64,000 nt of DNA from NCBI RefSeq assembly GCF_035989265.1, contig NZ_JAYKZX010000003.1:1302001-1366000 (forward strand), given 5' to 3'. The position numbers and the translations under genes were made by a program. The DNA comes from Sphingobium sp. HWE2-09 (GTDB lineage: Bacteria; Pseudomonadota; Alphaproteobacteria; Sphingomonadales; Sphingomonadaceae). Below are positions 1-64,000 of the stretch, one piece after another; the first letter of the stretch is position 1; each line of letters starts with the position of its first letter. The notes under the pieces are model-generated. The model made no database searches. It was given only the letters and a program-made list of their open reading frames with translations, and was not told the DNA's origin.

Positions 1-2415
1 GCGGCGGAATTATCGCGCACCGTAATCACCACGCGCGAGGGCGTGCCGATCACGCTCGGCCAGGTTGCGACGGTGAAGACGGGTCAGGCCGTGCGGATGG
101 GTTCGGCATCGGAAAACGGCACCGAAGTGGTGGTCGGCACGGCGGTCATGCGGATCGGCGAGAACAGCCGGACGGTGGCGACGGCGGTCGCCGATCGGCT
201 GAAGGCGATCAACGCATCGCTGCCGCCCGACGTCATCGTCCAGCCGGTGCTGGATCGCACCGCACTGGTCAATGCGACGATTGGCACCGTCGCCCGCAAT
301 CTGGGCGAAGGGGCGCTGCTGGTCATCGTCGTGCTGTTTGCGCTGCTGGGCAACTGGCGCGCGGCGCTGATCGCGGCGATGGTGATCCCGGTCACGATGC
401 TGCTCACCGGCTTTGGCATGCTCAAGATCGGCGTGTCGGCCAATCTCATGAGCCTGGGGGCGCTGGACTTCGGCCTGATCGTCGATGGCGCGGTCATCAT
501 CGTGGAAAATGCGCTGCGGCGCATGGCGGAGGCACAGCATCGCCAGGGGCGGTTGCTGACGAAGAACGAGCGGCTGCATATGGTGGCGATGGCGTCGCGC
601 GAGATGATCCGGCCATCGGTCTATGGGCAGGCGATCATCATCCTGGTCTATGTGCCGCTGCTGACCCTGACCGGCGTGGAGGGCAAGAGCTTCGTACCGA
701 TGGCAGCCACGGTCATCATCGCACTGGCCTTTGCCTTCGTCCTGTCGCTGACCGCCGTGCCGGCCGCGATCGCCATCTGGCTGTCGAACCGGGTCGAGGA
801 AAAGGATGGGCGCATCATCCACTGGCTCAAAACGCGCTACGAACCCGGCCTTAACCGGGCGATGCGCCGACCCGCCGCCACGATCGGCGCGGGCATTGTC
901 GGATGCGGGGTTGCGGTCGTCGCTTTCCTGTCGCTGGGGCAGGTCTTCATGCCGCAACTCGATGAAGGCGATTTGTTGATCCAGGCGATGCGCATCCCTG
1001 CGACATCGGTGCAGCAGAGCCAGGCGATGCAGGGACCGATCGAGCGGATGATCGGGAAACAGCCCGAAGTCCGGTTCGTCTTTTCCAAGACTGGCACGGC
1101 GGAACTGGCGTCCGACCCGATGCCGCCCAATGCCACCGACATGTTCGTGATCCTCAAGCCGCGTGATCAGTGGCCCGACCCGTCGCTGACCAAGGCAGCG
1201 CTGGTCGAACGACTGGAAACAAAGCTTAACCGCATACCCGGCAACGCCTATGAAATTACCCAGCCGATCCAGATGCGGTTCAACGAACTGATCGCTGGCG
1301 TCCGGGGCGATGTAGCGGTCAAGGTTTTTGGCGAGGATTTCGACGCCATGAACCGGACCGCCAATAAGATCGCGGGGGTGCTGCGTCGTACGGAAGGCGC
1401 CACCGACGTGAAGGTCGAACAGACCGCCGGTCTGCCCATGCTCGACATTCGGGTGGATCGGGACGCCATGGCGCGGGTCGGCGTGACGGTGCAGGATGTG
1501 CAGGACACGATCACCGCCACGATCGGTGGACGCACGTCCGGCACCATCTTTGAAGGCGACCGGCGCTTTCCCGTGGTGATCCGCCTGTCCGACGCGCAAC
1601 GGGCGGACCTGACGGCGTTGCGCCAGATCCAGGTGCCGGTGGCAGGGGGACGGTTCGTGCCCCTCGCCAGCGTTGCGGCGATCCGCATCATTGATGGTCC
1701 CAACCAGATCAGCCGGGAGAATGGCAAAAGGCGTGTGGTGGTGCAGGCCAACGTCCGCGGCCGCGATATCGCGAGCGTCGTGGACGATGCGCAGGCGGCG
1801 ATCGCAAAGGATGTCCGCCTGCCTGCTGGCAGCTATCTGGAATGGGGCGGCCAGTTCGAAAATCTGGCCTCCGCGCGCGAGCGGCTGCAACTGGTGGTCC
1901 CGGCCTGTTTCGTCCTGATCCTGCTGTTGCTGCATGCGGCGCTGGGATCGGTGCGCGACGCCGCCATCGTCTTTACCGGCGTGCCGATGGCGCTGGTCGG
2001 CGGGGTATTGGCGCTGTTCTTGCGGGGCATGGACTTTTCCATCAGCGCTGCCGTGGGGTTCATCGCGCTGTCCGGGATCGCGGTGCTCAATGGTCTGGTG
2101 ATGGTGTCGTCCATCCAGGATCTGATGCGCACCGGCGTGGATCGGGCGGAGGCGGCGCGGCTGGGCGCGGTGCAGCGGTTGCGACCGGTCGTCATGACGG
2201 CGCTGGTGGCGAGCCTGGGCTTCGTGCCGATGGCGATCGGCGCAGGGGCCGGGGCGGAGGTGCAAAAGCCGGTTGCGACCGTCGTGATCGGCGGCCTGAT
2301 TTCCGCGACGCTGCTGACGCTGTTCGTGCTGCCGACGCTCTATGCGCGATACGGGGGCTGGAGAGCGGCAAGCAGGACGGGGCCAGATGACACCCAGCCT
2401 TTGCAGGCTGGTTAA
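1..2415 (+). CDS. Heavy-metal-type RND efflux transporter, CzcA/CusA family (5' end outside window)
   Basis: Inner-membrane proton-driven pump subunit that would export metal ions with a periplasmic adaptor and an outer-membrane channel. The frame is open from base 1, so the start lies upstream; about 804 residues remain of the roughly 1,030-1,060 usual for the family. The signature 'DFGLIVDGAVIIVEN' marks the charged fourth membrane helix of HME-RND proteins. Hydrophobic blocks before and after two periplasmic porter regions follow the RND plan, and the protein ends in 'LFVLPTLYARYGG'. The partner genes would lie upstream, outside the window. The ion cannot be told from the sequence: Zn/Co/Cd, Cu/Ag and Ni are all possible. 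Confidence 0.93.
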   Translation, partial: AAELSRTVITTREGVPITLGQVATVKTGQAVRMGSASENGTEVVVGTAVMRIGENSRTVATAVADRLKAINASLPPDVIVQPVLDRTALVNATIGTVARNLGEGALLVIVVLFALLGNWRAALIAAMVIPVTMLLTGFGMLKIGVSANLMSLGALDFGLIVDGAVIIVENALRRMAEAQHRQGRLLTKNERLHMVAMASREMIRPSVYGQAIIILVYVPLLTLTGVEGKSFVPMAATVIIALAFAFVLSLTAVPAAIAIWLSNRVEEKDGRIIHWLKTRYEPGLNRAMRRPAATIGAGIVGCGVAVVAFLSLGQVFMPQLDEGDLLIQAMRIPATSVQQSQAMQGPIERMIGKQPEVRFVFSKTGTAELASDPMPPNATDMFVILKPRDQWPDPSLTKAALVERLETKLNRIPGNAYEITQPIQMRFNELIAGVRGDVAVKVFGEDFDAMNRTANKIAGVLRRTEGATDVKVEQTAGLPMLDIRVDRDAMARVGVTVQDVQDTITATIGGRTSGTIFEGDRRFPVVIRLSDAQRADLTALRQIQVPVAGGRFVPLASVAAIRIIDGPNQISRENGKRRVVVQANVRGRDIASVVDDAQAAIAKDVRLPAGSYLEWGGQFENLASARERLQLVVPACFVLILLLLHAALGSVRDAAIVFTGVPMALVGGVLALFLRGMDFSISAAVGFIALSGIAVLNGLVMVSSIQDLMRTGVDRAEAARLGAVQRLRPVVMTALVASLGFVPMAIGAGAGAEVQKPVATVVIGGLISATLLTLFVLPTLYARYGGWRAASRTGPDDTQPLQAG

Positions 2416-2477
2416 GGAGGCGCCACGCACGAGTCGTGCGGGACAGCCAAAGCGATCGCCGTGGAATGAATGGGAAT

Positions 2478-2503
2478 GGAGGGAGCGGATGTTCGCCCCC
2501 TCC
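2478..2503. terminator. Candidate bidirectional terminator hairpin between convergent genes
   Basis: A ten-base-pair GC-rich stem (ggagggagcg pairing with cgccccctcc, one G-T pair) with a six-base loop sits between the ends of the RND gene and the convergent peroxiredoxin-like gene. There is no clear T-run on either side, so intrinsic termination is not proven. A second small perfect inverted repeat (CGCACGA-G-TCGTGCG) lies at 2426-2440, just after the RND stop codon. Confidence 0.45.
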
Positions 2504-2514
2504 CCTATGCCGCC

Positions 2515-3165
2515 TTAGCCTATCCTGCGCAGGATATCGGCCGCTTCGGGGCGGTCGAGCCAATCGGGACTGACATCGATCCATTGGACGATACGCCCCG
2601 GCCCCAGCAGCAGTACGGCGGGCTGCGGCAATTCCCAGCTACCGGTGCCCGTCACTTCCCCGATCCACCCGGCGGGCGGCGGGGACGGGCGGACATCGGG
2701 TTCGAAGCTGATGCCCAACAGCCGGGCCAGGCCGTTATCCTTGTCCGTCGCAACGGCGAAGGGCAGGCCGTGGCGCAGTTTGATATCGCGCAAACGGTCG
2801 GGTAGCTGGGGACTGAGCGCCACCAGCGGGATGTCCCGTTCGGCAAGCGGGGGGTAAAGCGCCTCGGCATAATGGGGCAAGGCGAGGTTGCACGCCGGGC
2901 AGCCCGCGAACCGAAAGAAGACCAACAGTGCCCGGCCATCGGCAGTTAGACCATCCAGGCTGATCGTGCCGCCACCCACTTCGGTAAAGGACAGCGGCGG
3001 CAGGACATCGCCCGGCTGGGCCACGGCCGCCGGATCGAACCGTTCGACCAACTGAAGGCGCTGGCTTGCATTGCCCTCCAGCTGCGCGGGCGTCCAGCTG
3101 CGCGCGCGTTCGGCCTGCAATGCGGCGTAGCGGTCCTTGAGCGTTTCGGTGAGAAGTGTCGCCAT
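2515..3165 (-). CDS. Peroxiredoxin-like (AhpC/TSA, thioredoxin-fold) protein
   Basis: A 216-residue thioredoxin-fold protein of the peroxiredoxin-like type, probably a thiol-dependent peroxidase or reductase in the cytoplasm; no signal peptide is visible. The redox centre is 'RFAGCPACNLALP', a CPxC motif after the predicted beta strand 'ALLVFF'. Two ATG codons are adjacent. The second (3165) is preferred because AAGGAG lies six bases before it and only three before the first. It is convergent with the RND gene and lies upstream of the sulfur operon end on the same strand, 89 bases from it. Its substrate is unknown. Confidence 0.8.
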   Translation of the reverse strand: MATLLTETLKDRYAALQAERARSWTPAQLEGNASQRLQLVERFDPAAVAQPGDVLPPLSFTEVGGGTISLDGLTADGRALLVFFRFAGCPACNLALPHYAEALYPPLAERDIPLVALSPQLPDRLRDIKLRHGLPFAVATDKDNGLARLLGISFEPDVRPSPPPAGWIGEVTGTGSWELPQPAVLLLGPGRIVQWIDVSPDWLDRPEAADILRRIG

Positions 3166-3257
3166 CATGATCTCCTTGCGTTGGGGTCATGATGGCGACG
3201 CAAAGTTATCGTCGCTAATGAGAGTTGCCGCACCAGCCACGAAAAATCGTCATAGTT

Positions 3258-4607
3258 TCAGGCCGCATCGCGACGGACCGAAGGCCGCTGGTGCAGGCTG
3301 GCGGGGATAGGCAATCCCAGATTGCCGCGCAGCGTGTCCGCCTCATATTCGGTGCGGAACAGCCCGCGCGCCTGAAGGATCGGCACCACCTCTGCCACGA
3401 AGCGCTTGAACTGCGCCGGATGACCCAGATGGACGTTCAGGCCATCGAGCGCGCGCCCGTCGAACCAGCGCTGGATTTCGTTTGCCACCGTTTCCGCCGA
3501 TCCCACAAAGGGGCTGCCGCGACCGGCCCGTGCCCGCTCCACCGCCTGGCGCAGGGTCAGTCCCTGCGCGACGGCGCTGTCGGTGATCGTCTTCGCATGA
3601 GTGTAGAAGCTGCTCTTGGCATATTCCAGAGCCTCTACCGGGAACGGCGCGTCGGGATCATATTGGCGGAAATCATGCCAGCCGAAGGGGCGGCCAAATT
3701 CGGCCAGCGCCTGACCGAAACTCTGGTCGAGCGCGCGATAATGCTGCTCGATCGCCTTGGCGTCCGCATCCGTGTCGCCGACCGTGACGGTGAAGCCCGG
3801 CAGGATGACGATCTCGTCGGGATTGCGACCCTGCCGGACGGCCCGCCCTTTCAGGTCAGCGTAGAAGGCCTGGCCCTGCTCGATCGTCGGGGCATGGGTG
3901 AAGATGGCGTCGGCAATCGCCGCGCCCAGGTCGCGACCCTGGTCGCTGTCGCCGGCCTGGAAGATGACCGGTTCGCCCTGTGGCGACCGCTGGAGATTGA
4001 GCGGGCCTACGACTTGGAAAAACTCACCGCGATGGTCAAGCCGATGGAGCTTGTCGGCGTCGAGGAACTGGCCGGTGGCGCGATCGCGAACGAGGGCGCC
4101 CTCCTCCCAACTCGACCACAAACCCCGCGCGACGTCGAGAAACTCGACGGCCCGGCGATAGCGGGTGTCATAGTCGAAATGTTCGGGCTGGCTGAAATTG
4201 CCCGCCGTGCCTGCGTCGCCGCTGGTGACGACGTTCCAGCCTGCCCGCCCCTTGCTGATCAGGTCGAGCGAGGCGAACCGGCGGGCCAGGTTGAAGGGAT
4301 CATTATAGGATGTGGTGAGCGTGGCGACCAAACCGATATGCTTGGTCGCCACGGCCAGCGCCGACAGGAGGGTGAGCGGTTCCAGCCGGTTTAGGTAATG
4401 AGGCGGCGAGTTGGCGGTGATGAACTGGCTATCGACGATGAACACCAGATCGAACTTGGCCGCTTCGGCCTGACGCACGACATCGATATACCAGTCGATA
4501 TTGACGCTGGCGTCCACCGGAATATCCGTGTCCAGCCATCGATTGCTGTCGCCGGGCCCACCCACGCCGGTGGGCACGAGGCCGAGTTTGAGTTGGCGCT
4601 GGGTCAT
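3258..4607 (-). CDS. NtaA/SnaA/DszA-family FMNH2-dependent monooxygenase
   Basis: Bacterial-luciferase-fold monooxygenase of the nitrilotriacetate/dibenzothiophene-sulfone/pristinamycin group. It uses reduced FMN from a separate reductase to cleave C-N or C-S bonds. The 449-residue length fits the family. Typical motifs include 'SPPHYLNRLEPLTLLSALA', '[10 protein letters not shown]' and 'PVIFQAGDSDQGRD'. The start at 4607 is chosen because the homologous sequence begins 'MTQRQLKLGLVPTGVGG' and AAGGAA precedes it; an in-frame extension would overlap the upstream gene. It is the last gene of the Ssu-like operon, ten bases after the aldolase gene. The context favours an organosulfur substrate over nitrilotriacetate, by inference. 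Confidence 0.88.
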   Translation of the reverse strand: MTQRQLKLGLVPTGVGGPGDSNRWLDTDIPVDASVNIDWYIDVVRQAEAAKFDLVFIVDSQFITANSPPHYLNRLEPLTLLSALAVATKHIGLVATLTTSYNDPFNLARRFASLDLISKGRAGWNVVTSGDAGTAGNFSQPEHFDYDTRYRRAVEFLDVARGLWSSWEEGALVRDRATGQFLDADKLHRLDHRGEFFQVVGPLNLQRSPQGEPVIFQAGDSDQGRDLGAAIADAIFTHAPTIEQGQAFYADLKGRAVRQGRNPDEIVILPGFTVTVGDTDADAKAIEQHYRALDQSFGQALAEFGRPFGWHDFRQYDPDAPFPVEALEYAKSSFYTHAKTITDSAVAQGLTLRQAVERARAGRGSPFVGSAETVANEIQRWFDGRALDGLNVHLGHPAQFKRFVAEVVPILQARGLFRTEYEADTLRGNLGLPIPASLHQRPSVRRDAA

Positions 4608-4617
4608 AGCCGGTTCC

Positions 4618-5409
4618 TTATGCGTTGAAGCCGGGGGACTGGCGTTCCGCCTTGCGCAAGGCAGCTTCCCAGACCAGATCATAGTGGGACTTGGCGCCCT
4701 CCACTGGCTTGCGCTGGCGGTTCATCTGCTGGCGCACCTCTGCCTGCGCGGCTTCCGGCGCGATCAGTATCTTGTCGCGGCCGACCGCCAGCGTGCGCAC
4801 CTGCGCCTTGCAGGCTTCTTCCAGATGATAGATGCCGCTGAACGCTTCGCCCGGCGTCGCGCCCAAGGCCAGCGTACCATGGTTGCGCAGCAGCATAACG
4901 TTGGTATCGCCCAGATCCGCGACCAGCCGTTCGCGTTCGTCCAGATTGAGCGCTACGCCTTCATAATCATGATAGGATAGGCGCGGGATCAGCGCGAGCG
5001 CGCGCTGGTTGAGCGGCAGCAGACCTTCGGCATGGGCCGACACCGCCATGCCGTCGGCGCTGTGGAAATGGGCGATATAATGTGCGTCGTCGCGCGCGCC
5101 ATGGATCGCCGAATGGATCACATAGCCGGCATAGTTGATGCCATAGTCGCTGTTGCCGATGACATTGCCGTCCAGGTCGACCTTAACCAGGCTGGACGCG
5201 GTGATCTCATCGAACATCAGCCCGAACGGATTGATCAGGAAATGATGGTCCGGCCCCGGCACGCGGGCGGAGATGTGCGTGTAGATGAAATCGTCCCAGC
5301 CATAGAGGGCGGACAGGCGATAGAAGGCGGCGAGATCGACGCGGACCTTCCATTCCGCTTCGCTGATGCCGGATGCACGAAAACGGTCGTCTTTCAGGAC
5401 TGTAGCCAT
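4618..5409 (-). CDS. Class II aldolase/adducin-family protein
   Basis: A 263-residue cytoplasmic protein of the class II aldolase/adducin fold, which covers zinc-dependent fuculose/ribulose phosphate aldolases and related enzymes. The metal-site pattern is present: 'HFHSADG' near the centre and 'LLRNHGTLALG' further on. The start at 5409 is supported by AAAGGAG seven bases upstream. It lies ten bases before the flavin monooxygenase. Its place in a sulfur operon suggests processing of a carbon skeleton after desulfonation, but no substrate can be named. Confidence 0.85.
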   Translation of the reverse strand: MATVLKDDRFRASGISEAEWKVRVDLAAFYRLSALYGWDDFIYTHISARVPGPDHHFLINPFGLMFDEITASSLVKVDLDGNVIGNSDYGINYAGYVIHSAIHGARDDAHYIAHFHSADGMAVSAHAEGLLPLNQRALALIPRLSYHDYEGVALNLDERERLVADLGDTNVMLLRNHGTLALGATPGEAFSGIYHLEEACKAQVRTLAVGRDKILIAPEAAQAEVRQQMNRQRKPVEGAKSHYDLVWEAALRKAERQSPGFNA

Positions 5410-5491
5410 GGCGATGCTCCTTTGCGGGCAAATGTAGGGATGTGGCGGTAGGCCGCCCAATGAGAAAAACTGAAGGATCGGCGCGGATCGC

Positions 5492-6457
5492 TCATGCCGG
5501 GAAGATGCCGGGATCGATGATCTTTGAGACAGCGACATGGACAGGTAGTTCGCCATCGGCGAAGAAGCGATCGACCACGCGCTGGAGCGGCTTGACCAGT
5601 GCGGCATCGGGCGCAACCAGCAATCCCCTTTGACGATCCGCCATGATATCGGCGACTTTCGGATCGACCTTTGTTTCCTTTACGAGGATGGCCGCATAAT
5701 CCTTCGGGTGATCGGCGGCCCACATGGCGGCTTTCTGCTGCCGCGCCATGACATCGCGCAGGGCGGTGCGCTTGGCCGGGTCGTCCAGCGCCGACTGCGA
5801 TGCGGCGATGAGGGCGAAGGGGCTGTTGATCCCTTCCCCATCGCGCAGGAGTTGTGCACCGGCCAGTTCGGCGGCGATCTGATAGGTGCCGAAGGTCGCC
5901 CACGCCTCGACCTGCCCGGCGGCGAAGGCGGCGGCGGCGTCGTTGGGCAGCATGAAGCCGATCTTGACGGCGTCCTTTGCGACCCTGGCTTCCTTGAGCG
6001 CTTCGAGCAGCAGATAATGGGAGATGCTGCCGCGCGCGCTGGAGACGATCACGCGACGTCCGGCCAGATCGGCGACCGAGCGGATGGGCGATCCTTTGGG
6101 GACGATGATCCCGATGTCGCTGTTGGAGAAGCGGGTGCCCGCGATAATCTTGAGCGGGGCACGCGCCGCCGCCGCCAGAATGACCGGCAGGTCGCCTGCG
6201 GGCGCGGTATCGACGGCGCCTGCATTCAGCGCCTCCAGCAAGGGCGCGGCGCCCACGAAATTCGCCCATTCTATGTCATAGGGCAGGTTGTCGAGCGCAC
6301 CGGCGGCTTCCGCGCGGGACTGCGACAGATGGACCTGGTCGCCCAGGACCAGCTTCGTCCGCCCGCCCTTCCCGGCCCCGCCGCACGCGGCAAGGCCGAG
6401 CGCGGCCGCGCCGACGAGGAAGGTCCGGCGATCAGAAAGCAAGAGCGATCCGCCCAT
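5492..6457 (-). CDS. SsuA/TauA-like ABC transporter substrate-binding lipoprotein
   Basis: Periplasmic binding protein of the aliphatic sulfonate/nitrate/taurine type (NMT1/THI5-like fold), 321 residues. The N-terminus 'SDRRTFLVGAAALGLAAC' combines a twin-arginine-like start with a lipobox ending at Cys, so it is probably a membrane-anchored lipoprotein. The core 'EALNAGAVDTAPAGDLP' followed by 'VEAWATFGTYQ' is characteristic of the family. The start at 6457 overlaps the end of the TonB receptor gene by 26 bases, suggesting coupling. It is one of three such binding proteins near a single permease/ATPase pair. The ligand is not predictable beyond a likely organosulfur anion. Confidence 0.87.
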   Translation of the reverse strand: MGGSLLLSDRRTFLVGAAALGLAACGGAGKGGRTKLVLGDQVHLSQSRAEAAGALDNLPYDIEWANFVGAAPLLEALNAGAVDTAPAGDLPVILAAAARAPLKIIAGTRFSNSDIGIIVPKGSPIRSVADLAGRRVIVSSARGSISHYLLLEALKEARVAKDAVKIGFMLPNDAAAAFAAGQVEAWATFGTYQIAAELAGAQLLRDGEGINSPFALIAASQSALDDPAKRTALRDVMARQQKAAMWAADHPKDYAAILVKETKVDPKVADIMADRQRGLLVAPDAALVKPLQRVVDRFFADGELPVHVAVSKIIDPGIFPA

Positions 6458-9008
6458 AATAATATCCACCCGCTGGGTTGAAGGGGGACGGGCCATAATA
6501 GCCCTGGCCCGTTTGGGGATTGCCCGGCCCGTTGGTTTCGGGACGAACCTCGAAGAGGTTGGTGGCGCCGACCGACAGGGTGGCGAAGTCCGCTACCTTG
6601 GCGCTGACGCTGAGGTCGGTGATGATCTTCGCACCGAAATGGCGGTCATCGCCCGCTGCGGTGCGCTGGGTATATTTGCCGTAGCGAGTGTTGGTGAGGC
6701 TGACGCCGAAAATGCCCTTGGTCCAGTTCAGCGTGCTGACCAGCTTCGTATGCGGCTGGAGCACTTCGAGTTCGCCGATCTTGTCGCCGCCGAAGAAGAC
6801 GGAGCCAGCGCCCAGCAGAGATTTGCCGTTAGCGTCGAACAGTTGCGACGGCGTGGCGACCACATCGGTGACCTTCGTCTTGCTGTAGTTGAAGGCGAGT
6901 GTGACGCCCAACTTGCCGAAATCGCCCAGACCGGTCGAATAGTCGGCGACCAGATCGAAGCCCTTCGTCTCGGTATCGGCGGCGTTGATGAAATATTCCG
7001 CCTGTTCGACGTCCGACAGGCCGTTGGCGGCGAGGATGGCGGAGATGCCGGTGCCGAACAGACGGCCGGTCCGTTCGATCCGATCGTTGATGCGGATATA
7101 ATAGCCATCGAGCGTGATCGACAGGGACGGGATCGGCGTGAAGACGACGCCCAGCCCCGCGTTCCAGGTCTTTTCCGCCTTAAGCGGCTTGGCACCCAGC
7201 AATTGGCCGACGGTTGAGTCCGCCGTCACCAGCTTGGCAACGGTCGGGCGCAATTCGGTCTGGCCGGTTTCCGCGTTGAAGAAGGAGGATGTGCGGCCGT
7301 CCGTCTGGGCATAGCCGATCTGCGTCAACGAAGGCGCACGGAAGCCGGTGCCTACGGTGCCGCGAATGGCTAGCGCCGGGCTGAATTCATAGCGGCTGTT
7401 GAGTTTCAGGCCGATCGGGCTGCCCGACCCGTCGCTATAATGTTCGGCGCGGATCGCCGCGCCGATATACCAGGCGTCGGTCGGGTAGATGCCAAGGTCG
7501 ATATAACCGGCATAGACCTTCCGACTGATATCGGCTTCGTCGTCCGGAGAAAGGACGATTGCGCCTTGCACCACCGGTGAGGCGACGCGACCGACATTCC
7601 AGTCATATTGCTGGTCGCCCGGCTGGAAGGTGTAGGTCGCCGGTTCGTAGGCGAGCGGATCGCCCGCGAAGGTGCGGAAGCGGTCGAGCCGATATTCGCC
7701 GCCGATCGAAACCTGCAATGGCCGGGCAAGGCCGATGTCGAATTCGCGATGCAGATCGAGATTATGAGTCCATTGGCGAAATTCGAAATTGGCGAGATTG
7801 GGCCAATAGGTCGGGCTGTCCGGGCCGAGCGAGGGACGGATGGAGAGCTTCGAAAACTGGCGGCTGGCGTTGCGGCCGAAGGAGGAAGACAGATCATAGT
7901 CCCAGCCTGCCAACGTCCCTTTCAGCCCGCCAACGAACTGGAAATCATTCTCGTCGATATTGTTGAGCGGATAATAGCCGTCGGGGAACAGCGCGGTGAA
8001 ATTGGCGGTGCTGTTGGGACGGCGGAAATTATTGCCGATCTGGGCGTCGCGCTCGCCATAGGTGCCGAAGCTGTAGAGGGTGACACTATCAGTCACCGGC
8101 AGCTGCGCGTTATAGCCGAGGTTAAACGCCTTAATCTGTGGGTCGCCATTATGCGCGCCGTCGCGGTTCCATTCGGCGTTGCGGGCGTTGGCGTCCGCAA
8201 TGTTCGCTTCGACCTGCGCGCGGGTGAGGCCGCTGGTCGCGACAACCTGATCGATGGTGCGCCCGGCGGGCAGGCCATAAAGATTGGTGTCGGTCGCGGG
8301 CAGGTTCCACCAGGCGCCACCGCGCTTGCGGATGTCGCCGCTGACGGTCAGGAAGCCGCCATCGTCGCCAATCTTCGTGCCGTAGCGGATCGTGCCCTTC
8401 CAGCTGTCGGGCTTGCCATTGGCGTCATAGAGCGTGCCATAGGTGAAGTCGCCGCTCAGCCCTTCCTTTTCGGCGAGTTGGATGTTGATGACCCCGGCGA
8501 TCGCGTCCGTGCCATATTGGGCGGCGGCGCTGTCCTTGAGGACTTCGATCCGGTCGATGCCGCTGGTCGGAATGAGGTCGATGTCGACGGGGTTCGCGCC
8601 GGATGTATCGGCGGTAGAATTGCTGAGGAACGCGCCGTTGTGGCGGCGCTTTCCGTTGACCAGCACCAGCGTGTAGGCAGGCGCCAAGCCGCGATTGGTG
8701 ACCGGGCGACCGATGGAGAAGACGCCGGCATGGGTCGATCCGAAATTGAGCGACGGCAGCAGTTTGGACAGGGCTTCGCCAAATTCCGCTGAGCCGGTCG
8801 CCTGCAACTTGTCGGCGCTGACGACGTCGATCGGGGCCGGGCTTTCGGCGATGGTACGCGGTGCGCCGCGGACGCCGGTGACGATGATCGTTCCTGCGTC
8901 GGCGGCGGCATCGTCTGGCGTGCTGACCGCCTGCGCAGAGGCTGGCGAGACAGCGAGTGCGACAGCCGTGAGCGCTGAGGATGCGAGGTAATAGGCGGTG
9001 TGTTTCAT
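6432..9008 (-). CDS. TonB-dependent receptor of the organosulfur operon
   Basis: Outer-membrane active transporter, 858 residues. Residues 1-26 form a signal peptide ending 'VSPASAQA'. The plug domain follows, with 'GTIIVTGVRGAPRTIAES' as an early TonB-box/plug region and 'GIDRIEVLKDSAAAQYG' later. The rest is a beta barrel ending in the aromatic 'YYYGRIALAF'. Position between solute-binding-protein genes of an Ssu-like system suggests it imports sulfonates or sulfate esters across the outer membrane (inference). A 127-base gap upstream may hold its own promoter. Confidence 0.93.
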   Translation of the reverse strand: MKHTAYYLASSALTAVALAVSPASAQAVSTPDDAAADAGTIIVTGVRGAPRTIAESPAPIDVVSADKLQATGSAEFGEALSKLLPSLNFGSTHAGVFSIGRPVTNRGLAPAYTLVLVNGKRRHNGAFLSNSTADTSGANPVDIDLIPTSGIDRIEVLKDSAAAQYGTDAIAGVINIQLAEKEGLSGDFTYGTLYDANGKPDSWKGTIRYGTKIGDDGGFLTVSGDIRKRGGAWWNLPATDTNLYGLPAGRTIDQVVATSGLTRAQVEANIADANARNAEWNRDGAHNGDPQIKAFNLGYNAQLPVTDSVTLYSFGTYGERDAQIGNNFRRPNSTANFTALFPDGYYPLNNIDENDFQFVGGLKGTLAGWDYDLSSSFGRNASRQFSKLSIRPSLGPDSPTYWPNLANFEFRQWTHNLDLHREFDIGLARPLQVSIGGEYRLDRFRTFAGDPLAYEPATYTFQPGDQQYDWNVGRVASPVVQGAIVLSPDDEADISRKVYAGYIDLGIYPTDAWYIGAAIRAEHYSDGSGSPIGLKLNSRYEFSPALAIRGTVGTGFRAPSLTQIGYAQTDGRTSSFFNAETGQTELRPTVAKLVTADSTVGQLLGAKPLKAEKTWNAGLGVVFTPIPSLSITLDGYYIRINDRIERTGRLFGTGISAILAANGLSDVEQAEYFINAADTETKGFDLVADYSTGLGDFGKLGVTLAFNYSKTKVTDVVATPSQLFDANGKSLLGAGSVFFGGDKIGELEVLQPHTKLVSTLNWTKGIFGVSLTNTRYGKYTQRTAAGDDRHFGAKIITDLSVSAKVADFATLSVGATNLFEVRPETNGPGNPQTGQGYYGPSPFNPAGGYYYGRIALAF

Positions 9009-9135
9009 GGTTTTCCCCCAACAGGTGTTGGAGCAGCCTCTATTTTCTATCTAATTGATTGAGAAATGACTTTATGGATGCAATCATGAGTATCTCTCAA
9101 CTTTAGATCGCCTTTGTGCAGCGAAACTTATCGTT

Positions 9136-10092
9136 TCAAGGCTGGGCGAAATCAGTGTCGAAGGCGTGCGCGACATCGCGCCTGCCATCGGTCAGGCCCG
9201 CCTTCTGGAAGCGAGCGGTGATCGCCTGTTCATGGGCGATGATCCTGGTATCAATAGGTTGCGCCACCCGATTGTTGCGATCGAAGCTGGCGCGGGCGAT
9301 GTCGAGCGGCAGGCCTGTTTCCTTCGCCAGTACCTGCGCGAACTGATCGGGATGCGCGCGCGCCCAAGCCACGGCCCGGGCTTCGCGTCGCAAAAAGTCC
9401 GCCAGCAACGCCCGTTTCGGGGCGATCGCATCGGCGTTGGCGATATCGATATAGAGGGGCAGGCCGTAATCCTTGGCATCGACCACGGCGCGCGCGCCTT
9501 CCTTGATCGCGACATTGGTATAGGGCGTCCAGGTCGCCCAGGCGTCGATCGACCCGCTGTCGAAGGCGGCTTTGGCGTCGCCCGGCGGCAGGAAGGTGAC
9601 ACGCACCTTGTCCGCCGAGATATGTGCGCGCTCCAAGGCCTGAAGCAGCAGATGGTGGCCGATCGATCCGCGCGTGGTGGCGACCGATTTGCCGACCAGA
9701 TCCTGCGCGTTCCGGATGAGCGAGCCAGTCTTGACGAGGATGGCCAGCGCTTCGGCCGCTTGATGGGCGGGCGCCTGCACGCCGATCGCCTTCACAGGGC
9801 TGCCGCTTTGATAGGCGAAGATGAAGGGGGCGTCGGCGGCCAGGCCAAGGTCCGCCGCGCCGCCGCCCACCGCTTCGAGCAGCGGTTGGGCCGCCGGAAA
9901 TTCGGACCATTCGACCGTATAGGGCGCGCCGTCCAGCACGCCCGATGCGATCATCATGGATTTAAGCTGTCCCTTCTGGTTGGCGACGCGCAGGGTCATG
10001 TCGTCGCCCTCACGAAAAGTCGCGGCGGCGAGCGCTATGCCCGCCACCGCGACAAGGGCCGTCGACAGGATGACGACGTTTTTCTTGCGCAT
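9136..10092 (-). CDS. SsuA-like ABC transporter substrate-binding protein
   Basis: A 318-residue periplasmic binding protein of the aliphatic sulfonate family. It starts 'MRKKNVVILSTALVAVAGIALAA', a signal sequence without a lipobox Cys, so it is likely soluble or N-terminally anchored, unlike the other two binding proteins here. The family pattern 'LLEAVGGGAADLGLAADAP' and 'IDAWATWTPYTNVA' is clear. It follows the SsuD-like gene by three bases, so the two are probably cotranslated. The specific sulfonate is unknown. Confidence 0.87.
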   Translation of the reverse strand: MRKKNVVILSTALVAVAGIALAAATFREGDDMTLRVANQKGQLKSMMIASGVLDGAPYTVEWSEFPAAQPLLEAVGGGAADLGLAADAPFIFAYQSGSPVKAIGVQAPAHQAAEALAILVKTGSLIRNAQDLVGKSVATTRGSIGHHLLLQALERAHISADKVRVTFLPPGDAKAAFDSGSIDAWATWTPYTNVAIKEGARAVVDAKDYGLPLYIDIANADAIAPKRALLADFLRREARAVAWARAHPDQFAQVLAKETGLPLDIARASFDRNNRVAQPIDTRIIAHEQAITARFQKAGLTDGRRDVAHAFDTDFAQP

Positions 10093-10095
10093 GGA

Positions 10096-11184
10096 TCAGC
10101 CCGCCAGCGCGAGGCCCGCGGCCTCACGCTCGGCGACCTTGCGGCGCACCACCGGCAGCAGTTCGCGGCCATAAAGAATGGAATTGCCCAGCGGATCGAA
10201 ACCGCGGATCAGGAAATGATCAATGCCGATGTCGTAATAGTCCAGCATCGCGTCGGCCACCTGCTCCGGCGTGCCGACCAGGCCAGTACTGTTGCCCGCC
10301 GCGCCGGTCAGCGCCGCAACGCCGGTCCAGAGACGTTTATCCTGCCGGTTGCTGCTGGCCGTGTCGAGCAAACGCAGAGATCCGGCATTGGGCGGGCGAT
10401 GGCCGGTTAGCGGCAAGCCGGCGGCGACGCGGTTTTCGCGCACCTGTTCTTCGATTTCGGCCGCCAGTTTCCACGCGGCTTCCTCCGTGTCGGCGATGAC
10501 CGGGCGCAGCGAAAGCGAGAAGCCGGGGCTGCGGCCATAGCGCGCCGCCGATTTGCGGACGGCGCGCACCGTGTCCTGCACCGCTTCGAGCGTTTCGCCC
10601 CACAGCGCATAGACATCGGCGTGGCGCCCCGCGACGTCGATCGCCTCGTCCGACGATCCGCCGAAGAAGACCGGCAGATTGTCAGGCTTGATCGCGCTAT
10701 ACGCCTGGCGGATGTCGTAGAACTTGCCCTGATGATCGAAGGGCTTGGCCGCCGTCCATTCCTGCCGCAGGACGGTCAGATATTCGTCGGTGCGGGCATA
10801 GCGTTCGGCCTTCACCGTCTTGGTGTCGCCGTCGCGCGCCATTTCCTCGTCCGCGCCGCCGGTGATGATGTGGACCGCGACGCGGCCGCCCGATAGCTGA
10901 TCGAGCGTGGCGAGTTGGCGCGCGGCAACGGTCGGCTGGGTGAAGCCGGGGCGATGGGCGACCAGGAAGCCGAGCTTCGTGGTGATGGCGGCGGCGTGGG
11001 CCGCGACGATCTGGCTTTCCGGGCTGTTGGAACCGAAGGGGATGAGGACGCGGTCGAAGCCGCCCTCTTCCTGCGCCTTGGCCGCTGCGCTGACATAGTC
11101 GGTGTCGAGCACGCGGCTGCGCACTGCGGCCTGGGTTTCGGAGCCATTGTTGAAACCGATATAGCCGATGAACTTGACGCTCAT
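10096..11184 (-). CDS. ssuD: SsuD-like alkanesulfonate monooxygenase
   Basis: FMNH2-dependent luciferase-fold enzyme, 362 residues, expected to oxidise alkanesulfonates to an aldehyde plus sulfite. Typical features are the N-terminal 'IGYIGFNNGSE', 'LVAHRPGFTQPTVAARQLAT' and 'GRVAVHIITGG', then 'PVFFGGSSDEAIDVA' and the C-terminal 'LVGTPEQVADAMLDYYDIG'. An AGGAGAG site precedes the ATG. No flavin reductase (SsuE) is seen in the window, so FMNH2 must come from elsewhere. It lies between the rhodanese and the SsuA-like gene, consistent with sulfonate-sulfur assimilation. Confidence 0.9.
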   Translation of the reverse strand: MSVKFIGYIGFNNGSETQAAVRSRVLDTDYVSAAAKAQEEGGFDRVLIPFGSNSPESQIVAAHAAAITTKLGFLVAHRPGFTQPTVAARQLATLDQLSGGRVAVHIITGGADEEMARDGDTKTVKAERYARTDEYLTVLRQEWTAAKPFDHQGKFYDIRQAYSAIKPDNLPVFFGGSSDEAIDVAGRHADVYALWGETLEAVQDTVRAVRKSAARYGRSPGFSLSLRPVIADTEEAAWKLAAEIEEQVRENRVAAGLPLTGHRPPNAGSLRLLDTASSNRQDKRLWTGVAALTGAAGNSTGLVGTPEQVADAMLDYYDIGIDHFLIRGFDPLGNSILYGRELLPVVRRKVAEREAAGLALAG

Positions 11185-11201
11185 GGTAACTCTCCTGATC
11201 T

Positions 11202-12464
11202 TTAGATGACGTAGAAGCCGTGGGTGCCGTCGCGCTCCAGCTGGGCGACGAGGCCATATTCCCAGTCGAGATAGGCCTGCATGGCGGCGGCCTTGTTGTC
11301 GGTGCCTTCATAGGGGCGCTTGTAGCGACCCTCCGGCCCACGGGGCGTCGGCGCGCCGTCCGGCCCCTTTTCCAGCGTGACGGCCGACCAGTCGACGTCG
11401 AGGATCGACACATCCCAGCCGAGTTGGGCGAGCCAGGAGGCGGTCATGTCGGCGCGCGGGCCGACATCGTCGGTCACGACGATGCGCGCGCCGCGCACCG
11501 GGGCGTTGTGATCGGTTTCCTGCACCAGCTGGCCGCCCTGCGCATTGCGGAAGCCGGGCAGATGACCGCCTTCATATTCGCGCGGCTGACGCACGTCGTA
11601 GAGATAGAGGGTGCGGCCGGTGTCCGCCTGAAACTGCGCCATTTCGTCCCAGCCGATGCGCTTGACGCCCGCGCGATAGGCGACATCGCGGGCATAGGGA
11701 CGGGCTTCGGCGGCTGACAGGTCATCGATTTCCGGCGCGACGCGGGTCTGGCCGGTCTCCAGTTCCTGACCCGCCAGCGTCCAGCCGATCGTGCCGTTGC
11801 GCAGCGCATAGACCCGGTTCGGCACGCCCGCATTGACCAGCGACTGCGCGCCGATGATCGATCGGGTGCGCCCGGCGCAATTGACGATGATCGTGGTGTC
11901 CGGGTCCGGTGCGATCGCGCGCGCCCGCAACGCCAGTTCCGCGCCCGGTACGCTGGTGCCGGTGGGGATGCTCATCGTATGATATTCTTCGTAACGGCGG
12001 GCATCGAGGATCTTGATGTCGGCCTTTTCATCGATCAGCGCCTGCACATCTTCCGCCGCAAGGCTGGGCGTGTGGCGGCGATGTTCGACCAGTTCGCCGA
12101 ACGCCTTGGAGTAGCTGTTGACGTCTTCGAACAGTTCATAGCCCGCCGCTGCCCAGGCGGACAAGCCGCCGTCCAGTTCGCGCACGTTGGTATAGCCAAG
12201 CGCTTCCAGACGGATCGCCGCCTTGCGCGCCAAGCCTTCACCATTGTCATAGACGATGATCGGGGTCGCTAGACGCGGGATGCGCCAGCGGGCTTCTTCA
12301 TCGATGCGGCGCAGCGGGATCTGCGCGGCGAAGAGCGGATGGCCTTGCGCAAATTCATGTTCCTCGCGCACATCGATGATCGCGATTTCGCTGCCTACTA
12401 ACAGCGCGCGGCGGATATCCTGCGGGGTTGCGGTATCGATCCGGTCGAGAATGTCGGTCGTCAT
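11202..12464 (-). CDS. Triple-domain rhodanese (sulfurtransferase) protein
   Basis: A 420-residue cytoplasmic protein with three rhodanese-like domains. Only the central domain has an active-site cysteine (Cys196 in 'VNCAGRTRS'). The equivalent loop of domain 1 reads 'VYDNGEGLA' and that of domain 3 'VTDDVGPRAD', both without Cys. Domain starts are marked by 'IAIIDVREEHEFAQG', 'IKILDARRYEEYH' and 'LYLYDVRQPREYEGG'. Its start (12464) overlaps the stop of the thiol dioxygenase gene as ATGA, so the two are coupled. It probably moves sulfane sulfur from thiol or sulfinate metabolism. The inactive domains may serve a structural or protein-binding role. Confidence 0.88.
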   Translation of the reverse strand: MTTDILDRIDTATPQDIRRALLVGSEIAIIDVREEHEFAQGHPLFAAQIPLRRIDEEARWRIPRLATPIIVYDNGEGLARKAAIRLEALGYTNVRELDGGLSAWAAAGYELFEDVNSYSKAFGELVEHRRHTPSLAAEDVQALIDEKADIKILDARRYEEYHTMSIPTGTSVPGAELALRARAIAPDPDTTIIVNCAGRTRSIIGAQSLVNAGVPNRVYALRNGTIGWTLAGQELETGQTRVAPEIDDLSAAEARPYARDVAYRAGVKRIGWDEMAQFQADTGRTLYLYDVRQPREYEGGHLPGFRNAQGGQLVQETDHNAPVRGARIVVTDDVGPRADMTASWLAQLGWDVSILDVDWSAVTLEKGPDGAPTPRGPEGRYKRPYEGTDNKAAAMQAYLDWEYGLVAQLERDGTHGFYVI

Positions 12465-13087
12465 GCTGTTTTCGATCTGTCCCAGAGGTTGGGGATCACG
12501 CCGTTGGCGTAACCCGAAATGAAGGTCTTGGGCGTGCCGTCCAGCGCATAGGTCGCGCGCTCGACCGCGCCGATATTGGCGCCATAGACATGGATGCTGA
12601 CGGACGGCCGGTCGGCGAGGCCGTTGGTGACGCGGTGGATGTCGCCAATGCGGGGGGAGACGGCGTCCACCTCCCCTTCGTGCAGCCATTCCTCGCCCTC
12701 ATCGACCAGCGCGCCGCTGGGCAGGCGGCGGAAACGCTCAACCTTCTCCGCGCCGCGCAGCACGCCGACCAGACCCCAGACACTATGGTCGTGAATGGGG
12801 GTGGACTGGCCCGGTCCCCAGACGAAGCTGACGACGCTGAACCGCTCGCGACTGTCGCAATGGAGCAGATATTGCTGGTAGCGATCGGGATTGAGCTGGG
12901 CGAACGCTTCGGGCAGCCAGTCATCGGTCGCGATCAGTCGGCTGACCAGAGCGCGCCCGCTTTCCAGGATCGCCTGTTCGTCGCGGGTGGCGGACAGCAG
13001 GTCGGCGAAGGCCGTGACGAAGCCGCGCAGGCGGCTGATGTCCGGCTCCGTCGTTACCGGGCGGTCGAGGGTTGCGAGCGCGCTCAT
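12461..13087 (-). CDS. Thiol dioxygenase, cysteine/3-mercaptopropionate dioxygenase family
   Basis: Cupin-fold non-heme iron enzyme, 208 residues, converting a thiol to the sulfinic acid with O2. The three iron-binding histidines are visible: His99 and His101 in 'TPIHDHSVWG' and His166 in 'VSIHVYG'. The segment 'YQQYLLHCDSRERFSVVSF' has Gln where cysteine dioxygenases that bind cysteine carboxylate have Arg; from memory of the Arg-type/Gln-type split, this points to 3-mercaptopropionate as substrate. It overlaps both neighbours by ATGA, upstream of the rhodanese and downstream of the ABC ATPase, linking it to sulfur assimilation. Confidence 0.87.
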   Translation of the reverse strand: MSALATLDRPVTTEPDISRLRGFVTAFADLLSATRDEQAILESGRALVSRLIATDDWLPEAFAQLNPDRYQQYLLHCDSRERFSVVSFVWGPGQSTPIHDHSVWGLVGVLRGAEKVERFRRLPSGALVDEGEEWLHEGEVDAVSPRIGDIHRVTNGLADRPSVSIHVYGANIGAVERATYALDGTPKTFISGYANGVIPNLWDRSKTA

Positions 13088-13866
13088 TCGGCGGCGATCG
13101 CGAAGGGCACGACGCCGTCGCCATGGTCGTCGCCGCCCAGATGGGTGAGCAGTTTTTCCCGCAGGCGTCCAGCGAAGCTGGCGCGCTCGCCGCGTGGCGC
13201 AGTAATGCGTTCTTCGGCGACGATGCGGCCCTTGTCGAGGACGAGCACGCGATCGGCCAGCGCGATCGCTTCTTCGACATCATGGGTGACGATCAGCACT
13301 GCGGGCTTGTGAGCGCGCCACAGCGACAGGACGAGATCGTGCATCCGGTATCGGGTCAGCGCGTCGAGCGCGGCGAAGGGTTCGTCCAGCAGCAGCAATT
13401 GCGGTTCGCGCACCAAAGCGCGGGCGAGCGCGACGCGCTGTGCCTCGCCGCCGGACAGGGTCAGCGGCCAGGCGTCGAGGCGGTGGCCGAGGCCCACTTC
13501 CTTGAGCGCAGCTTCGGCGCGGGCGCGGCCATTATCGCCTTTCAGGCCCAGCGAGACATTTTTCCAGACCGGCTTCCACGGTAGCAACCGGGCATCCTGA
13601 AAGACGACGGCGCGGGAATTGGGGACTTCGACATCCTGGTCGCGGACTTCGTCAAGACCCGCAAGGGTGCGTAGCAGCGTCGTCTTGCCCGATCCGGAGC
13701 GGCCCAGCAGGGCGATGAACTCGCCCGGCGCGATGTCGAGGTCGAGGCCGTCGATGATGGTGTTGGCGCCGAAGCGCCGGGTAAAGTCGCGCAGGCGCAC
13801 GACGGGTTCGGGATGGGGCCGGTGAACAGCGCTATCGACCGTGGAAAAACCGAGGCGAGCGTCCAT
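13084..13866 (-). CDS. ssuB: Aliphatic sulfonate ABC transporter ATP-binding protein
   Basis: Cytoplasmic ATPase of an Ssu/Tau/Nit-type importer, 260 residues. Walker A is 'GRSGSGKTT' (residues 55-63), the signature is 'LSGGEAQRVALARAL', Walker B is 'LLLLDEPFAALDA', and the H-loop is 'VTHDVEEA'. The start at 13866 lies two bases after the permease stop and fits the domain start 'VVRLRDFTRRFG'. The stop overlaps the dioxygenase start (ATGA). It is the only importer ATPase of this type in the window and so could serve all three binding proteins. Confidence 0.92.
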   Translation of the reverse strand: MDARLGFSTVDSAVHRPHPEPVVRLRDFTRRFGANTIIDGLDLDIAPGEFIALLGRSGSGKTTLLRTLAGLDEVRDQDVEVPNSRAVVFQDARLLPWKPVWKNVSLGLKGDNGRARAEAALKEVGLGHRLDAWPLTLSGGEAQRVALARALVREPQLLLLDEPFAALDALTRYRMHDLVLSLWRAHKPAVLIVTHDVEEAIALADRVLVLDKGRIVAEERITAPRGERASFAGRLREKLLTHLGGDDHGDGVVPFAIAAE

Positions 13867-13868
13867 GC

Positions 13869-14702
13869 TTATTGCTCCACTATGCTGGGGCGCCAGATCA
13901 GGGCGCGGGCTTCGATCGTGCGGACCAGCCAGTCGGCGCCAAGGCCGAGAATGGCGTAGACCATGAGGCAGACGACGATGATGTCGGTCCGCATGAAATC
14001 GCGAGCGTTGTTGATGAGATAGCCAAGCCCGGCCGAGGCGTTGATCTGTTCGGCGACGACCAGCACCAGGATCGACACCGACAGGGCGTAGCGCAGCCCG
14101 ACCAGCAGCGAGGGCAAGGCCGAGGGCAGGATGACATGCCACACTTGCTCCCAACGGCTGAGGCCAAAGCTCTTGGCAGCGTCGAGCAGGCGCAGGTCGA
14201 CGCTGCGGATGCCGCTATAGAGGTTGAGATAGACCGGGAAGATGGTGCCGAAGGCGATCAGCGCGACCTTGGGCGTTTCGCCGATGCCGAACCAGACGAT
14301 GAAGAGCGGGGTGAGCGCCAGCGCGGGGATGGTGCGCTTGATCTGCATGAGCGGATCGACGGCCAGTTCGCCCGATCGGGACAGGCCAGCGACCAGGCCA
14401 AGTACCAAGCCGAGGCTCACACCGATCAGGAGGCCGACAGCAACACGCGCGAAGGAAACGAGCAGGTTCGAGGGAAGTTCGCCGGAAATCACCATCTCCA
14501 GCAAGGTGCCCAGCACAGCCGAAGGCGCTGCCAGTGTGCGTTCCGGGATCAGGCCGATGCGCGATCCTGCTTCCCACAGCAGCAACAGCAGCACGGGCGA
14601 CAGCCAGCGGCCGCCGAAGCGGGAAATGGAGAAGGGGCGCTTCGCCGAAGCGACACGCCCCTGCCCTGCCCGCGATATGTCATTGATCGTCAAAACCGCC
14701 AT
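13869..14702 (-). CDS. ssuC: Aliphatic sulfonate ABC transporter permease
   Basis: Inner-membrane permease, 277 residues, with about six predicted helices ('LSPVLLLLLWEAGS', 'VAVGLLIGVSLGLVLGLVAG', 'IVVCLMVYAILGLGADW' and others). The cytoplasmic coupling loop 'DAAKSFGLSRWEQVWHVILP' matches the EAA motif of binding-protein-dependent permeases. It is the first gene of the leftward sulfur operon and is transcribed away from the LysR gene. Confidence 0.9.
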   Translation of the reverse strand: MAVLTINDISRAGQGRVASAKRPFSISRFGGRWLSPVLLLLLWEAGSRIGLIPERTLAAPSAVLGTLLEMVISGELPSNLLVSFARVAVGLLIGVSLGLVLGLVAGLSRSGELAVDPLMQIKRTIPALALTPLFIVWFGIGETPKVALIAFGTIFPVYLNLYSGIRSVDLRLLDAAKSFGLSRWEQVWHVILPSALPSLLVGLRYALSVSILVLVVAEQINASAGLGYLINNARDFMRTDIIVVCLMVYAILGLGADWLVRTIEARALIWRPSIVEQ

Positions 14703-14991
14703 GTCCGGCCCTTTGTTAAGCTACGGAGAAGCCCAACATGAATTGTCTACCGTTTCAATTAAGTTTTTCTGCGCCGACCTATCAGCATTTGTCATAGGTC
14801 GCATTTCATCGCGGCTGAGCGGCGGATAAGCGTTGGAACTGGCGGATTTCGGTGAGACGCCGACAACGGCCAAGATTTTGCTTGGTGCGATAAATCTCTA
14901 CTATTTTGATTGATATATAAGCATCGGCGATAAGCCTATCTCCGTTTCCGGCATCGGATCGGTTCCTCCCCTTCAATCAAAGAGGTTCTTC
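14703..14991. promoter_or_regulatory. Divergent intergenic region between ssuC-like operon and LysR gene
   Basis: A 289-base non-coding stretch between two divergent genes. It is AT-richer than its surroundings near 14,885-14,925, where a run of short A/T words could hold promoter and LysR-binding elements. A LysR regulator transcribed away from its target operon usually binds in such a gap. I could not identify a confident -35/-10 pair or a T-N11-A operator, and I see no riboswitch-like structure. Confidence 0.45.
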
Positions 14992-15828
14992 GTGCCGGTC
15001 AATCTGCCGACCAATTTGCTCCGCAGCTTTGTTGCCATCGTCGACACAGGATCGATGCTGAACGCGTCCGAACAGGTGTTCGTCACCCAATCGGCGCTTA
15101 GCCTGCAGATCAAGCGACTGGAGGAACTGGTGCAGCAGACGCTGTTCCTGCGGGAGGGGCGGCGGCTGATTTTGACGACCGCCGGTACGGTGCTGCTCGA
15201 TTATGCCCGCCGCGTTCTGCTGTTGCATGACGAAGCGGTCGCGGCGGTGAGCGCCGGGCGCTTTGCGGGACCGGCGCGGATCGGCATGGTGCAGGATTTT
15301 GCCGACACGTTGCTGACCGGCCTGCTGTCGCGCTTTTCCGAACTGCATCCCGACGCGCAAATCTATGCGCGCGTCGCTGGCACCGCGGAATTGCAGGCAT
15401 TGCTGGAGCGGCGTGAACTGGACATATTGCTGGGCTTCGCCGCGCCCAACGATGCCGATGCCGTCACAGTCGCGCCGATGAGCTGGTATGGCGAGGCGAC
15501 CTTGGTCGATCGCGACGTCATTCCGCTGGCGGTGCTGGAGGAACCTTGCCGTTTCCGCGAGGCAGCGATCCGGGCGCTGGAAGATGCCGGGCTGCAATGG
15601 CGGATCACGGTGGAAACGCCCAATCTGGCGACGCTGAAGGCCGCCGTGGGCGCAGGCCTGGGCATTACCTGCCGCACGCATTTGTTCCTGGAGAATAGCG
15701 CTGCGCTGGAGCATGAACGGCTGCCGTCCCTGCCGCGCGTGGCCGCGATCCTGCGGTCCGGCGACAAGCTGGACAAGGCGGCACATCGGCTGGCGGAACT
15801 GGCGCGGGAGACGGTGGAGGCGCTTTGA
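14992..15828 (+). CDS. LysR-family transcriptional regulator of sulfur operon
   Basis: A 278-residue regulator with an N-terminal winged helix-turn-helix ('GSMLNASEQVFVTQSALSLQIKRLE') and a C-terminal periplasmic-binding-like effector domain. It starts with GTG at 14992, preceded by AAAGAGG six bases upstream. It is divergent from the ssuC-like gene and probably controls the operon in response to sulfur status, as Cbl or SsuR do in other proteobacteria (inference from position). It is convergent with the 2-hydroxyacid dehydrogenase gene, ten bases apart. Confidence 0.85.
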   Translation: MPVNLPTNLLRSFVAIVDTGSMLNASEQVFVTQSALSLQIKRLEELVQQTLFLREGRRLILTTAGTVLLDYARRVLLLHDEAVAAVSAGRFAGPARIGMVQDFADTLLTGLLSRFSELHPDAQIYARVAGTAELQALLERRELDILLGFAAPNDADAVTVAPMSWYGEATLVDRDVIPLAVLEEPCRFREAAIRALEDAGLQWRITVETPNLATLKAAVGAGLGITCRTHLFLENSAALEHERLPSLPRVAAILRSGDKLDKAAHRLAELARETVEAL

Positions 15829-15838
15829 CGCCTGATCG

Positions 15839-16785
15839 TCAGTAACCGCGCGCCGGATCGACGATGTCGCTGGGCGCTTCCCCCGCGCGAAGCGACTGAT
15901 GTCGTCGCGTATCTTTTCCAGCAGCCGGTGGCGCACCTGCGTATGGTTGCTGGACACGTGCGGGGTCAGCCGCACCTGCGGATGGGTGTAGAGTGGATGG
16001 CCGTCCGGCAGCGGTTCCGGGTCGGTCACGTCCAGCGTCGCGAAGCCCGGCCCACCTTCCCCATCCAGCGTCTGTATCAGCGCATCCTGATCGATCACCG
16101 ATCCGCGCGCGACGTTGATGATATGCGCGCCGGGCTTCACCTTGGCGAGCAGGGTCGCGTCGAACAGATGGCGGGTTTGCGGCGTGGCGGGTACGGCGAT
16201 GACAATATGATCGGCGCGCGACACCAGCGTGTCGATATCGCCGACATGCTCCACGCCGCTGATCCCCGACTGCGCGCCCGTGCGGCGCAGGCCGACGACC
16301 TGCGCGCCGAGCGCCAGGCCGCGCCGCGCGACCGCCTGGCCGATCGCACCCAGGCCGACGATGCCGATGGTGGTGCCCGACACGCGCCCGAGTGGAACGT
16401 TGATCCATTGCGCGCGCGATCGCACGGTAATCGCCTCCAAATTCTTGGCGTGGGCGTAGATGGCGGCGATGACATAGTCCGCAATCTCATCCGCCGCGAC
16501 GCCGCGCCCGCAGGTGACGAGCGGCGCGTCGAGCAGCCAGGATGGATAGAAATCGATCCCGGCCGATGCGCTATAGACCCATTTCAACCGCCCCGGCCAG
16601 GCGCGCGGGCGGACGATCGATGGTTCGCGCCACGCTACAGAGGGCCGCACCAGCAGCATGTCGGCCTCCGCCGCCGCGGTCCAGGGCTCGTCGTCTGCGA
16701 CATCGATCAGGATCGGCGCGATGGGATGCCGGCCAAGGCCGCGATTGAAATCGGCATCCATCTGACTGGCGATGATCAGCGACAT
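15839..16785 (-). pseudogene. D-2-hydroxyacid dehydrogenase, frameshifted near the C-terminus
   Basis: NAD-dependent 2-hydroxyacid dehydrogenase-like protein of about 315 residues. The NAD motif is 'GIVGLGAIGQAVARR', the catalytic arginine region 'NVARGSVID', the Glu region 'DVTDPEPLP' and the catalytic His region 'TPHVSSNH'. The frame is intact to 'ISRFARG', then a five-base C run on the plus strand (15880-15884) shifts it. Adding one base gives the expected ending 'EAPSDIVDPARGY' and a stop at 15839. Without it, translation would run on antisense through the whole LysR gene, which is not credible. Only the last 15 or so residues are affected. It starts one base after the upstream gene's stop codon. 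Confidence 0.8.
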
Positions 16786-16786
16786 G

Positions 16787-17971
16787 TCAGCGCCCCAACC
16801 CGGCGCGACCGGCAGCGACCAATATCGTGTCGGTCTGCGGCGAATGGATGCGGCTGCACAGCACGTCGCGATAATGACGTTCGAGCGGATTCTTGCGGCT
16901 GATGCCTGGATTGCCGGTGAGTTCGAGGCCGATTTCCACCGCGCGGATGGCGTTGGCGGTGGCGACATATTTGATGCCGTTCACTTCCACCGCATCGGGT
17001 GGGTCACTCACATCATGGCGGGCGGCGGCGTCGCGGATCAGGGTGCGGTTGACCTGCAGCAGCGCTTCGATCTCTCCGAACTTTTCCTGCACGCGCGGGA
17101 GGGTGGCGAGCGAAGCGCCAAGGTTGGTCGGCACGCGATCGTTGAGATAGGTGCGCAGCCAGTCCCGCGCGGCGCGCGCGACGCCATCATAGATGGTCGA
17201 AATGGCGAGCGCGTTCCAGATCGCTTGGCTGGGATCGCTCGCCCCCGTCGCCCATTGTTCGGGACGGCGGATATCGACCGCATGGTCGAGCGGTGTCGGC
17301 GTATCGGTGAAATGCACCGCATGGCTGACGGTGGCGCGCATCCCCAGATGATCCCAGACCGGTTCGATATCGATGCCGGGGCTGTCCGACCGCACCAGGA
17401 AATTGCCGACGCGCGGTTCGTCCTCATCGGTTTTCGCCCAGACGGAGAACCAGTCCAGACCCGTCGATCCGGTCGAATAGATTTTCGTCCCGCTGATCGC
17501 CCAGCCATCGGCGGTGCGTCGCGCGATGGTGGCGGGCAGGCCGCCGCGCACAGGCGTGCCCAGTTCCGGTTCGACGCGCAGGCCGCCGATCAGCCCCCTG
17601 CCCGCGACCGCGTCCCGCGCCAGTCGCTCGTAGATCGCCTGGGGCCAGGTGCGCGCCCGCGCCGGGGTGGCGTGATAATGATAGGTCATGAACAGGATGA
17701 GCGCGGTCGACGGCTCGCCCTTGGCGACCGCGCCCAGCACCCGGATCGCTTCGCTTAGGCTGGCGCCGCGTCCGCCAAGGTCGGTCGGTACGGTGAGGCC
17801 GATCAGCCCTTCGCTGGCAAGCAGGTCGAAATTGGCGCGGGGAAATTCGCCGCTGCGGTCATACTGCTCTGCCGTGTCCGCCAGTCGCCGGGTCAGGCGA
17901 TCGAGTTGGTTGTCAGTGGTCGGGGCGACGGATGCGGGCGCGTCGGCGCGCAGAATTGCCTGGGTGGCCAT
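16787..17971 (-). CDS. Acyl-CoA-dehydrogenase-fold monooxygenase, DszC/SfnB-like
   Basis: A 394-residue flavin enzyme of the acyl-CoA dehydrogenase fold. The group includes DszC (dibenzothiophene monooxygenase) and SfnB (sulfur acquisition oxidoreductase), which use FMNH2 and O2. Recognisable stretches are 'EGLIGLTVPTDLGGRGAS', 'GWAISGTKIYSTGS' and, near the end, 'ELTGNPGISRKNPLERHYRD'. Context with two DszA-type enzymes and binding proteins favours sulfur scavenging over fatty-acid oxidation. It lies five bases after the binding-protein gene and is followed by the dehydrogenase gene in the same transcript. Confidence 0.85.
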   Translation of the reverse strand: MATQAILRADAPASVAPTTDNQLDRLTRRLADTAEQYDRSGEFPRANFDLLASEGLIGLTVPTDLGGRGASLSEAIRVLGAVAKGEPSTALILFMTYHYHATPARARTWPQAIYERLARDAVAGRGLIGGLRVEPELGTPVRGGLPATIARRTADGWAISGTKIYSTGSTGLDWFSVWAKTDEDEPRVGNFLVRSDSPGIDIEPVWDHLGMRATVSHAVHFTDTPTPLDHAVDIRRPEQWATGASDPSQAIWNALAISTIYDGVARAARDWLRTYLNDRVPTNLGASLATLPRVQEKFGEIEALLQVNRTLIRDAAARHDVSDPPDAVEVNGIKYVATANAIRAVEIGLELTGNPGISRKNPLERHYRDVLCSRIHSPQTDTILVAAGRAGLGR

Positions 17972-17976
17972 GATGT

Positions 17977-18966
17977 TCAGCCTCTCTTGGGAATGGCATC
18001 GTTGAAGCGGGCATCCCAGAGCGGACGCACGTCGACCGCCTTGGGCAGCAGTTTTTGCCGATAGAATAGGTCCGCGACCTGCTGCTGCGACGCGATCGCC
18101 TGGTCGGTGACCGGGCGCAGTTCATAGGACGCGCTCTTGCGCTTGAACTGATCGACCACGTATTCGCGCGGGACGCCGATATCTTTCGCGATGATCGTCG
18201 CCCATGCGTCCTGGTTCGCTGCGGCCCAGCCATAGGCTTTCTGCACGAGAGCGAGATAGTCGCCGATCAACTTCGCCTTTTCCGGATCGGCCAGTGCGTC
18301 GACATGGGCAGCGACGAGATAGTTGCCCGACAATATGCCATGGGCGGTCTTGAGGATGCGGGCGCCTTCGGTCGCGATGGCGCGCTGAATTGGGAAGCCG
18401 TAGATCGCCCAGGCGTCGAGCGCCCCTTGCGAGAAGGCGGCGGCTCCGTCGGACACGCCCATCGCCACTGGCGTGATGTCGTCGCAGCTAAGGCCGACTT
18501 CTTCTAGCATCCGGATCAGGAAATATTGCGAAGTCGTCGCGCGAACATAGCCGACGCGCTTGCCCTTGAGATCGGCGATGGTCTTCGCCTTCGATCCCTT
18601 GGGCACCAGCACCACCTGGTTATTGACGTCGCCATGGAGGACCGCGATCTGGCGGAAACTCTGGATGGTGGAGGCCGCCGCGAAGATCGGCGGGATTTCG
18701 CTCATCCCGCCATAATCGAGCGAACCGCCGTTGAGCGCTTCCACGACCAGATGGCCAGACTGGAACTCGCTATAGGTCAGGTCGAAGCCTTCGGGCTTGA
18801 TACCCGCTACCTTAAACAGGAGCCGGGAGTCCACCTCTCCCTTGCCCGTAATGGACACGCGCAATGTCGGACGGCCATCCTTGGCTTTCCCGCATCCCGC
18901 CAACAACAGGCAGGATGCGGCACCAGCGCCCATGAACAGACGGCGCGAGAGGATATCAGCGGCCAT
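17977..18966 (-). CDS. SsuA-like ABC transporter substrate-binding lipoprotein
   Basis: A 329-residue periplasmic binding protein of the sulfonate/nitrate family. The start at 18966 gives 'MAADILSRRLFMGAGAASC', with twin arginines, followed by the lipobox 'LLLAGC', so it is probably a lipoprotein. Family patterns are 'VVEALNGGSLDYGGMSEIP' and 'LDAWAIYGFPIQ'. No permease or ATPase follows, so it probably uses the SsuBC-like pair at 13.1-14.7 kb. Its start overlaps the end of a 45-codon ORF by 11 bases. Confidence 0.85.
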   Translation of the reverse strand: MAADILSRRLFMGAGAASCLLLAGCGKAKDGRPTLRVSITGKGEVDSRLLFKVAGIKPEGFDLTYSEFQSGHLVVEALNGGSLDYGGMSEIPPIFAAASTIQSFRQIAVLHGDVNNQVVLVPKGSKAKTIADLKGKRVGYVRATTSQYFLIRMLEEVGLSCDDITPVAMGVSDGAAAFSQGALDAWAIYGFPIQRAIATEGARILKTAHGILSGNYLVAAHVDALADPEKAKLIGDYLALVQKAYGWAAANQDAWATIIAKDIGVPREYVVDQFKRKSASYELRPVTDQAIASQQQVADLFYRQKLLPKAVDVRPLWDARFNDAIPKRG

Positions 18967-19093
18967 GCGCACCTTCGCGGCGCGGTTCAGGCTGCCGTTC
19001 GAACAGGACAACGTCGGGGTCGCGCAGAAATTCGCGGCGCGCCGCGACGCGCAACCGCGTCCATCGCTCGCTCAGGGAATGAAACAGGCTCAT
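18956..19093 (-). CDS. Small ORF (45 residues) heading the binding-protein operon
   Basis: A 45-codon frame beginning 'MSLFHSLSERWTRLRVAARR' and ending '...PRREGAHGR'. It is basic, with no membrane segment, and is preceded by AAAGGAAGG five bases before the ATG, one of the better ribosome binding sites in the region. Its TGA overlaps the start of the SsuA-like gene (11-base overlap), the usual sign of translational coupling. I do not recognise a family. It could be a real small protein or a leader that couples translation. Confidence 0.5.
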   Translation of the reverse strand: MSLFHSLSERWTRLRVAARREFLRDPDVVLFERQPEPRREGAHGR

Positions 19094-19188
19094 CTTGACC
19101 TTCCTTTGCAGATAGGCCTTTATCTATTTTAACAGTAGAGATATGTCCCACAAGCAATGCTGATGGAACCATTAGAAATGCTTGATCC

Positions 19189-20541
19189 GTGTTGAAGGTC
19201 GATCATGTCGCGATTGTCGGGGGTGGCTTCAGCGGCGTGTTGCTGGCGATCAACCTGTTGCGGCATGGCAATGTGCGCGTGACATTGGTGGAGCGGCGGC
19301 CCGAACGGCTGGGACGCGGTCTGGCGTACGGCGCGGCGCAAGCCGACCATATCCTCAATGTCCGCGCCGCCAATATGAGCGCGCTGCCTGACCAGCCCGG
19401 CCATTTCGTGGACTGGCTGAGCGCGCAGGGGCTGGGCCAGGAAGGCAGTTTCGCCACGCGGCGCGATTATGGCGCGTATCTCTGCGCGATGCTGGACGAG
19501 GCGCGGACGAAGGCAGGCGATCGCATCCGGATCGTCAGCGACGAAGCCATCGATCTGGTCGTGGCGGACGATGGCGCTTTCGTCTTGCTGCGATCGGGTG
19601 CGACGCTGGCGGCCGACGTCGCGGTGATCGCGCCGGGCAATCTGCCGCCGCACGACCTGCCCGCCTTTGTCGGGCTGGATCGCCCCGCCTATGTCGATGA
19701 TCCCTGGGCGACCGATATTGCCGCAGGGTTGGGACCGCAGGACAGCATCCTGCTGCTGGGCAGCGGGCTGACCGCCGTCGATTGCGCGCTGAGCCTGGAC
19801 AGCGCGGGATTCGATGGGAAGATCATCGCTCTGTCGCGTCGTGGCTTGGCGCCGCACGCCCATGCGCCCGCCCCGCCCTATGCGGTGCGCAGCGAGCGAC
19901 CGGTCGGATCGATATCCGCTCTGGTGCGGGGGCTGCGCGAACGGGCGGCGCAGATCGGCTGGCGCAATGCCGTCGATGAATTGCGGCCGTTCACCCCCGA
20001 TATGTGGCGCGCCTCGAGCGCGGACGAACGCAGTCGATTCTTGCGCCATCTGCGCCCCTATTGGGATGTGCATCGCCACCGGATCGCGCCGCAGGTCGCG
20101 CAGCGGCTGGAGGCGCTGCGCGCGCAAGGGCGGCTGGAGGTCCGGGCGGGCAAGGTGACGACCGCTGTGCGCGATGGTGATGGCCTGACCATGGGCATAC
20201 GCCCGCGCGGCGCGGCGGCGACGCAGGTGCTGAAGGTGGCGCGTGTCGTCAATTGTACCGGGCCTCTGGGCGACCTGCGCCGCGTGAGTGATCCGCTGCT
20301 GCGCAACCTCTATGATCGCGGTGCGATCCGGCCCGATCCGCTGGCGATCGGCATTGATGTCGATCGCCAATGTCATGCCATCGATGCCCATGGCGAGGCG
20401 CAGGCGCGGTTGCATGTCGTCGGCCCGATGACGCGCGGCGCGCATTGGGAAATCGTCGCCGTGCCGGACATCCGGCGACAGGTTTGGGCGCTCGCCCGCG
20501 AGATCACCAGCGCCCATTGGGTGGAAGCGGAGGGGCTGTAG
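19189..20541 (+). CDS. FAD/NAD(P)-binding oxidoreductase-like protein
   Basis: A 450-residue protein of the FAD/NAD(P)-binding type related to N-hydroxylating flavoproteins (NAD_binding_9-like). The first dinucleotide fold is '[19 protein letters not shown]'; a second motif, '[17 protein letters not shown]', lies mid-protein. '[20 protein letters not shown]' is typical of the family. The start is probably GTG at 19189 with a weak ribosome binding site. It is divergent from the small ORF/binding-protein operon across about 95 bases and may share its control. The substrate is unknown. Confidence 0.8.
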
Positions 20542-20647
20542 CGCGGACCTATTTGGTCAAATCATAAGCGACGTAGCAGTCCGCGTTGGTCCGCCTGTAT
20601 CCCCGGACCTATCCAGGATCATCATTTTTTCCTGGAAGGACGATCCC

Positions 20648-21985
20648 ATGGTTCAACAGCGGCATATCAAGCTCGGCTTCATCCTGCATGGCGTGGGCCG
20701 CACCTGGAACGACTGGCGGCATCCCGATCGCGACGTCAACGCCAGCACCGACCTTGCTCATTATCAGCGGCAGGCGGCCAGTGCGGAGCGCGGCAAGTTC
20801 GATTTCCTGTTCGTCGCCGACAGCCTGTCGATCACGGAAAAATCCAGCCCCCATTATCTCAACCGGTTCGAGCCGCTGACGATCCTGTCGGCGCTGGCCG
20901 CCACGACATCGCGCATCGGGCTGGTCGCCACGCTGACGGTCAGCTATTCCGAACCTTTCAACGTTGCGCGCCAGTTCGCCTCGCTCGATCATCTGAGCGG
21001 CGGGCGTGCGGGGTGGAATGTCGTCACCTCCTGGCTGGGCGACACTGCCGCCAATTTCAGCAAGACCGAACATCCCGCCCATGCCGTGCGCTATCGCATC
21101 GCCGGCGAATATCTGGATGTCGTCCAGGGGTTGTGGGACAGTTGGGAGGATGGCGCCCATGCCGCGGACAAGGCGACGGGCCAGTTCGTCGATCCCGACA
21201 AGCTGCACCGGCTGGATCATAAGGGCGAGTTCTTTCAGGTGCGCGGCCCGCTGAATATCAAGCGCACGCCGCAGGGCCAGCCGGTCATCTTCCAGGCGGG
21301 CGCGTCGGATGACGGCCGGAGCTTCGCCGCGCGCCGGGCGGAAGTGATCTTCACCCACGCGCCGACGCAGGAGGACGGCCAGGCCTATTATGCCGACGTG
21401 AAGGCGCGGGCCAAGGGTTTCGGGCGCGATCCCGATCAGCTCTTCATCCTGCCGGGCATCGCGCCGATCGTCGGCGACACGGACGAGGAAGCGGAAGCGC
21501 GCTATCGCGAACTGGTGGCGCTGGAATCGATCGACACCGGCCTTGGCTATCTATCACGCACCTTCAACGACCATGATTTCCGCCAATATGATCTCGACGC
21601 GCCCTTCCCCGATGTCGAACATATCGGCCTCAACAGCCAGCAGAGCGGGACGCTGCGCATCCTGTCCGAAGTCCGGGCCGAAAATCTGACCTTGCGGCAG
21701 GTGGCGGAACGGCTGGCGACCCCGCGCGGCGCGTTCGTTGGGACGCCCGAAACGGTGGCGGACCGGTTGCAGGCCTGGTTCGAAAGCGGCGCGGCGGACG
21801 GCTTCGTCATCTTCGAACCGTTGCCGGGGCAGCTTGACCTGTTCGTGAACAAGGTGGTGCCGATCCTGCAGGCGCGCGGCCTGTTCCGCACCGATTATGA
21901 GGGCGCGACCTTCCGCGATCATCTGGGCCTGCCGGTGCCGGACAATCGCTACAGCGTGGCGCGATCGGAGAAGAGCGCCGCTTGA
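20648..21985 (+). CDS. Second NtaA/SnaA/DszA-family monooxygenase
   Basis: A 445-residue FMNH2-dependent luciferase-fold monooxygenase, clearly related to the one at 3.3-4.6 kb. Shared blocks include '[18 protein letters not shown]' and '[15 protein letters not shown]'. GGAAGGA precedes the ATG by seven bases. The two copies differ enough to suggest different substrates. It lies in the forward block downstream of the FAD/NAD(P) protein; a reductase role for that neighbour is possible but not supported by motifs. Confidence 0.88.
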
Positions 21986-22170
21986 CCCGGGGGATGTCGG
22001 CGGGCTGATGTCATCGGACCGACGATCCGTTGCCCGCCCTGCGAGCAATGAGCGCACGTACGTTGCGTCGCACGACGACCATCCGAACACATGATGTCTG
22101 TAACCGCCTATCTAACGATCATCGCCCGCGGGTGATTGCATCCATAGATCGCGCGCAAAAGGGATACATC

Positions 22171-23028
22171 ATGTCGGATATGGTCATGCCGCGCCGCAGC
22201 GCATTGGGGCTTTTGGGTGGACTGGCGACCGCCGTCGCAGCGCCGCGTGGCGCGACGGCGGCGACCGGGTCGATACCGGGTTACGACACGCCCGAAGGCA
22301 AGCTGCGGGCGCTGATCATGATGCGCGGCGCGCTGGACGATCGACTGGTCATCTACTGGCTGCGCAGCCAATATTTCGGCCTGGCCGACGGCGCCATCAC
22401 ACCGATGCTGGGCATGGTGAGCGCGTCCTTCTCCCGTTACCGCCCGCATAAGGATGGCGGCTATATCGCGGCGCGGGGTGAAGCGGCCTATTTTACCGAT
22501 TTTCAAAACATCGACGTCCAATCGTCCGTCCGCAACCCCTATACCGGGCAAATGATGCAGACGCCCGAGCGCAGTCCCCACCCCAGCCCCGTGCGCATCC
22601 AGGCGGACTCGACCATTAGCGTGGCCGAAGGCGCCGGGCTGCAATTCAGGAATGTGGTGGAAAATGTCGAGATCGTCGGCGGGGACGTGCTGCTGAACGA
22701 ACGCAGCATGTCGACTTTGCCAATCCCCGGCGGCAAGCCGTCGCTCTATAACGAGATCGTCACCTACCGCGCCAAGGCGGCGGACATGGCGAACCCGGCC
22801 GTAAAGCGACCGGTCTGCACTACCAGCGTCACCACCACCATAAGCTGGCGATCCTGGATGGGCATGGGCGATCGTCCCGGCCATATATTGGCGGTCGGCG
22901 TGGGCGGGTTCGTTTCCTCCATCGACCAGTTGCCGCCAAGCTGGATCGAGGCGACGTCCCGGCTTCATCCCGATCTGCTCAAAGACCCGGTCGCCTATCT
23001 GGCGCCGGTGTGGAATGGCATGGGCTGA
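22171..23028 (+). CDS. DUF1838 family protein with Tat-like signal
   Basis: A 285-residue secreted protein. The N-terminus 'MVMPRRSALGLLGGLATAVA' is a twin-arginine-type signal followed by 'APRGATAATG'. The body has the DUF1838 pattern: 'GSIPGYDTPEGKLRALIMMR' and, later, 'WRSWMGMGDRPGHILAVGVG'. DUF1838 proteins have no established function. The start at 22171 is chosen because it begins the signal peptide. It is 149 bases before the alpha/beta hydrolase, which also appears Tat-exported, so they may act together in the periplasm. Confidence 0.8.
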   Translation: MSDMVMPRRSALGLLGGLATAVAAPRGATAATGSIPGYDTPEGKLRALIMMRGALDDRLVIYWLRSQYFGLADGAITPMLGMVSASFSRYRPHKDGGYIAARGEAAYFTDFQNIDVQSSVRNPYTGQMMQTPERSPHPSPVRIQADSTISVAEGAGLQFRNVVENVEIVGGDVLLNERSMSTLPIPGGKPSLYNEIVTYRAKAADMANPAVKRPVCTTSVTTTISWRSWMGMGDRPGHILAVGVGGFVSSIDQLPPSWIEATSRLHPDLLKDPVAYLAPVWNGMG

Positions 23029-23176
23029 ATATCCGGCGGGCTGGTTCCACTGGCCGGTCCGTGTCGGAGAGTGTCTCCATTTTATCCACCCAGCGATAAT
23101 CGGCGCAAGAAACGTGCGCGGGCTGACAATCTGTGCCGACATGCGGGCAAGTTGCCACGCGCATGAGGAACAGGAT

Positions 23177-24103
23177 GTGACCGCCCAAATGCCCGATCGT
23201 CGCCAGATGTTGTTCGGCCTTGCTGCCGTGGGGCTGGCGCTAACCGAGACGTCCGCCGAAGCGGCCATCACGGCCGCCCCACCGGTGGCTGGCGGTGCTG
23301 CGGCGAACAGCCTTCAGCATGATATGCAGCCGTGCCGATTTGGCGCGATCCACTATCGCTTCGTCAAGCCTGCGCGACCCACCAAGGCTGTGCCAATGCT
23401 CTGCCTGCATGCGTCACCGGCATCGGCGATCGGTTTTGCCGATTTCCTGCCGTTGATGGGCACGGACCGACTGGCGATCGCGCCCGACAATCCCGGCTTT
23501 GGCCTGTCGGATCGGCCATCGACGCCATCGACCATCGCCGACTTTGCCGGGGCGATCTGGGACTTGATGGACGGATTGAAGATAAAGACAGTCGATCTGG
23601 TCGGCAGCAATACCGGATCGGCAACGGCGGTGGAAATGGCATTGCAGCGGCCCGCTGCCGTCCGCCGCATCGTGCTGCATACCGCGCCGATGTTCACGCC
23701 GCAGGAGGTGGCCGGTTATCAGAGCCGGTTGTCGACATCCGCCTCGCCTGATCTGGAAGCGGCGGCGGCCAGCCTGCCGGAACGGTGGAAGAAGTTCGCG
23801 CCATTACGCGTAGGATTGAGCGACGACGTGGCGTGGCAGCTTTTCTGGGAAATGAACCGCGATCCCATCCATCGAAGCTGGGGGCATGACGCCGCGTTCG
23901 CTTATGATTTTGCAGGAGCGCTGCGTCAGGTGCGGCATCCTGTGCTGATCCTCAATCCGCAGGACGGCATGTCTGCCGTCACGGCGCGCGCGAAGGGTGT
24001 CCGGCCTAATATCGCGGTGATGGACCTGCCCTGGTCCGGCTACCCGTTCACCACCCATGCCGTCGAGACGGCCGGTTTGATCCGCCAGCATCTGGACGCT
24101 TGA
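23177..24103 (+). CDS. Alpha/beta-fold hydrolase, Tat-like signal, altered nucleophile site
   Basis: A 308-residue alpha/beta hydrolase. The start is probably GTG at 23177, with GAGGAAC upstream; an ATG at 23189 is possible. 'PDRRQMLFGLAAVGLAL' is a twin-arginine-like signal. The nucleophile elbow reads 'DLVGSNTGSATAVEMA', placing Asn where Ser (or Asp in haloalkane dehalogenases) normally sits. 'APDNPGFGLSDRP' is the usual oxyanion-side motif. A late 'TTHAVETAG' could supply the His. It may not be a classical hydrolase. Confidence 0.8.
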   Translation: MTAQMPDRRQMLFGLAAVGLALTETSAEAAITAAPPVAGGAAANSLQHDMQPCRFGAIHYRFVKPARPTKAVPMLCLHASPASAIGFADFLPLMGTDRLAIAPDNPGFGLSDRPSTPSTIADFAGAIWDLMDGLKIKTVDLVGSNTGSATAVEMALQRPAAVRRIVLHTAPMFTPQEVAGYQSRLSTSASPDLEAAAASLPERWKKFAPLRVGLSDDVAWQLFWEMNRDPIHRSWGHDAAFAYDFAGALRQVRHPVLILNPQDGMSAVTARAKGVRPNIAVMDLPWSGYPFTTHAVETAGLIRQHLDA

Positions 24104-24155
24104 TCGGGTCGGCAGCTTTTTTGCCGGGCAAGCATGTACGACGACGGGAGCTTCC

Positions 24156-25169
24156 ATGACGGGCGACGATAAGATGGCACGGCCTTTGGGCATCGCGGTG
24201 ATCGGTTGCGGCCGGATCGCGCCGATGCATATCAAGGCCATAACCCGCCATCCCGGCTTGCTGCGCCTGGTTGCCGTGGTGGACCCTGACCCGGACCAGG
24301 CGGCGAAGGTCGCGCAGGAACATGGCGCGCTGCACGCGTTGACATCGCTGGACGCGGCGCTGGCGCTCGATGCGGTAGAGGCCGTGGTGATCTGCACGCC
24401 CAACGTGCTCCATGCCGCGCAGGTGGAGCAGGCGTTGAAGGCGGGTCGGCACGTGCTGGTCGAAAAGCCCTTTGCCGAAACGGTAGAGGATGCCCAACAT
24501 ATCGCCGCCATCGCTGAGGAAACCGGCCTGATCCTGGCGGCGGGCCATACATTTCGTCATGTGGAGGCGGTGCGGACCTTTCAGGACCGCCGCGCGGAAT
24601 TTGGCCGATTGCGCGCCGTCAATATCGCCATGTGCGTATTTTGGGACGGGCCGCAGGCGCCATGGTGGGCGACGCGTACGCGGGACGAAGGGCTGGTGCT
24701 CAGCCTGTTCGCGCCGCACGCGATCGATTTTCTGCAACTCGTCGTGGGCGAGGTCGATCCGCTGCGTATCCATGTGGAAGCCGCGCGCCATCAATCCGGC
24801 TGGCAGGCTGAGGATGAAGCGATGATCCTGCTGCGCTATCCCGACGATGTGCTGGCGTCGATCCACGTGTCCTATAATCAAAAGGCGACCATGAACCGCA
24901 AAACCGTCCATTTCGACCATGCGACCATCTGCATCGACAATGGCGACGAACTGCGGATCGAAGGCGCACCGATCGTGGTGCCATCGCGCGAGGGGGCCAA
25001 GGACGCGGCGCTCTTCAACGATGGCATCTCGCATTATTTCGAGACGCAGATGCTGGAGTTCGTCGCTGCCGTGCGCGGCCTGCCCAATCGCAGCGTCCTG
25101 CACGCAGATGCGGTGCGGCAGACGCGCCTTAATCGCGCGATCGTCGCGGCCGCGGGGTGGGACGCATGA
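24156..25169 (+). CDS. Gfo/Idh/MocA-family oxidoreductase
   Basis: A 337-residue NAD(P)-dependent sugar or polyol dehydrogenase-like enzyme. The Rossmann motif is 'AVIGCGRIAPMH' and the catalytic-lysine motif 'VLVEKPFAETVEDAQ' lies around residue 105. GGGAG precedes the ATG. It overlaps the following transporter as ATGA, so the transporter probably imports its substrate or a precursor. The substrate cannot be predicted from sequence. Confidence 0.9.
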   Translation: MTGDDKMARPLGIAVIGCGRIAPMHIKAITRHPGLLRLVAVVDPDPDQAAKVAQEHGALHALTSLDAALALDAVEAVVICTPNVLHAAQVEQALKAGRHVLVEKPFAETVEDAQHIAAIAEETGLILAAGHTFRHVEAVRTFQDRRAEFGRLRAVNIAMCVFWDGPQAPWWATRTRDEGLVLSLFAPHAIDFLQLVVGEVDPLRIHVEAARHQSGWQAEDEAMILLRYPDDVLASIHVSYNQKATMNRKTVHFDHATICIDNGDELRIEGAPIVVPSREGAKDAALFNDGISHYFETQMLEFVAAVRGLPNRSVLHADAVRQTRLNRAIVAAAGWDA

Positions 25170-26494
25170 TCGCGGCCGCTGCGCCCCTCTCCACCCGCGT
25201 CAAGGCGCTCTACGGCATGGGCCAGATCGGCAACCAGCTGTTCCGTGACGCGCCCATGATCCTGCTGCTCTATTATCTGTCGAGCATCATTGGCATTCCG
25301 CCGGTCGTCGCGGGCGCCGCGATCTTCATGCCCAAGGTCATTGTTGGCGCGCTGAGCGACGTGACGATCGGCATCGTGTCGGATCGCAATCTCTATCGTT
25401 TCGCGCGACGGCGCTGGTTGCTGGTCGGTGCAACGCTGGCGCCGCTGGCGATGGTGGCGATATTCTTCGTGCCCGATACCGGCATAGGCCTTCAGGTCGC
25501 CTATGTGGTGCTGGCGTTCAGCTTCTACATGATCGTCTTTTCCAGTTTTTCGGTGCCGTTTCTGGCGCATTTTTCCGAAATCAGCAGCGACCCGCAGGAG
25601 CGCACCGTGCTGATGGCGTGGAAACATGCGTGGACCGGGACGGGTCTGTTGCTTGGGTCTGCGCTGACGCCCTGGATCATCCATGAACTGGGCGGCGACC
25701 GCCGCGCCTATATCATGGGGGCTGGGCTGCTGGGCGTGATCGCGGCGCTCAGCCTGATTACCGCCTGGAGCGCCGTGCGCAGGATCAGGGTCGTCGCGCC
25801 GGTCGACCGTACGCTGTCGCTGGCGGCATTTGCTGCGACATTGGCGTTCAGGCCGTTTCGTATCCTGTGCTGTTCGGCCGTCGCGATGACGGTGGCGGCG
25901 GGGACATGCTCCGCGGCCATGGCCTTCTTCATCACCTATAATATGGGCCGCACCGATGCGCTGGTTCAGTTGGGCATTCTGGTCGCCATTGCGGGCGTCG
26001 TGGTGCTGGTCGTATCGCCCTTCTGGGTGCTGGTCGCCCGGCTGCTGGGCAAGCGTAATAGCTATGTCGTCGCGGCGATCGGCCATGCGCTGACGCTGAT
26101 CGTCTGGGCCAATGCCGGGAGCGGCCCCATTTGGGTGACCTATGTCTGTTCGGGCTTTGTGGGGCTGTTCAATTCGGGATGGGGGCTGATCGCGCTGTCG
26201 CTGCTGACCGACACGATGGCCAAGGCGTGTGACGAAACCGGCCGCGATACGGCAGGCTCCTTCGCAGCGATCTGGTCCATCATCGAAAAGGCGGGCATCG
26301 CGCTGGGCGGCACATTGGTGGTGAGCGGCATTTTGGCGGTCGGCGGTTTCAACGCGGCGGCGGCCAAGCAGGGCATAGCCCAAAGCGCCGGCGCGATCGA
26401 TGCGATCCGCTATGCGTTCGGGATCGTGCCTGCGACGTTGATCCTCATTGCCGCCTTCATCATTTGGCGCTTCGTGCCATCGCACAAGGCATAG
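25166..26494 (+). CDS. GPH/MFS-type sugar:cation symporter-like permease
   Basis: A 442-residue inner-membrane transporter with about 12 predicted helices. The N-terminus 'LYGMGQIGNQLFRDAPMILL' and 'LSDVTIGIVSDRNLYRFARR' are typical of the glycoside-pentoside-hexuronide branch of the major facilitator superfamily. The ATG at 25166 overlaps the oxidoreductase stop (ATGA). Coupling suggests uptake of a sugar-like or aglycone substrate for that enzyme. It is convergent with the DUF3253 gene, four bases away. Confidence 0.87.
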   Translation: MIAAAAPLSTRVKALYGMGQIGNQLFRDAPMILLLYYLSSIIGIPPVVAGAAIFMPKVIVGALSDVTIGIVSDRNLYRFARRRWLLVGATLAPLAMVAIFFVPDTGIGLQVAYVVLAFSFYMIVFSSFSVPFLAHFSEISSDPQERTVLMAWKHAWTGTGLLLGSALTPWIIHELGGDRRAYIMGAGLLGVIAALSLITAWSAVRRIRVVAPVDRTLSLAAFAATLAFRPFRILCCSAVAMTVAAGTCSAAMAFFITYNMGRTDALVQLGILVAIAGVVVLVVSPFWVLVARLLGKRNSYVVAAIGHALTLIVWANAGSGPIWVTYVCSGFVGLFNSGWGLIALSLLTDTMAKACDETGRDTAGSFAAIWSIIEKAGIALGGTLVVSGILAVGGFNAAAAKQGIAQSAGAIDAIRYAFGIVPATLILIAAFIIWRFVPSHKA

Positions 26495-26498
26495 CGGG

Positions 26499-26774
26499 TC
26501 AGATACCGACAACACGACTGATCCGATAGGGACCGGCCCGCTCGGTCAGCGGCTCTTTCTTCCAACTAAGGCTGACCAGCCCCTCCGACAGCAACTGATC
26601 GACGGCGGCGTGGACGGTTGGCATGGCGCTGCGCCAGTCGTCCTTCTGTGAAGCACCGTCGGCGGCGACCAGCGCTCTTGCCGCTTCGCTGGGACAGATC
26701 GTCGCGTCTGCCGATCGGCTATCCAGCAACGTCATGATGGCGCGGCGGGCCATGGTGTCAGATGGCATCGTCAT
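26499..26774 (-). CDS. DUF3253 family protein
   Basis: A 91-residue cytoplasmic protein with the DUF3253 pattern: 'ATICPSEAARAL', 'DDWRSAMPTVHAAVDQLLS', and the C-terminal 'GPYRISRV'. The arrangement of helices suggests a small winged-helix-like fold, but no function is known. Another ATG two codons in would also serve. It is convergent with the transporter gene and does not belong to an obvious operon. Confidence 0.75.
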   Translation of the reverse strand: MTMPSDTMARRAIMTLLDSRSADATICPSEAARALVAADGASQKDDWRSAMPTVHAAVDQLLSEGLVSLSWKKEPLTERAGPYRISRVVGI

Positions 26775-26930
26775 TTTTGTTGGTCCGCGTTCAAAGTATT
26801 CAATCCCAACGCCCGGGATGGCATCCTGGCCCCGATAGCGAACCGACGGACCTACCTTGCCTCTGAATTTTGGAACGCACGATCCCGGCCATGGTTGGTC
26901 CTATGGCGGTAACCAAAGGAGATGACCGGG

Positions 26931-27365
26931 ATGTTCAACAGCGATGACGATTTCGCCTTCGAAGCCTTGGCGGACGCGCTGGCGGATGCATCCAGCCTGC
27001 ATCGGCGGGGCGCCAAGGTGGCGGACGATCCGGATCTGCGCGACCGGCTGAACCGGCGGGCGGACCGGCTGGAACGGCTTGGTCTGGAATTGGGGCGGGA
27101 GGAACCGGACGCATCCGGGTCGCTGGTGCGGATGATCGATCGGGCCAGATTGTCGATCGATCGCCTGTTCGACGATGATGATGAAGCGGCGGCCCGAGCC
27201 AGCCAGGACTCCAAATCGCGCCTTCTACAGATCATCGACAGCCATTTGCGCAATCCCGAATTATCGGCCGAAGCGCAGGACATATTGCAGGATGTGCGCG
27301 GACAGATCACCAGCGGTCGGCCGGTGTCGAGCGAGGAAGAGGGATTGTCGCGGCTGCCCGATTAG
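26931..27365 (+). CDS. Small helical protein, PA2169/DUF2383-like
   Basis: A 144-residue, highly charged, all-helical protein with no signal peptide. The pattern 'DPDLRDRLNRRADRLERLGLEL' followed by a Gly/Ser break, then 'SHLRNPELSAEAQDILQDV', recalls the four-helix bundle of the PA2169/DUF2383 group. AAAGGAG supports the ATG at 26931; an ATG at 26922 overlaps that site. Its stop overlaps the end of the convergent mrpG gene by four bases. Function is unknown; a stress role is often assumed for the group. Confidence 0.65.
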   Translation: MFNSDDDFAFEALADALADASSLHRRGAKVADDPDLRDRLNRRADRLERLGLELGREEPDASGSLVRMIDRARLSIDRLFDDDDEAAARASQDSKSRLLQIIDSHLRNPELSAEAQDILQDVRGQITSGRPVSSEEEGLSRLPD

Positions 27366-27703
27366 GGCGTTTTCGGCTCTTTCGTGCGGTCCAGATGCTG
27401 GTCGAGCGGATCGTCCTTGATCCCTTTCAAAGCCGTACCCGAAATATAGGTCGCCCGCCCCAGCAGCTGTGCGCCCAGCGGGAGCGTCAGCAGCAGGAAG
27501 AGCAGCGTGAGCAACCCCTTGGCGCTGGCGTCGACTTTCCCAGATAGGATCGCGCCGACCAGCATCAGGGCGGTGCCCATCGTCCCGGCCTTGGCCGCGC
27601 TGTGCAGGCGCTGGAGCGGATCGGGCAAGCGGATTACGCCAATGGCGGCGACCAGCAGGAAGGCAGCGCCCAGCGCCATCAGCAGCATCGCAAAGATTGT
27701 CAT
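27362..27703 (-). CDS. mrpG: Mrp Na+/H+ antiporter subunit G
   Basis: A 113-residue inner-membrane subunit with three predicted helices. 'LLVAAIGVIRLPDPLQRLHSAAK' is the family hallmark. It is the last gene of the six-gene Mrp operon. Its ATG overlaps the mrpF stop (ATGA), and its TAA overlaps the TAG of the convergent gene. The complex exports Na+ or K+ in exchange for protons. Confidence 0.9.
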   Translation of the reverse strand: MTIFAMLLMALGAAFLLVAAIGVIRLPDPLQRLHSAAKAGTMGTALMLVGAILSGKVDASAKGLLTLLFLLLTLPLGAQLLGRATYISGTALKGIKDDPLDQHLDRTKEPKTP

Positions 27704-27966
27704 TCCGATTTCCTTTTGCGTTCCAGGAACACCGCAAAGGCAGCGGTTGCGACGAAGTTGATGAGCGCGATGCCCAAGGCGATGTCGAGAAAGGCGCCCC
27801 GCCCTGTCGCAACGGCGGTGATGGCGGCGAAGCCCACCGCTACGGCGGTCAGCATGTCGAGCGCGATGAAGCGATCCGCAACGCTGGGACCACGCACCAT
27901 GCGCCAACCGGCGAGGCAGAGCGCGATCGCCAGGACGACCGACAAGATGGACAGGAAGAGACTCAT
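27700..27966 (-). CDS. mrpF: Mrp Na+/H+ antiporter subunit F
   Basis: An 88-residue subunit with three helices. 'LAGWRMVRGPSVADRFIALD' is the conserved MrpF region. The start at 27966 overlaps the mrpE stop as ATGA, and its own stop overlaps mrpG in the same way. It is expected to be part of the antiporter membrane complex. Confidence 0.9.
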   Translation of the reverse strand: MSLFLSILSVVLAIALCLAGWRMVRGPSVADRFIALDMLTAVAVGFAAITAVATGRGAFLDIALGIALINFVATAAFAVFLERKRKSE

Positions 27967-28307
27967 CGTGGCGATCCTTCCAGATCCAATATCCAGCGTT
28001 CGTAGAGGCACTTGAAGCGCGCGACCGTCTGCGCTGTATCGCTGCTGCTGAGGACGTGCAGGAAGAGCTGCTTGCGGTCGTCGGAGACATGAAGGCAGGT
28101 CGAACCGGGCGTGAGCGACGTGAAATAGGCGAACAAAGCGACGGCCCATGGCCGTTGCAGCACGACCGGTACGACAATGATCGCGGGGGTCGTGACGGTG
28201 CCGGGCGACAGCACGATACGCGCAACGTCCAGCGATGCGGTGGTGAGATCCCAGAGGAAGACCGCGGCCAGAATGATGATGGCCCTTACCTGACGCCCTA
28301 TCGTCAT
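27963..28307 (-). CDS. mrpE: Mrp Na+/H+ antiporter subunit E
   Basis: A 114-residue subunit, shorter than typical MrpE, which is often about 160 residues. The conserved stretch is 'SLTPGSTCLHVSDDRKQLFLHVL'; upstream are two hydrophobic helices ('IIILAAVFLWDLT', 'PWAVALFAYFTSL'). The short form is common in alphaproteobacterial Pha operons as far as I recall. It is coupled at both ends by ATGA overlaps. Confidence 0.88.
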   Translation of the reverse strand: MTIGRQVRAIIILAAVFLWDLTTASLDVARIVLSPGTVTTPAIIVVPVVLQRPWAVALFAYFTSLTPGSTCLHVSDDRKQLFLHVLSSSDTAQTVARFKCLYERWILDLEGSPR

Positions 28308-29776
28308 CGCCCCATCTCCATCATGCGGGCGGATTGCTGGGTGACCGCCCACAATCCTTGCGGGAACAGGCCGATCAGGACCGTAGCTGCGGACAAGAGC
28401 GCCATGGCGCCCAAGCCGGTTCGGGGCACACGCCGGATGCGCTGACCGGGCGTATCCTTCCAGCAGGCATCGGACCAGAAGGTCGCCATCGACACGATCG
28501 TCAGCAGCCCGGCGATCAGGGCGACGCCGCCGATCCACGCTATGCCCGCATCCAGGCTTTCGCGGATGACGATCATCTTGGCCCAGAAGCCGGACAGGGG
28601 CGGGATACCGGCCAGCGACAGCACCGGCACCGCAAACAGCGCAGCGAAGAGCGGATCGTGCCGCACCATGCCGCCGGTGCGGGTCAGATCCCAACTGCCG
28701 CTGGCCCGGCGGATCAGGCCCGCGCCCAGGAACAGGTTCGCCTGCACGATGATCGAGTGGACCATGTAGAAGATGGCGGCGGCGACGCCTTCGCGCGTGG
28801 CGATCGCCAGACCCGCCATCATATAGCCGACCTGCGCGATGACATGATAGGCGAGCAGGCGGCGCATATCCGTCTGCGCCAGCGCGCCTGCGACGCAGAC
28901 CAGCATCGTGGCGGCGGCGATGATGCCGAACAGCGGCACCATTTGCGCGGCGGCGGGCGATCCCGAAGCGGTGCCGAACAGCCCTGCGAAGATCAGCAGC
29001 AGGGCGTAGAAGCCCATTTTGGTCAGCAATCCTGCAAAGACCGCCGTCACGCTCGCCGGGGCGACATGATAGGAGGCGGGCAGCCAGAGGTGGAACGGCA
29101 CCAGCCCCGCCTTGAGCGCAAAACCGCCGAGCAGCAGCGCCGCCGCCGTGGCCGATGCGACGCTTGGCGGCGATTGGGCCAGTGCCGCCGCTGCCTCATG
29201 AATATTGAGCGTGGCGGTGATGCCGTAGATCATGCCGATGCCGAGCAGGATGAAGGTCGCGCCGAGCATGGCGAAGGCTGCGTAGCGGATGGCTGCGTGG
29301 ACCTGGGCTGGACGGCGATCGAGCGTCAGCAGGCCGATGGCACACAATAGCGCCAGTTCGAACCAGACATAGAGGTTGAACAGATCTTCGGTCAGGAACG
29401 CGCCGTTCACAGCCCCGATCATCGCCAGCATCATCGGATCATAGCCCGCGCGGCGACGGCGTGGCCCGATGTCGACCGGCGCATAGATGGCGGCGGCCAG
29501 CGCCACGAGCGCGGTCACCATGACTAGTGCGACGCCGGGCAAAGTCGCGGAAAAGCTCAGCCCCATGCCCTGGGGCCAGTTGCCGAACAGGGTCAACGGC
29601 GTGCTGCCGCTGGTCATGGCCCGCCTGAACAGCAAGGCCGATGCGATTGCAAGCAGCAGGCTGGTGACAAGGCCGGTGGCTCCGGCCAGAGCGGCCTGTT
29701 TACGGGCGAGCATGGCGATCGCTGCGCCGATGAAGGGAATGACAACCGGGGCGATGAGCAGCAGGGCGTCGGTCAT
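28304..29776 (-). CDS. mrpD: Mrp Na+/H+ antiporter subunit D
   Basis: A 490-residue proton-translocating membrane subunit homologous to NuoN/NuoM of complex I. 'FNLYVWFELALLCAIGLL', with the essential Glu region, and 'LKAGLVPFHLWLPASYHVAP', with the key Lys, identify it. 'LAYHVIAQVGYMMAG' is also typical. It has about 14 predicted helices. ATGA overlaps join it to mrpC and mrpE. Confidence 0.93.
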   Translation of the reverse strand: MTDALLLIAPVVIPFIGAAIAMLARKQAALAGATGLVTSLLLAIASALLFRRAMTSGSTPLTLFGNWPQGMGLSFSATLPGVALVMVTALVALAAAIYAPVDIGPRRRRAGYDPMMLAMIGAVNGAFLTEDLFNLYVWFELALLCAIGLLTLDRRPAQVHAAIRYAAFAMLGATFILLGIGMIYGITATLNIHEAAAALAQSPPSVASATAAALLLGGFALKAGLVPFHLWLPASYHVAPASVTAVFAGLLTKMGFYALLLIFAGLFGTASGSPAAAQMVPLFGIIAAATMLVCVAGALAQTDMRRLLAYHVIAQVGYMMAGLAIATREGVAAAIFYMVHSIIVQANLFLGAGLIRRASGSWDLTRTGGMVRHDPLFAALFAVPVLSLAGIPPLSGFWAKMIVIRESLDAGIAWIGGVALIAGLLTIVSMATFWSDACWKDTPGQRIRRVPRTGLGAMALLSAATVLIGLFPQGLWAVTQQSARMMEMGR

Positions 29777-30150
29777 GCTTCATTACCCGGCTTTGGCGGC
29801 GCGCCCATCGCTTCGGCGGCATTGGCGTCCTCCGCGCGGATGCTGCCGGACTGGCGCCAGGCGCGCAGCACCAGTGTCGCCATCACCACGGTCAGGGCAA
29901 AGCCGATGACGATGGCGGTCAGGATCAGCGCCTGGATCAGCGGATCGGCCGCTTCGCCCAGCCGCTGTTCCCCGTCCACGATGATCGGCGGCTGCTGGCT
30001 GCGGACGCGTCCCGCCAGGAACAGCAGCAGATTGGCGCCGGTCGCGAGCAACGAGAAGCCCAGCAACATGCGCACCAGATTGCGCGACAGGATCATGTAG
30101 AGGCCGCAGCCAACCGTCCCCGCACCGACAAAAGCATAAAGCAGGGTCAT
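29773..30150 (-). CDS. mrpC: Mrp Na+/H+ antiporter subunit C
   Basis: A 125-residue NuoK-like subunit with three helices. The motif 'DPLIQALILTAIVIGFALT' is diagnostic. The C-terminal tail is hydrophilic and variable. The start at 30150 overlaps the stop of the mrpAB fusion (ATGA). Confidence 0.92.
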   Translation of the reverse strand: MTLLYAFVGAGTVGCGLYMILSRNLVRMLLGFSLLATGANLLLFLAGRVRSQQPPIIVDGEQRLGEAADPLIQALILTAIVIGFALTVVMATLVLRAWRQSGSIRAEDANAAEAMGAPPKPGNEA

Positions 30151-32876
30151 CGTGCCGCCTCCCGCTGCAAGCCGAACAGGAAGGCGAGAACCGCCCCCCA
30201 CACGACCAGATAGACGCCGATATCGAAGACAAGGGTCGTGCCCAGTTTCGGCAAGCCCCATCCCGGTTGCCACCATAAATGCGTCAGGAAGGGCTGCCCG
30301 ACCAGCATCGCGGGCATCCCGCTCAACACCGTCAGCAATATGCCTACGCCGACCAAGGTCAGCGGATGGACCCGCAGGGATCGTTCCGCGCTGCCCACGC
30401 CATAGGCCAAAGCGAGCAGCGCGAAGGCCAACGCGGCGACCAGCCCGCCGACAAAGCCGCCGCCGGGCTGATCATGCCCGCGCCACAATATGACGAGCGA
30501 CGCCAGCAGCAGCAGCCCGGCAAGCCAGCGCCCGGTGACGTGCAGCGAGAAATGGACCGGCTGGGGTTCGTCGGCGGGCACGTCCCCGCCGCGCGACATC
30601 AGCAGGGATCGGGCAAGCACCGCCGCCATGGCGATCACCATCGTTTCGCCCAGCGTGTCGAAGGCACGGAAATCGACAAGGATGACATTGACGACATTAT
30701 GCCCTTGCGCCGCGATATAGCTCATCTGTCCGTAAAACTCGCTCGCGGCCGATTGATGATCGATGACGGTCATGTCGGCAAAGCCAAGGAACAGCGCGAT
30801 CGCCAGCGTGGTGCAGATAAGGGCGTCGGCCCGGCGCAGCCCCGCCGTGCGCGTGGACGGACTGGCCAACGGCACGGCGAGCAGCAACGCCGTCAACAAA
30901 ACGACGATCAGCGCTTCGACCGTGAATTGCGTGAGCGCGAGATCGGGCGCGCCATTGCCCATGAAGGTGATGGCGGTGGCAAAGCCCGTCAGGCCGGTCG
31001 CGATCATTGCGCTAAGCAGCGTCTTGGCCCGGCTCGCCGCAATCGCGCCGCCAAGGCCGACCAGCGCGACCAGCGTCAATCCAATGCGTACATCGCCCAG
31101 CGGCGGCAGGCGCGGCACTGCGCCCGATGCGATGACGGACCAGGCGATCAGCCCGACCATCATAGCGATCACCAGCCACAGATAGCGACGCAGGTCGCCA
31201 TGTTGGATCCATCCGGTCAAACTGCGCGCTTTGACCACTGTGTCGCGCAGGCTCCAGTCCCACAACCGCTCCAGGGCAACGGCGTCGATCCATCCGACCC
31301 GACGCAGACGGACATGGATGGGCTGCCAGAAGCGGACGATCAGCACGCCGACCGTGACGACGACGATGCTGAGCAGCAACATGGGCGTGACGCCATGCCA
31401 GATGGAGATATCGACCTCGACAGCGCGACCATAGACCGCCGCGACGGCGGGGCGCAGCGCCACGCGCGTGATCCATTCGGGCTGAAGGCTGATGACAAGT
31501 CCCGCCAGTGACAACAGCAGGGGCGGCATGACAAGCGAGAAACTTTCGCCATGGTGCACTTCGATGGGCTTGCCCCGGCCCAGGAAGAAAGGCCGCAATG
31601 TAATGACGCCAGCCACGCCCACCATCACTGCGTTGACGAGCACGGCGATGGCGAGCGGGGTCAGTTCCCAACTGCTTTCCAGTTGCGCTTCGAACAGGAA
31701 CTCTTTGGAGATGAAGCCCAGAAATGGCGGAATGCCCGCCATCGACAGGCTCGCGCCCACGCAGGCCAGCGCCGTCAGCGGCAGGAAACGCGCGAGGCCT
31801 CCCAGCGCGCGCAAATTCTGCTGCCCCGTTGCGTGCAGCACTGACCCGGCGCAGAAAAACAGCGCCGCTTTGTACAGCGCATGGGCGAGCAGGAAGCCGA
31901 CCATGGCGACGCTGGCCGCTGGTCCGTCGAGGCCAACGAGCAGGACCAATATGCCCAGCGACGCGATCGTCGAATAGGCGAGCGCGGACTTGAAATTTTC
32001 CGCCCGCAATGTCTGGAGCGCGGCCATCAGCATCGTGATGCAGGCGACCGTGATCACGACCGCCCTGCCCCAGCCCGTCGCGGCGAACAATGGTTCGAAC
32101 CGCGCCAACAGGTAGATGCCTAGCTTCACCATCGTGGCGGAATGGAGATAGGCGGACGCTGGCGTGGGCGCCTGCATCGCGTTAGGGAGCCAGAAATGAA
32201 ACGGAAATTGCGCCGATTTCGTGAAGGCGGCGATCAGGATGCACAGGACGATCGGCGTGCCCCATGGGCTGGCGACCAGTATGTCCGCCCGCGCCACCGC
32301 CGCCGCCATCGAATAGCCACCCAGCACGTGCCCCATCATCAGGATCGCAGCGAGCAGCGCCAGCCCGCCAAACGCCGTCACCTGAAGCGCCATGACCGCC
32401 GCCCTGCGCGATCGGGCGCTGCGCGAATCGAACCCGACCAGCAGGAAGGACAGGATGCTGGTCGCTTCCCAGAACAGCAGCATGACCAGCATGTTTTCCG
32501 CCAGCACCGTGCCCAGCATGGCGGTGAGGAACAACAGGATGAGCATGAAGAAACGGCTGCGCTGGCGCCCGTCCTTGTTGGTCAGATAGCCACCGGCGTA
32601 GATGACGACCAGCGTGCCGATCCCGGTGATGAGAAGGCAAAAGAGAAAGGAAAATCCGTCCAGCCGGAAAGTCAGGTCGAACCCCAGCGATGGCGCCCAG
32701 TTCACCCCTTCGCCCTTCACCCAGCCCCGTTCGACCACGGGCGCCAGGGCGATGAAGGCTGCGAACAGCCCGGCAGGCAGTAGGCTGATCAGCAGCCCGG
32801 CGCCCTTGCCGACGACGCGCGCAATGAGGGGCATCAGGCACGCGCCAAGGAAAGAAGCCAGCAGGATGTCGATCAT
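30147..32876 (-). CDS. mrpA: Mrp Na+/H+ antiporter fused subunit A-B (PhaAB type)
   Basis: A 909-residue membrane protein. The N-terminal two thirds is NuoL-like MrpA: 'MLVMLLFWEATSILSFLLVG', 'KSAQFPFHFWLPNAMQAPTP', 'LHSATMVKLGIYLLAR'. The C-terminal third contains the MrpB domain ('LLLASLVILWRGHDQPGGGFVGG'). Such fusions are characteristic of group 2 (Pha-type) Mrp operons of alphaproteobacteria. It is the first gene; 244 bases upstream, shared with a divergent monooxygenase gene, should hold the promoter. The complex supports Na+/K+ and pH homeostasis. Confidence 0.93.
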   Translation of the reverse strand: MIDILLASFLGACLMPLIARVVGKGAGLLISLLPAGLFAAFIALAPVVERGWVKGEGVNWAPSLGFDLTFRLDGFSFLFCLLITGIGTLVVIYAGGYLTNKDGRQRSRFFMLILLFLTAMLGTVLAENMLVMLLFWEATSILSFLLVGFDSRSARSRRAAVMALQVTAFGGLALLAAILMMGHVLGGYSMAAAVARADILVASPWGTPIVLCILIAAFTKSAQFPFHFWLPNAMQAPTPASAYLHSATMVKLGIYLLARFEPLFAATGWGRAVVITVACITMLMAALQTLRAENFKSALAYSTIASLGILVLLVGLDGPAASVAMVGFLLAHALYKAALFFCAGSVLHATGQQNLRALGGLARFLPLTALACVGASLSMAGIPPFLGFISKEFLFEAQLESSWELTPLAIAVLVNAVMVGVAGVITLRPFFLGRGKPIEVHHGESFSLVMPPLLLSLAGLVISLQPEWITRVALRPAVAAVYGRAVEVDISIWHGVTPMLLLSIVVVTVGVLIVRFWQPIHVRLRRVGWIDAVALERLWDWSLRDTVVKARSLTGWIQHGDLRRYLWLVIAMMVGLIAWSVIASGAVPRLPPLGDVRIGLTLVALVGLGGAIAASRAKTLLSAMIATGLTGFATAITFMGNGAPDLALTQFTVEALIVVLLTALLLAVPLASPSTRTAGLRRADALICTTLAIALFLGFADMTVIDHQSAASEFYGQMSYIAAQGHNVVNVILVDFRAFDTLGETMVIAMAAVLARSLLMSRGGDVPADEPQPVHFSLHVTGRWLAGLLLLASLVILWRGHDQPGGGFVGGLVAALAFALLALAYGVGSAERSLRVHPLTLVGVGILLTVLSGMPAMLVGQPFLTHLWWQPGWGLPKLGTTLVFDIGVYLVVWGAVLAFLFGLQREAAR

Positions 32877-33120
32877 TGCCTATCCAAATGCATCAAAACG
32901 ATCAGGGATGCATTGTCCGATCTGTAAGGAAAGATTTCCCGGATATGGCAGGCAGATGCGGCATCAACCCTGCCATGACAAATGGTATAAGCAGCGTTTC
33001 GTTCGCGAGGATGATTGGGACATGGCAGACCGCTTATGCATTCCCTTCCAGCGATCGACATGAATTAAGTTCGGCTTTCCCCCTCTTGGAAGGCGCTGTT
33101 CGCTCGTCTAGACGGCGGCC

Positions 33121-34341
33121 ATGCAGGGTCTGACTATCGCGATCGCAGGCTGCGGGCCTTGTGGACTGGCCGCAGCGCTGTTGCTCCATCGCGCGGGCCA
33201 TCATGTGACCCTGTTCGAACGGTTCGACACGCCCCGCCCCATCGGGTCTGGCCTGATGATCCAACCCACGGGTATGGCGGTCCTTGATCAACTGGGTTTG
33301 TTGGACGAAGTCCTGCGTCGGGGATCGCGGATCGACCGTCTGTTCGGCAAGGCGGGCAAGCGCGTCGTGCTGGACGTCCATTATGCCGCCTTGCGCCAGC
33401 GCGGGACGTTCGGCATCGGCATCCACCGGGCCAGCCTGTTCGCGATATTGCATGAGGCCGTGGTGAAGGCAGGCATCATCGTTCATACTGGTTGAACGTT
33501 GATCGGCAGCGAGCCAATCGGTGCGCAACGCGCCCTTCGCTTTGCCGATGGTGACGTCGGCATTCCTTACGACCTGGTTGTCGACGCATTGGGCACGCGC
33601 ACACCGCTGGCGCCACCGACCGGGCGGGAACTGGCCTATGGCGCTCTATGGGCCAGTCTCGACTGGCCCCAGGATGAAGGCTTCGATCCCCACGCCCTTG
33701 CACAGCGCTATGACCGCGCCAGTATCATGGCGGGCGTCCTGCCGATCGGCATCTCGTCTGACGCGAAAGCGCCAAAGGCCGCCTTCTTCTGGTCGTTGCG
33801 CGCCGATCGCCTTGATGACTGGCACAGGGCCGGATTGGGGCCATGGAAGGCGCAGGTTGCCGCACTCTGGCCGGAATGCGCGCGCCTGCTCGACCAGATT
33901 GATGATCCCGGCCAGTTGACCTTCGCTCGCTACGCCCACCGAACCTTGCGATCGCCTGCGGAGACGGCGTTGGTCCATATCGGTGATGCCTGGCATTCCG
34001 CCAGTCCCCAGCTTGGGCAGGGTGCCAACATGGCCCTGCTGGACGCCTGGGCGCTAGCCCGGGGTCTGGCGGAAGCGAACAGCGTGGATGCGGGCCTTCG
34101 TCGCGGCATCCAGCTGCGGCGACGCCATGTCCTGACCTATCAGTGGCTTACTGCATTGTTTACACCGGTCTATCAGTCAGACAGCCACCTGCTGCCCTTG
34201 ATCCGGGATCGCCTGGTCGGCCCGCTATCGAAGGTCTGGCCCGCCACCACCATACAGGCGGCCATGGTCAGCGGTCTTGTCGGCAACCCGTTGAAACCGC
34301 TGGGGCTGACGCATGAACGGAATGCGACAGCCCCACAATAG
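33121..34341 (+). pseudogene. FAD-dependent aromatic monooxygenase interrupted by an in-frame TGA
   Basis: A continuous 407-codon frame of a class A flavoprotein hydroxylase (UbiH/p-hydroxybenzoate hydroxylase-like), broken once by TGA at 33493-33495 (codon 125). The N-terminal FAD fold is 'IAIAGCGPCGLAAALLLHRAG' and the second FAD motif is 'IGDAWHSASPQLGQGANMAL'; both lie in the same frame on either side of the stop. One C-to-T change (CGA to TGA) would explain it. The downstream part lacks the FAD-binding start and should be inactive alone. It is divergent from the Mrp operon. Confidence 0.82.
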
Positions 34342-34414
34342 GCATGAGCGGCGGACGCAGGCCTTGGGCGTCTATTCCGCGATACAATATAGGCTCAGCA
34401 TCGCGTAAGCGTAT

Positions 34415-35380
34415 CTATGATCCGCCATCCTCCGGTTCCGGCACCATGCCCGCGTTGGGATTGTTGCTTTGATCCGGATCGCCCAGCTGCTCTTCGCAAT
34501 TATATTCCTTGAACAGCGCCAGTTCGGGCTGCCAGGAATAGGTCCGCACGATCGTCCAGGGCGCGGTGTAATAAAGCGGGTCATCGACCGTCGTGACGAT
34601 TTCCAGATAAGGCTTGGTCTTGCCGTTATCGACCTTGCGAATACGCTCGGTCAGCGTCGTGCGGGTCGATAGCGGGGTTCCGTTCACGTCGAAATAGAGC
34701 GTCTGGCGAAACCCTTCGACGGTGACGACCAGCGTGTTGCCGTCCCAGTGGCCGACCGACCGGCCCATATAGGGCTTTTCCGCCGTTTTCGGCGCGACGG
34801 CGGGATCGAGCAGGATGGTCCAGCGGCCATGATATTCTTCAAATAGGAAATCTACCACGCCCTTCGACTGGAATATCTGAAACGGCATGCCCAGGTCGCG
34901 CTGCCATTGCGGGCCGGGCGGACGGCATTGTGCCGAGGCGTTGAGGAAAGGCTTGCCGGTGGTCAGCGCGTTGACGCGGCGCGCCAGCACCTTGGCGCCC
35001 TCCATCGTATAGGGCAGGACTGCGCCGTACATGTCCCTTTGCACGCGAAATTCCAGCGGCTGGTTATGCACCCAGGTGCCGCGAAGATCGCGCGGATCGG
35101 CGGGGGGTCTGGGCGTTTCGGCCGTGAACGGCGCGAGCGGCTGGACGACGCCGGGTGCGGCCGGTGGCAATTCGCTTACCAGTTTTTCCGCGGGTGTCGG
35201 CGGCGGCGGTGGCGGGAAGGGGCTGGGCGGTTCGCCGCCTTCCGCCCCCTGACCGGGCGGCGGCGGCATTTGCGCCGCCGCGCCGACGGACTGGGTCAAC
35301 GTGAGGGCAAGGCAAGCCAGAATGGTAGCCTTGCGCGAAAACGGCGAACGGCGGCGAGCCGGAACCGATTGCGCGATCAA
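34415..35380 (-). CDS. Family B secreted protein of unknown function (copy 1)
   Basis: A 321-residue exported protein I cannot assign to a named family. A signal peptide ('ATILACLALTLTQSVGAAAQ') is followed by a Pro/Gly-rich linker. The conserved core has 'YTMEGAKVLARRVNAL', 'AQCRPPGPQWQRDLGMPF', 'FLFEEYHGRW', 'SVGHWDGNTLVVTVEGF' and the C-terminal 'EYNCEEQLGDP'. The two cysteines in those motifs are shared by all four B copies and may form a disulfide. The start is inferred as TTG at 35380, overlapping the upstream TGA as TTGA; there is no clear ribosome binding site. It is the last gene of the long operon, paired with family A copy 1. Confidence 0.75.
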   Translation of the reverse strand: MIAQSVPARRRSPFSRKATILACLALTLTQSVGAAAQMPPPPGQGAEGGEPPSPFPPPPPPTPAEKLVSELPPAAPGVVQPLAPFTAETPRPPADPRDLRGTWVHNQPLEFRVQRDMYGAVLPYTMEGAKVLARRVNALTTGKPFLNASAQCRPPGPQWQRDLGMPFQIFQSKGVVDFLFEEYHGRWTILLDPAVAPKTAEKPYMGRSVGHWDGNTLVVTVEGFRQTLYFDVNGTPLSTRTTLTERIRKVDNGKTKPYLEIVTTVDDPLYYTAPWTIVRTYSWQPELALFKEYNCEEQLGDPDQSNNPNAGMVPEPEDGGS

Positions 35381-36126
35381 GACGCGAACGCCGACTGATG
35401 CTTGGCGATGCGGTCCATGCAGACATCCTCTGGAAAAGCCGCGTCGGGCTGGCGCTTGTAGGTGATCACGCTGGTCCATGGCTGCGTGAAATTGACCGGA
35501 TCGGCGATCGTCACGCGGTCCTCCAGCGTGTTGGCGTCGACCAGGCGGATTCGCTCCGTCACCTTCATGTCAATGCTGTGCGGGACGAGATCGTCGATCA
35601 GCGTGCGTTCGGAAACGTCCGATGTCGTCGCGACCAAACTGTCGCCTTCCCAATGCCCTTTGGACACGCCGGTCATATTCGGCACGACTGGCGGATCGAC
35701 AGATAGGCCGCGCACGTCGATCTGGCGGATCGCGCGGTTCCATTCGAAATCGAACGTCACGACATTCTGCTGCTGCCAGATTTTGAAGCGCTTGGGCGTC
35801 AGCATCAGGCGCGGCACGCCGGGCGTGCTGCAACGGGATGTGGCGATGTCATAGGCGTCATAGTCCTTGCGCGCCTTCAGCCCCTTGTTCCGCTCATAGG
35901 CTTTGCGGCCCTCCGCCGTGAAGGGGATGGCCCCCGCCACCGGTTTGAGGCTGCCGGTCGGCGTGGCGATCTGCCACACGCCCTCCAGATTGGCGGTCGC
36001 GGCTGGAACTGCTGACGGCGTCTGGGCGACCAGTGCGGCGCACGGCATCAGTAGCGCCACCGCGAGAGATGCACCGCGCCATGCAATACGACGCCTGCCG
36101 AGGGTGCGGATTTTTACACCCATCAT
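35377..36126 (-). CDS. Family A secreted protein of unknown function (copy 1)
   Basis: A 249-residue exported protein with a signal peptide ending 'CAALVAQ'. The core has 'NLEGVWQIATPTG', 'AIPFTAEGRKAYERNKGLKA', 'RCSTPGVPRLMLTPKRFKIW', 'FDFEWNRAIRQIDVRGL', 'VSKGHWEGDSLVATTSD', 'RTLIDDLVPHS' and 'FPEDVCMDRIAKHQSAF'. Its two conserved cysteines correspond in position to those in all family A copies. It overlaps DUF6152 upstream (ATGA) and family B downstream (TTGA), so the three proteins are probably made together. The closest copy here by eye is the one at 53.5-54.2 kb. Confidence 0.82.
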   Translation of the reverse strand: MMGVKIRTLGRRRIAWRGASLAVALLMPCAALVAQTPSAVPAATANLEGVWQIATPTGSLKPVAGAIPFTAEGRKAYERNKGLKARKDYDAYDIATSRCSTPGVPRLMLTPKRFKIWQQQNVVTFDFEWNRAIRQIDVRGLSVDPPVVPNMTGVSKGHWEGDSLVATTSDVSERTLIDDLVPHSIDMKVTERIRLVDANTLEDRVTIADPVNFTQPWTSVITYKRQPDAAFPEDVCMDRIAKHQSAFAS

Positions 36127-36614
36127 GACTGCGGACGTCCTGTGGGTGCGCCCTGCGGCTTGCCCGATTGCAGTGCGCTGGCTTCCGTATCGGAATAGGA
36201 CCGGCCGTCCGCCATGGTCAATTTCGACATGAAACCGCCCGGCAGACCGCTTACATTAGGATGATAGATGATCTGTACCTTGTCCCCGCTATGGAAATCG
36301 CGTGGCTGAAAGCCCTGCTTTACGAACAGCAGTGGGCTTCCGCTGCCCAGCGACATGGACGATATCTTGCCCTTGGCGTCCTTGTACATCACGATCAGCG
36401 ACGAATGGGGCGCGCCCCAACGGAACTCCTTTATCGTCGCCGACACGGTCATGGACTTGGCCATGTCGTAAGCGCGAAAGGAATGATGGGCCAGGACCGG
36501 CCCGGCAGACAGCGCCATCAGCGCCGCTGCCGGAACGATCCGCAACCATAGACTCGATTTGCCTGTCATCGCATGTTCCATTGGTGCTTTACGATCCCAT
36601 TTGGCTGCGGTCAT
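36123..36614 (-). CDS. DUF6152 family periplasmic protein (copy 1)
   Basis: A 163-residue exported protein. The signal peptide ends 'GPVLA' and the mature N-terminus is 'HHSFRAYDMAKSMTVSATIK', the DUF6152 hallmark. 'EFRWGAPHSSLIVMY' follows. The exposed His-His at the mature N-terminus invites metal binding, but the function of DUF6152 is not established. The ATG overlaps the TonB receptor stop (ATGA). A shorter start at the second or third ATG (MTGKSS...) would give a more usual signal peptide. It heads cassette 1: DUF6152, A, B. Confidence 0.85.
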   Translation of the reverse strand: MTAAKWDRKAPMEHAMTGKSSLWLRIVPAAALMALSAGPVLAHHSFRAYDMAKSMTVSATIKEFRWGAPHSSLIVMYKDAKGKISSMSLGSGSPLLFVKQGFQPRDFHSGDKVQIIYHPNVSGLPGGFMSKLTMADGRSYSDTEASALQSGKPQGAPTGRPQS

Positions 36615-38830
36615 AGCCTGACCGCAGCGGTGATGCCGAATGTCCGCGGATCGCTCAGATCGACCGTGCTGGTTCCAGCGACCGGTCCGAACGCGGCGGT
36701 GCGACGCGCGCCTGTCTTGTAACGCACATCGCCGACGTTCCGGACATATCCGGTCAGCGTGTAGCGGCCATCCTCGAACGACAGCGTGGCGCTGAGATTG
36801 CCCAGAAGCTTGCCTGAATTATATGCATAGGGCTTGGAGTTCAATGCGCCCGGTCCGCTCACCATCGCTTCGGCGACGGTCAGGCGAGACGCATAATAGG
36901 CCGAGCGATAGAGCAGTTCGCCGCGCAGCGACAATCTGGTCTGATCCTGAAGTTCCACACCCTGCTCCAGCCATCCATTCGCCTGGAACGGCACCGTTCC
37001 CGGAATCTTGTTGGTCCAGAACAAATATTGGAACTGGGCCGGAATGTCATGATAGCGGGCATGGTTGTAGGAGAGATTGACGCCGACCTGACCGTCCTGC
37101 CACGGACGCGCCAGCATTTCCAATTCTCCGCCATAGACCCTGACCGGCGACGTGACGGTATTGAACGTCGGGTTCATCGGGGTTTGCGGCGTCAGATTGA
37201 TGCCTGCGGTCTGATAGCCGCCATAGTCGTTATAGTAAGCGGCCACGTTGACCTGCAGGCGATTGCCCAGGAAGCGGTTCTTCGATCCGATTTCATAGGA
37301 GGTCAACGTCTGCGCCTGGAGATCGACCGGCGATGGGTTGCCGGTAATATCGGTGGCGATGGCGACGTCGCCGGGCGAAAAACCGGTCGATACCGACGCA
37401 TAGATTAGATTGACCGGGGTCAGATCATGTTCGAGCCGCGCCTTATAAGTGACGTTCTTGAATGTCCGCAGCCCTTCGTCGCCGATAAGATAGCCGGTAT
37501 TGCCGGTGATGCTGGTATAGACCTGATTGTTTCGAACGCGCGTATAGTCGTAACGAAGTCCTCCGGTGAGGCGGGTCGAATCCGACAGTGCATAGGTCGC
37601 TTCGCCGAATACGCCAATATTTTGGGTCTTTTTTGAGGATGCGGATCGGAACGCCAGCGCGTTCGTCGGGTAGAATCTCAGTTCGTTGAGATCCTTCAGC
37701 CGGTTATTGTAGTAAAACAGGCCCGCCTGCCATGACAACGCCGAATCATTGTGTGAGTTGATACGCAGTTCCTGGGTCAGGAATTTATCCGTGGGCGTTT
37801 GGAAGGTTTGATTGAATTCCGGCACGTTGCCACGCGAAACGCCCAGCGTATTCTGGGTCCATGTCTTGTAGGACGGCAGATAGACCAGGTTGACGCCACC
37901 CAGGTCGAGATTGAATTCACCCCAATATTGCCGGAATTTGTTCGTTCCGGTGCCATAGTCGGTTTTGACGGAGGTGAAATTGTCGGGCGTCGGCTGCGTG
38001 ATCGACACGCCGCCGACATTGGCGACATTGTCCTGAATGGCAACGCCCAGCAGCGCCGAAAATGTGTCCGACGGCGTGAACAGAAGCTTGGCGCGCCCTT
38101 CGCTGCTTCGGCGATAACCGCCGATGGCGGAATAATAGCCGTCTTTCGAATATCGGTTGCCAGCCACACGCAGCGCCAGCTTTCCATCGACCAGCGGAAT
38201 ATTCACGGCACCTGAAATCTGCGTCAGATTGTAATTGCCCACCTGCCCCAGCAGATCGACGCCGAATTTCGTCAGGTCGGGATTGCGCGTGTGAATGGCG
38301 ACGACGCCCGACGTGGCGCTGCGCCCGTACAAGGTGCCTTGCGGGCCGCGCAGCACTTCGACCCGTTCGATGTCGTAGCTGCCGCCGATGCCGTTATAGA
38401 CACCGTCGACATAGATGGCGGCCGCCGCGGCGGTCGACGTTACGCTGCCCCCGGTGCCGACGTTCGACTGAATGCCGCGGATCGTGAGGCCAGAGGCGGG
38501 ATTGTCGGTGGCGCCGGTATTGGAGCCTCCGGGGCTTTCGGCTGCGCCGCCAAGGACGCCGGGCACATTGTCAAGGATATTGGCCAAGCTGTAGCGGCCC
38601 TGCCTGCTCAGATCTTCGCCGCTGCGCGTGCTGATGGATGCGGCGGTCTTCTGTTCCGTGCTGGTGCGCCGTTCGGCGGTGACGATAATGTCCACCAATG
38701 TCCGTCCGTCCGATTGTTGGCTCGCAGATGTGCCGCCAACAGCGGACGTGGAATCCTGACCGAATGCGGCAGACGCAGCCCCCAGGCCGACCATCGATAC
38801 GGACAGCATCAAACAAATATGCAAACGCAT
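36611..38830 (-). CDS. TonB-dependent receptor (DUF6152 cassette 1)
   Basis: A 739-residue outer-membrane receptor. The ATG at 38830 is preceded by GGGGAGG five bases upstream. The signal peptide ends 'SAAFGQ'; the plug includes 'TLVDIIVTAERRTSTEQ' and 'YDIERVEVLRGPQGTLYGR'; the barrel ends in 'DPRTFGITAAVRL'. It resembles receptors often found with aromatic or terpenoid catabolism in sphingomonads more than siderophore receptors, though the ligand is not predictable. The stop overlaps the DUF6152 start, so receptor and cassette are translationally coupled. Confidence 0.93.
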   Translation of the reverse strand: MRLHICLMLSVSMVGLGAASAAFGQDSTSAVGGTSASQQSDGRTLVDIIVTAERRTSTEQKTAASISTRSGEDLSRQGRYSLANILDNVPGVLGGAAESPGGSNTGATDNPASGLTIRGIQSNVGTGGSVTSTAAAAAIYVDGVYNGIGGSYDIERVEVLRGPQGTLYGRSATSGVVAIHTRNPDLTKFGVDLLGQVGNYNLTQISGAVNIPLVDGKLALRVAGNRYSKDGYYSAIGGYRRSSEGRAKLLFTPSDTFSALLGVAIQDNVANVGGVSITQPTPDNFTSVKTDYGTGTNKFRQYWGEFNLDLGGVNLVYLPSYKTWTQNTLGVSRGNVPEFNQTFQTPTDKFLTQELRINSHNDSALSWQAGLFYYNNRLKDLNELRFYPTNALAFRSASSKKTQNIGVFGEATYALSDSTRLTGGLRYDYTRVRNNQVYTSITGNTGYLIGDEGLRTFKNVTYKARLEHDLTPVNLIYASVSTGFSPGDVAIATDITGNPSPVDLQAQTLTSYEIGSKNRFLGNRLQVNVAAYYNDYGGYQTAGINLTPQTPMNPTFNTVTSPVRVYGGELEMLARPWQDGQVGVNLSYNHARYHDIPAQFQYLFWTNKIPGTVPFQANGWLEQGVELQDQTRLSLRGELLYRSAYYASRLTVAEAMVSGPGALNSKPYAYNSGKLLGNLSATLSFEDGRYTLTGYVRNVGDVRYKTGARRTAAFGPVAGTSTVDLSDPRTFGITAAVRL

Positions 38831-38886
38831 AATCACCTCCCCTAAAACGACCTCTATGGATCTTAATTCTTGTGAACATTGTATAG

Positions 38887-39387
38887 CTATTTCATCAATA
38901 TTGTAATCGCATTTAACGCCATGATCGGACTCTTTTCCTTTCCACTCACGTCGAGCAAACTCTGTGAGCTATCCTTGACATCATAGCCTGCGCTACGCAG
39001 CCTCTTCACGAGAACATCCGGGTCACGCTTGATGACCACCGCCAGATCCTTGATCGGCGCGTTGGTCGACGCCTCCATGAAACTGCGCAGGCCTTTTTCT
39101 CCGCCGCCATCGATTTTCGGCCCGACAGGAATGAAGGTCGCGATGACGATTACTACATAGATGCCGATGATGATGCGTGCCTTGGTCTGTTTGAGATAGC
39201 GTTTGAACGCCACGAAATTGGTCGTAACGTGGGCCAGCCCACCGACGATGAAGATCAGTCCCAGATATTGATGCGCATTCTTGCCGATCAGCGTGGCGAC
39301 GTCGAAAAACATCGCCAGCCCCGTTACGGCTGCCAACAGGAAAGCGCCGATGACCACCGGCGTGGCCCATTCGCGTTTGATAACCAT
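38887..39387 (-). CDS. Small membrane protein, DUF4405-like
   Basis: A 166-residue protein with three N-terminal helices and a soluble C-terminal part of about 75 residues ('APIKDLAVVIKRDPDVLVKRL'). Two helix histidines, in 'GKNAHQYLGLIF' and 'GGLAHVTTNF', are spaced as in small b-type cytochrome-like proteins of the DUF4405 group, so haem binding is possible. GGGGAG precedes the ATG. It starts one base after the upstream gene's stop codon and lies 50 bases before the receptor gene. Confidence 0.65.
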   Translation of the reverse strand: MVIKREWATPVVIGAFLLAAVTGLAMFFDVATLIGKNAHQYLGLIFIVGGLAHVTTNFVAFKRYLKQTKARIIIGIYVVIVIATFIPVGPKIDGGGEKGLRSFMEASTNAPIKDLAVVIKRDPDVLVKRLRSAGYDVKDSSQSLLDVSGKEKSPIMALNAITILMK

Positions 39388-39388
39388 C

Positions 39389-40042
39389 CTATCGGCTCCC
39401 CGCTGGCGGTGGAGACGCAGGTCGGGGCTGTTCCGCAGCGCCCTTGGTGACGAGATCCTTGAAAGGCACCGTCATGGCCTTTGGCGGATTGGGCGGGATG
39501 CGCGCGCCATCCCAATGTTCGACCAGCTTGCCATTATCAACGCGCCAGAAGTCGAAGGCGAACGCCTCATAGAATTGGCCGGGATGCTGGGGGTCGGGCA
39601 GGTAGGATTTCTTGAGCTGAAACACATGATCGCAGTCGGCCATGATATAATGATAGGGGTCTTCGGCTGGCTGGCCCGGGAGCGGCGGTGGCGGTCCTTC
39701 CGCGCCCTTCGCCTTCATCTCCAGCAACAGCTTGAACTCGTCGAGCCCGTGCACGCCGTTCACCTCACCTATGCGGCGCGCGATCGGATTATGCTGGATA
39801 TAGTCCGGAGCCATCTTCTGATAGGCCAGTTCCGGGTCGTTCTTCATGTCGAACAGGTGGGGCAACGCCTTGTTCGCGGCGATCTGCTGCGCGCTGCAGC
39901 CTTGGGCTGACGCCGCGGCCGCGGGCGTGGCTTGCGCCATGGCGATGCCGACAGCGCCCACGCAGGTCAGCAGCCCGGCCGCAATGGCCAGATGCCTGAT
40001 CGATGGAGCGGACTTTGCGCGAAGGAGATTTGTCATGACCAT
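39389..40042 (-). CDS. SnoaL/NTF2-like secreted protein
   Basis: A 217-residue protein with a signal peptide ending 'GIAMAQ' and a SnoaL-like NTF2 fold: 'LAYQKMAPDYIQHNPIARR' and 'FDFWRVDNGKLVEHWDGARI'. The C-terminus and an internal loop are Pro-rich ('GPPPPLPGQPAEDP'). SnoaL-like proteins include cyclases, isomerases and hydratases, so an enzyme acting on the imported substrate is likely, but no reaction can be fixed. The ATG at 40042 or, two codons on, 40036 may be used. Confidence 0.78.
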   Translation of the reverse strand: MVMTNLLRAKSAPSIRHLAIAAGLLTCVGAVGIAMAQATPAAAASAQGCSAQQIAANKALPHLFDMKNDPELAYQKMAPDYIQHNPIARRIGEVNGVHGLDEFKLLLEMKAKGAEGPPPPLPGQPAEDPYHYIMADCDHVFQLKKSYLPDPQHPGQFYEAFAFDFWRVDNGKLVEHWDGARIPPNPPKAMTVPFKDLVTKGAAEQPRPASPPPAGSR

Positions 40043-40086
40043 GTCGCCTGTAGAAAGATGCCGGATAGATAAGCGGGCGTCCGGTT

Positions 40087-40647
40087 TCAGCCGCCTGGAA
40101 GCGGACCACCGGGCGGGGGACCACCGGGAAGGACTGCGCCGGGCGGCGGCGGGGGCATATCCGCCAGCGGCGTGTCCAGCCACTCCAGTATCTTCCTGTT
40201 GTGGACGCGATAATAAGCGCCCATCGGCATGGTGATGAGCTTGCCACCCAGCGAAAATTGATCGACGCGCCGGGCCAGCACCAGCACATCATTCTTTGCG
40301 CTGCCTACGGCGCACAGGGACTCAAACCTGATGCCGGTCAGGCCGCGCAGCAGGATGTTCACATCCTCCCGCAATGCCGTCAGCCCTTTTTTCAGATCGG
40401 TCTGGAACGGGTCGTCGCGATACTGGACGGCATCGTCCATGAGAGAAAGGAGCTTGTCGACGTCCTTGGCCACCAGCGCGTCGGCCCAGGCTCTCACCAG
40501 CGCGATCGCCCGCTTTTCTTCCGGCCCCTGGGCAGGCGTCGATTGCGCACGCGCCGCGACCGGGATCGCCGCGGCGGCCGCCACCCCGGCCAATAGCGTT
40601 CGGCGCGCGACGCCAGGCGTCATGGCCGTGTCGATCTGCTCGGACAT
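40087..40647 (-). CDS. Limonene-1,2-epoxide hydrolase-like protein with Tat-like signal
   Basis: A 186-residue NTF2-fold protein resembling limonene-1,2-epoxide hydrolase. The Asp-Arg-Asp triad of that enzyme can be matched to Arg127 and Asp129 in 'ARRVDQF' and Asp158 in 'ILEWLDTPL'. The water-binding Tyr matches Tyr76 in 'QYRDDPF', but the expected Asn is Asp78. The N-terminus 'ARRTLLAGVAAAAAIPVAARA' is twin-arginine-like, so it acts in the periplasm if correct. A Pro/Gly-rich tail ends the protein. GGAAGGA supports the start. It follows family B copy 2 by five bases. Confidence 0.75.
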   Translation of the reverse strand: MSEQIDTAMTPGVARRTLLAGVAAAAAIPVAARAQSTPAQGPEEKRAIALVRAWADALVAKDVDKLLSLMDDAVQYRDDPFQTDLKKGLTALREDVNILLRGLTGIRFESLCAVGSAKNDVLVLARRVDQFSLGGKLITMPMGAYYRVHNRKILEWLDTPLADMPPPPPGAVLPGGPPPGGPLPGG

Positions 40648-40652
40648 GGCGG

Positions 40653-41513
40653 TCAATCCTTCCCCTTGGGCGGCGTGCAAACCACCTTGTCCGCGACGAC
40701 GCCGTCCTTGACCGGGAACACGCAGGTCGGCCGGAACCAGTCATGCTGCCAGGTGAACTCTTCGAACAGGTCCGCGCGGGGATTTTCCGCGCAGTCATAA
40801 TCGACCAGCTTCACCCCGGAAATACGCTGCCATTTGCGCGTCTTGGTAAATGACTCCTTATAATATTCCGGGTCGGTGAAGGTGGTGACGCTGGTCAGGA
40901 AATTGCCGTCGGCGCTCTTGGTCAGGCGTTGCACCATGTGCATCTGGGTTCCGTGGGGATTGCCGACCTCATCCATCTGTCCCTTGCCATTATAGCCGAT
41001 CGTATCGATGACGAGCGTATCGCCGTCCCAATGCGCGACGGAATTGCCCGAATAGGATGGTTGCAAATCCTTGGGGTGATCCTGATTAAGGTAGATTTTC
41101 CGCACTTCCCGATCCTCTTCCTGCACGAACACGAATTTTTCGGGCGTCTGGAGGATCAGGACCGGGCCTTTGGGCGAAATCACACCCTGAATACCGGTCG
41201 GTCGGCAGGTCAGATGCGCGCTCGCATTGGCATGGCCTGCCTTGAACAGTTCAAGCCGGGTGGCGGCGAGATCCTGCGCTTCGGGCTTGTAAGGCAGGTC
41301 GATGCCCAGCAGGAAGGGAGAGTTGGTCGGAAGATCAGTCCAAGTCCCCTCGAAATTATGCGGGTCAGACGCCGGGCTTGTCGCCTGCGTCTGAGCGACC
41401 GCCCCCGACGACGCAGCGCCAGCGACCAGCAGCACGGCCAGAGCAGCACTTGCAGAACGCAAAGCGGAACATATAGGCCCGCGGCGCATGAATGACGTTG
41501 TGAAAGCCATCAT
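40653..41513 (-). CDS. Divergent family B secreted protein (copy 2)
   Basis: A 286-residue exported protein, signal peptide ending 'SSGAVAQ'. It shares the B-type order: 'NFEGTWTDLPTN', 'LTCRPTGIQGVISP', 'NSVAHWDGDTLVIDTIGYNG' and 'LVDYDCAENPRADLF'. The cysteines of 'CRPTG' and 'YDCAEN' match the two conserved cysteines of family B; two more lie in 'PTCVFP' and 'VVCTPP'. It lacks the 'YHGRW' motif of the others, so it is a divergent member. It lies three bases after family A copy 2, forming the second A/B pair. Confidence 0.72.
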   Translation of the reverse strand: MMAFTTSFMRRGPICSALRSASAALAVLLVAGAASSGAVAQTQATSPASDPHNFEGTWTDLPTNSPFLLGIDLPYKPEAQDLAATRLELFKAGHANASAHLTCRPTGIQGVISPKGPVLILQTPEKFVFVQEEDREVRKIYLNQDHPKDLQPSYSGNSVAHWDGDTLVIDTIGYNGKGQMDEVGNPHGTQMHMVQRLTKSADGNFLTSVTTFTDPEYYKESFTKTRKWQRISGVKLVDYDCAENPRADLFEEFTWQHDWFRPTCVFPVKDGVVADKVVCTPPKGKD

Positions 41514-41516
41514 GAT

Positions 41517-42401
41517 TTACTCCTTCACAGCCGGCAGACCGGCCTGGATGCGATCCAGGCAGACGTCTTCACCACGGCTTGCCTTGGCCTGCCGCCTGTA
41601 GGTCACGACGGTTTCCCAAGGACGGGTGAATGTGTCGGGATCTTCAAACCGGATACGGTTTTCCAGCACATCCGGGCTGATCAGCCGGATATGCTCGGTC
41701 AGCTTGAGATTACCGCTATGGGGCATACCCGCATTGTCGAGCAGTGTTCGTTCGACCAGATGATCGGTTTCGATGACCAGAACATCCTCTTCCCAATGAG
41801 CCTGGGAAAAGCCGGTCGGGACGTCCTCGATTTCCTGGGGACCGGCATCCGCACCTGGCCCGCCAGGACCACCGGGAGGTGGGCCGGGGGGCGCACCGGG
41901 CGGCCCACCCGGGGGGCCGCCTGGAGGTCCACCAGGTGGCCCTCCGGGTGGGCCGCCGATGCCAGGCGGCGGGGGTGCTGAGGCATCCTTGTCGAGGCCG
42001 CCGGGCAGATAGGCGATCCGCGCCCACCAGTCCCACTGATGCAGGAACACGACCTGCTTGGGCCGGGAGATGATCTCGAACGGATAGTTGACCAGCAACA
42101 GCCGCGGCATGCCGAGCGACGAACACCATGTCGCGCTATCGAACGCTGTGTCGCCTTTCGCCCGGTCGGCCTGCCGCGCTTTGTAGATTTTGGCCGCTTC
42201 CGGCTTCAGGGGCGGCTCCGTACCATCGGCCGTGCGCAACATGCTTACCGGCTTTTCGATCAGCCAGACGCCGCCGATCTGCTGCTGCGCATTGGATGTT
42301 TGGGCGGTCGCGGTTGCCACGATGTCCAAAGGCGCAAACCCGCCTGCCCAGCCCGCCAGCGCTATCGCCGCCGTCCATATGAAGAGATGTGTCTTTCTCA
42401 T
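41517..42401 (-). CDS. Family A secreted protein with collagen-like Gly-Pro insert (copy 2)
   Basis: A 294-residue exported protein. Family A motifs are present: 'IGGVWLIEKPVSM', 'WCSSLGMPRLLLVNYPF', 'SQAHWEEDVLVIETDHLVER', 'LKLTEHIRLISPDVLENRI' and 'GEDVCLDRIQAG'. Between residues of about 150 and 185 it carries a repetitive Gly-Pro-Pro-Gly tract absent from the other A copies. The tract would be a flexible or polyproline-II spacer within the domain. The gene is 63 bases after the cytochrome c gene and three bases before family B copy 2. Confidence 0.78.
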   Translation of the reverse strand: MRKTHLFIWTAAIALAGWAGGFAPLDIVATATAQTSNAQQQIGGVWLIEKPVSMLRTADGTEPPLKPEAAKIYKARQADRAKGDTAFDSATWCSSLGMPRLLLVNYPFEIISRPKQVVFLHQWDWWARIAYLPGGLDKDASAPPPPGIGGPPGGPPGGPPGGPPGGPPGAPPGPPPGGPGGPGADAGPQEIEDVPTGFSQAHWEEDVLVIETDHLVERTLLDNAGMPHSGNLKLTEHIRLISPDVLENRIRFEDPDTFTRPWETVVTYRRQAKASRGEDVCLDRIQAGLPAVKE

Positions 42402-42464
42402 CGGTGCCGTTCTCGCTGTGCAATGATGAATGGGATGAAGTGAGGGATGGCCGGCCTGCCGCCG

Positions 42465-42968
42465 TTAATGGGGCGGATCGGTCTTGGTGTTGCGACTGAG
42501 ATAGGCGGACAGCGCATCCAGGTCGGCGTCCGTTATCTCGGTCTTGCGGAATGGCGGCATCGCGTTCAGGCCATTCCTGACGAAGGTGCTGACGATGTCA
42601 GGCGTCAGGTCGGTGCGGCTTTCCAGATCGGCCGGGACGCTGCCCTTGTAGCGCTGCCGCAACAGGGCGGTGCCCAGCGGCGTGCGGGAGATGGGCGACA
42701 GCTTGTCAGCCGCCTCCTTGCCGCCCGACGGTTGGAAATCGGGCGCGTGACAGCCCGAACACCATTTGCTGTACACCAGATAGCCCTGTCCGACCTTCCC
42801 GGGCAGGTTCGACGCCGGGACGACGCCGCCGATCGAGGATTCATAGACCGGCCTGCGGGGCGATTGCGCCTGCGCTGCGCCATCGTCGTGAGTGGACCGG
42901 ACATAGAGGACAGATCCGACCAGGGCCGTTCCGGCCAGGGCCAGGAGAGGAAAGAGCGCCTTTTTCAT
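42465..42968 (-). CDS. Cytochrome c, likely partner subunit of the adjacent flavoprotein
   Basis: A 167-residue class I cytochrome c. The signal or anchor is 'ALFPLLALAGTALVGSVLY'. The haem motif is 'CSGCH' (residues 70-74) and the probable Met ligand is Met137 in 'NAMPPF'. Its ATG overlaps the stop of the VAO-type oxidase gene (ATGA), as for the flavoprotein and cytochrome subunits of p-cresol methylhydroxylase and eugenol hydroxylase. It should take electrons from the flavin in the periplasm. Confidence 0.88.
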   Translation of the reverse strand: MKKALFPLLALAGTALVGSVLYVRSTHDDGAAQAQSPRRPVYESSIGGVVPASNLPGKVGQGYLVYSKWCSGCHAPDFQPSGGKEAADKLSPISRTPLGTALLRQRYKGSVPADLESRTDLTPDIVSTFVRNGLNAMPPFRKTEITDADLDALSAYLSRNTKTDPPH

Positions 42969-44587
42969 GGCCGCGCATCCCGCATATGCCGGGGCCAGAT
43001 GCCGCTTTTGCCCGGCGCCAGCACCCCCTTGGGATCGATCGCGTCCTTCAGCGTTTCGCAGAATCGGCGGAGCGCATGGTCGTTGAAGGAATATTGATCC
43101 ATCACCTCGCTCTGGAAAGCGACATGGGTGCGATATTCGCCCCAGCCCTTCGCCGCGCAGGTTTCGACCAGCCGCTTGAACAGCGCGCGATATTTCTGGT
43201 TGTTCGCCGCGTCGTCGGTGATCGCCATGGGGTAGGTGAAGATATACGCCTTGGGATAGACCGTGTTGCACAGGCCCCAGCCCAGGAAAGGCGCCCGCAT
43301 CGGCTCTTCGGCATGGTCGAGCACGACTTCGCGGATGGTCTGTTTCAACGCGAACAGATCGTCCGCCGTCGCCCGGCATACGGGCGAAAAGAAATACATG
43401 CCGCGCCGCGTGTCGCCCATGGCCAGGCTGCTGAACGGCCACAGGCTGGGCACGCCCAGCTGCGGACGCAGATCCGGCGCGATATCGTCCAGCTTCAAAG
43501 GAAAGCTGTAGGACCAGTCCATGGTAAATTGCGTACCCGCGATCTTTGCGAACCGATCCCGCGCATAGTCGATCGTCGCCTGAGCGATCCTGGCGGGGCC
43601 GCGCACATTGCCGGTGACGGTCGATACCGGAATGCCTGCGTCCCTGCCCAGTGTTTCCCAGTCGCCCGGCGATCCGCCGTCACGCTGGCTGAGCAGCATG
43701 GCGGCACGCTTCACGACGTCGGGCGCTGCCTGCCCCGGTGCGACCATGGGGCTGCGGATCGGACTGGACACGCTCGACAGATAGAGCAGGCCTTCTTCGC
43801 GCATCGCCTGAATGGTGGCGATCAGCGGATACATATCCTCATGCTTGCCCGAACTGACCGTGAACTGGGCTTGCATCTCCGGCTTGCGTGCCAGGGCAAA
43901 GCCCATCCGCGTCACGATCCCGAAATTGGACTGGGAAAACAAGCCGTTGATGTAGGGACCATAGCCATAGGGAAAGGCGTGCCACAGCCGATCGTCGGGC
44001 AGCGCGCCCATGCCCGTACGCAGCAGCTCGCCATTGGGCAGCACGACCTCCAGCCCCCGCGCGGCGCCGAAATTGTCCCCCATCACGAAGCTGACGCCAT
44101 GGTCGAGCGCATTGCCGACCGGGCTGCCCCAGCCCGGTTCGGGCGCGGACACCATGAACGGATAGCCGTTTTCCTCGAAGTGCCGATAGAGTTCGATGAA
44201 GTTGACGCCGGGTTCCACGACGACATAGCCTTGGTCGACATTGACCTCGACGATCTTGTTCATGCGCTTGAGATCGACGATCACGCAGCCATTCTGGCTG
44301 GGCGAGGAGCCGCCATAGCCCAGGTTGCGACCGGTCGAGAAAGTGTAGAGCGGCAGGCCATATGTGTTGGCGATGCGGACGACCTGCTGCACCTGTTCTA
44401 CATTGGCGGGCGCGACGGCTGCGGACGCCTTCATCTGCAACGCGGGTTCCACAGCAAAGGGGCTGTAGGCGTCATTATACGACGCCAGGTCGGCGTCGCT
44501 GGAAAACAGCCAGTCCTTGCCCACCGCCGCTTCAAATTCGCGCAGGGCGTTGGCAAAGCCGGAACTGTTCATGTGGGACGGAAGCAC
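42965..44587 (-). CDS. VAO/p-cresol methylhydroxylase-like FAD oxidoreductase
   Basis: A 540-residue flavoprotein of the vanillyl-alcohol oxidase family. The FAD-binding region is 'YTFSTGRNLGYGGSSPSQNG' (residues 81-100), followed by 'VIVDLKRMNKIVEVNVDQGY' and 'VVEPGVNFIELYRHFEENG'. These stretches resemble PchF of p-cresol methylhydroxylase and EugH/EhyB-type eugenol hydroxylases more than sugar oxidases. Family reactions are dehydrogenation or hydroxylation at the benzylic carbon of 4-alkylphenols. No signal peptide is visible although the cytochrome partner is exported. Start: GTG at 44587 or ATG at 44572. The residue covalently holding FAD was not identified. Confidence 0.88.
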   Translation of the reverse strand: MLPSHMNSSGFANALREFEAAVGKDWLFSSDADLASYNDAYSPFAVEPALQMKASAAVAPANVEQVQQVVRIANTYGLPLYTFSTGRNLGYGGSSPSQNGCVIVDLKRMNKIVEVNVDQGYVVVEPGVNFIELYRHFEENGYPFMVSAPEPGWGSPVGNALDHGVSFVMGDNFGAARGLEVVLPNGELLRTGMGALPDDRLWHAFPYGYGPYINGLFSQSNFGIVTRMGFALARKPEMQAQFTVSSGKHEDMYPLIATIQAMREEGLLYLSSVSSPIRSPMVAPGQAAPDVVKRAAMLLSQRDGGSPGDWETLGRDAGIPVSTVTGNVRGPARIAQATIDYARDRFAKIAGTQFTMDWSYSFPLKLDDIAPDLRPQLGVPSLWPFSSLAMGDTRRGMYFFSPVCRATADDLFALKQTIREVVLDHAEEPMRAPFLGWGLCNTVYPKAYIFTYPMAITDDAANNQKYRALFKRLVETCAAKGWGEYRTHVAFQSEVMDQYSFNDHALRRFCETLKDAIDPKGVLAPGKSGIWPRHMRDARP

Positions 44588-44703
44588 CCTGATCCTACCT
44601 TTACATCCTGCATCCTGTAGATCGACGCATGTTTTCTTATGACGGCCCTGGTCGCCGATATTCTGTTCGCTCGCTGTCTATCGATGGGTTTTCGAACCCC
44701 GCC

Positions 44704-45204
44704 TCAACTCCAGTCCTGAAGGATGATGGGCGGCGCGGCGCGGATCCGGGAGAATTTGCCGTCCTTGACGCTGTAGAGGATGATGCCGCGCTGCCGCAGC
44801 ACCTGCCCCTGTTTCACGGACTTGCCGAAAAGTCCGGAAAGGGCCGTGATCGGCATGTCGCGCACGCACCGGAATTCGCCCAGAAACTGCGCCGCCGAAC
44901 CATGTTCGTCGGCGATATAGTCTTCGACCGTGATATGTTCGGACACATAATGGGATAGCGTCCGACGGAAATCGACGATGGCTGCGGGACCGGTCAAAGG
45001 CGGCACCGTTTCCATCACTACATCCGGATTGTAGAATTGCGCGAAACCAGGATTTTCGGCGTTATACAGCGCGATATAGGTGTCGAACCGTTTGCGCGTG
45101 ACCATCCTGGACGCCGCAGGCCGCGCCGCCGGAGCGCGCACCGCCGTGGCGGCCAGCGCCATGGCGGGCAATGCGTAGGTCAGCATCTCTCTTCTTGACG
45201 TCAC
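44704..45204 (-). CDS. NTF2/SnoaL-like protein with Tat-like signal
   Basis: A 166-residue protein. A GTG start at 45204 with GGAG upstream gives 'MTSRREMLTYALPAMALAA', a twin-arginine signal. The mature part 'YIALYNAENPGFAQFYNPDV' and 'VEDYIADEHGSAAQFLGEF' follows the SnoaL/NTF2 pattern of a cone-shaped fold with a pocket. It lies 15 bases after family A copy 3 and 116 bases before the flavoprotein gene. A catalytic role is possible but no active-site set is recognisable. Confidence 0.72.
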   Translation of the reverse strand: MTSRREMLTYALPAMALAATAVRAPAARPAASRMVTRKRFDTYIALYNAENPGFAQFYNPDVVMETVPPLTGPAAIVDFRRTLSHYVSEHITVEDYIADEHGSAAQFLGEFRCVRDMPITALSGLFGKSVKQGQVLRQRGIILYSVKDGKFSRIRAAPPIILQDWS

Positions 45205-45219
45205 GAACGGAACTCCAGC

Positions 45220-45951
45220 TTAGCGGGGCAATGCGGGCTTTCCCGCCTTCTTGCGATCGAGGCAGTTGTCTTCCAGGAATGGTTCGTCCTGCTGACGCTT
45301 GTAGGTCAGCACCGTTTCCCAAGGCCGCGTGAAGTTGGTCGGATCGGTAATGGTGATCCGGTCCTCCAGCGTGTCGCGATCCTTCAACCGGATATGTTCG
45401 ACCAGTTCGAGCGTGTCGCTGCCCGACACCAGATTGTCCAAAAGCTTGTCGGGCAGAAAACCCAAGGACTTCACGACCAGCGTATCGCCGCTCCATTGTC
45501 CGAAACTGGCGCCGTTCATGGAATCCACTTCCGGGCGCTTTTGCGGAACGTCGCGCATGTCGATCTGCCGGAACAGGCGGTTCCATTCGAACGCCATCGT
45601 CACCACGCGCTCGCGCTGGATCAGCCGGAAGCGACCGGGGACCAGCATCAATCGGGGCAGCCCCGGCGCGGAACAGGTCGACGCCGTCTGGTCGAAGCTC
45701 AGATCCCGCTTGGCCGCGTCCTTTTTGTTCTGCTCATACTGCGCCAGCCCGTCCTTCGTGAAAGGCGGCTTTGCAGCATCGGTCGGGACCAGCGCCGTTT
45801 GCGGCGACGCCAGCTTCCATGCGCCTTCCAGATTGACGGACCCCGACGGCGCAGTGGACTGCGCCATCGCCATCGGCGCGCACACCAATCCGGCCAACAG
45901 CGCCGTCATGCCCGCATGGCGTCGCAGGGCGGCGCCCAAAATCTGTTTCAC
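45220..45951 (-). CDS. Family A secreted protein of unknown function (copy 3)
   Basis: A protein of 243 residues from the GTG at 45951, which has AAGGG seven bases upstream and gives a clean signal peptide ('MTALLAGLVCAPMAMAQ'). An ATG at 46092 would overlap the upstream stop but adds an unlikely leader. Family A motifs: 'NLEGAWKLASPQTAL', 'TCSAPGLPRLMLVPGRFRLI', 'MAFEWNRLFRQIDMRDV', 'FGQWSGDTLVVKSLGF', 'DTLEDRITITDPTNFTRPW' and 'LEDNCLDRKKAG'. 'GQW' replaces the 'GHW' of the others. It forms the third pair with family B copy 3, here in B-A order. Confidence 0.78.
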   Translation of the reverse strand: MKQILGAALRRHAGMTALLAGLVCAPMAMAQSTAPSGSVNLEGAWKLASPQTALVPTDAAKPPFTKDGLAQYEQNKKDAAKRDLSFDQTASTCSAPGLPRLMLVPGRFRLIQRERVVTMAFEWNRLFRQIDMRDVPQKRPEVDSMNGASFGQWSGDTLVVKSLGFLPDKLLDNLVSGSDTLELVEHIRLKDRDTLEDRITITDPTNFTRPWETVLTYKRQQDEPFLEDNCLDRKKAGKPALPR

Positions 45952-46091
45952 CAGGGAACCCTTTTTCACTGTCTTCGCCGTGATCGCGCCATGGGCGCAT
46001 GCCGACATCAGGACCGCCGATCGATCGGGCGGGGAGCGGCGCGCACATCCTGGCGCCGGGAGGGCTTTTGCCGTTGCAGCAGGTTGCGCCA

Positions 46092-47084
46092 TCACCTGTC
46101 GTCCGGTTCCGGGATCAGGCCGAAGGCGCTGCCCCCACCCTCCGACGCCTGAGATTCGCAATTATATTCTTCCAGGACGTTCTTGTCGGGACGCCACGCG
46201 AAGGTGCGGACGAACGACCAGGGCGCACTGTACATCTTGGCGTCGTAGACGGTCGCAAAGATTTCCAGCTTGGGCTTGCCATAGTCGATCTTGCGGATGC
46301 GATAGACGATCCGGGCATCCTTGGACGCGGGCGTGCCGTCGAAATCCGTCCAGAAGCGATCCTTGTAGTTGGTCGTTTCCACGACCAGCGTGTCGCCTTC
46401 CCAATGGCCGATGGAATCGCCCATATAAGCGCGCGGCGCCGACGCATCATGGGTCGTCCGATCGAGGCGAATGGACCAGGCGGCGTGATCCATCGCGAAC
46501 AGGATCAGAACCTCCTTGTCCGTTTGATAGATCTGGAAGGGATAATAGAGGCCGAACAGCCAGGGTTGCGCGGGCGGCCTGCATTCTCCCGAAGCATTGG
46601 AATAGGGCTTGCCATCGACATAGGTCGATTTCACGCGCCGATCGCGAATGCTGCGCCCCAAAGGAGTGAAGGGAACGTCATTGCCGTAGACGTCCCATTC
46701 GACGCGCGCGATCGCCGGCTGGTCCTTTGCCCAGGCGCCTTCGAGATTGCGGGGATCGGACGATGGCTTGGGCGCATCGGCAGCCAAGGGCGGATAGAGG
46801 TTGCGGATGACGCCCGCTTCCGCCGTAACGCCGAACAACACCCGGCCGCCACCCGGGCCGAAAACCGGAAGGTCGGGATTCTTGGGCAGCGGCGGCGGCC
46901 CCTGCATCTTGGAGGGCGGTCCCGACGCCCCGTCAGGTGGCGGCGGCATGCCATCGGCAGGGGGCTGCATACCCCCCGCAGGCGGTTGCACACCGGCGGG
47001 CGGCCCCGACTGCGCAAGCGCCCCCTGCGTCGCCGCCATCACGCTCAACGTACCCACCAGCAAGGTCAGGGACCACCGCATCAA
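46092..47084 (-). CDS. Family B secreted protein of unknown function (copy 3)
   Basis: A 330-residue exported protein. The signal peptide ends 'ATQGALAQ' and is followed by a Pro/Gly-rich linker of about 45 residues. Core: 'DPRNLEGAWAKDQPAIARVE', 'GECRPPAQPWLFGLYYPF', 'DSIGHWEGDTLVVETTNY', 'LEIFATVYDAKMYSAPW' and 'EEYNCESQASEGGG'. Both family B cysteines are kept. The ATG overlaps the DUF6152 stop (ATGA). Compared with copies 1 and 4, the 'EEYHGRW' motif is changed to 'AMDHAAW'. Confidence 0.82.
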   Translation of the reverse strand: MMRWSLTLLVGTLSVMAATQGALAQSGPPAGVQPPAGGMQPPADGMPPPPDGASGPPSKMQGPPPLPKNPDLPVFGPGGGRVLFGVTAEAGVIRNLYPPLAADAPKPSSDPRNLEGAWAKDQPAIARVEWDVYGNDVPFTPLGRSIRDRRVKSTYVDGKPYSNASGECRPPAQPWLFGLYYPFQIYQTDKEVLILFAMDHAAWSIRLDRTTHDASAPRAYMGDSIGHWEGDTLVVETTNYKDRFWTDFDGTPASKDARIVYRIRKIDYGKPKLEIFATVYDAKMYSAPWSFVRTFAWRPDKNVLEEYNCESQASEGGGSAFGLIPEPDDR

Positions 47085-47509
47085 TTGGCTCGCTTCAATG
47101 TCGGCAGGCCAAGATCGGTGGGCAGTTCGCCCTGATTGCCCGGGCCATACAGCACCTTGCCGTTCGCCAGCGTGACGGAGCGCAATGTGCCGCCCGGCTC
47201 GCCTGAACGGATCGGCGCGATGACGACTTTCAGCTTGTCGCCGACCTTGAACATTTCAGGCTTCCAACCCAATCGCCGCGCCAGGCCTGGCGAACCGGAT
47301 TTTATGGCCCATTCGACCATTCCACCTTTACCATTGGGGATGACGACCTGAAGAAAACAATGGGGGTTCATCCATTGCAGTTTCTTGAGGGTTCCGTTGA
47401 GTGTAACGGTTTTATTATAGTCGTAATTAGCGGTCGAATGATGGGAGATCGCTTGCGACCCCACCGTCATCGCGGCTACCGCAAATACCAGTTTCAAATA
47501 TTGTTTCAT
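47081..47509 (-). CDS. DUF6152 family periplasmic protein (copy 2)
   Basis: A 142-residue exported protein. The start at 47509 gives 'MKQYLKLVFAVAAMTVGSQA' as signal peptide. The mature N-terminus 'ISHHSTANYDYNKTVTLNGT' and 'LKKLQWMNPHCFLQVVIPNG' match DUF6152. It is closer to generic DUF6152 proteins ('MNPH') than copies 1 and 3 ('GAPHSS'). It heads cassette 2 (DUF6152, B, A). Confidence 0.87.
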   Translation of the reverse strand: MKQYLKLVFAVAAMTVGSQAISHHSTANYDYNKTVTLNGTLKKLQWMNPHCFLQVVIPNGKGGMVEWAIKSGSPGLARRLGWKPEMFKVGDKLKVVIAPIRSGEPGGTLRSVTLANGKVLYGPGNQGELPTDLGLPTLKRAN

Positions 47510-47671
47510 GGCTTTGCAGAATCCATATCCCAAAACTTCGATCAGAGCGCGAATGTTTCGCACATAATCGATGATACGCTATCGATCATATATTATATGT
47601 ATTGAGTGCTTAGGCATAGCGCCGTACATTTCCGCACTCAAACATCTTTACATAACTTTACGTCCATATCT
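47510..47671. promoter_or_regulatory. AT-rich gap between receptor and DUF6152 copy 2
   Basis: This 162-base gap is much richer in A/T than the flanking genes and holds a near-palindrome (CATATA-T-TATATG, 47587-47599). It is the largest gap inside the otherwise tightly packed gene run from 50.0 to 34.4 kb. It could carry an internal promoter for the downstream genes or attenuate reading from the receptor. No strong terminator with a T-run was found. Confidence 0.35.
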
Positions 47672-50050
47672 TCAGAAGTCTGCCGCCAGGACTACGCCGA
47701 ATGTTCTGGGGTCAGCATATCTGGCGATGACGATATTGGCCGGAGGAGGACCACCGGGCGTGCCGACTCCCGGAACGACCGATCCCGTCTGGATGTAGCG
47801 GCGGTCGCCGATATTGCGGACATAGGCGGTGATCGAATAGCGACCGGCGATGGTCCAGGTTGCATGAGCGTTGGCGACGAATTGATCGTCGACCCGAACC
47901 GACGGCGCCAGCCCATTGGCGATATCGACCTGACTAAGATAGGTAAAGTCGTAGCCGGAGCGATAGATGCCATCGACGCCAAGTTCGAGGATATGATTAT
48001 CCGCAAGATCGATATGTCGAATATAGGAAATATTGGCAGTGACCGGCGATATACCGGCAATTTTTTCCTGTGCGATATTGCTCGCAAAGTTGGCCGTCTT
48101 ATCTTTGAACTTGGCATCAGTGTAGACGATGTTGAAACCGATCCTGTCATTGGGACTGGGTCGGAATGCCGCCTCCAACTCGGCACCCTTTATTTCCGCC
48201 TTCGATGTCAGGGTCACGAGGTTGAGCGTGGGGTCGCCGGGCGGGGCCACATTGACGCCACCGACCTGATAGCCGCCATAGCGATAATAATAGATCGCGC
48301 CATTGAGCTGGAGCGTGTTGCCGAACAGGCGGTTCTTCGTCCCGATTTCATAGGCCGTCAGCGTTTCGGTATCGAAGTCAGCGATATAGGGCCCGGCCGC
48401 CCCGGAGGTGACGTTGATGTCGCCCGGCAGAAATCCAGTCGATACAGAGGCATAGACCAGATTTTCCGGCGTGAGGTCATGTTCGACGCGCAGCTTGAAC
48501 GTCATATTGTTGAACACGCGCTTGCTGGTATCCGGCCGCACCTGCAACGTTACGGGAATGCTCGTCGGCGGAAAGGTGGAAAGGTCCGAGACGATGGACG
48601 TATAATCCTGATCCGTCGTAATCTTCGTATGGTCGTAGCGAATGCCTGCGGTCAATCGGGTCTGATCCGTAAAGGAAAAGCTACCCTCTCCAAAGACTCC
48701 CAGATCCGTCGTCAGCTTCTTGTTAAGCGTCGACTCATAGCTCAGATTATAGACTCCATCGGTAGGAAGCCCCTCTGGCGGCACGACCACGCCCGGCACC
48801 GTCGGCGGCGCAGCGGGCGCTGGCGTCTGATTTTCGACCAGATTATGATTGCGAAGGTCGTTGCGGTAATAATATCCGCCGACCTGCCACTTCAAACGGG
48901 AAGTGCCGCTGGACGCGAGACGCAGTTCCTGGGTCAGGAAATGATCGCGAGGCGTTTCGATCGTTTGGCGGATCAGCAATCCGCCCTGCGTAAAGGCTTG
49001 CCCACTCTGTTCCCATGTGCGGAATGCAGGGATATAGGTCAATGCAGCTGCGCCCAAGTCCCAGTCGAGTTGCGCCCAATACATGCGGAACTTGTTTTTG
49101 GCGTCGCCGATCGGGACATCGCTATAGGTCAGCTTGCCGGGCGACAGCACCTGCCCGTTGATCTCGCCCGAATGCGTTTCGTTATCCTGGAATGCAAAGC
49201 CTGCCAGCAACGAGAAATTATCGGTCGGCGCGTACAGCGCCTTGATCCTGCCCTCTGTCGTGGAAATCGCATCACCGTCTTTGGCGTAATAGCCATCGCG
49301 GCTATAATAATTGCCGGACGCGCGTACGGCAAAATGCTCGCCGACAGGGATGTTGATGGCGCCGGTGACATGCGCCAGATCGGCAGTACCGACCTCCGCT
49401 GCCGCGTTGCCGCCCCATTGACCGACCAGTGGATCGCGCGTGTGGATCGCGATCACGCCTGCAGTCGCACTGCGACCATATAATGTACCCTGCGGACCGC
49501 GCAGCACTTCGACCCGACCGATATCATAGGCGCCACCAATGCCCCCGGCGATATCATCGGTGTAGATGGCGGTGGCAGGCACCGTCGAATTGATGCTGCC
49601 GCCCAGGGGCGCGTTCGAACCGATCCCCCGGATCGAAATCCCCGTGCCTGGCGTGTCGGTGCCGGCACCAGCGGCACCGACATCGGCGCCCCCCGCCACG
49701 CCGGGCACATCTTCCAATATCTGGCGAAGGGTGAATTTTCCTTCCTTTTGCAACTGTCCGCCCTGACGGACACTGACCGATGCAGCCGTATTCTGAAGAG
49801 ATTCCATACGGCGTTCCGCCGTGACGATAATCTCATCCAGGGCGGTGGTCGGACGCGTCGCCGCCGTCTGCGCATGGGAAGGCATCGCAGCCATGCCCAC
49901 GATCGCCGTGCCGACGAGCGACGCCATCCGCACCGACATCACATGCTTATGAGGTCGGGCAAGATCGCGAACGATGCGCATTGGCGGATTCGAAACCACC
50001 ACGGCTTTCAGCGATTGCTCGACCTTTTCAGTCTTCAATTTCATGATCAT
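47672..50050 (-). CDS. TonB-dependent receptor heading the long operon
   Basis: A 792-residue outer-membrane receptor. The signal peptide appears late ('MASLVGTAIVGMAAMPSHAQ', residues 42-61), so the first 40 residues may not be translated and an internal ATG (the MSVRM start) is possible. Plug: 'ALDEIIVTAERRMESLQNT' and 'YDIGRVEVLRGPQGTLYGR'. The barrel ends in 'DPRTFGVVLAADF'. It resembles the receptor at 36.6-38.8 kb in plug sequence and in its barrel ('DHFLTQELRLASSG'). It is the first gene of the run of about 16 genes on this strand and probably imports the pathway substrate. Confidence 0.92.
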   Translation of the reverse strand: MIMKLKTEKVEQSLKAVVVSNPPMRIVRDLARPHKHVMSVRMASLVGTAIVGMAAMPSHAQTAATRPTTALDEIIVTAERRMESLQNTAASVSVRQGGQLQKEGKFTLRQILEDVPGVAGGADVGAAGAGTDTPGTGISIRGIGSNAPLGGSINSTVPATAIYTDDIAGGIGGAYDIGRVEVLRGPQGTLYGRSATAGVIAIHTRDPLVGQWGGNAAAEVGTADLAHVTGAINIPVGEHFAVRASGNYYSRDGYYAKDGDAISTTEGRIKALYAPTDNFSLLAGFAFQDNETHSGEINGQVLSPGKLTYSDVPIGDAKNKFRMYWAQLDWDLGAAALTYIPAFRTWEQSGQAFTQGGLLIRQTIETPRDHFLTQELRLASSGTSRLKWQVGGYYYRNDLRNHNLVENQTPAPAAPPTVPGVVVPPEGLPTDGVYNLSYESTLNKKLTTDLGVFGEGSFSFTDQTRLTAGIRYDHTKITTDQDYTSIVSDLSTFPPTSIPVTLQVRPDTSKRVFNNMTFKLRVEHDLTPENLVYASVSTGFLPGDINVTSGAAGPYIADFDTETLTAYEIGTKNRLFGNTLQLNGAIYYYRYGGYQVGGVNVAPPGDPTLNLVTLTSKAEIKGAELEAAFRPSPNDRIGFNIVYTDAKFKDKTANFASNIAQEKIAGISPVTANISYIRHIDLADNHILELGVDGIYRSGYDFTYLSQVDIANGLAPSVRVDDQFVANAHATWTIAGRYSITAYVRNIGDRRYIQTGSVVPGVGTPGGPPPANIVIARYADPRTFGVVLAADF

Positions 50051-50173
50051 CCGCCCCTACAGATTATAATTTGTCGCGCTCTCAATAGGCGCGTTTTTAT
50101 ATTTCACGTCACTACGTGCTCAACCAGCCCGCAATTACGAAAACAGTATCCATTTTAATGTTCAAATATTATC

Positions 50174-50192
50174 TATTGATATTCAATCAATA
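50174..50192. repeat. Inverted repeat TATTGAT-N5-ATCAATA, candidate operator
   Basis: A perfect 7-base inverted repeat with five-base spacer, in an AT-rich block about 124 bases upstream of the receptor start. The size and symmetry fit a dimeric repressor or activator site. Which regulator would bind is unknown. Confidence 0.4.
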
Positions 50193-50573
50193 TTGGTTTT
50201 GCCTGTTTCAGCAATGTGCAATGAGGTTTCATTGTTTTAAGGTGCAAGCCTGATGGCTGGCAAAACTTGCAAACCGGATCGATCGTCGGCCGATATCGGG
50301 GACGCCCAATTCACCACGATCGAACGCGGATGCGAACGATATCGCATCGCCAAAGCCAGCTCCTCTCTGCCGGGATCAATGACCCGATCATTCTTATATT
50401 GAACCATGTGGTCATATTTGACCTTATTAGTCAATTGAAATTTGGACGTAAGCCGCACGACATGGATAGCGAGAATATAAGCTCTTTTGCGTGGGCATGG
50501 CTTTAAGCGCTGGGGCAATGATATTATCGCAGAGAGCGCGCACGATGCGCCGTCGCCCTTCCCCAACGTGGTT

Positions 50574-50601
50574 CGGGCGCCGACATGACTGCCGACGCCC
50601 G
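50574..50601 (-). terminator. Hairpin downstream of the DUF6644 gene
   Basis: CGGGCG and CGCCCG form a six-base-pair stem with a 16-base loop, about 30 bases after the stop of the DUF6644-like gene. There is no T-run following it on the minus strand, so this is only a weak candidate for transcription termination. Confidence 0.3.
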
Positions 50602-50629
50602 TTGTGGCTGTTGCGGTAGGATGGACCGT

Positions 50630-51145
50630 TCAGGCGAGCGGGTAGGAATAGCCGATCCAGCGGCCCAGAAAGACGATGAGGATCCAGAGCGTCAGCGAAC
50701 TGATGCCCGCGACCTTTGCAGCGGTGGGGGTGGGCAGGCGGTCGTCCCACTCGCCGATCTTGCGATAGGCGGTCAGGTGGAAGATGCCCATGTTGATGCC
50801 CGCGATGACGATGGCGACCAGCTTGAAGCGGAACGGCATGCTTTCATAATAGCCGGTCGCGTTGGACAGGAAGAGCAGCGAGCCGGTGATGATCGCAAAG
50901 GCGAAGGCCACCCAGGTAAAGGGCAGCATGTCCACGATCAGCTGACGCGCGCCGCGACGGTGCGAGGAAAAGCCGATGAGCCGCAGATCGACGATGGCGA
51001 TCGTGCCCACGACGATGGCGATCATCAGCACATGGGTGCTTTCGATCCAGGGGAAGAGCGTCCCGCTCTCGCGGATCGCCGTGCCGATCGCCGAATCATA
51101 TAGCGTCTGCATCAGGCCGCCCTGGGTTTCGAGGCTGGGAACCAT
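50630..51145 (-). CDS. DUF6644-like four-helix membrane protein (copy 2)
   Basis: A 171-residue integral membrane protein with four to five predicted helices. It is related to the upstream gene: both have a 'DLRL' turn after the first helix pair and a C-terminal 'GRWI.Y' motif ('FLGRWIGYSYPLA'). His residues in 'IESTHVLM' and 'GIFHLTAYR' could be ligands for haem or metal. GGAG eight bases before the ATG supports the start. DUF6644 has no known function; it often neighbours DUF6152 as far as I recall. Confidence 0.7.
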   Translation of the reverse strand: MVPSLETQGGLMQTLYDSAIGTAIRESGTLFPWIESTHVLMIAIVVGTIAIVDLRLIGFSSHRRGARQLIVDMLPFTWVAFAFAIITGSLLFLSNATGYYESMPFRFKLVAIVIAGINMGIFHLTAYRKIGEWDDRLPTPTAAKVAGISSLTLWILIVFLGRWIGYSYPLA

Positions 51146-51169
51146 GGGATATTCTCCGGACAGATGGGA

Positions 51170-51658
51170 TTATTGGTAGTAGGCGATCCAGCGTCCGCAG
51201 AAGACGACCATCATCCAGATCGCGAGCGAGGCCCAGGCCATCGGCTTGATCAGCCGGGCCGCGCGGGCATGTTCGATCCGATAATCGGGATGCAGGATGG
51301 GATAGCGGAACAGCAAAGTCAGGGTGAAGCCGGTAAGGACCAGCGCCATCTTGACCCAGAAGACCAGGTTCGTGAGCACGCGATAGGGTTCGGCCAGGCC
51401 CAGCACGAAACCCGACGTCAGCAGCACGGCCAAGCCCGACCACATCCAGGGGAGATGGCGCTTGACCACGCCGCGCGGCGTTTCATCGGTGGCGAGCACG
51501 CCCGCCAGGCGCAGGTCCATCACGATGGCCGCGCCGATCACCGCGGCGATCGCGACGATATGGACGCTCTGCACCGCAGGGACGATCCATGCGGTTTCGC
51601 GCAGGCCCGTGCTGATCGCGGTGCCGTAGAGACTTTGAGCAAATTTTTCGACTGACAT
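51170..51658 (-). CDS. DUF6644-like four-helix membrane protein (copy 1)
   Basis: A 162-residue membrane protein with helices 'VHIVAIAAVIGAAIVMDLRL', 'MWSGLAVLLTSGFVLGL', 'VFWVKMALVLTGFTLTLLF' and 'WASLAIWMMVVFCGRWIAYY'. The His of 'QSVHIV' aligns with that of the next gene. GAGGAA precedes the ATG. The tandem arrangement suggests a heterodimer or a recent duplication. It sits downstream of cassette 3 in the same direction. Confidence 0.7.
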   Translation of the reverse strand: MSVEKFAQSLYGTAISTGLRETAWIVPAVQSVHIVAIAAVIGAAIVMDLRLAGVLATDETPRGVVKRHLPWMWSGLAVLLTSGFVLGLAEPYRVLTNLVFWVKMALVLTGFTLTLLFRYPILHPDYRIEHARAARLIKPMAWASLAIWMMVVFCGRWIAYYQ

Positions 51659-51766
51659 GTCGGGGTTCCTCGCGGCTGGGGCGGACGTGTCGATTTCGAT
51701 CGAAACGCGTGCATTGCAGAGCTTTTCAAGAAAAGCCGCTCTGCACGCGCCGTCGAAACCAGCCGG

Positions 51767-52375
51767 TTACGGCTGATTGCCGGGGGGCGGCGGCATCATA
51801 GCTGCCGGAGGCATGGCACCTGGAGGCGGACCACCGGGAGGCATGGCACCGGTCGGCGGCATGCCCGGACCGCCGACGCCCGATGGCTTCTGGCTCAGGT
51901 CCCAATGCTCGACCAGCTTGCCGTCCTTTACCCGGAACATGTTGAAGATATAGGATTGCTGGACCTTGCCGGTCGCTGGATCTGGCATCTCGCGCGATGT
52001 CAGCATCATGACCAGATCATTTTCCGCCATGATCGCGATCGGCTTGGCCGGTGGCGGGGCTTTCATCGCCGGCATGGACTGGAACATATGCACCAGCTTG
52101 TCGCGCCCGTTACCGGTCCCCCCTTCATCGGCGAACGCGGCGGCATGCTGAATATAGTTGGGGCTGATATAGCGTTCGGCGATGCCCTGGATGCGCGCCT
52201 TCATGGCGTTTGCGGCATCGGCGTCGTCCAGCGCCTTGTAGAAATCGACCACGACTTTCCGGTTGGCGGCTTCCGCGGGTGTTTCATGAGCGCTGGCGGG
52301 CGAAACGGCGGCCAGCATCGCCGCTAGCGATATGCCAATCCCCGCCCATGTGCCAAAGCGTGTCGATATGCGCAT
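51767..52375 (-). CDS. SnoaL-like secreted protein with Pro/Gly-rich tail
   Basis: A 202-residue exported protein. AGGAGAG five bases before the ATG at 52375 gives a strong start; the signal peptide ends 'SPASA'. 'VVVDFYKALDDADAANAMKA', 'YISPNYIQHAAAFADEG' and 'FNMFRVKDGKLVEHWDLSQ' match SnoaL-like NTF2 folds and resemble the protein at 39.4-40.0 kb. The last 45 residues are Met/Pro/Gly-rich and repetitive. It follows the A/B pair of cassette 3. Confidence 0.78.
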   Translation of the reverse strand: MRISTRFGTWAGIGISLAAMLAAVSPASAHETPAEAANRKVVVDFYKALDDADAANAMKARIQGIAERYISPNYIQHAAAFADEGGTGNGRDKLVHMFQSMPAMKAPPPAKPIAIMAENDLVMMLTSREMPDPATGKVQQSYIFNMFRVKDGKLVEHWDLSQKPSGVGGPGMPPTGAMPPGGPPPGAMPPAAMMPPPPGNQP

Positions 52376-52456
52376 GACGTCTCTCCTGTACGATCGGCTT
52401 TCGATAGAGCCTTCAAGGTTCATCCCCGAAGATGTCGTCCGGGGCGGTATGGCAAT

Positions 52457-53436
52457 TCACTCAACGGGTTCGGGCACCAGCCCTGCATCGACCGGGACAC
52501 CAGGATCGCCGACTTGCTCTTCGCAATTATATTCGGAGAATACAGCCTGATGGGGAACCCATCCGAAGGTGCGCACGATCGACCATGACTTGGTGTAATA
52601 GGTCGGGTCGAAGACCGTAGTGGCGATCTCCAAAAACGGTGTCTCGTCCCCATTGCTGACCCTGCGGATGCGCTGGATCAGCTTGCCGTTGGCCGACAGC
52701 GGCGTACCATCGACGTCGAGCCAGATGGCCTGCTTGAAGTCGGTCGTCTCGACCACCAGCGTGTCACCGTCCCAATGGCCCACAGACTTGCCCATATATT
52801 GTTTCTGCGCAGGCAGCGGCATCGCCTGGGGATCGAGCGTGATGTTCCAGCGGCCGTGATATTCCTCGAACAGGAACGAGACATAGTCCTTGCCCTGCGT
52901 GATCAGGAACGGGAAGTTGAGATCATATTGCCATTGCGCACCGGGCGGACGGCATATGGCCGATGCGTTGATAAAGGGCTTGCCGTCGGCCAGCGACTTG
53001 ACGCGGCGGGCAATGACCTTCGCCCCCTCCATCGTATAGGGCAATGCTGCCCCATACATGTCCTTTTGCGACCGAAATTCGAGGATCTGGTTGTGAAACC
53101 AAGTCCCCTGAAAATCGCGCGGATCCGATGAAGGCATAACCGATCCTGCGGGCAATGGTGGCCGCGGGGGCAAAGCGCCGGGCGTGGGCGGCGGCAAGTC
53201 GGCGACGATCTTCTGCGCGGGCGTCAATACAGGACCAGGCGGCATGCCGGGAATGCCGCCGGGCGGTGCGCCACCTGCGCCGGGGGCAGCTTAAGCCCGC
53301 CGGCCGGGGGCGGCCCCGGCGGCGGCGAAGCTGGCTGGGCAAAGGTTGCGCTGCCGGTCGCCAAGGCGAGCGCGATCGTGGCAGCCCGCGCCAACGTCAA
53401 CGGGCGACAAGTGACCGAAAGGGCGAATGGGATCAT
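52457..53436 (-). pseudogene. Family B secreted protein (copy 4), frameshifted in N-terminal linker
   Basis: The conserved B core is intact: 'DPRDFQGTWFHNQILEFRSQ', 'AICRPPGAQWQYDLNFPF', 'FLFEEYHGRWNITLDP', 'SVGHWDGDTLVVETTDF' and 'SEYNCEEQVGDPG'. The signal peptide ('AATIALALATGSATFAQ') lies in another frame. The two join if one base is added to a five-base G run at 53282-53286, giving a continuous Pro/Gly-rich linker like those of copies 1 and 3. As read, no exported product would be made. A GTG at 53472 overlaps the family A stop (GTGA) and is an alternative start; the ATG at 53436 has GGAG nine bases upstream. Confidence 0.78.
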
Positions 53437-53468
53437 GCGGAAAGGCTCCAGATCAGATGGCGGCCGCG

Positions 53469-54194
53469 TCACTTGGGGAAGGCGGACTGCTTGGCGTCGA
53501 TGCGATCAAGGCAGACATCTTCGGGGAAAATCGCGTCGGGCTGGCGCTTGTAGGTGACGACGGCGTCCCACGGTTTGGTGAAATAGTCGGGATCCTCGAT
53601 CGTGATCCGGTCTTCCAGCGTGTTCGCGTCGATCAGGCGATAGCGTTCGGTGACCTTGAGGTCGTAGCCATGGGGCACGAGATCGTCGATCAGGGTCCGG
53701 TCAGACGCACCTTCCATGACGGACACCAAAGTGTCGCCTTCCCAATGGCCCTTGGACTTGCCGGTCATGGTGGGCACCAGCCCCTGCCCCATCAGGTCGG
53801 GCTGCGGCGGGACGCCGACATTGATCTGCCGCAGCGCGCGGTTCCATTCATAATCGAAGGTCACGACATTCTGCCGGTTCCAGATCTTGAACCGCATCGG
53901 CGTCAGCGCCAGGCGTGGCACGCCAGGATTGGAGCAGCGCGACAGGGTGATGTCGTAATCGTCAAACTTGCCCTTTACCTTAAGTGCCTTGTTCGCGTCA
54001 TAGGCCTTGCGCCCTTCCGCGGTGAAGGGAATGGCGCCGGACACCGGCTTCAGGATGGTGGTGGGCGTCGCGATCTTCCATACGCCCTCCAGCTGGGGTG
54101 GCGAACCCTGGGCCGCACCGACGGTGGCGATGGAGAGCGCCATGCCGGTCAGCACGGCGCGCAGGGCGATGTGGCGCTTCCTGTCGATGCCCAT
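53469..54194 (-). CDS. Family A secreted protein of unknown function (copy 4)
   Basis: A 241-residue exported protein; AAAGAGG precedes the ATG at 54194. Motifs: 'LEGVWKIATPTTILKPVSGA', 'RCSNPGVPRLALTPMRFKIW', 'FDYEWNRALRQINVG', 'GKSKGHWEGDTLVSVMEG', 'RTLIDDLVPHGYDLKVTERY' and 'FPEDVCLDRIDAKQSAF'. It is very similar to copy 1 along its whole length, including the end, suggesting that cassettes 1 and 3 arose by duplication. It is ten bases after DUF6152 copy 3. Confidence 0.83.
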   Translation of the reverse strand: MGIDRKRHIALRAVLTGMALSIATVGAAQGSPPQLEGVWKIATPTTILKPVSGAIPFTAEGRKAYDANKALKVKGKFDDYDITLSRCSNPGVPRLALTPMRFKIWNRQNVVTFDYEWNRALRQINVGVPPQPDLMGQGLVPTMTGKSKGHWEGDTLVSVMEGASDRTLIDDLVPHGYDLKVTERYRLIDANTLEDRITIEDPDYFTKPWDAVVTYKRQPDAIFPEDVCLDRIDAKQSAFPK

Positions 54195-54204
54195 GTCGCC
54201 TCTT

Positions 54205-54612
54205 TCAATTACCGCCGGCACGGGCGGCTTCGCTGTCGGAGAAAGTCCGGCCGTCCGATAGCTTGAGGCTGGACATCGCACCGCCCGGCTGGCCGCCGGT
54301 ATTGGGATGATAGGTCACCTTGACCTTCTCGCCGCGCTTGAAGTCGCGAGGCACGAAACCCTGTTTGGAGAACATCAGCGGACTGCCGCTGACGACCGAC
54401 ATTTCCTTGGGCTTGCCCTTCTCCAGATAGATCAGCACCATGGAGGAATGCGGCGCGCCCCAGCGAAATTCCTTCAGCGTGCCTTCGGCGCTGAGCGTCC
54501 GGCTCATATCGTAGGCCGCGAAGCTATGATGCGCGAGCGCGGAGCCGGTCATTGCACCGACGCCGACAGCCGCGACCGCCCCTAAGCACCAATATGATTT
54601 GAACATATTCAT
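54205..54612 (-). CDS. DUF6152 family periplasmic protein (copy 3)
   Basis: A 135-residue exported protein. GGAG seven bases before the ATG at 54612 supports the start; the signal peptide ends 'TGSALA'. The mature protein begins 'HHSFAAYDMSRTLSAEGTLK' and continues 'EFRWGAPHSSMVLIYLEKGK', close to copy 1. It heads cassette 3 (DUF6152, A, B, SnoaL, two DUF6644 genes) and is divergent from the two-component system. Confidence 0.87.
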   Translation of the reverse strand: MNMFKSYWCLGAVAAVGVGAMTGSALAHHSFAAYDMSRTLSAEGTLKEFRWGAPHSSMVLIYLEKGKPKEMSVVSGSPLMFSKQGFVPRDFKRGEKVKVTYHPNTGGQPGGAMSSLKLSDGRTFSDSEAARAGGN

Positions 54613-54995
54613 TCTGCAGCTCCAAACCAGCGATCTAGCGGATCGTCCTAATGCTATTATGTGCAACAGAGCCAGGGGCGGAAAAAAGCGCGTCCGGCCA
54701 TCAATGGCGGACTTGGCAGCATGACCCATTCTAATGCCCCCTGATCATGGCGCTTCACGGAGTGCCACATATTAAGGGGACACGACCTGAGAGCCACGCT
54801 CGCTATCCTACTCCCGAACACTTATTGCCTTTCGGGATTGACTAAACCGTGCAAAGATGACTGTCTAGTCTAAATCTTTAGGATGTTAGGGGATTTCGCA
54901 TCTTTTGCGTCACCAGAGAGAAACGAGCAAATTCCATGGATAAAATGCCGCCACCAATATAAGCAAGAGCGGCGGTAGAGAGCCGGATAATCGAA
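54613..54995. promoter_or_regulatory. Divergent promoter region between DUF6152 cassette 3 and response regulator
   Basis: A 383-base gap without a credible gene. It must hold promoters for the leftward cassette and the rightward two-component system. The stretch around 54,830-54,960 is AT-richer. The placement suggests the response regulator may bind here, but no repeat typical of OmpR-family sites was identified with confidence. Confidence 0.45.
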
Positions 54996-55715
54996 ATGGA
55001 CCTATACGAAACCAACTTGGAGAGGTTGCCCCATATTCTGCTCATCGACGATGATCGCGAGCTTACCGATATGCTTGCCGAGTATCTGACCGGCGAAAAT
55101 TTTCGCGTGGATGCGGTGAACGACAGCGAGAAAGGCGGCGTCGAAGCCTTGTCCGGTCGCTATGATATCATAGTGCTCGACGTCATGATGCCCCGCCGCT
55201 CCGGCATCGAAATATTGGAGCATATTCGACAGTCGAGCGATGTACCGATTTTGCTGCTGACCGCACGCGGAGAAGAAATCGACCGGATTTCCGGACTTGA
55301 TCTGGGCGCGGACGATTATGTGCCAAAGCCCTGCTCGCCAGGCGAACTGGTCGCACGCCTACGGGCTATATTGCGGCGGGTTTCCAAGAATCAGGACCGC
55401 GGCGGGGTCACCGAGCCAGTCGTCATCGGCCATCTCAAACTTTGGACCAAAATCCGAAAGGCCCAGTGGCACAATGTACCGCTCGACCTGACGGGCGCCG
55501 AATTCAGCCTTTTGGAAGAACTGGCGCGCCATGCCGGTCAGATCGTCAGCAAGCAGCACCTCTCGCTTAACGCACTTGGTCGAGCACTGACTCCCTATGA
55601 CCGACGCATCGATGTCCATATGAGCAGCATCCGCCACAAATTGGGGCCAAGACCCGACGGCCATCCCTGGATCGTGGGCGTGCGTGGTCTGGGTTATCAG
55701 TTGGCGAGTGAGTAG
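54996..55715 (+). CDS. OmpR-family response regulator
   Basis: A 239-residue regulator. The receiver domain has the acidic pair in 'LLIDDDRELT', phospho-acceptor Asp62 in 'IIVLDVMMPRRSG' and Lys111 in 'YVPKPCSPGEL'. The C-terminal winged helix includes 'LDLTGAEFSLLEELARHAGQ' and 'RRIDVHMSSIRHKLG'. It resembles CpxR-type regulators. The histidine kinase gene follows after seven bases. Cassette 3 is divergent and a likely target (inference). Confidence 0.92.
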   Translation: MDLYETNLERLPHILLIDDDRELTDMLAEYLTGENFRVDAVNDSEKGGVEALSGRYDIIVLDVMMPRRSGIEILEHIRQSSDVPILLLTARGEEIDRISGLDLGADDYVPKPCSPGELVARLRAILRRVSKNQDRGGVTEPVVIGHLKLWTKIRKAQWHNVPLDLTGAEFSLLEELARHAGQIVSKQHLSLNALGRALTPYDRRIDVHMSSIRHKLGPRPDGHPWIVGVRGLGYQLASE

Positions 55716-55722
55716 GTCGCCC

Positions 55723-56982
55723 ATGTGGTCGCTCGCCCCCATTCGCCCCGGTCGGTTGTTCTGGAAACTGTTCGTCGCCTTCACATTGGCCACGGGTACG
55801 TCATTCCTTGGCGGCATCGGCCTGCTGATGGTGACCAAGCCGCTGATCGAGCCATTTGGCGCTTTGGACGGAACACAGGCATCTGGAAAAGGCGTCGAGC
55901 CACAATTGCCTGCGGGTCGCGCGTCGGCATTGAAAGGCGGCATCGGCCTGTTTCGAAGTGACGGGACGTGGCTTGCAGGCGCACGCGAAGCGGCGTGGGG
56001 CGAAAGCCTGCCGATCGAACTGACGACCCGCGATGGCGTTCGCTATCGCCTCATGGTGCACGCCAGTGGCGTGTCCCCGTTCGACAGGACATATCCGCTG
56101 GTGATCGGCGCGTTGGTAAGCCTGTTCTTCAGCGCGGCCGTCGCCTGGTATATTGCGCGCCCCCTGACACTTCTCAGTCAGGGCTTCGAAGCGGTCGGAG
56201 CCGGTCAACTTGCGACCCGCGTGCATCCCTTGGTGGGAAAGCGACGTGACGAGATCGCCGACCTGACCCGCGAATTCGATGGCATGGCCGCCGAACTGCA
56301 ACAGCTTATGACGGCGCAGGAACGGCTAATGCACGATATTTCCCACGAGCTTCGTTCGCCGCTCGCGCGCCTTCAGGTCGCTATCGGCTTGTTTCACCAA
56401 TCCCCGGAAAAATTGCCGGATATGCTGGCAAGGGTGAAGCATGAGGCGGAACGGCTCGACCAACTGATCGGCGAACTGTTGACACTGGCCCGGCTCAAGT
56501 CGGGCGCCCCCGACATCGCGCCTGCGCCGGTCGATATCATCGACCTGCTTGCCTCCATCGTCGACGACGCCAATTTCGAGGCCCACGCAAAAGATTGCGC
56601 GGTCTATCTCACGGCTCCAGCATCGTTCGTGACCGTCGCGCAAGGCGAATTGCTGTACCGCGCTTTCGAAAATATCATTCGCAATGCCGTCAAATTCTCG
56701 CCCGCCAAAGCCCGGATCGATGTCTTCGCCGAAGAGGACGATCAGAATTTGCGCGTGCGCGTCGTGGATCAGGGATCAGGCGTGCCTGACGATATCATCC
56801 ACGAGATATTCGAACCGTTCAAGCGCGCCGAAAACGATGCCTCGGTCGGCGCGGTCGGCTTTGGCCTTGGCCTCGCCATCGCGCGCTTCGCCATCGAGCG
56901 CCATGGCGGTATCATAACGGCGAAATCGGATGGCGGCCTGACGATCATAATAGACCTTCCGCGCAGAAGCGAAACGTATTGA
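55723..56982 (+). CDS. Sensor histidine kinase partner of the OmpR-type regulator
   Basis: A 419-residue membrane kinase. Helix 1 is at residues 13-38, followed by a small periplasmic domain of about 85 residues and helix 2 at 124-144 ('YPLVIGALVSLFFSAAVAWY'). Then come HAMP, the phosphorylation site His208 in 'HDISHELRSPLARL', the N box 'NIIRNAVKFSP', 'DQGSGVPDD' and 'GLGLAIARFAIERHGG'. It resembles CpxA-type kinases, which sense envelope conditions. That fits a neighbourhood of exported proteins. Confidence 0.92.
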   Translation: MWSLAPIRPGRLFWKLFVAFTLATGTSFLGGIGLLMVTKPLIEPFGALDGTQASGKGVEPQLPAGRASALKGGIGLFRSDGTWLAGAREAAWGESLPIELTTRDGVRYRLMVHASGVSPFDRTYPLVIGALVSLFFSAAVAWYIARPLTLLSQGFEAVGAGQLATRVHPLVGKRRDEIADLTREFDGMAAELQQLMTAQERLMHDISHELRSPLARLQVAIGLFHQSPEKLPDMLARVKHEAERLDQLIGELLTLARLKSGAPDIAPAPVDIIDLLASIVDDANFEAHAKDCAVYLTAPASFVTVAQGELLYRAFENIIRNAVKFSPAKARIDVFAEEDDQNLRVRVVDQGSGVPDDIIHEIFEPFKRAENDASVGAVGFGLGLAIARFAIERHGGIITAKSDGGLTIIIDLPRRSETY

Positions 56983-57031
56983 AAAATCATAGGACTGCGT
57001 CAGCAAGGGCCATAATCCTTTCGCACGCCGA

Positions 57032-57979
57032 TCATGCCACGGATCGGTCGGGATCGAGATCGTTCAAGGCGCGATCCCATGGCAGATTGTCAGCGAAACG
57101 CCGGGCAAAAAAATCGACAAGCAATTTCACTTTGAGCGCGCCACGATGCGTGGTCGGATAGGTCGCGCGCAATTCAAGCTGCGGATGCAATTCGTAGCGG
57201 GGCAATAACGGCACCAACACGCCGTTGATCAGATCGTCGCCGCAAACGAGCGTCGGCAGACAACTGATCCCCGATCCCGAACGGGCAAAATCATGGAGGA
57301 GATGCACCGAATTGCTGCGAAGCTTCGCCACGAGATCGACCGCCGTCTCTTCACCCCCGGCATTGCGAAATATCAAACGATGCCGTGTCGGATTGCCCGA
57401 ATAAAGACCCAGTTCATGGGCTGCAAGCTCCGCTGGCAAGAAAGGCGTCCCATGTTTTTCCAGATAGTCCGGGGATGCGCAGAATATTCGGCGAACCGGG
57501 AATAGTGGGCGTTCGATGACATTTTCGGCTCGTGACCGAAAAATTTGAAAAACGACATCGCAGGCCTCTTCCGCAGGATTGACCATCTTGTCGCTGACCA
57601 CGACGTCCAGACTGATATCTGGATATGTATCGCAGAAATCTTTCAATGCGCGCCCGAAATGCCCACTCGCAAAACCAGGCAGCACCTGAATGCGCAATGT
57701 CCCGGCCAGGCTGCCATGCGCAAGCCGCATGCGATCGGTAACCAATTCCATCCGGGTGACGAGATCGGCGCATTCTTCAAATACCGCATGCCCTACCTCC
57801 GAAAGCACGACCATCCGCGTGGAACGATGGAACAACGACGCCTGGACATATTTTTCCAGCTGCTTGATGCGGCTGCTCACGACGGACGGACACAGCCCCA
57901 GCTGACGCGCGGCATTGCTGAAATTCTGCGTTTCCGCGACGCGGACGAACGCCTGCAAACACAGAAATCTCTCCACCAT
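57032..57979 (-). CDS. LysR-family transcriptional regulator
   Basis: A 315-residue regulator. The helix-turn-helix region is 'QNFSNAARQLGLCPSVVSSR', followed by 'IKQLEKYVQASLFHRSTRMV'. The effector domain runs from about residue 90. AAAGGAG precedes the ATG. It is divergent from the alpha-galactosidase gene across 128 bases and probably regulates it. It is convergent with the sensor kinase gene. Confidence 0.88.
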   Translation of the reverse strand: MVERFLCLQAFVRVAETQNFSNAARQLGLCPSVVSSRIKQLEKYVQASLFHRSTRMVVLSEVGHAVFEECADLVTRMELVTDRMRLAHGSLAGTLRIQVLPGFASGHFGRALKDFCDTYPDISLDVVVSDKMVNPAEEACDVVFQIFRSRAENVIERPLFPVRRIFCASPDYLEKHGTPFLPAELAAHELGLYSGNPTRHRLIFRNAGGEETAVDLVAKLRSNSVHLLHDFARSGSGISCLPTLVCGDDLINGVLVPLLPRYELHPQLELRATYPTTHRGALKVKLLVDFFARRFADNLPWDRALNDLDPDRSVA

Positions 57980-58107
57980 CCTTCTCCTTTGAGCGAAGCC
58001 GCCAGAAGCTAAATACTCAATAAATAAACGAATCGTTCATATTTGACCATTTTGTATAATATATGCGCATATCCGGCTGGGCAAATGAACGGGAGAGGAA
58101 GAATGCA
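57980..58107. promoter_or_regulatory. Divergent promoter region of LysR and GH27 genes
   Basis: An AT-rich 128-base gap. It contains a short inverted repeat (AACGA-A-TCGTT near 58,028-58,038) and a perfect TATAAT at 58055-58060 oriented toward the alpha-galactosidase gene. A good -35 box at the expected distance was not found, which would fit activator-dependent transcription. Confidence 0.4.
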
Positions 58108-59388
58108 ATGCGGTTGATGACACCGATATTGGCTGTTTTCGCGCTGATCGCCGCGCAAATCCCCGTCCATGCGTTGGACAATGGCGTGGCGCAAACGCCG
58201 CCGATGGGTTGGAACAGCTGGAATAAATTTGGCTGTGACGTATCGGAACGGCTGATACGTGAAACCGCCGACGCGATGGTCCAATCGGGCATGCGCGATG
58301 CCGGCTATCAATATGTCATCATAGACGATTGCTGGCAGGTCGCGCGGAGCGCGGATGGCACGCTGGTGGCTGACCCGCTTAGATTTCCGTCGGGTATGAA
58401 AGCCCTGGCCGACTATGTTCATGCACGCGGCCTAAAATTCGGCCTCTATTCGGCAGCGAGCGACCGCACATGTCAAGGGCGGCCGGGCAGTCGCGGCCAT
58501 GAAGCGCAAGATGCCCGTAGCTTTGCGCAATGGGGTGTCGATTACCTCAAATATGACTGGTGCACTTTTGAAAAGATGGATGCCCCGAGCGCTTACGCAA
58601 AGATGCGCGACGCGCTGTTGGCGACCGGTCGACCGATCCTGTTCAGCATCTGCGAATGGGGGCAATCGAAGCCAGCCAGTTGGGCAGCAACGGTCGGCAA
58701 TATGTGGCGCACGACAGGCGACATTGCGGACGCTTTCGATCGTGAAGCCATGAAGGGACCGCCGCCGGGCCAGCCGGGCGGAACCCTGCCCCCTCCGCCC
58801 GGAATGGCCGGATTGCCTGCTGGCGCTCCGCGCCTGCCACCGGGCACCGTCCTGCCGGAAATGGGTTTGGGCGTATTGCAGATACTCGATCGCCAGGCAG
58901 GGCTGGCCCGCTTTGCCGGCCCTGGAGGATGGAACGATCCCGACATGCTCGAAGTCGGCAATGGCGGCATGACAGACGATGAATATCGGGCGCATTTCGC
59001 ACTCTGGGCTATCCTCGGCGCGCCGCTGATCGCGGGCAACGACGTGCGTAATATGGACGCCAAAACGCACGCTATCCTCACCAACGCTGCCGTTATCCGT
59101 GTCAGTCAGGATCGGGTAGGCAAAGCAGGCGACCGTCTAGCCCGCATCGGTGACGCCGACATTTGGGGACGCCGTCTGGAAAATGGCGGTTTGGCCACGG
59201 CGCTCCTCAATCGGGGAACGACATCTATGGAAATCAGGATCGACGCCAAATTGCTGGGATTGGCATCGGGCACATGGAGGCTGCGCGATCTGTGGAACGA
59301 CAGGGATCTTGGAACGCTGGGCGATTTTCGCGCCTTCGTCGTCGCACCGCATAGCGCCCTGATGCTGACAATTATCCCTGACGGTTAA
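58108..59388 (+). CDS. GH27 alpha-galactosidase-like secreted enzyme with Pro/Gly insert
   Basis: A 426-residue exported glycoside hydrolase of family 27. GAGAGGAAG precedes the ATG at 58108; the signal peptide ends 'AQIPVHA'. Family motifs: 'TPPMGWNSWNKFGCDVSE', 'YVIIDDCWQ', nucleophile Asp150 in 'VDYLKYDWC', probable acid/base Asp205 in 'MWRTTGDI', and 'GGWNDPDMLEVGNGGMTDDE'. Residues of about 215-256 are a Pro/Gly-rich insertion between the acid/base and 'GGWNDPDML' that is not usual for GH27. Expected activity is release of terminal alpha-galactose (or a related sugar) from oligosaccharides or glycosides in the periplasm. Confidence 0.9.
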   Translation: MRLMTPILAVFALIAAQIPVHALDNGVAQTPPMGWNSWNKFGCDVSERLIRETADAMVQSGMRDAGYQYVIIDDCWQVARSADGTLVADPLRFPSGMKALADYVHARGLKFGLYSAASDRTCQGRPGSRGHEAQDARSFAQWGVDYLKYDWCTFEKMDAPSAYAKMRDALLATGRPILFSICEWGQSKPASWAATVGNMWRTTGDIADAFDREAMKGPPPGQPGGTLPPPPGMAGLPAGAPRLPPGTVLPEMGLGVLQILDRQAGLARFAGPGGWNDPDMLEVGNGGMTDDEYRAHFALWAILGAPLIAGNDVRNMDAKTHAILTNAAVIRVSQDRVGKAGDRLARIGDADIWGRRLENGGLATALLNRGTTSMEIRIDAKLLGLASGTWRLRDLWNDRDLGTLGDFRAFVVAPHSALMLTIIPDG

Positions 59389-59484
59389 ATTCTGTTTTGA
59401 CCATGATCGGAAGCGTGGGTCGCGACCTCCCGACCAGGAGCAGCGATCTTCCGGTAAAAGGCGTCGTGCAAAGCTGCCCGGCGT

Positions 59485-59537
59485 GCCGGAATGACCCGGC
59501 AGCCGGACAGTAAGATGCAGAGGTGCAGCCCTGCATC
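59485..59537. terminator. Candidate hairpins between convergent GH27 and esterase genes
   Basis: Two short perfect stems lie in the 163-base convergent gap: GCCGG-N6-CCGGC (59485-59500) and GATGCAG-N10-CTGCATC (59514-59537). Their position between converging genes suggests termination, but neither has a T-run. Confidence 0.3.
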
Positions 59538-59551
59538 TATCCTAACGCCGC

Positions 59552-61138
59552 TCAGTCCCGCACCGCGCCGCCGGTGACTGGGCGAACCGCGACGGATCGG
59601 AAGAAATCAAGTTTGCGCGCGTCCGGCCACTTGCCTGGACCGGCAACCTTGCCCAGTTCCAGCAATGTCCGGCTGGACGGGTCATATAGCGGCCAGCGCA
59701 AATCGGTGGTGTTGGGATCGCCGGTGCGCGCGAACGCCACAAGCGAACGCGTCATCGCCCGGCTGAATGCCCTATCCGCGCTTGTCCAAGCACGGGTCGG
59801 GCGGAACTGGTTGAAACTGTCGAGTGTACCGAGCCAGAATGGCACTTCGGATGTGTGATAGGCTCCCGCCGTCACCGGATCCATATCGCTCAGAACGACC
59901 CCGGGCGCAAAGCTGTGCGCGCGCGAAAACTCGTAGCTGAATATCTTCGACCGTCCGTGCGCCGCCTGCGCCCGCGCCCAACTGTCCATCCCGACCGCCA
60001 TCGTGCCATCACGATCGGCCAGGCGCGCTTGTGTCCGCGCCTGTTCGTCATTCGATGCCGGATATAGCGCCATGAACGTCGACAGCTGCGCGCCGAATTT
60101 CGCCTTCGCTTTGGCGCGATAGTCTTCCAGCCCTTGGATCGGCCCAAGCCCGCCAAAGGATTCGTCATGCGTGAAGCCGAGCAACAGCGGCACATCATTC
60201 TGTGCCGATCGCGCGAAAATCTGCTCGACACTGTACGGGAAAAAATACCCGTCCTGCACCGGACCGATCTTTGGACCATCGGCGACCCGGGGCACCACGA
60301 TCTTGTCGGCCGGCAGGGCGCGAAGCTCGGCGATCGACTTGGCCCGCAAATAGGTCTGCAGCTTGACCCCCTCCTGCTCCGCATCCGGCAAAGGCGCCAT
60401 CGCGCTCGGCCCGTCAAGCACCGCGCCGCTCATACCGGCGGCACGATGAAACAGGCCGCGTGCGAGGGGAGAGGCCTGTAGCGCGCCCACCGACATGGAG
60501 CCTGCGGACTGGCCTGCAATCGTCACATTGTCGGGATCGCCGCCGAACCGTGCGATGTTGCGCCGGACCCATTGCAACGCCGCGATCTGATCGAGAAAAG
60601 CATAGTTGCCCGATGACTTGTGCGCAGATTCCGCCGATAGTTCGGGATGCGCAAGAAAGCCCAGCGCGCCCAGGCGATAGTTGAAATTGACGAAGACCGC
60701 GCCTTCGCGACTGACCGCTTCGCCGCCATAAAGCGCCATGCTGGACGATCCGACATAGAAGCCGCCGCCGTGGATATAGACGATGACCGGTGCCTTCTTG
60801 CGCGCAGCGGTCGTCCAGATGTTGAGATAGAGGCAATCCTCGCTGGTTATTTCCGCGCCGGCATATTGATTGGTCATCACCCCGCGCTGTGGCTGCATGC
60901 ATTGCGGGGCAAAATGATCCGCATGATAGGTGCCGTTCCAGCGCGCGGCGGGTTGCGGATCACGCCAGCGCAGGTCGCGCACAGGCGGCGCTGCATAGGG
61001 AATGCCGAGATAAGCCTGCCCGCCCGACGGCAATGCAACCCCTTCGATCGCTCCCTGATCGAGGGTAACATGCGGGGGTTGCGCGACTGGCGGCGCCGCA
61101 GTCGCCAGCCCAGCCTGCGCCGCCAGCCCCATGGCCAT
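59552..61138 (-). CDS. Type B carboxylesterase, secreted
   Basis: A 528-residue carboxylesterase/lipase family protein. Motifs: 'TSEDCLYLNIWTT', oxyanion-hole 'YIHGGGFYVGSSSMALYGGE', nucleophile Ser211 in 'TIAGQSAGSMSVG', and a likely His in 'GAYHTSEVPFWLG'. The ATG at 61138 lacks a nearby ribosome site; AGGAG lies about 30 bases upstream and would suit a rare in-frame ATT or ATC start that adds 'IRIPTSL' to the signal peptide. It is read together with the receptor remnant but after a strong terminator. It could deacylate a glycoside that GH27 then cleaves (inference). Confidence 0.88.
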   Translation of the reverse strand: MAMGLAAQAGLATAAPPVAQPPHVTLDQGAIEGVALPSGGQAYLGIPYAAPPVRDLRWRDPQPAARWNGTYHADHFAPQCMQPQRGVMTNQYAGAEITSEDCLYLNIWTTAARKKAPVIVYIHGGGFYVGSSSMALYGGEAVSREGAVFVNFNYRLGALGFLAHPELSAESAHKSSGNYAFLDQIAALQWVRRNIARFGGDPDNVTIAGQSAGSMSVGALQASPLARGLFHRAAGMSGAVLDGPSAMAPLPDAEQEGVKLQTYLRAKSIAELRALPADKIVVPRVADGPKIGPVQDGYFFPYSVEQIFARSAQNDVPLLLGFTHDESFGGLGPIQGLEDYRAKAKAKFGAQLSTFMALYPASNDEQARTQARLADRDGTMAVGMDSWARAQAAHGRSKIFSYEFSRAHSFAPGVVLSDMDPVTAGAYHTSEVPFWLGTLDSFNQFRPTRAWTSADRAFSRAMTRSLVAFARTGDPNTTDLRWPLYDPSSRTLLELGKVAGPGKWPDARKLDFFRSVAVRPVTGGAVRD

Positions 61139-61186
61139 CAGAGAGGTCGGAATGCGGATAATATTCTCCTAACGCCAGATCATAGG

Positions 61187-61232
61187 AAAAACTCGCCCTG
61201 CGCCCCTTGCCGTGAAAGGCGGGGACGCAGGG
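61187..61232 (-). terminator. Rho-independent terminator after the receptor remnant
   Basis: On the minus strand, ten bases after the receptor stop, a long stem (CCCTGCG with CGCAGGG, then CCCC with GGGG and GCC with GGC, small bulges) closes a six-base loop and is followed by TTTTT shortly after the stem. It is the clearest intrinsic terminator in the window and should insulate the esterase gene from upstream reading. Confidence 0.75.
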
Positions 61233-61241
61233 CAGGACGCT

Positions 61242-61703
61242 TTAGAATTTGAAACGCACGCCGCCTCTGTACGTCCGGCCCATCAGGTCGTAATAGGCGC
61301 TGCCCGGCGCGGGCAGTGGCGGATCCTTGTCGAACACATTGTCGACGTTGAAGTAGATGGTGAACTGCTTTTCAGCACCAAAGGCATAGCGAGCGCCGAG
61401 GTCCAGATAGGCGACGGCCGGGATGTCATTGTTGGTGATGCTGGTGGTCAGCGCCGGGTTGTAGTTCGCATCATCCGGCCCGTAGAGACCGTTATTCTGC
61501 TTCGACTTCGACACCCATCGCGCATTGGCGTTGAGGCCGAGGCCACCAATCTCATAATCCAGCGTCACATTGACCAGCCATTTCGGCAGGCCCGCCGGAC
61601 CGCCAAACTGGGCACCAGTCTGACCGGCACGGTCGATGCCATTGGGAAATAGCGTCGAGACATCATTGGAGGATTCGAACGTCATGACATGCGTGGCCAG
61701 CAC
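61242..61703 (-). pseudogene. C-terminal remnant of a TonB-dependent receptor
   Basis: About 153 residues remain of a receptor of perhaps 900. The remnant has typical last barrel strands ('PKWLVNVTLDYEIGGLGLNA', 'VAYLDLGARYAFGAEKQ', 'NVDNVFDKDPPLPAPGSAYY') and ends 'YRGGVRFKF' with a terminal Phe. The signal peptide, plug and most of the barrel are missing. Upstream, the sequence changes directly into a truncated integrase gene, with a junction near 61,700-61,715. It should not be functional. Confidence 0.85.
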
Positions 61704-62308
61704 GTCGGCTTCAGCGCCTTGCTCAGCCGGGATATCGCCAGCACCGCCCCCGCGTCGATAAAATGCTCGCCCTCGGCGCGCTCAAACACGGCCTGGACAT
61801 AGCCCTTCACCCGCTTGGCCGTCTCGATCGACCCGCGCTTTTCGATCTTCCGCAGTTCGCGCAGGATCATCGGTCCATCGATGTCGGCAATGGGCATCCG
61901 CCCGATCGATGGATAGAGGTCTTTCTCCATCCGGAACCGCACGCGGCTGGCGTGAGCGGCTGACCAGCCGGGCAACTCGTCCGCCATCCATTCTTCGGCG
62001 ATCGCCTTGAACGTCGCCCCAGCCGCTGCGATCGCCGCCTGCTTCGCCTTTTCGGCCTCAACGACAGGATCCTTGCCCGCGCGCACAAGCGCCCGCGCTG
62101 CGTCGCGCCGGTCGCGCGCCTCGGCCAGCGAGACGTCCGGGAACAGGCCGAACGTCAGCCGCTTTTCCGTCTTCCCGATTCGATATTTGAACCGCCAGGA
62201 CTTCGCGCCCTTCGTCGTGACGAACAGATGCAGCCCGCCAGAATCAGCGAGCTTATAGTCCCGCTCACCCGGCTTGGCGTTCTTCACTTCGGCGACGGTC
62301 AGAGCCAC
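61682..62308 (-). pseudogene. Truncated P4-type tyrosine integrase
   Basis: The first 200 residues of a P4-like site-specific recombinase. The N-terminal arm-binding domain (DUF4102) is 'DYKLADSGGLHLFVTTKGAK' to 'RLTFGLFPDVSLAEARDRRD', and the core-binding domain includes 'TFKAIAEEWMADELPGWS' and 'LYPSIGRMPIADID'. Homology stops at 'LSKALKP', and the whole catalytic domain (Arg-His-Arg-His-Tyr) is absent. The last eight codons come from the receptor sequence in another frame. It lies 154 bases from the 3' end of a tRNA gene, the usual place for such an integrase. Confidence 0.88.
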
Positions 62309-62462
62309 GATGCCCCCACGGTTCTAAAAATGCCCCCACCCATGCCCCCCGGTGAGGCGCGCTAGGGTGAGATGACGTGAGATAATGCGTATCTCGCAGC
62401 CACGGAAAAGCCTATAGCGCAAATGCACTATGAGAACAAATGGAGATCATGATTGGGAAATA

Positions 62463-62539
62463 TGGTGGGCCCGGCAGGACTTGAACCCGCAACCTATCCG
62501 TTATGAGCGGACAGCTCTAACCAGTTGAGCTACAGGCCC
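62463..62539 (-). tRNA. tRNA with CAU anticodon, probably tRNA-Ile2 (or Met)
   Basis: A 77-base cloverleaf with encoded CCA. The acceptor stem GGGCCTG pairs with CGGGCCC, the D stem is GCTC/GAGC, the anticodon stem GTCCG/CGGAT closes loop CTCATAA with anticodon CAT, the T stem is GCGGG/CCTGC and the discriminator is A. It is not the initiator: the first base pair is G-C. The sequence recalls alphaproteobacterial tRNA-Ile2, whose C34 is modified to lysidine, more than elongator Met. It is probably the attachment site for the truncated integrase. Confidence 0.93.
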
Positions 62540-62563
62540 CACCTGCGCAGCCGATAGGCAGCA

Positions 62564-63601
62564 TTAGGCGGCTTTGCAAGCCCGTCCGTGCACAGGAACG
62601 GCGGCGATGAATTGATCCAGGCTGGCGGGGGTTACGCCGCGGCGCGCAAGATGCGCCAATACCCCGTCCCACCACGCGTAAAAGCCGGTGCGGTCTGCTT
62701 CATCGCGGACATAGGGCGTGTGCCCCGGCTCCAATGTCGGCGAATGAAAGCTGAAATTCAGTACAGGCACCCCTTCGCCGATCAGCGCGTCGATCGCGGC
62801 GATGGCTTCGTGCAGCGGCACCCCCTCGGGCGTCAGGGGAATGCGGCTGAGCATCCTGGCGCGCGACAGGGCGCCTGCGATCGGCCCCATCGCCTGCACG
62901 GCGCGGTACAACCGCTCGCCCCCGCCCCGCAACAAGCCGGCAAAGGCGGTGGACAGCGGCAGTTCGATCAGCGACCGCGTCGGCCCCGCCCAATAGGGAT
63001 GCTGCGGTAGCCCGTGGAAATTCGGGCCATGCTGGTGGCTGTAGTCGAAGCGGCAGCGCACCGAACTGTCGAGGCGAAAGCCCGCCGCTTCCAGCAATCG
63101 CGCACTGTTGGGTCCGACCCCGTAGCGCCCGGCGCGATAGGCGATCGGACGACGCCCGAAGCGCTGCTCCATCCGCGCGCACAGCGCCTCCAACTTGGCG
63201 CGCTCCACCTCTTCGGGCAGAAAGCCGACATAGCTGTTGGCGGCGTTCACCGCCTCCACATGCGGCGGGTTGACCCAGGGATGGAGATGCGCGCCGATAT
63301 CGGCGGTGCCATCGCTCGCCCACTGGCCCATCATCGCGGCGGCCGCGTCATTATCGACCACCGGATAATCGGTGACATAGATCGGCTTCACCCCGGCGGC
63401 CGCGAAATAGGCCTGGCCCCGCGCCATCCCGGCCAATGCCGTCACCCCATGACCGGTGCGGCTGAACGGCGCATCCCAGTCGAACTCTTCCTCGGTATCG
63501 ACGAACAGCATGAAGCGCGTGCCGAACGCCGGGTCGAGCGCAATCATATCCTGCGCCAGCGGCGGCTGGAGCAAATTGCCATCATGAAGGTCGTCAGTCA
63601 T
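62564..63601 (-). CDS. Polysaccharide deacetylase-like protein (WalW-type)
   Basis: A 345-residue protein of the NodB/polysaccharide deacetylase superfamily. 'FMLFVDTEEEFDW' is the metal-binding Asp region, 'GTADIGAHLHPWVNP' carries the His pair, and 'LNFSFHSPTLEPG' is the late His motif. No signal peptide is seen. WalW-like proteins in alphaproteobacteria lie with polysaccharide or envelope genes. The sensor kinase gene ends 46 bases upstream, so they probably form an operon. Confidence 0.82.
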   Translation of the reverse strand: MTDDLHDGNLLQPPLAQDMIALDPAFGTRFMLFVDTEEEFDWDAPFSRTGHGVTALAGMARGQAYFAAAGVKPIYVTDYPVVDNDAAAAMMGQWASDGTADIGAHLHPWVNPPHVEAVNAANSYVGFLPEEVERAKLEALCARMEQRFGRRPIAYRAGRYGVGPNSARLLEAAGFRLDSSVRCRFDYSHQHGPNFHGLPQHPYWAGPTRSLIELPLSTAFAGLLRGGGERLYRAVQAMGPIAGALSRARMLSRIPLTPEGVPLHEAIAAIDALIGEGVPVLNFSFHSPTLEPGHTPYVRDEADRTGFYAWWDGVLAHLARRGVTPASLDQFIAAVPVHGRACKAA

Positions 63602-63647
63602 GCCCGACGTCTATCGCCCAATGGTTGCGATAGGGTTTCGCCGATCG

Positions 63648-64000
63648 TCAGGCGTGATCGGCCATGCCGCCTGCCGCCGCGACGGCAGGAATGGTTAGCA
63701 GCAACCGCGCCGGTTCGATCGCCAGCCCGCCACCGCATGTCGCCGCCAGTCCACGAATCAAACGCAACGAAAAGCCCAGCCCCAGCAGCGGCCCATCGGC
63801 CCAGTCGCCCCGCGCATCATAGCCCGGATCGAGCAATTGCGCTTCCTCCATGCCGGAGAGGGTCGATGGCCGATCGACAGCAAACACCACCCGGCCCGCG
63901 CCGCCATCAGGCTGGAACCAGCAGGCGCCCGTCACCGCTTCGTCCGGTGCCGCCACGGAGACGGCCGTGCGCAGCAGATGCTGCACCATCCGTTCGCCCT
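63648..64000 (-). CDS. Sensor histidine kinase, C-terminal part (5' end outside window)
   Basis: About 117 residues of a GHKL ATPase domain. 'PLLGLGFSLRLIRGLAATCG' is the G2-box region, and 'ARLLLTIPAV' is the final strand. The frame is open to base 64000. It probably belongs to a membrane kinase cotranscribed with the deacetylase gene. Ligand and partner cannot be seen. Confidence 0.75.
   Translation of the reverse strand, partial: GERMVQHLLRTAVSVAAPDEAVTGACWFQPDGGAGRVVFAVDRPSTLSGMEEAQLLDPGYDARGDWADGPLLGLGFSLRLIRGLAATCGGGLAIEPARLLLTIPAVAAAGGMADHA

Follow-up and report, generated by a model that had tools for sequence, protein, structure and literature searches.

A and B, two groups of secreted proteins whose genes lie side by side four times in Sphingobium sp. 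HWE2-09, belong to a single superfamily that has no Pfam or NCBIfam model, and they are inherited together as a unit after one old duplication. The analysis centred on a 64,000-nucleotide stretch of the genome (the window), in which a sequence-only reading had described four A and four B open reading frames (ORFs), three of the pairs headed by DUF6152, and had proposed an obligate A-B heterodimer within an undescribed A/B/DUF6152 unit. Taken as a whole, that interpretation is partly supported. All eight ORFs were found at the positions claimed, all on the minus strand, and DUF6152 does head three pairs, its copies scoring 67.4, 98.2 and 67.4 bits against PF19649, where the cut-off is 27 (Table 1). 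A precedes B in three pairs of the window, and B precedes A in the pair 45220/46092. The overlapping starts are less certain: a 4-base overlap is available at four junctions, DUF6152/A (36126), A/B (TTG 35380), DUF6152/B (47084) and B/A (GTG 46095), but it depends on the start that is chosen, and the 40653/41517 junction is a 3-base gap. The signal peptide of B4 lies in another reading frame, the break falling in the proline-rich linker, and a close relative with an unbroken frame was found elsewhere (P0122). An Rfam search returned only a tRNA, at 62466.

Table 1. Features of the A/B cluster and its flank (positions in the window; values are E-values unless stated otherwise)
Feature	Position	Strand	Remarks
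B1, secreted calycin-like protein	34415..35479	-	start uncertain; alternative TTG 35380 overlaps A1 by 4
A1, secreted calycin-like protein	35377..36126	-	
DUF6152	36123..36614	-	PF19649, 1.2e-18; mature N-terminus probably HHS
TonB-dependent receptor	36611..38836	-	Plug and beta-barrel domains
Small membrane protein, DUF4405-like	38887..39387	-	match below cut-off
Secreted SnoaL/NTF2-like protein (weak)	39389..40183	-	0.02, below cut-off
SnoaL_2 protein	40087..40680	-	7.4e-7
B2, most divergent B	40653..41513	-	
A2, most divergent A, containing a loop rich in Pro/Gly	41517..42401	-	
c-type cytochrome	42465..43442	-	Cytochrome_CBB3, 9.3e-13; ORF start too far upstream
FAD_binding_4 oxidoreductase	42965..44587	-	6.9e-25; presumably resembles p-cresol methylhydroxylase
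SnoaL_2 protein	44704..45204	-	2.7e-7
A3 (pair order B-A)	45220..46161	-	
B3	46092..47084	-	
DUF6152	47081..47563	-	PF19649, 2.9e-28
TonB-dependent receptor	47672..50050	-	TonB receptor subfamily models, below cut-off
DUF6644 membrane protein	50630..51145	-	3.7e-8
DUF6644 membrane protein	51170..51658	-	7.3e-16
Secreted SnoaL_2 protein, Pro-rich tail	51767..52423	-	8.2e-8
B4	52457..53245	-	frame interruption separates signal peptide from barrel
A4	53469..54281	-	
DUF6152	54205..54729	-	PF19649, 1.2e-18
Two-component pair, CpxR/CpxA-like	54996..56982	+	below NCBIfam cut-offs; divergent from cluster

The core strand and two cysteines reported to be common to A and B are real, but the motifs originally quoted are inexact in some copies: the strand reads GQWSGDTLVV in 45220, AHWEEDVLVI in 41517 and GHWDGNTLVV in 34415, and 40653 carries CRPTG and DYDC in place of the quoted B cysteine motifs. 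In the alignment, the residues invariant in all eight proteins include G49, W51, C99, G153, S155, W159, D178, D209 and C236 (numbered as in the 35377 protein). When used as a query against its own genome, the 35377 protein retrieves the other A copies at E-values of 1e-24 to 1e-96 and B copies at 1e-4 to 1e-20, and the likeness of A and B is therefore more than chance. We accordingly rejected the idea that they are unrelated families; the division into two holds in that A and B form separate clades, which are nevertheless diverged duplicates within one superfamily. None of the eight window ORFs matches a Pfam model at E≤1, and none reaches an NCBIfam cut-off, the one weak match having an E-value of 0.014 and 15 bits versus the 100 required. 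Among the 27 A and 25 B alignment members there is no lipocalin or FABP Pfam match at E≤1, and the Pfam matches that do occur are weak and chance-like (PRKCH_uORF2 in nine of the 27 A proteins, best E 0.033). Signal peptides were recognized by eye on both A and B, and inspection revealed no further membrane anchor in either. Some sphingomonad-family genomes carry many superfamily copies among the matches listed, the survey having scored at most 8 or at most 7 candidates per genome, and a tblastn search of plasmids found distant members only (7 records, each <60% identity).

Pairing of A with B is strict, as had been proposed. Every one of 30 distinct A genes has a same-strand B gene no more than 1.5 kb away; these A genes comprise those of the window, those in the rest of its genome and those at 18 loci elsewhere. 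The 18 loci were retrieved by querying with A, and seven of them come from Novosphingobium sp. Rr 2-17. Three further strict A genes in genomes of the same family each adjoin a B-leaning gene. Pairs occur in named sphingomonad genomes and in metagenome-assembled genomes labelled Caulobacteraceae and Gammaproteobacteria, and since they recur at these other loci we rejected the view of the pair as a peculiarity of this locus. The A and B trees match closely (29 pairs, r=0.95; 0 of 2000 shuffles), and they agree with each other better than with the tree of DUF6152, which is equally linked. Pairing is not a property of the whole superfamily, as many other members are single copies adjoining DUF6152, for example at three of 14 loci selected from the top matches of the family survey.

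The two proteins also share a predicted fold. Structural models of both contain an eight- to ten-stranded antiparallel barrel that qualifies as a calycin, with FABP/retinol-binding type calycins as the best matches; most of the matched structures are binding proteins, and NanoLuc-type luciferases are found among them. Sequence searches of the PDB yielded nothing significant with the A profile (best E 0.87) and no match with the B profile. A and B are probably small barrels that accommodate oily compounds. Of the outcomes set beforehand to refute the sequence-only interpretation, neither A genes that mostly lack B nor unrelated folds was observed.

DUF6152 resembles metal proteins of the histidine-brace type. 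The signal peptide is followed immediately by HH, and further on by PH, in 71 of 73 ORFs (70 counted by script and one by eye), with cleavage sites judged by eye and hydropathy; the two exceptions are an ORF cut by the end of its locus and a degenerate 21.8-bit fragment. No CopC Pfam match was found at E≤1 in two of the window copies or at E≤0.1 in the third, and a PDB sequence search with a DUF6152 profile gave nothing significant (best E 0.57). The association of DUF6152 with A and B is broader than the sequence-only reading saw, and superfamily singletons also adjoin DUF6152. DUF6152 does not depend on A and B, a possibility we rejected because nine loci in other genomes of the phylum sample contain DUF6152 without a calycin within about 1.5 kb. 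A DUF6644-like gene neighbours six of these nine; four of the six give a hit to the DUF6644 model with E≤0.007, only one of them above its cut-off. In keeping with the description of the unit as undescribed, our literature search, which covered the main texts of papers free of subscription, found no paper naming DUF6152 or DUF6644.

The neighbourhoods of relatives contain TonB receptors, SnoaL-like proteins and aromatic-degradation genes, and the cluster may serve the bacterium in the uptake of aromatic compounds. The reading that we favour, although tentatively, is that A and B function jointly as a pair of periplasmic carriers, putatively a heterodimer. A lipophilic, probably phenolic, compound would enter via the neighbouring TonB receptor, be held inside the barrels, and then be passed on to SnoaL-like and flavin/cytochrome c enzymes in the periplasm, which would start its oxidation. 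DUF6152, whose putative site would combine its N-terminal histidine with a later one, would be a periplasmic metal binder that, together with the membrane protein DUF6644, supplies or buffers metal in the manner of CopC/CopD; a link between it and the barrels is presumed. A version that would be a new type of periplasmic oxidation unit, in which the paired calycin presents a lipophilic aromatic to DUF6152 acting as a small histidine-brace copper oxidiser, supplied with electrons by the cytochrome c partners and with copper by DUF6644, seems decidedly unlikely.

The two barrels could instead be separate carriers of different ligands that never meet and stay together only as one operon, a somewhat doubtful arrangement, consistent with the existence of superfamily singletons, with the flips in gene order (B is first in three of 29 pairs) and with the fact that linkage by itself yields similar trees; it is opposed by the complete lack of A genes without B among the 30 and by the closer agreement of A with B than with the equally linked DUF6152. 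It is unlikely that A and B are themselves calycin-fold enzymes, with interdependent halves, that convert an aromatic substrate in concert with the SnoaL-like proteins. Calycin enzymes do exist, phenolic acid decarboxylase and allene oxide cyclase being examples, and SnoaL-like partners adjoin 18 of 29 pairs, a SnoaL-B fusion was found, FAD and cytochrome c enzymes are encoded within the cluster, many invariant residues are polar, and luciferases appear among the fold matches. Those invariants that A and B share, however, consist largely of Gly, Trp, Pro, Cys and turn Asp residues, among which no catalytic set is obvious, and the fold matches are predominantly binding proteins.

Two other readings concern what the cluster handles. 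Uptake of a metal or metal chelate, in which the TonB receptors import the complex, A and B bind the chelator and DUF6152/DUF6644 take the metal, is improbable. The HH...PH signature and the DUF6644-like neighbours of DUF6152 outside the A/B system speak for it, as do the receptors, whose best NCBIfam matches, below cut-off, are siderophore and haem types. Moreover, six of six HupE/UreJ-2-type ORFs examined in relatives' loci and the window's own genome have an A-His junction at their start, like the copper-binding Ang-1 proteins (PMC12537917). Against metal uptake stand the nearby aromatic-degradation genes, the strong variation of A and B between copies in one genome, which is more like changing organic ligands, and the fact that no known metal-chelate pathway gene was identified. 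A periplasmic sensor, in which A/B relay ligand binding to the neighbouring Cpx-like two-component pair as VtrA/VtrC do for bile salts, is very improbable. In its favour are the two-component genes at 54996-56982, with such genes within 3.5 kb of four of 29 pairs, and VtrA/VtrC itself, an obligate calycin heterodimer (PMC4933562). Against it, the other 25 pairs lack such genes nearby, and A and B appear by eye to lack a membrane anchor besides the signal peptide.

Now that a fold is predicted and both a strict partner and a likely metal partner are known, proteins annotated as hypothetical become an uptake/oxidation module open to testing. Should DUF6152 bind copper by its N-terminal histidine, a chemistry could be assigned to a Pfam family that has no function so far, and the DUF6152-DUF6644 units of other Pseudomonadota would be candidate metal handlers; should the oxidation unit prove true, DUF6152 would be a copper enzyme or carrier that is widespread yet has gone unrecognised.

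The predicted strand order of A and B, in which a helical lid follows the first strand, is that of FABP/retinol-binding calycins, from which they differ in being secreted, in having two cysteines and, in B, a long Pro-rich N-terminal region, and in showing no detectable sequence kinship. In SusC/SusD-type uptake a TonB receptor gene lies beside those of secreted ligand-binding proteins. The same arrangement is seen for A and B, which are predicted to bind ligands, but they have another fold and, by eye, are not lipoproteins. The bile-salt receptor VtrA/VtrC is a proven obligate heterodimer and membrane signalling receptor (PMC4933562), in which VtrC alone forms a barrel that VtrA completes. 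Adjacent, always paired genes (30 of 30 for A/B), a periplasmic location and a calycin barrel are common to both systems, as would be a hydrophobic ligand, established there and presumed here; A and B are each full predicted barrels and soluble, and Pfam and NCBIfam detect in neither a cytoplasmic DNA-binding domain like that of VtrA/VtrC. DUF6152 resembles the secreted members of CopC/CopD and YcnI/YcnJ (PMC12362106) in being small, in the histidine directly after the signal peptide and the later histidine, and in adjoining a membrane protein, DUF6644, as CopC adjoins CopD; it differs in that both proteins belong to other families and its metal binding is putative. DUF6152 is absent from the main text of PMC12537917, a paper on N-terminal-His metalloproteins, yet the DUF4198, DUF6702, Ang-1 and Ang-2 proteins that it covers likewise have a histidine immediately behind the signal peptide. 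The HupE ORFs close to the A/B cassettes are similar to Ang-1 on HupE/UreJ-2 permeases.

A and B are two related classes of secreted, predicted small-barrel proteins of one calycin-like superfamily. The sequence-only reading had proposed four adjacent pairs of them in the window, and an ORF scan confirmed both side by side in four copies each. The partners are always adjacent, with the order B-A in one pair, whereas overlapping starts are not a fixed feature, as overlap depends on the start codon chosen; in the alignment the quoted shared motifs are present but imperfect in some copies. The B copy at 52457 exists, but not as an intact gene: its frame is broken, through either sequencing error or decay, and intact relatives exist. 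No Pfam or NCBIfam model covering A or B was found, and a search of the main texts of openly available papers found none naming DUF6152 (small secreted proteins beside the pairs) or DUF6644 (membrane proteins). The predicted fold of A and B is of a known kind; the new part is the strict calycin pair beside a protein with a probable N-terminal histidine.

Features of the window, of its 4.4 Mb genome (window on contig C3) and of related loci
Feature	Location	Strand	Remark
Cluster of DUF6152, A, B, SnoaL-like, DUF6644, TonB-receptor, flavin and cytochrome genes	window 54729 to 34415	minus	
B copy 4	window 53245-53470		reading frame changes between signal peptide and barrel
FAD_binding_3 monooxygenase frame	window 33121-34341		one in-frame stop separates two ORFs
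Several ORFs resembling sulfonate-type ABC transport and flavin monooxygenase genes (by eye)	window about 3258-21985		unrelated to cluster
DUF6152-A-B-DUF6644-DUF6644 cassette	window 50630-54729		second, nearly identical cassette elsewhere in the genome (L017)
Split B gene, same genome	L015:16009-18413 with 18602-19570; C3 about 2.921-2.925 Mb		C-terminal fragment beyond insertion
HupE/UreJ-2-type permeases	L016:8255, L021:1411, L024:17693, L025:13754, L028:16767, L029:14503		His right behind apparent signal peptide

The protein matches of the window's genome indicate a Novosphingobium-like sphingomonad. Scanning the genome collection with the A profile yielded 18 loci, from Novosphingobium sp. 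Rr 2-17 (7), Novosphingobium SG919 and FKTRR1, Sphingomonas faeni, S. aurantiaca (2), S. glacialis, one Sphingomonadales MAG, and MAGs labelled Gammaproteobacteria (2) and Caulobacteraceae (2 loci, one contig). With six copies from the window's own genome, and an A gene in two overlapping loci counted once, there are 30 distinct A genes, all 30 with a B-class partner on the same strand within 1.5 kb; the B-class rule is 150 bits, and the immediate partner of the A gene L027:16571 falls below it (132 bits as B). One B gene without a visible A (L030:276) is situated at a contig end. The L017 cassette is a recent copy, given its near-identity to its counterpart in the window (DUF6644 97-99%, DUF6152 86%). 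The split B gene is interrupted by an insertion with an IS91-type transposase and a phage-type integrase. The window's gene order between TonB2 and the first pair recurs in one Rr 2-17 stretch (L034/L018), which holds one additional pair and one additional DUF6152.

Trees and distances were compared for 29 pairs, leaving out the pair broken by the insertion element. A and B fall into two distinct clades (support 1.0), and the distance matrix of A tracks that of B with a correlation of 0.953; none of 2000 shuffles exceeded 0.60. For the 19 cassettes with DUF6152, the correlations (A-B 0.967, A-DUF6152 0.872, B-DUF6152 0.830) each exceed their own shuffles, and linkage therefore accounts for part of the tree agreement.

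The wider superfamily is more varied. At E<=1e-6 the A profile matches at least 36 of 298 genomes of the same family, and among the matches listed only three besides our own exceed 160 bits; at E<=1e-15, 9 of 398 genomes of the phylum match, and 2 of 21 close relatives are positive (own included in both), a patchy distribution. DUF6152 adjoins a superfamily member in all 14 loci that we chose from the top matches of the family surveys, arranged as calycin-DUF6152-DUF6152-calycin in 6, strict DUF6152-A-B in 3, a single calycin in 3 and calycin-calycin-DUF6152 in 2. From these counts, doubled calycins are recurrent, but A/B is one specialised form. The symmetrical calycin-DUF6152-DUF6152-calycin cassette recurs in other same-family genomes (L077, L078, L079, L081, L082, L083).

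Nineteen aligned DUF6152 proteins share invariant H43, H44, S45, P69, H70, G110 and P119. By script, a hydrophobic stretch, then HH, then PH 15-45 residues on, was found in 70 of 73 distinct ORFs; one more (L087) was recognised by eye, and of the remaining two, one is truncated at the end of its locus and one is a degenerate fragment. Because HH follows the hydrophobic stretch, with Ala directly before it in 67 by script, mature DUF6152 probably starts with His, the residue on which the copper 'histidine brace' is built (PMC12537917, PMC12362106). Near the 29 pairs lie genes for SnoaL-like proteins (18/29), TonB receptors (17/29) and DUF6644 (10/29), and one metagenomic protein is a SnoaL-B fusion. 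The wider loci of relatives encode FAD_binding_3 hydroxylases (Pfam model matched by 4 of 4 scanned; that of L019 scores above the cut-off for the subfamily of 3-(3-hydroxyphenyl)propionate hydroxylases), and ADC-like, YceI, FAA hydrolase and extradiol-dioxygenase-like proteins. Some loci, including the second cluster of the window's genome, carry HupE/UreJ-2-type permeases, all six with an A-His N-terminus and one Pfam-confirmed in identity. These aromatic-degradation-type neighbours and A-His permeases favour an aromatic substrate, plus a metal.

We tentatively propose that the A/B module would capture a lipophilic phenolic compound in the periplasm and hand it over, a reading that we hold at somewhat less than even probability. 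Less probable readings are an enzyme, a metal-chelate system, separate carriers or a sensor; the separate-carrier reading overlaps with the others, so that the probabilities given to all of them need not add up to one.

The closest proven case of a calycin heterodimer is VtrA/VtrC, in which the barrel is formed by one partner only (PMC4933562). The A-His N-terminus of the six permeases is similar to that of Ang-1 (PMC12537917), and they are possible Ang-1 homologues. DUF6152 occurs in 10 of 120 genomes sampled from the phylum, own included; in the 9 others no calycin was found within about 1.5 kb of it, and in 6 of these 9 it adjoins a DUF6644-like membrane gene. One His is invariant in all 13 aligned DUF6644-like proteins, and DUF6152 beside such a membrane gene recalls the arrangement of CopC/CopD.
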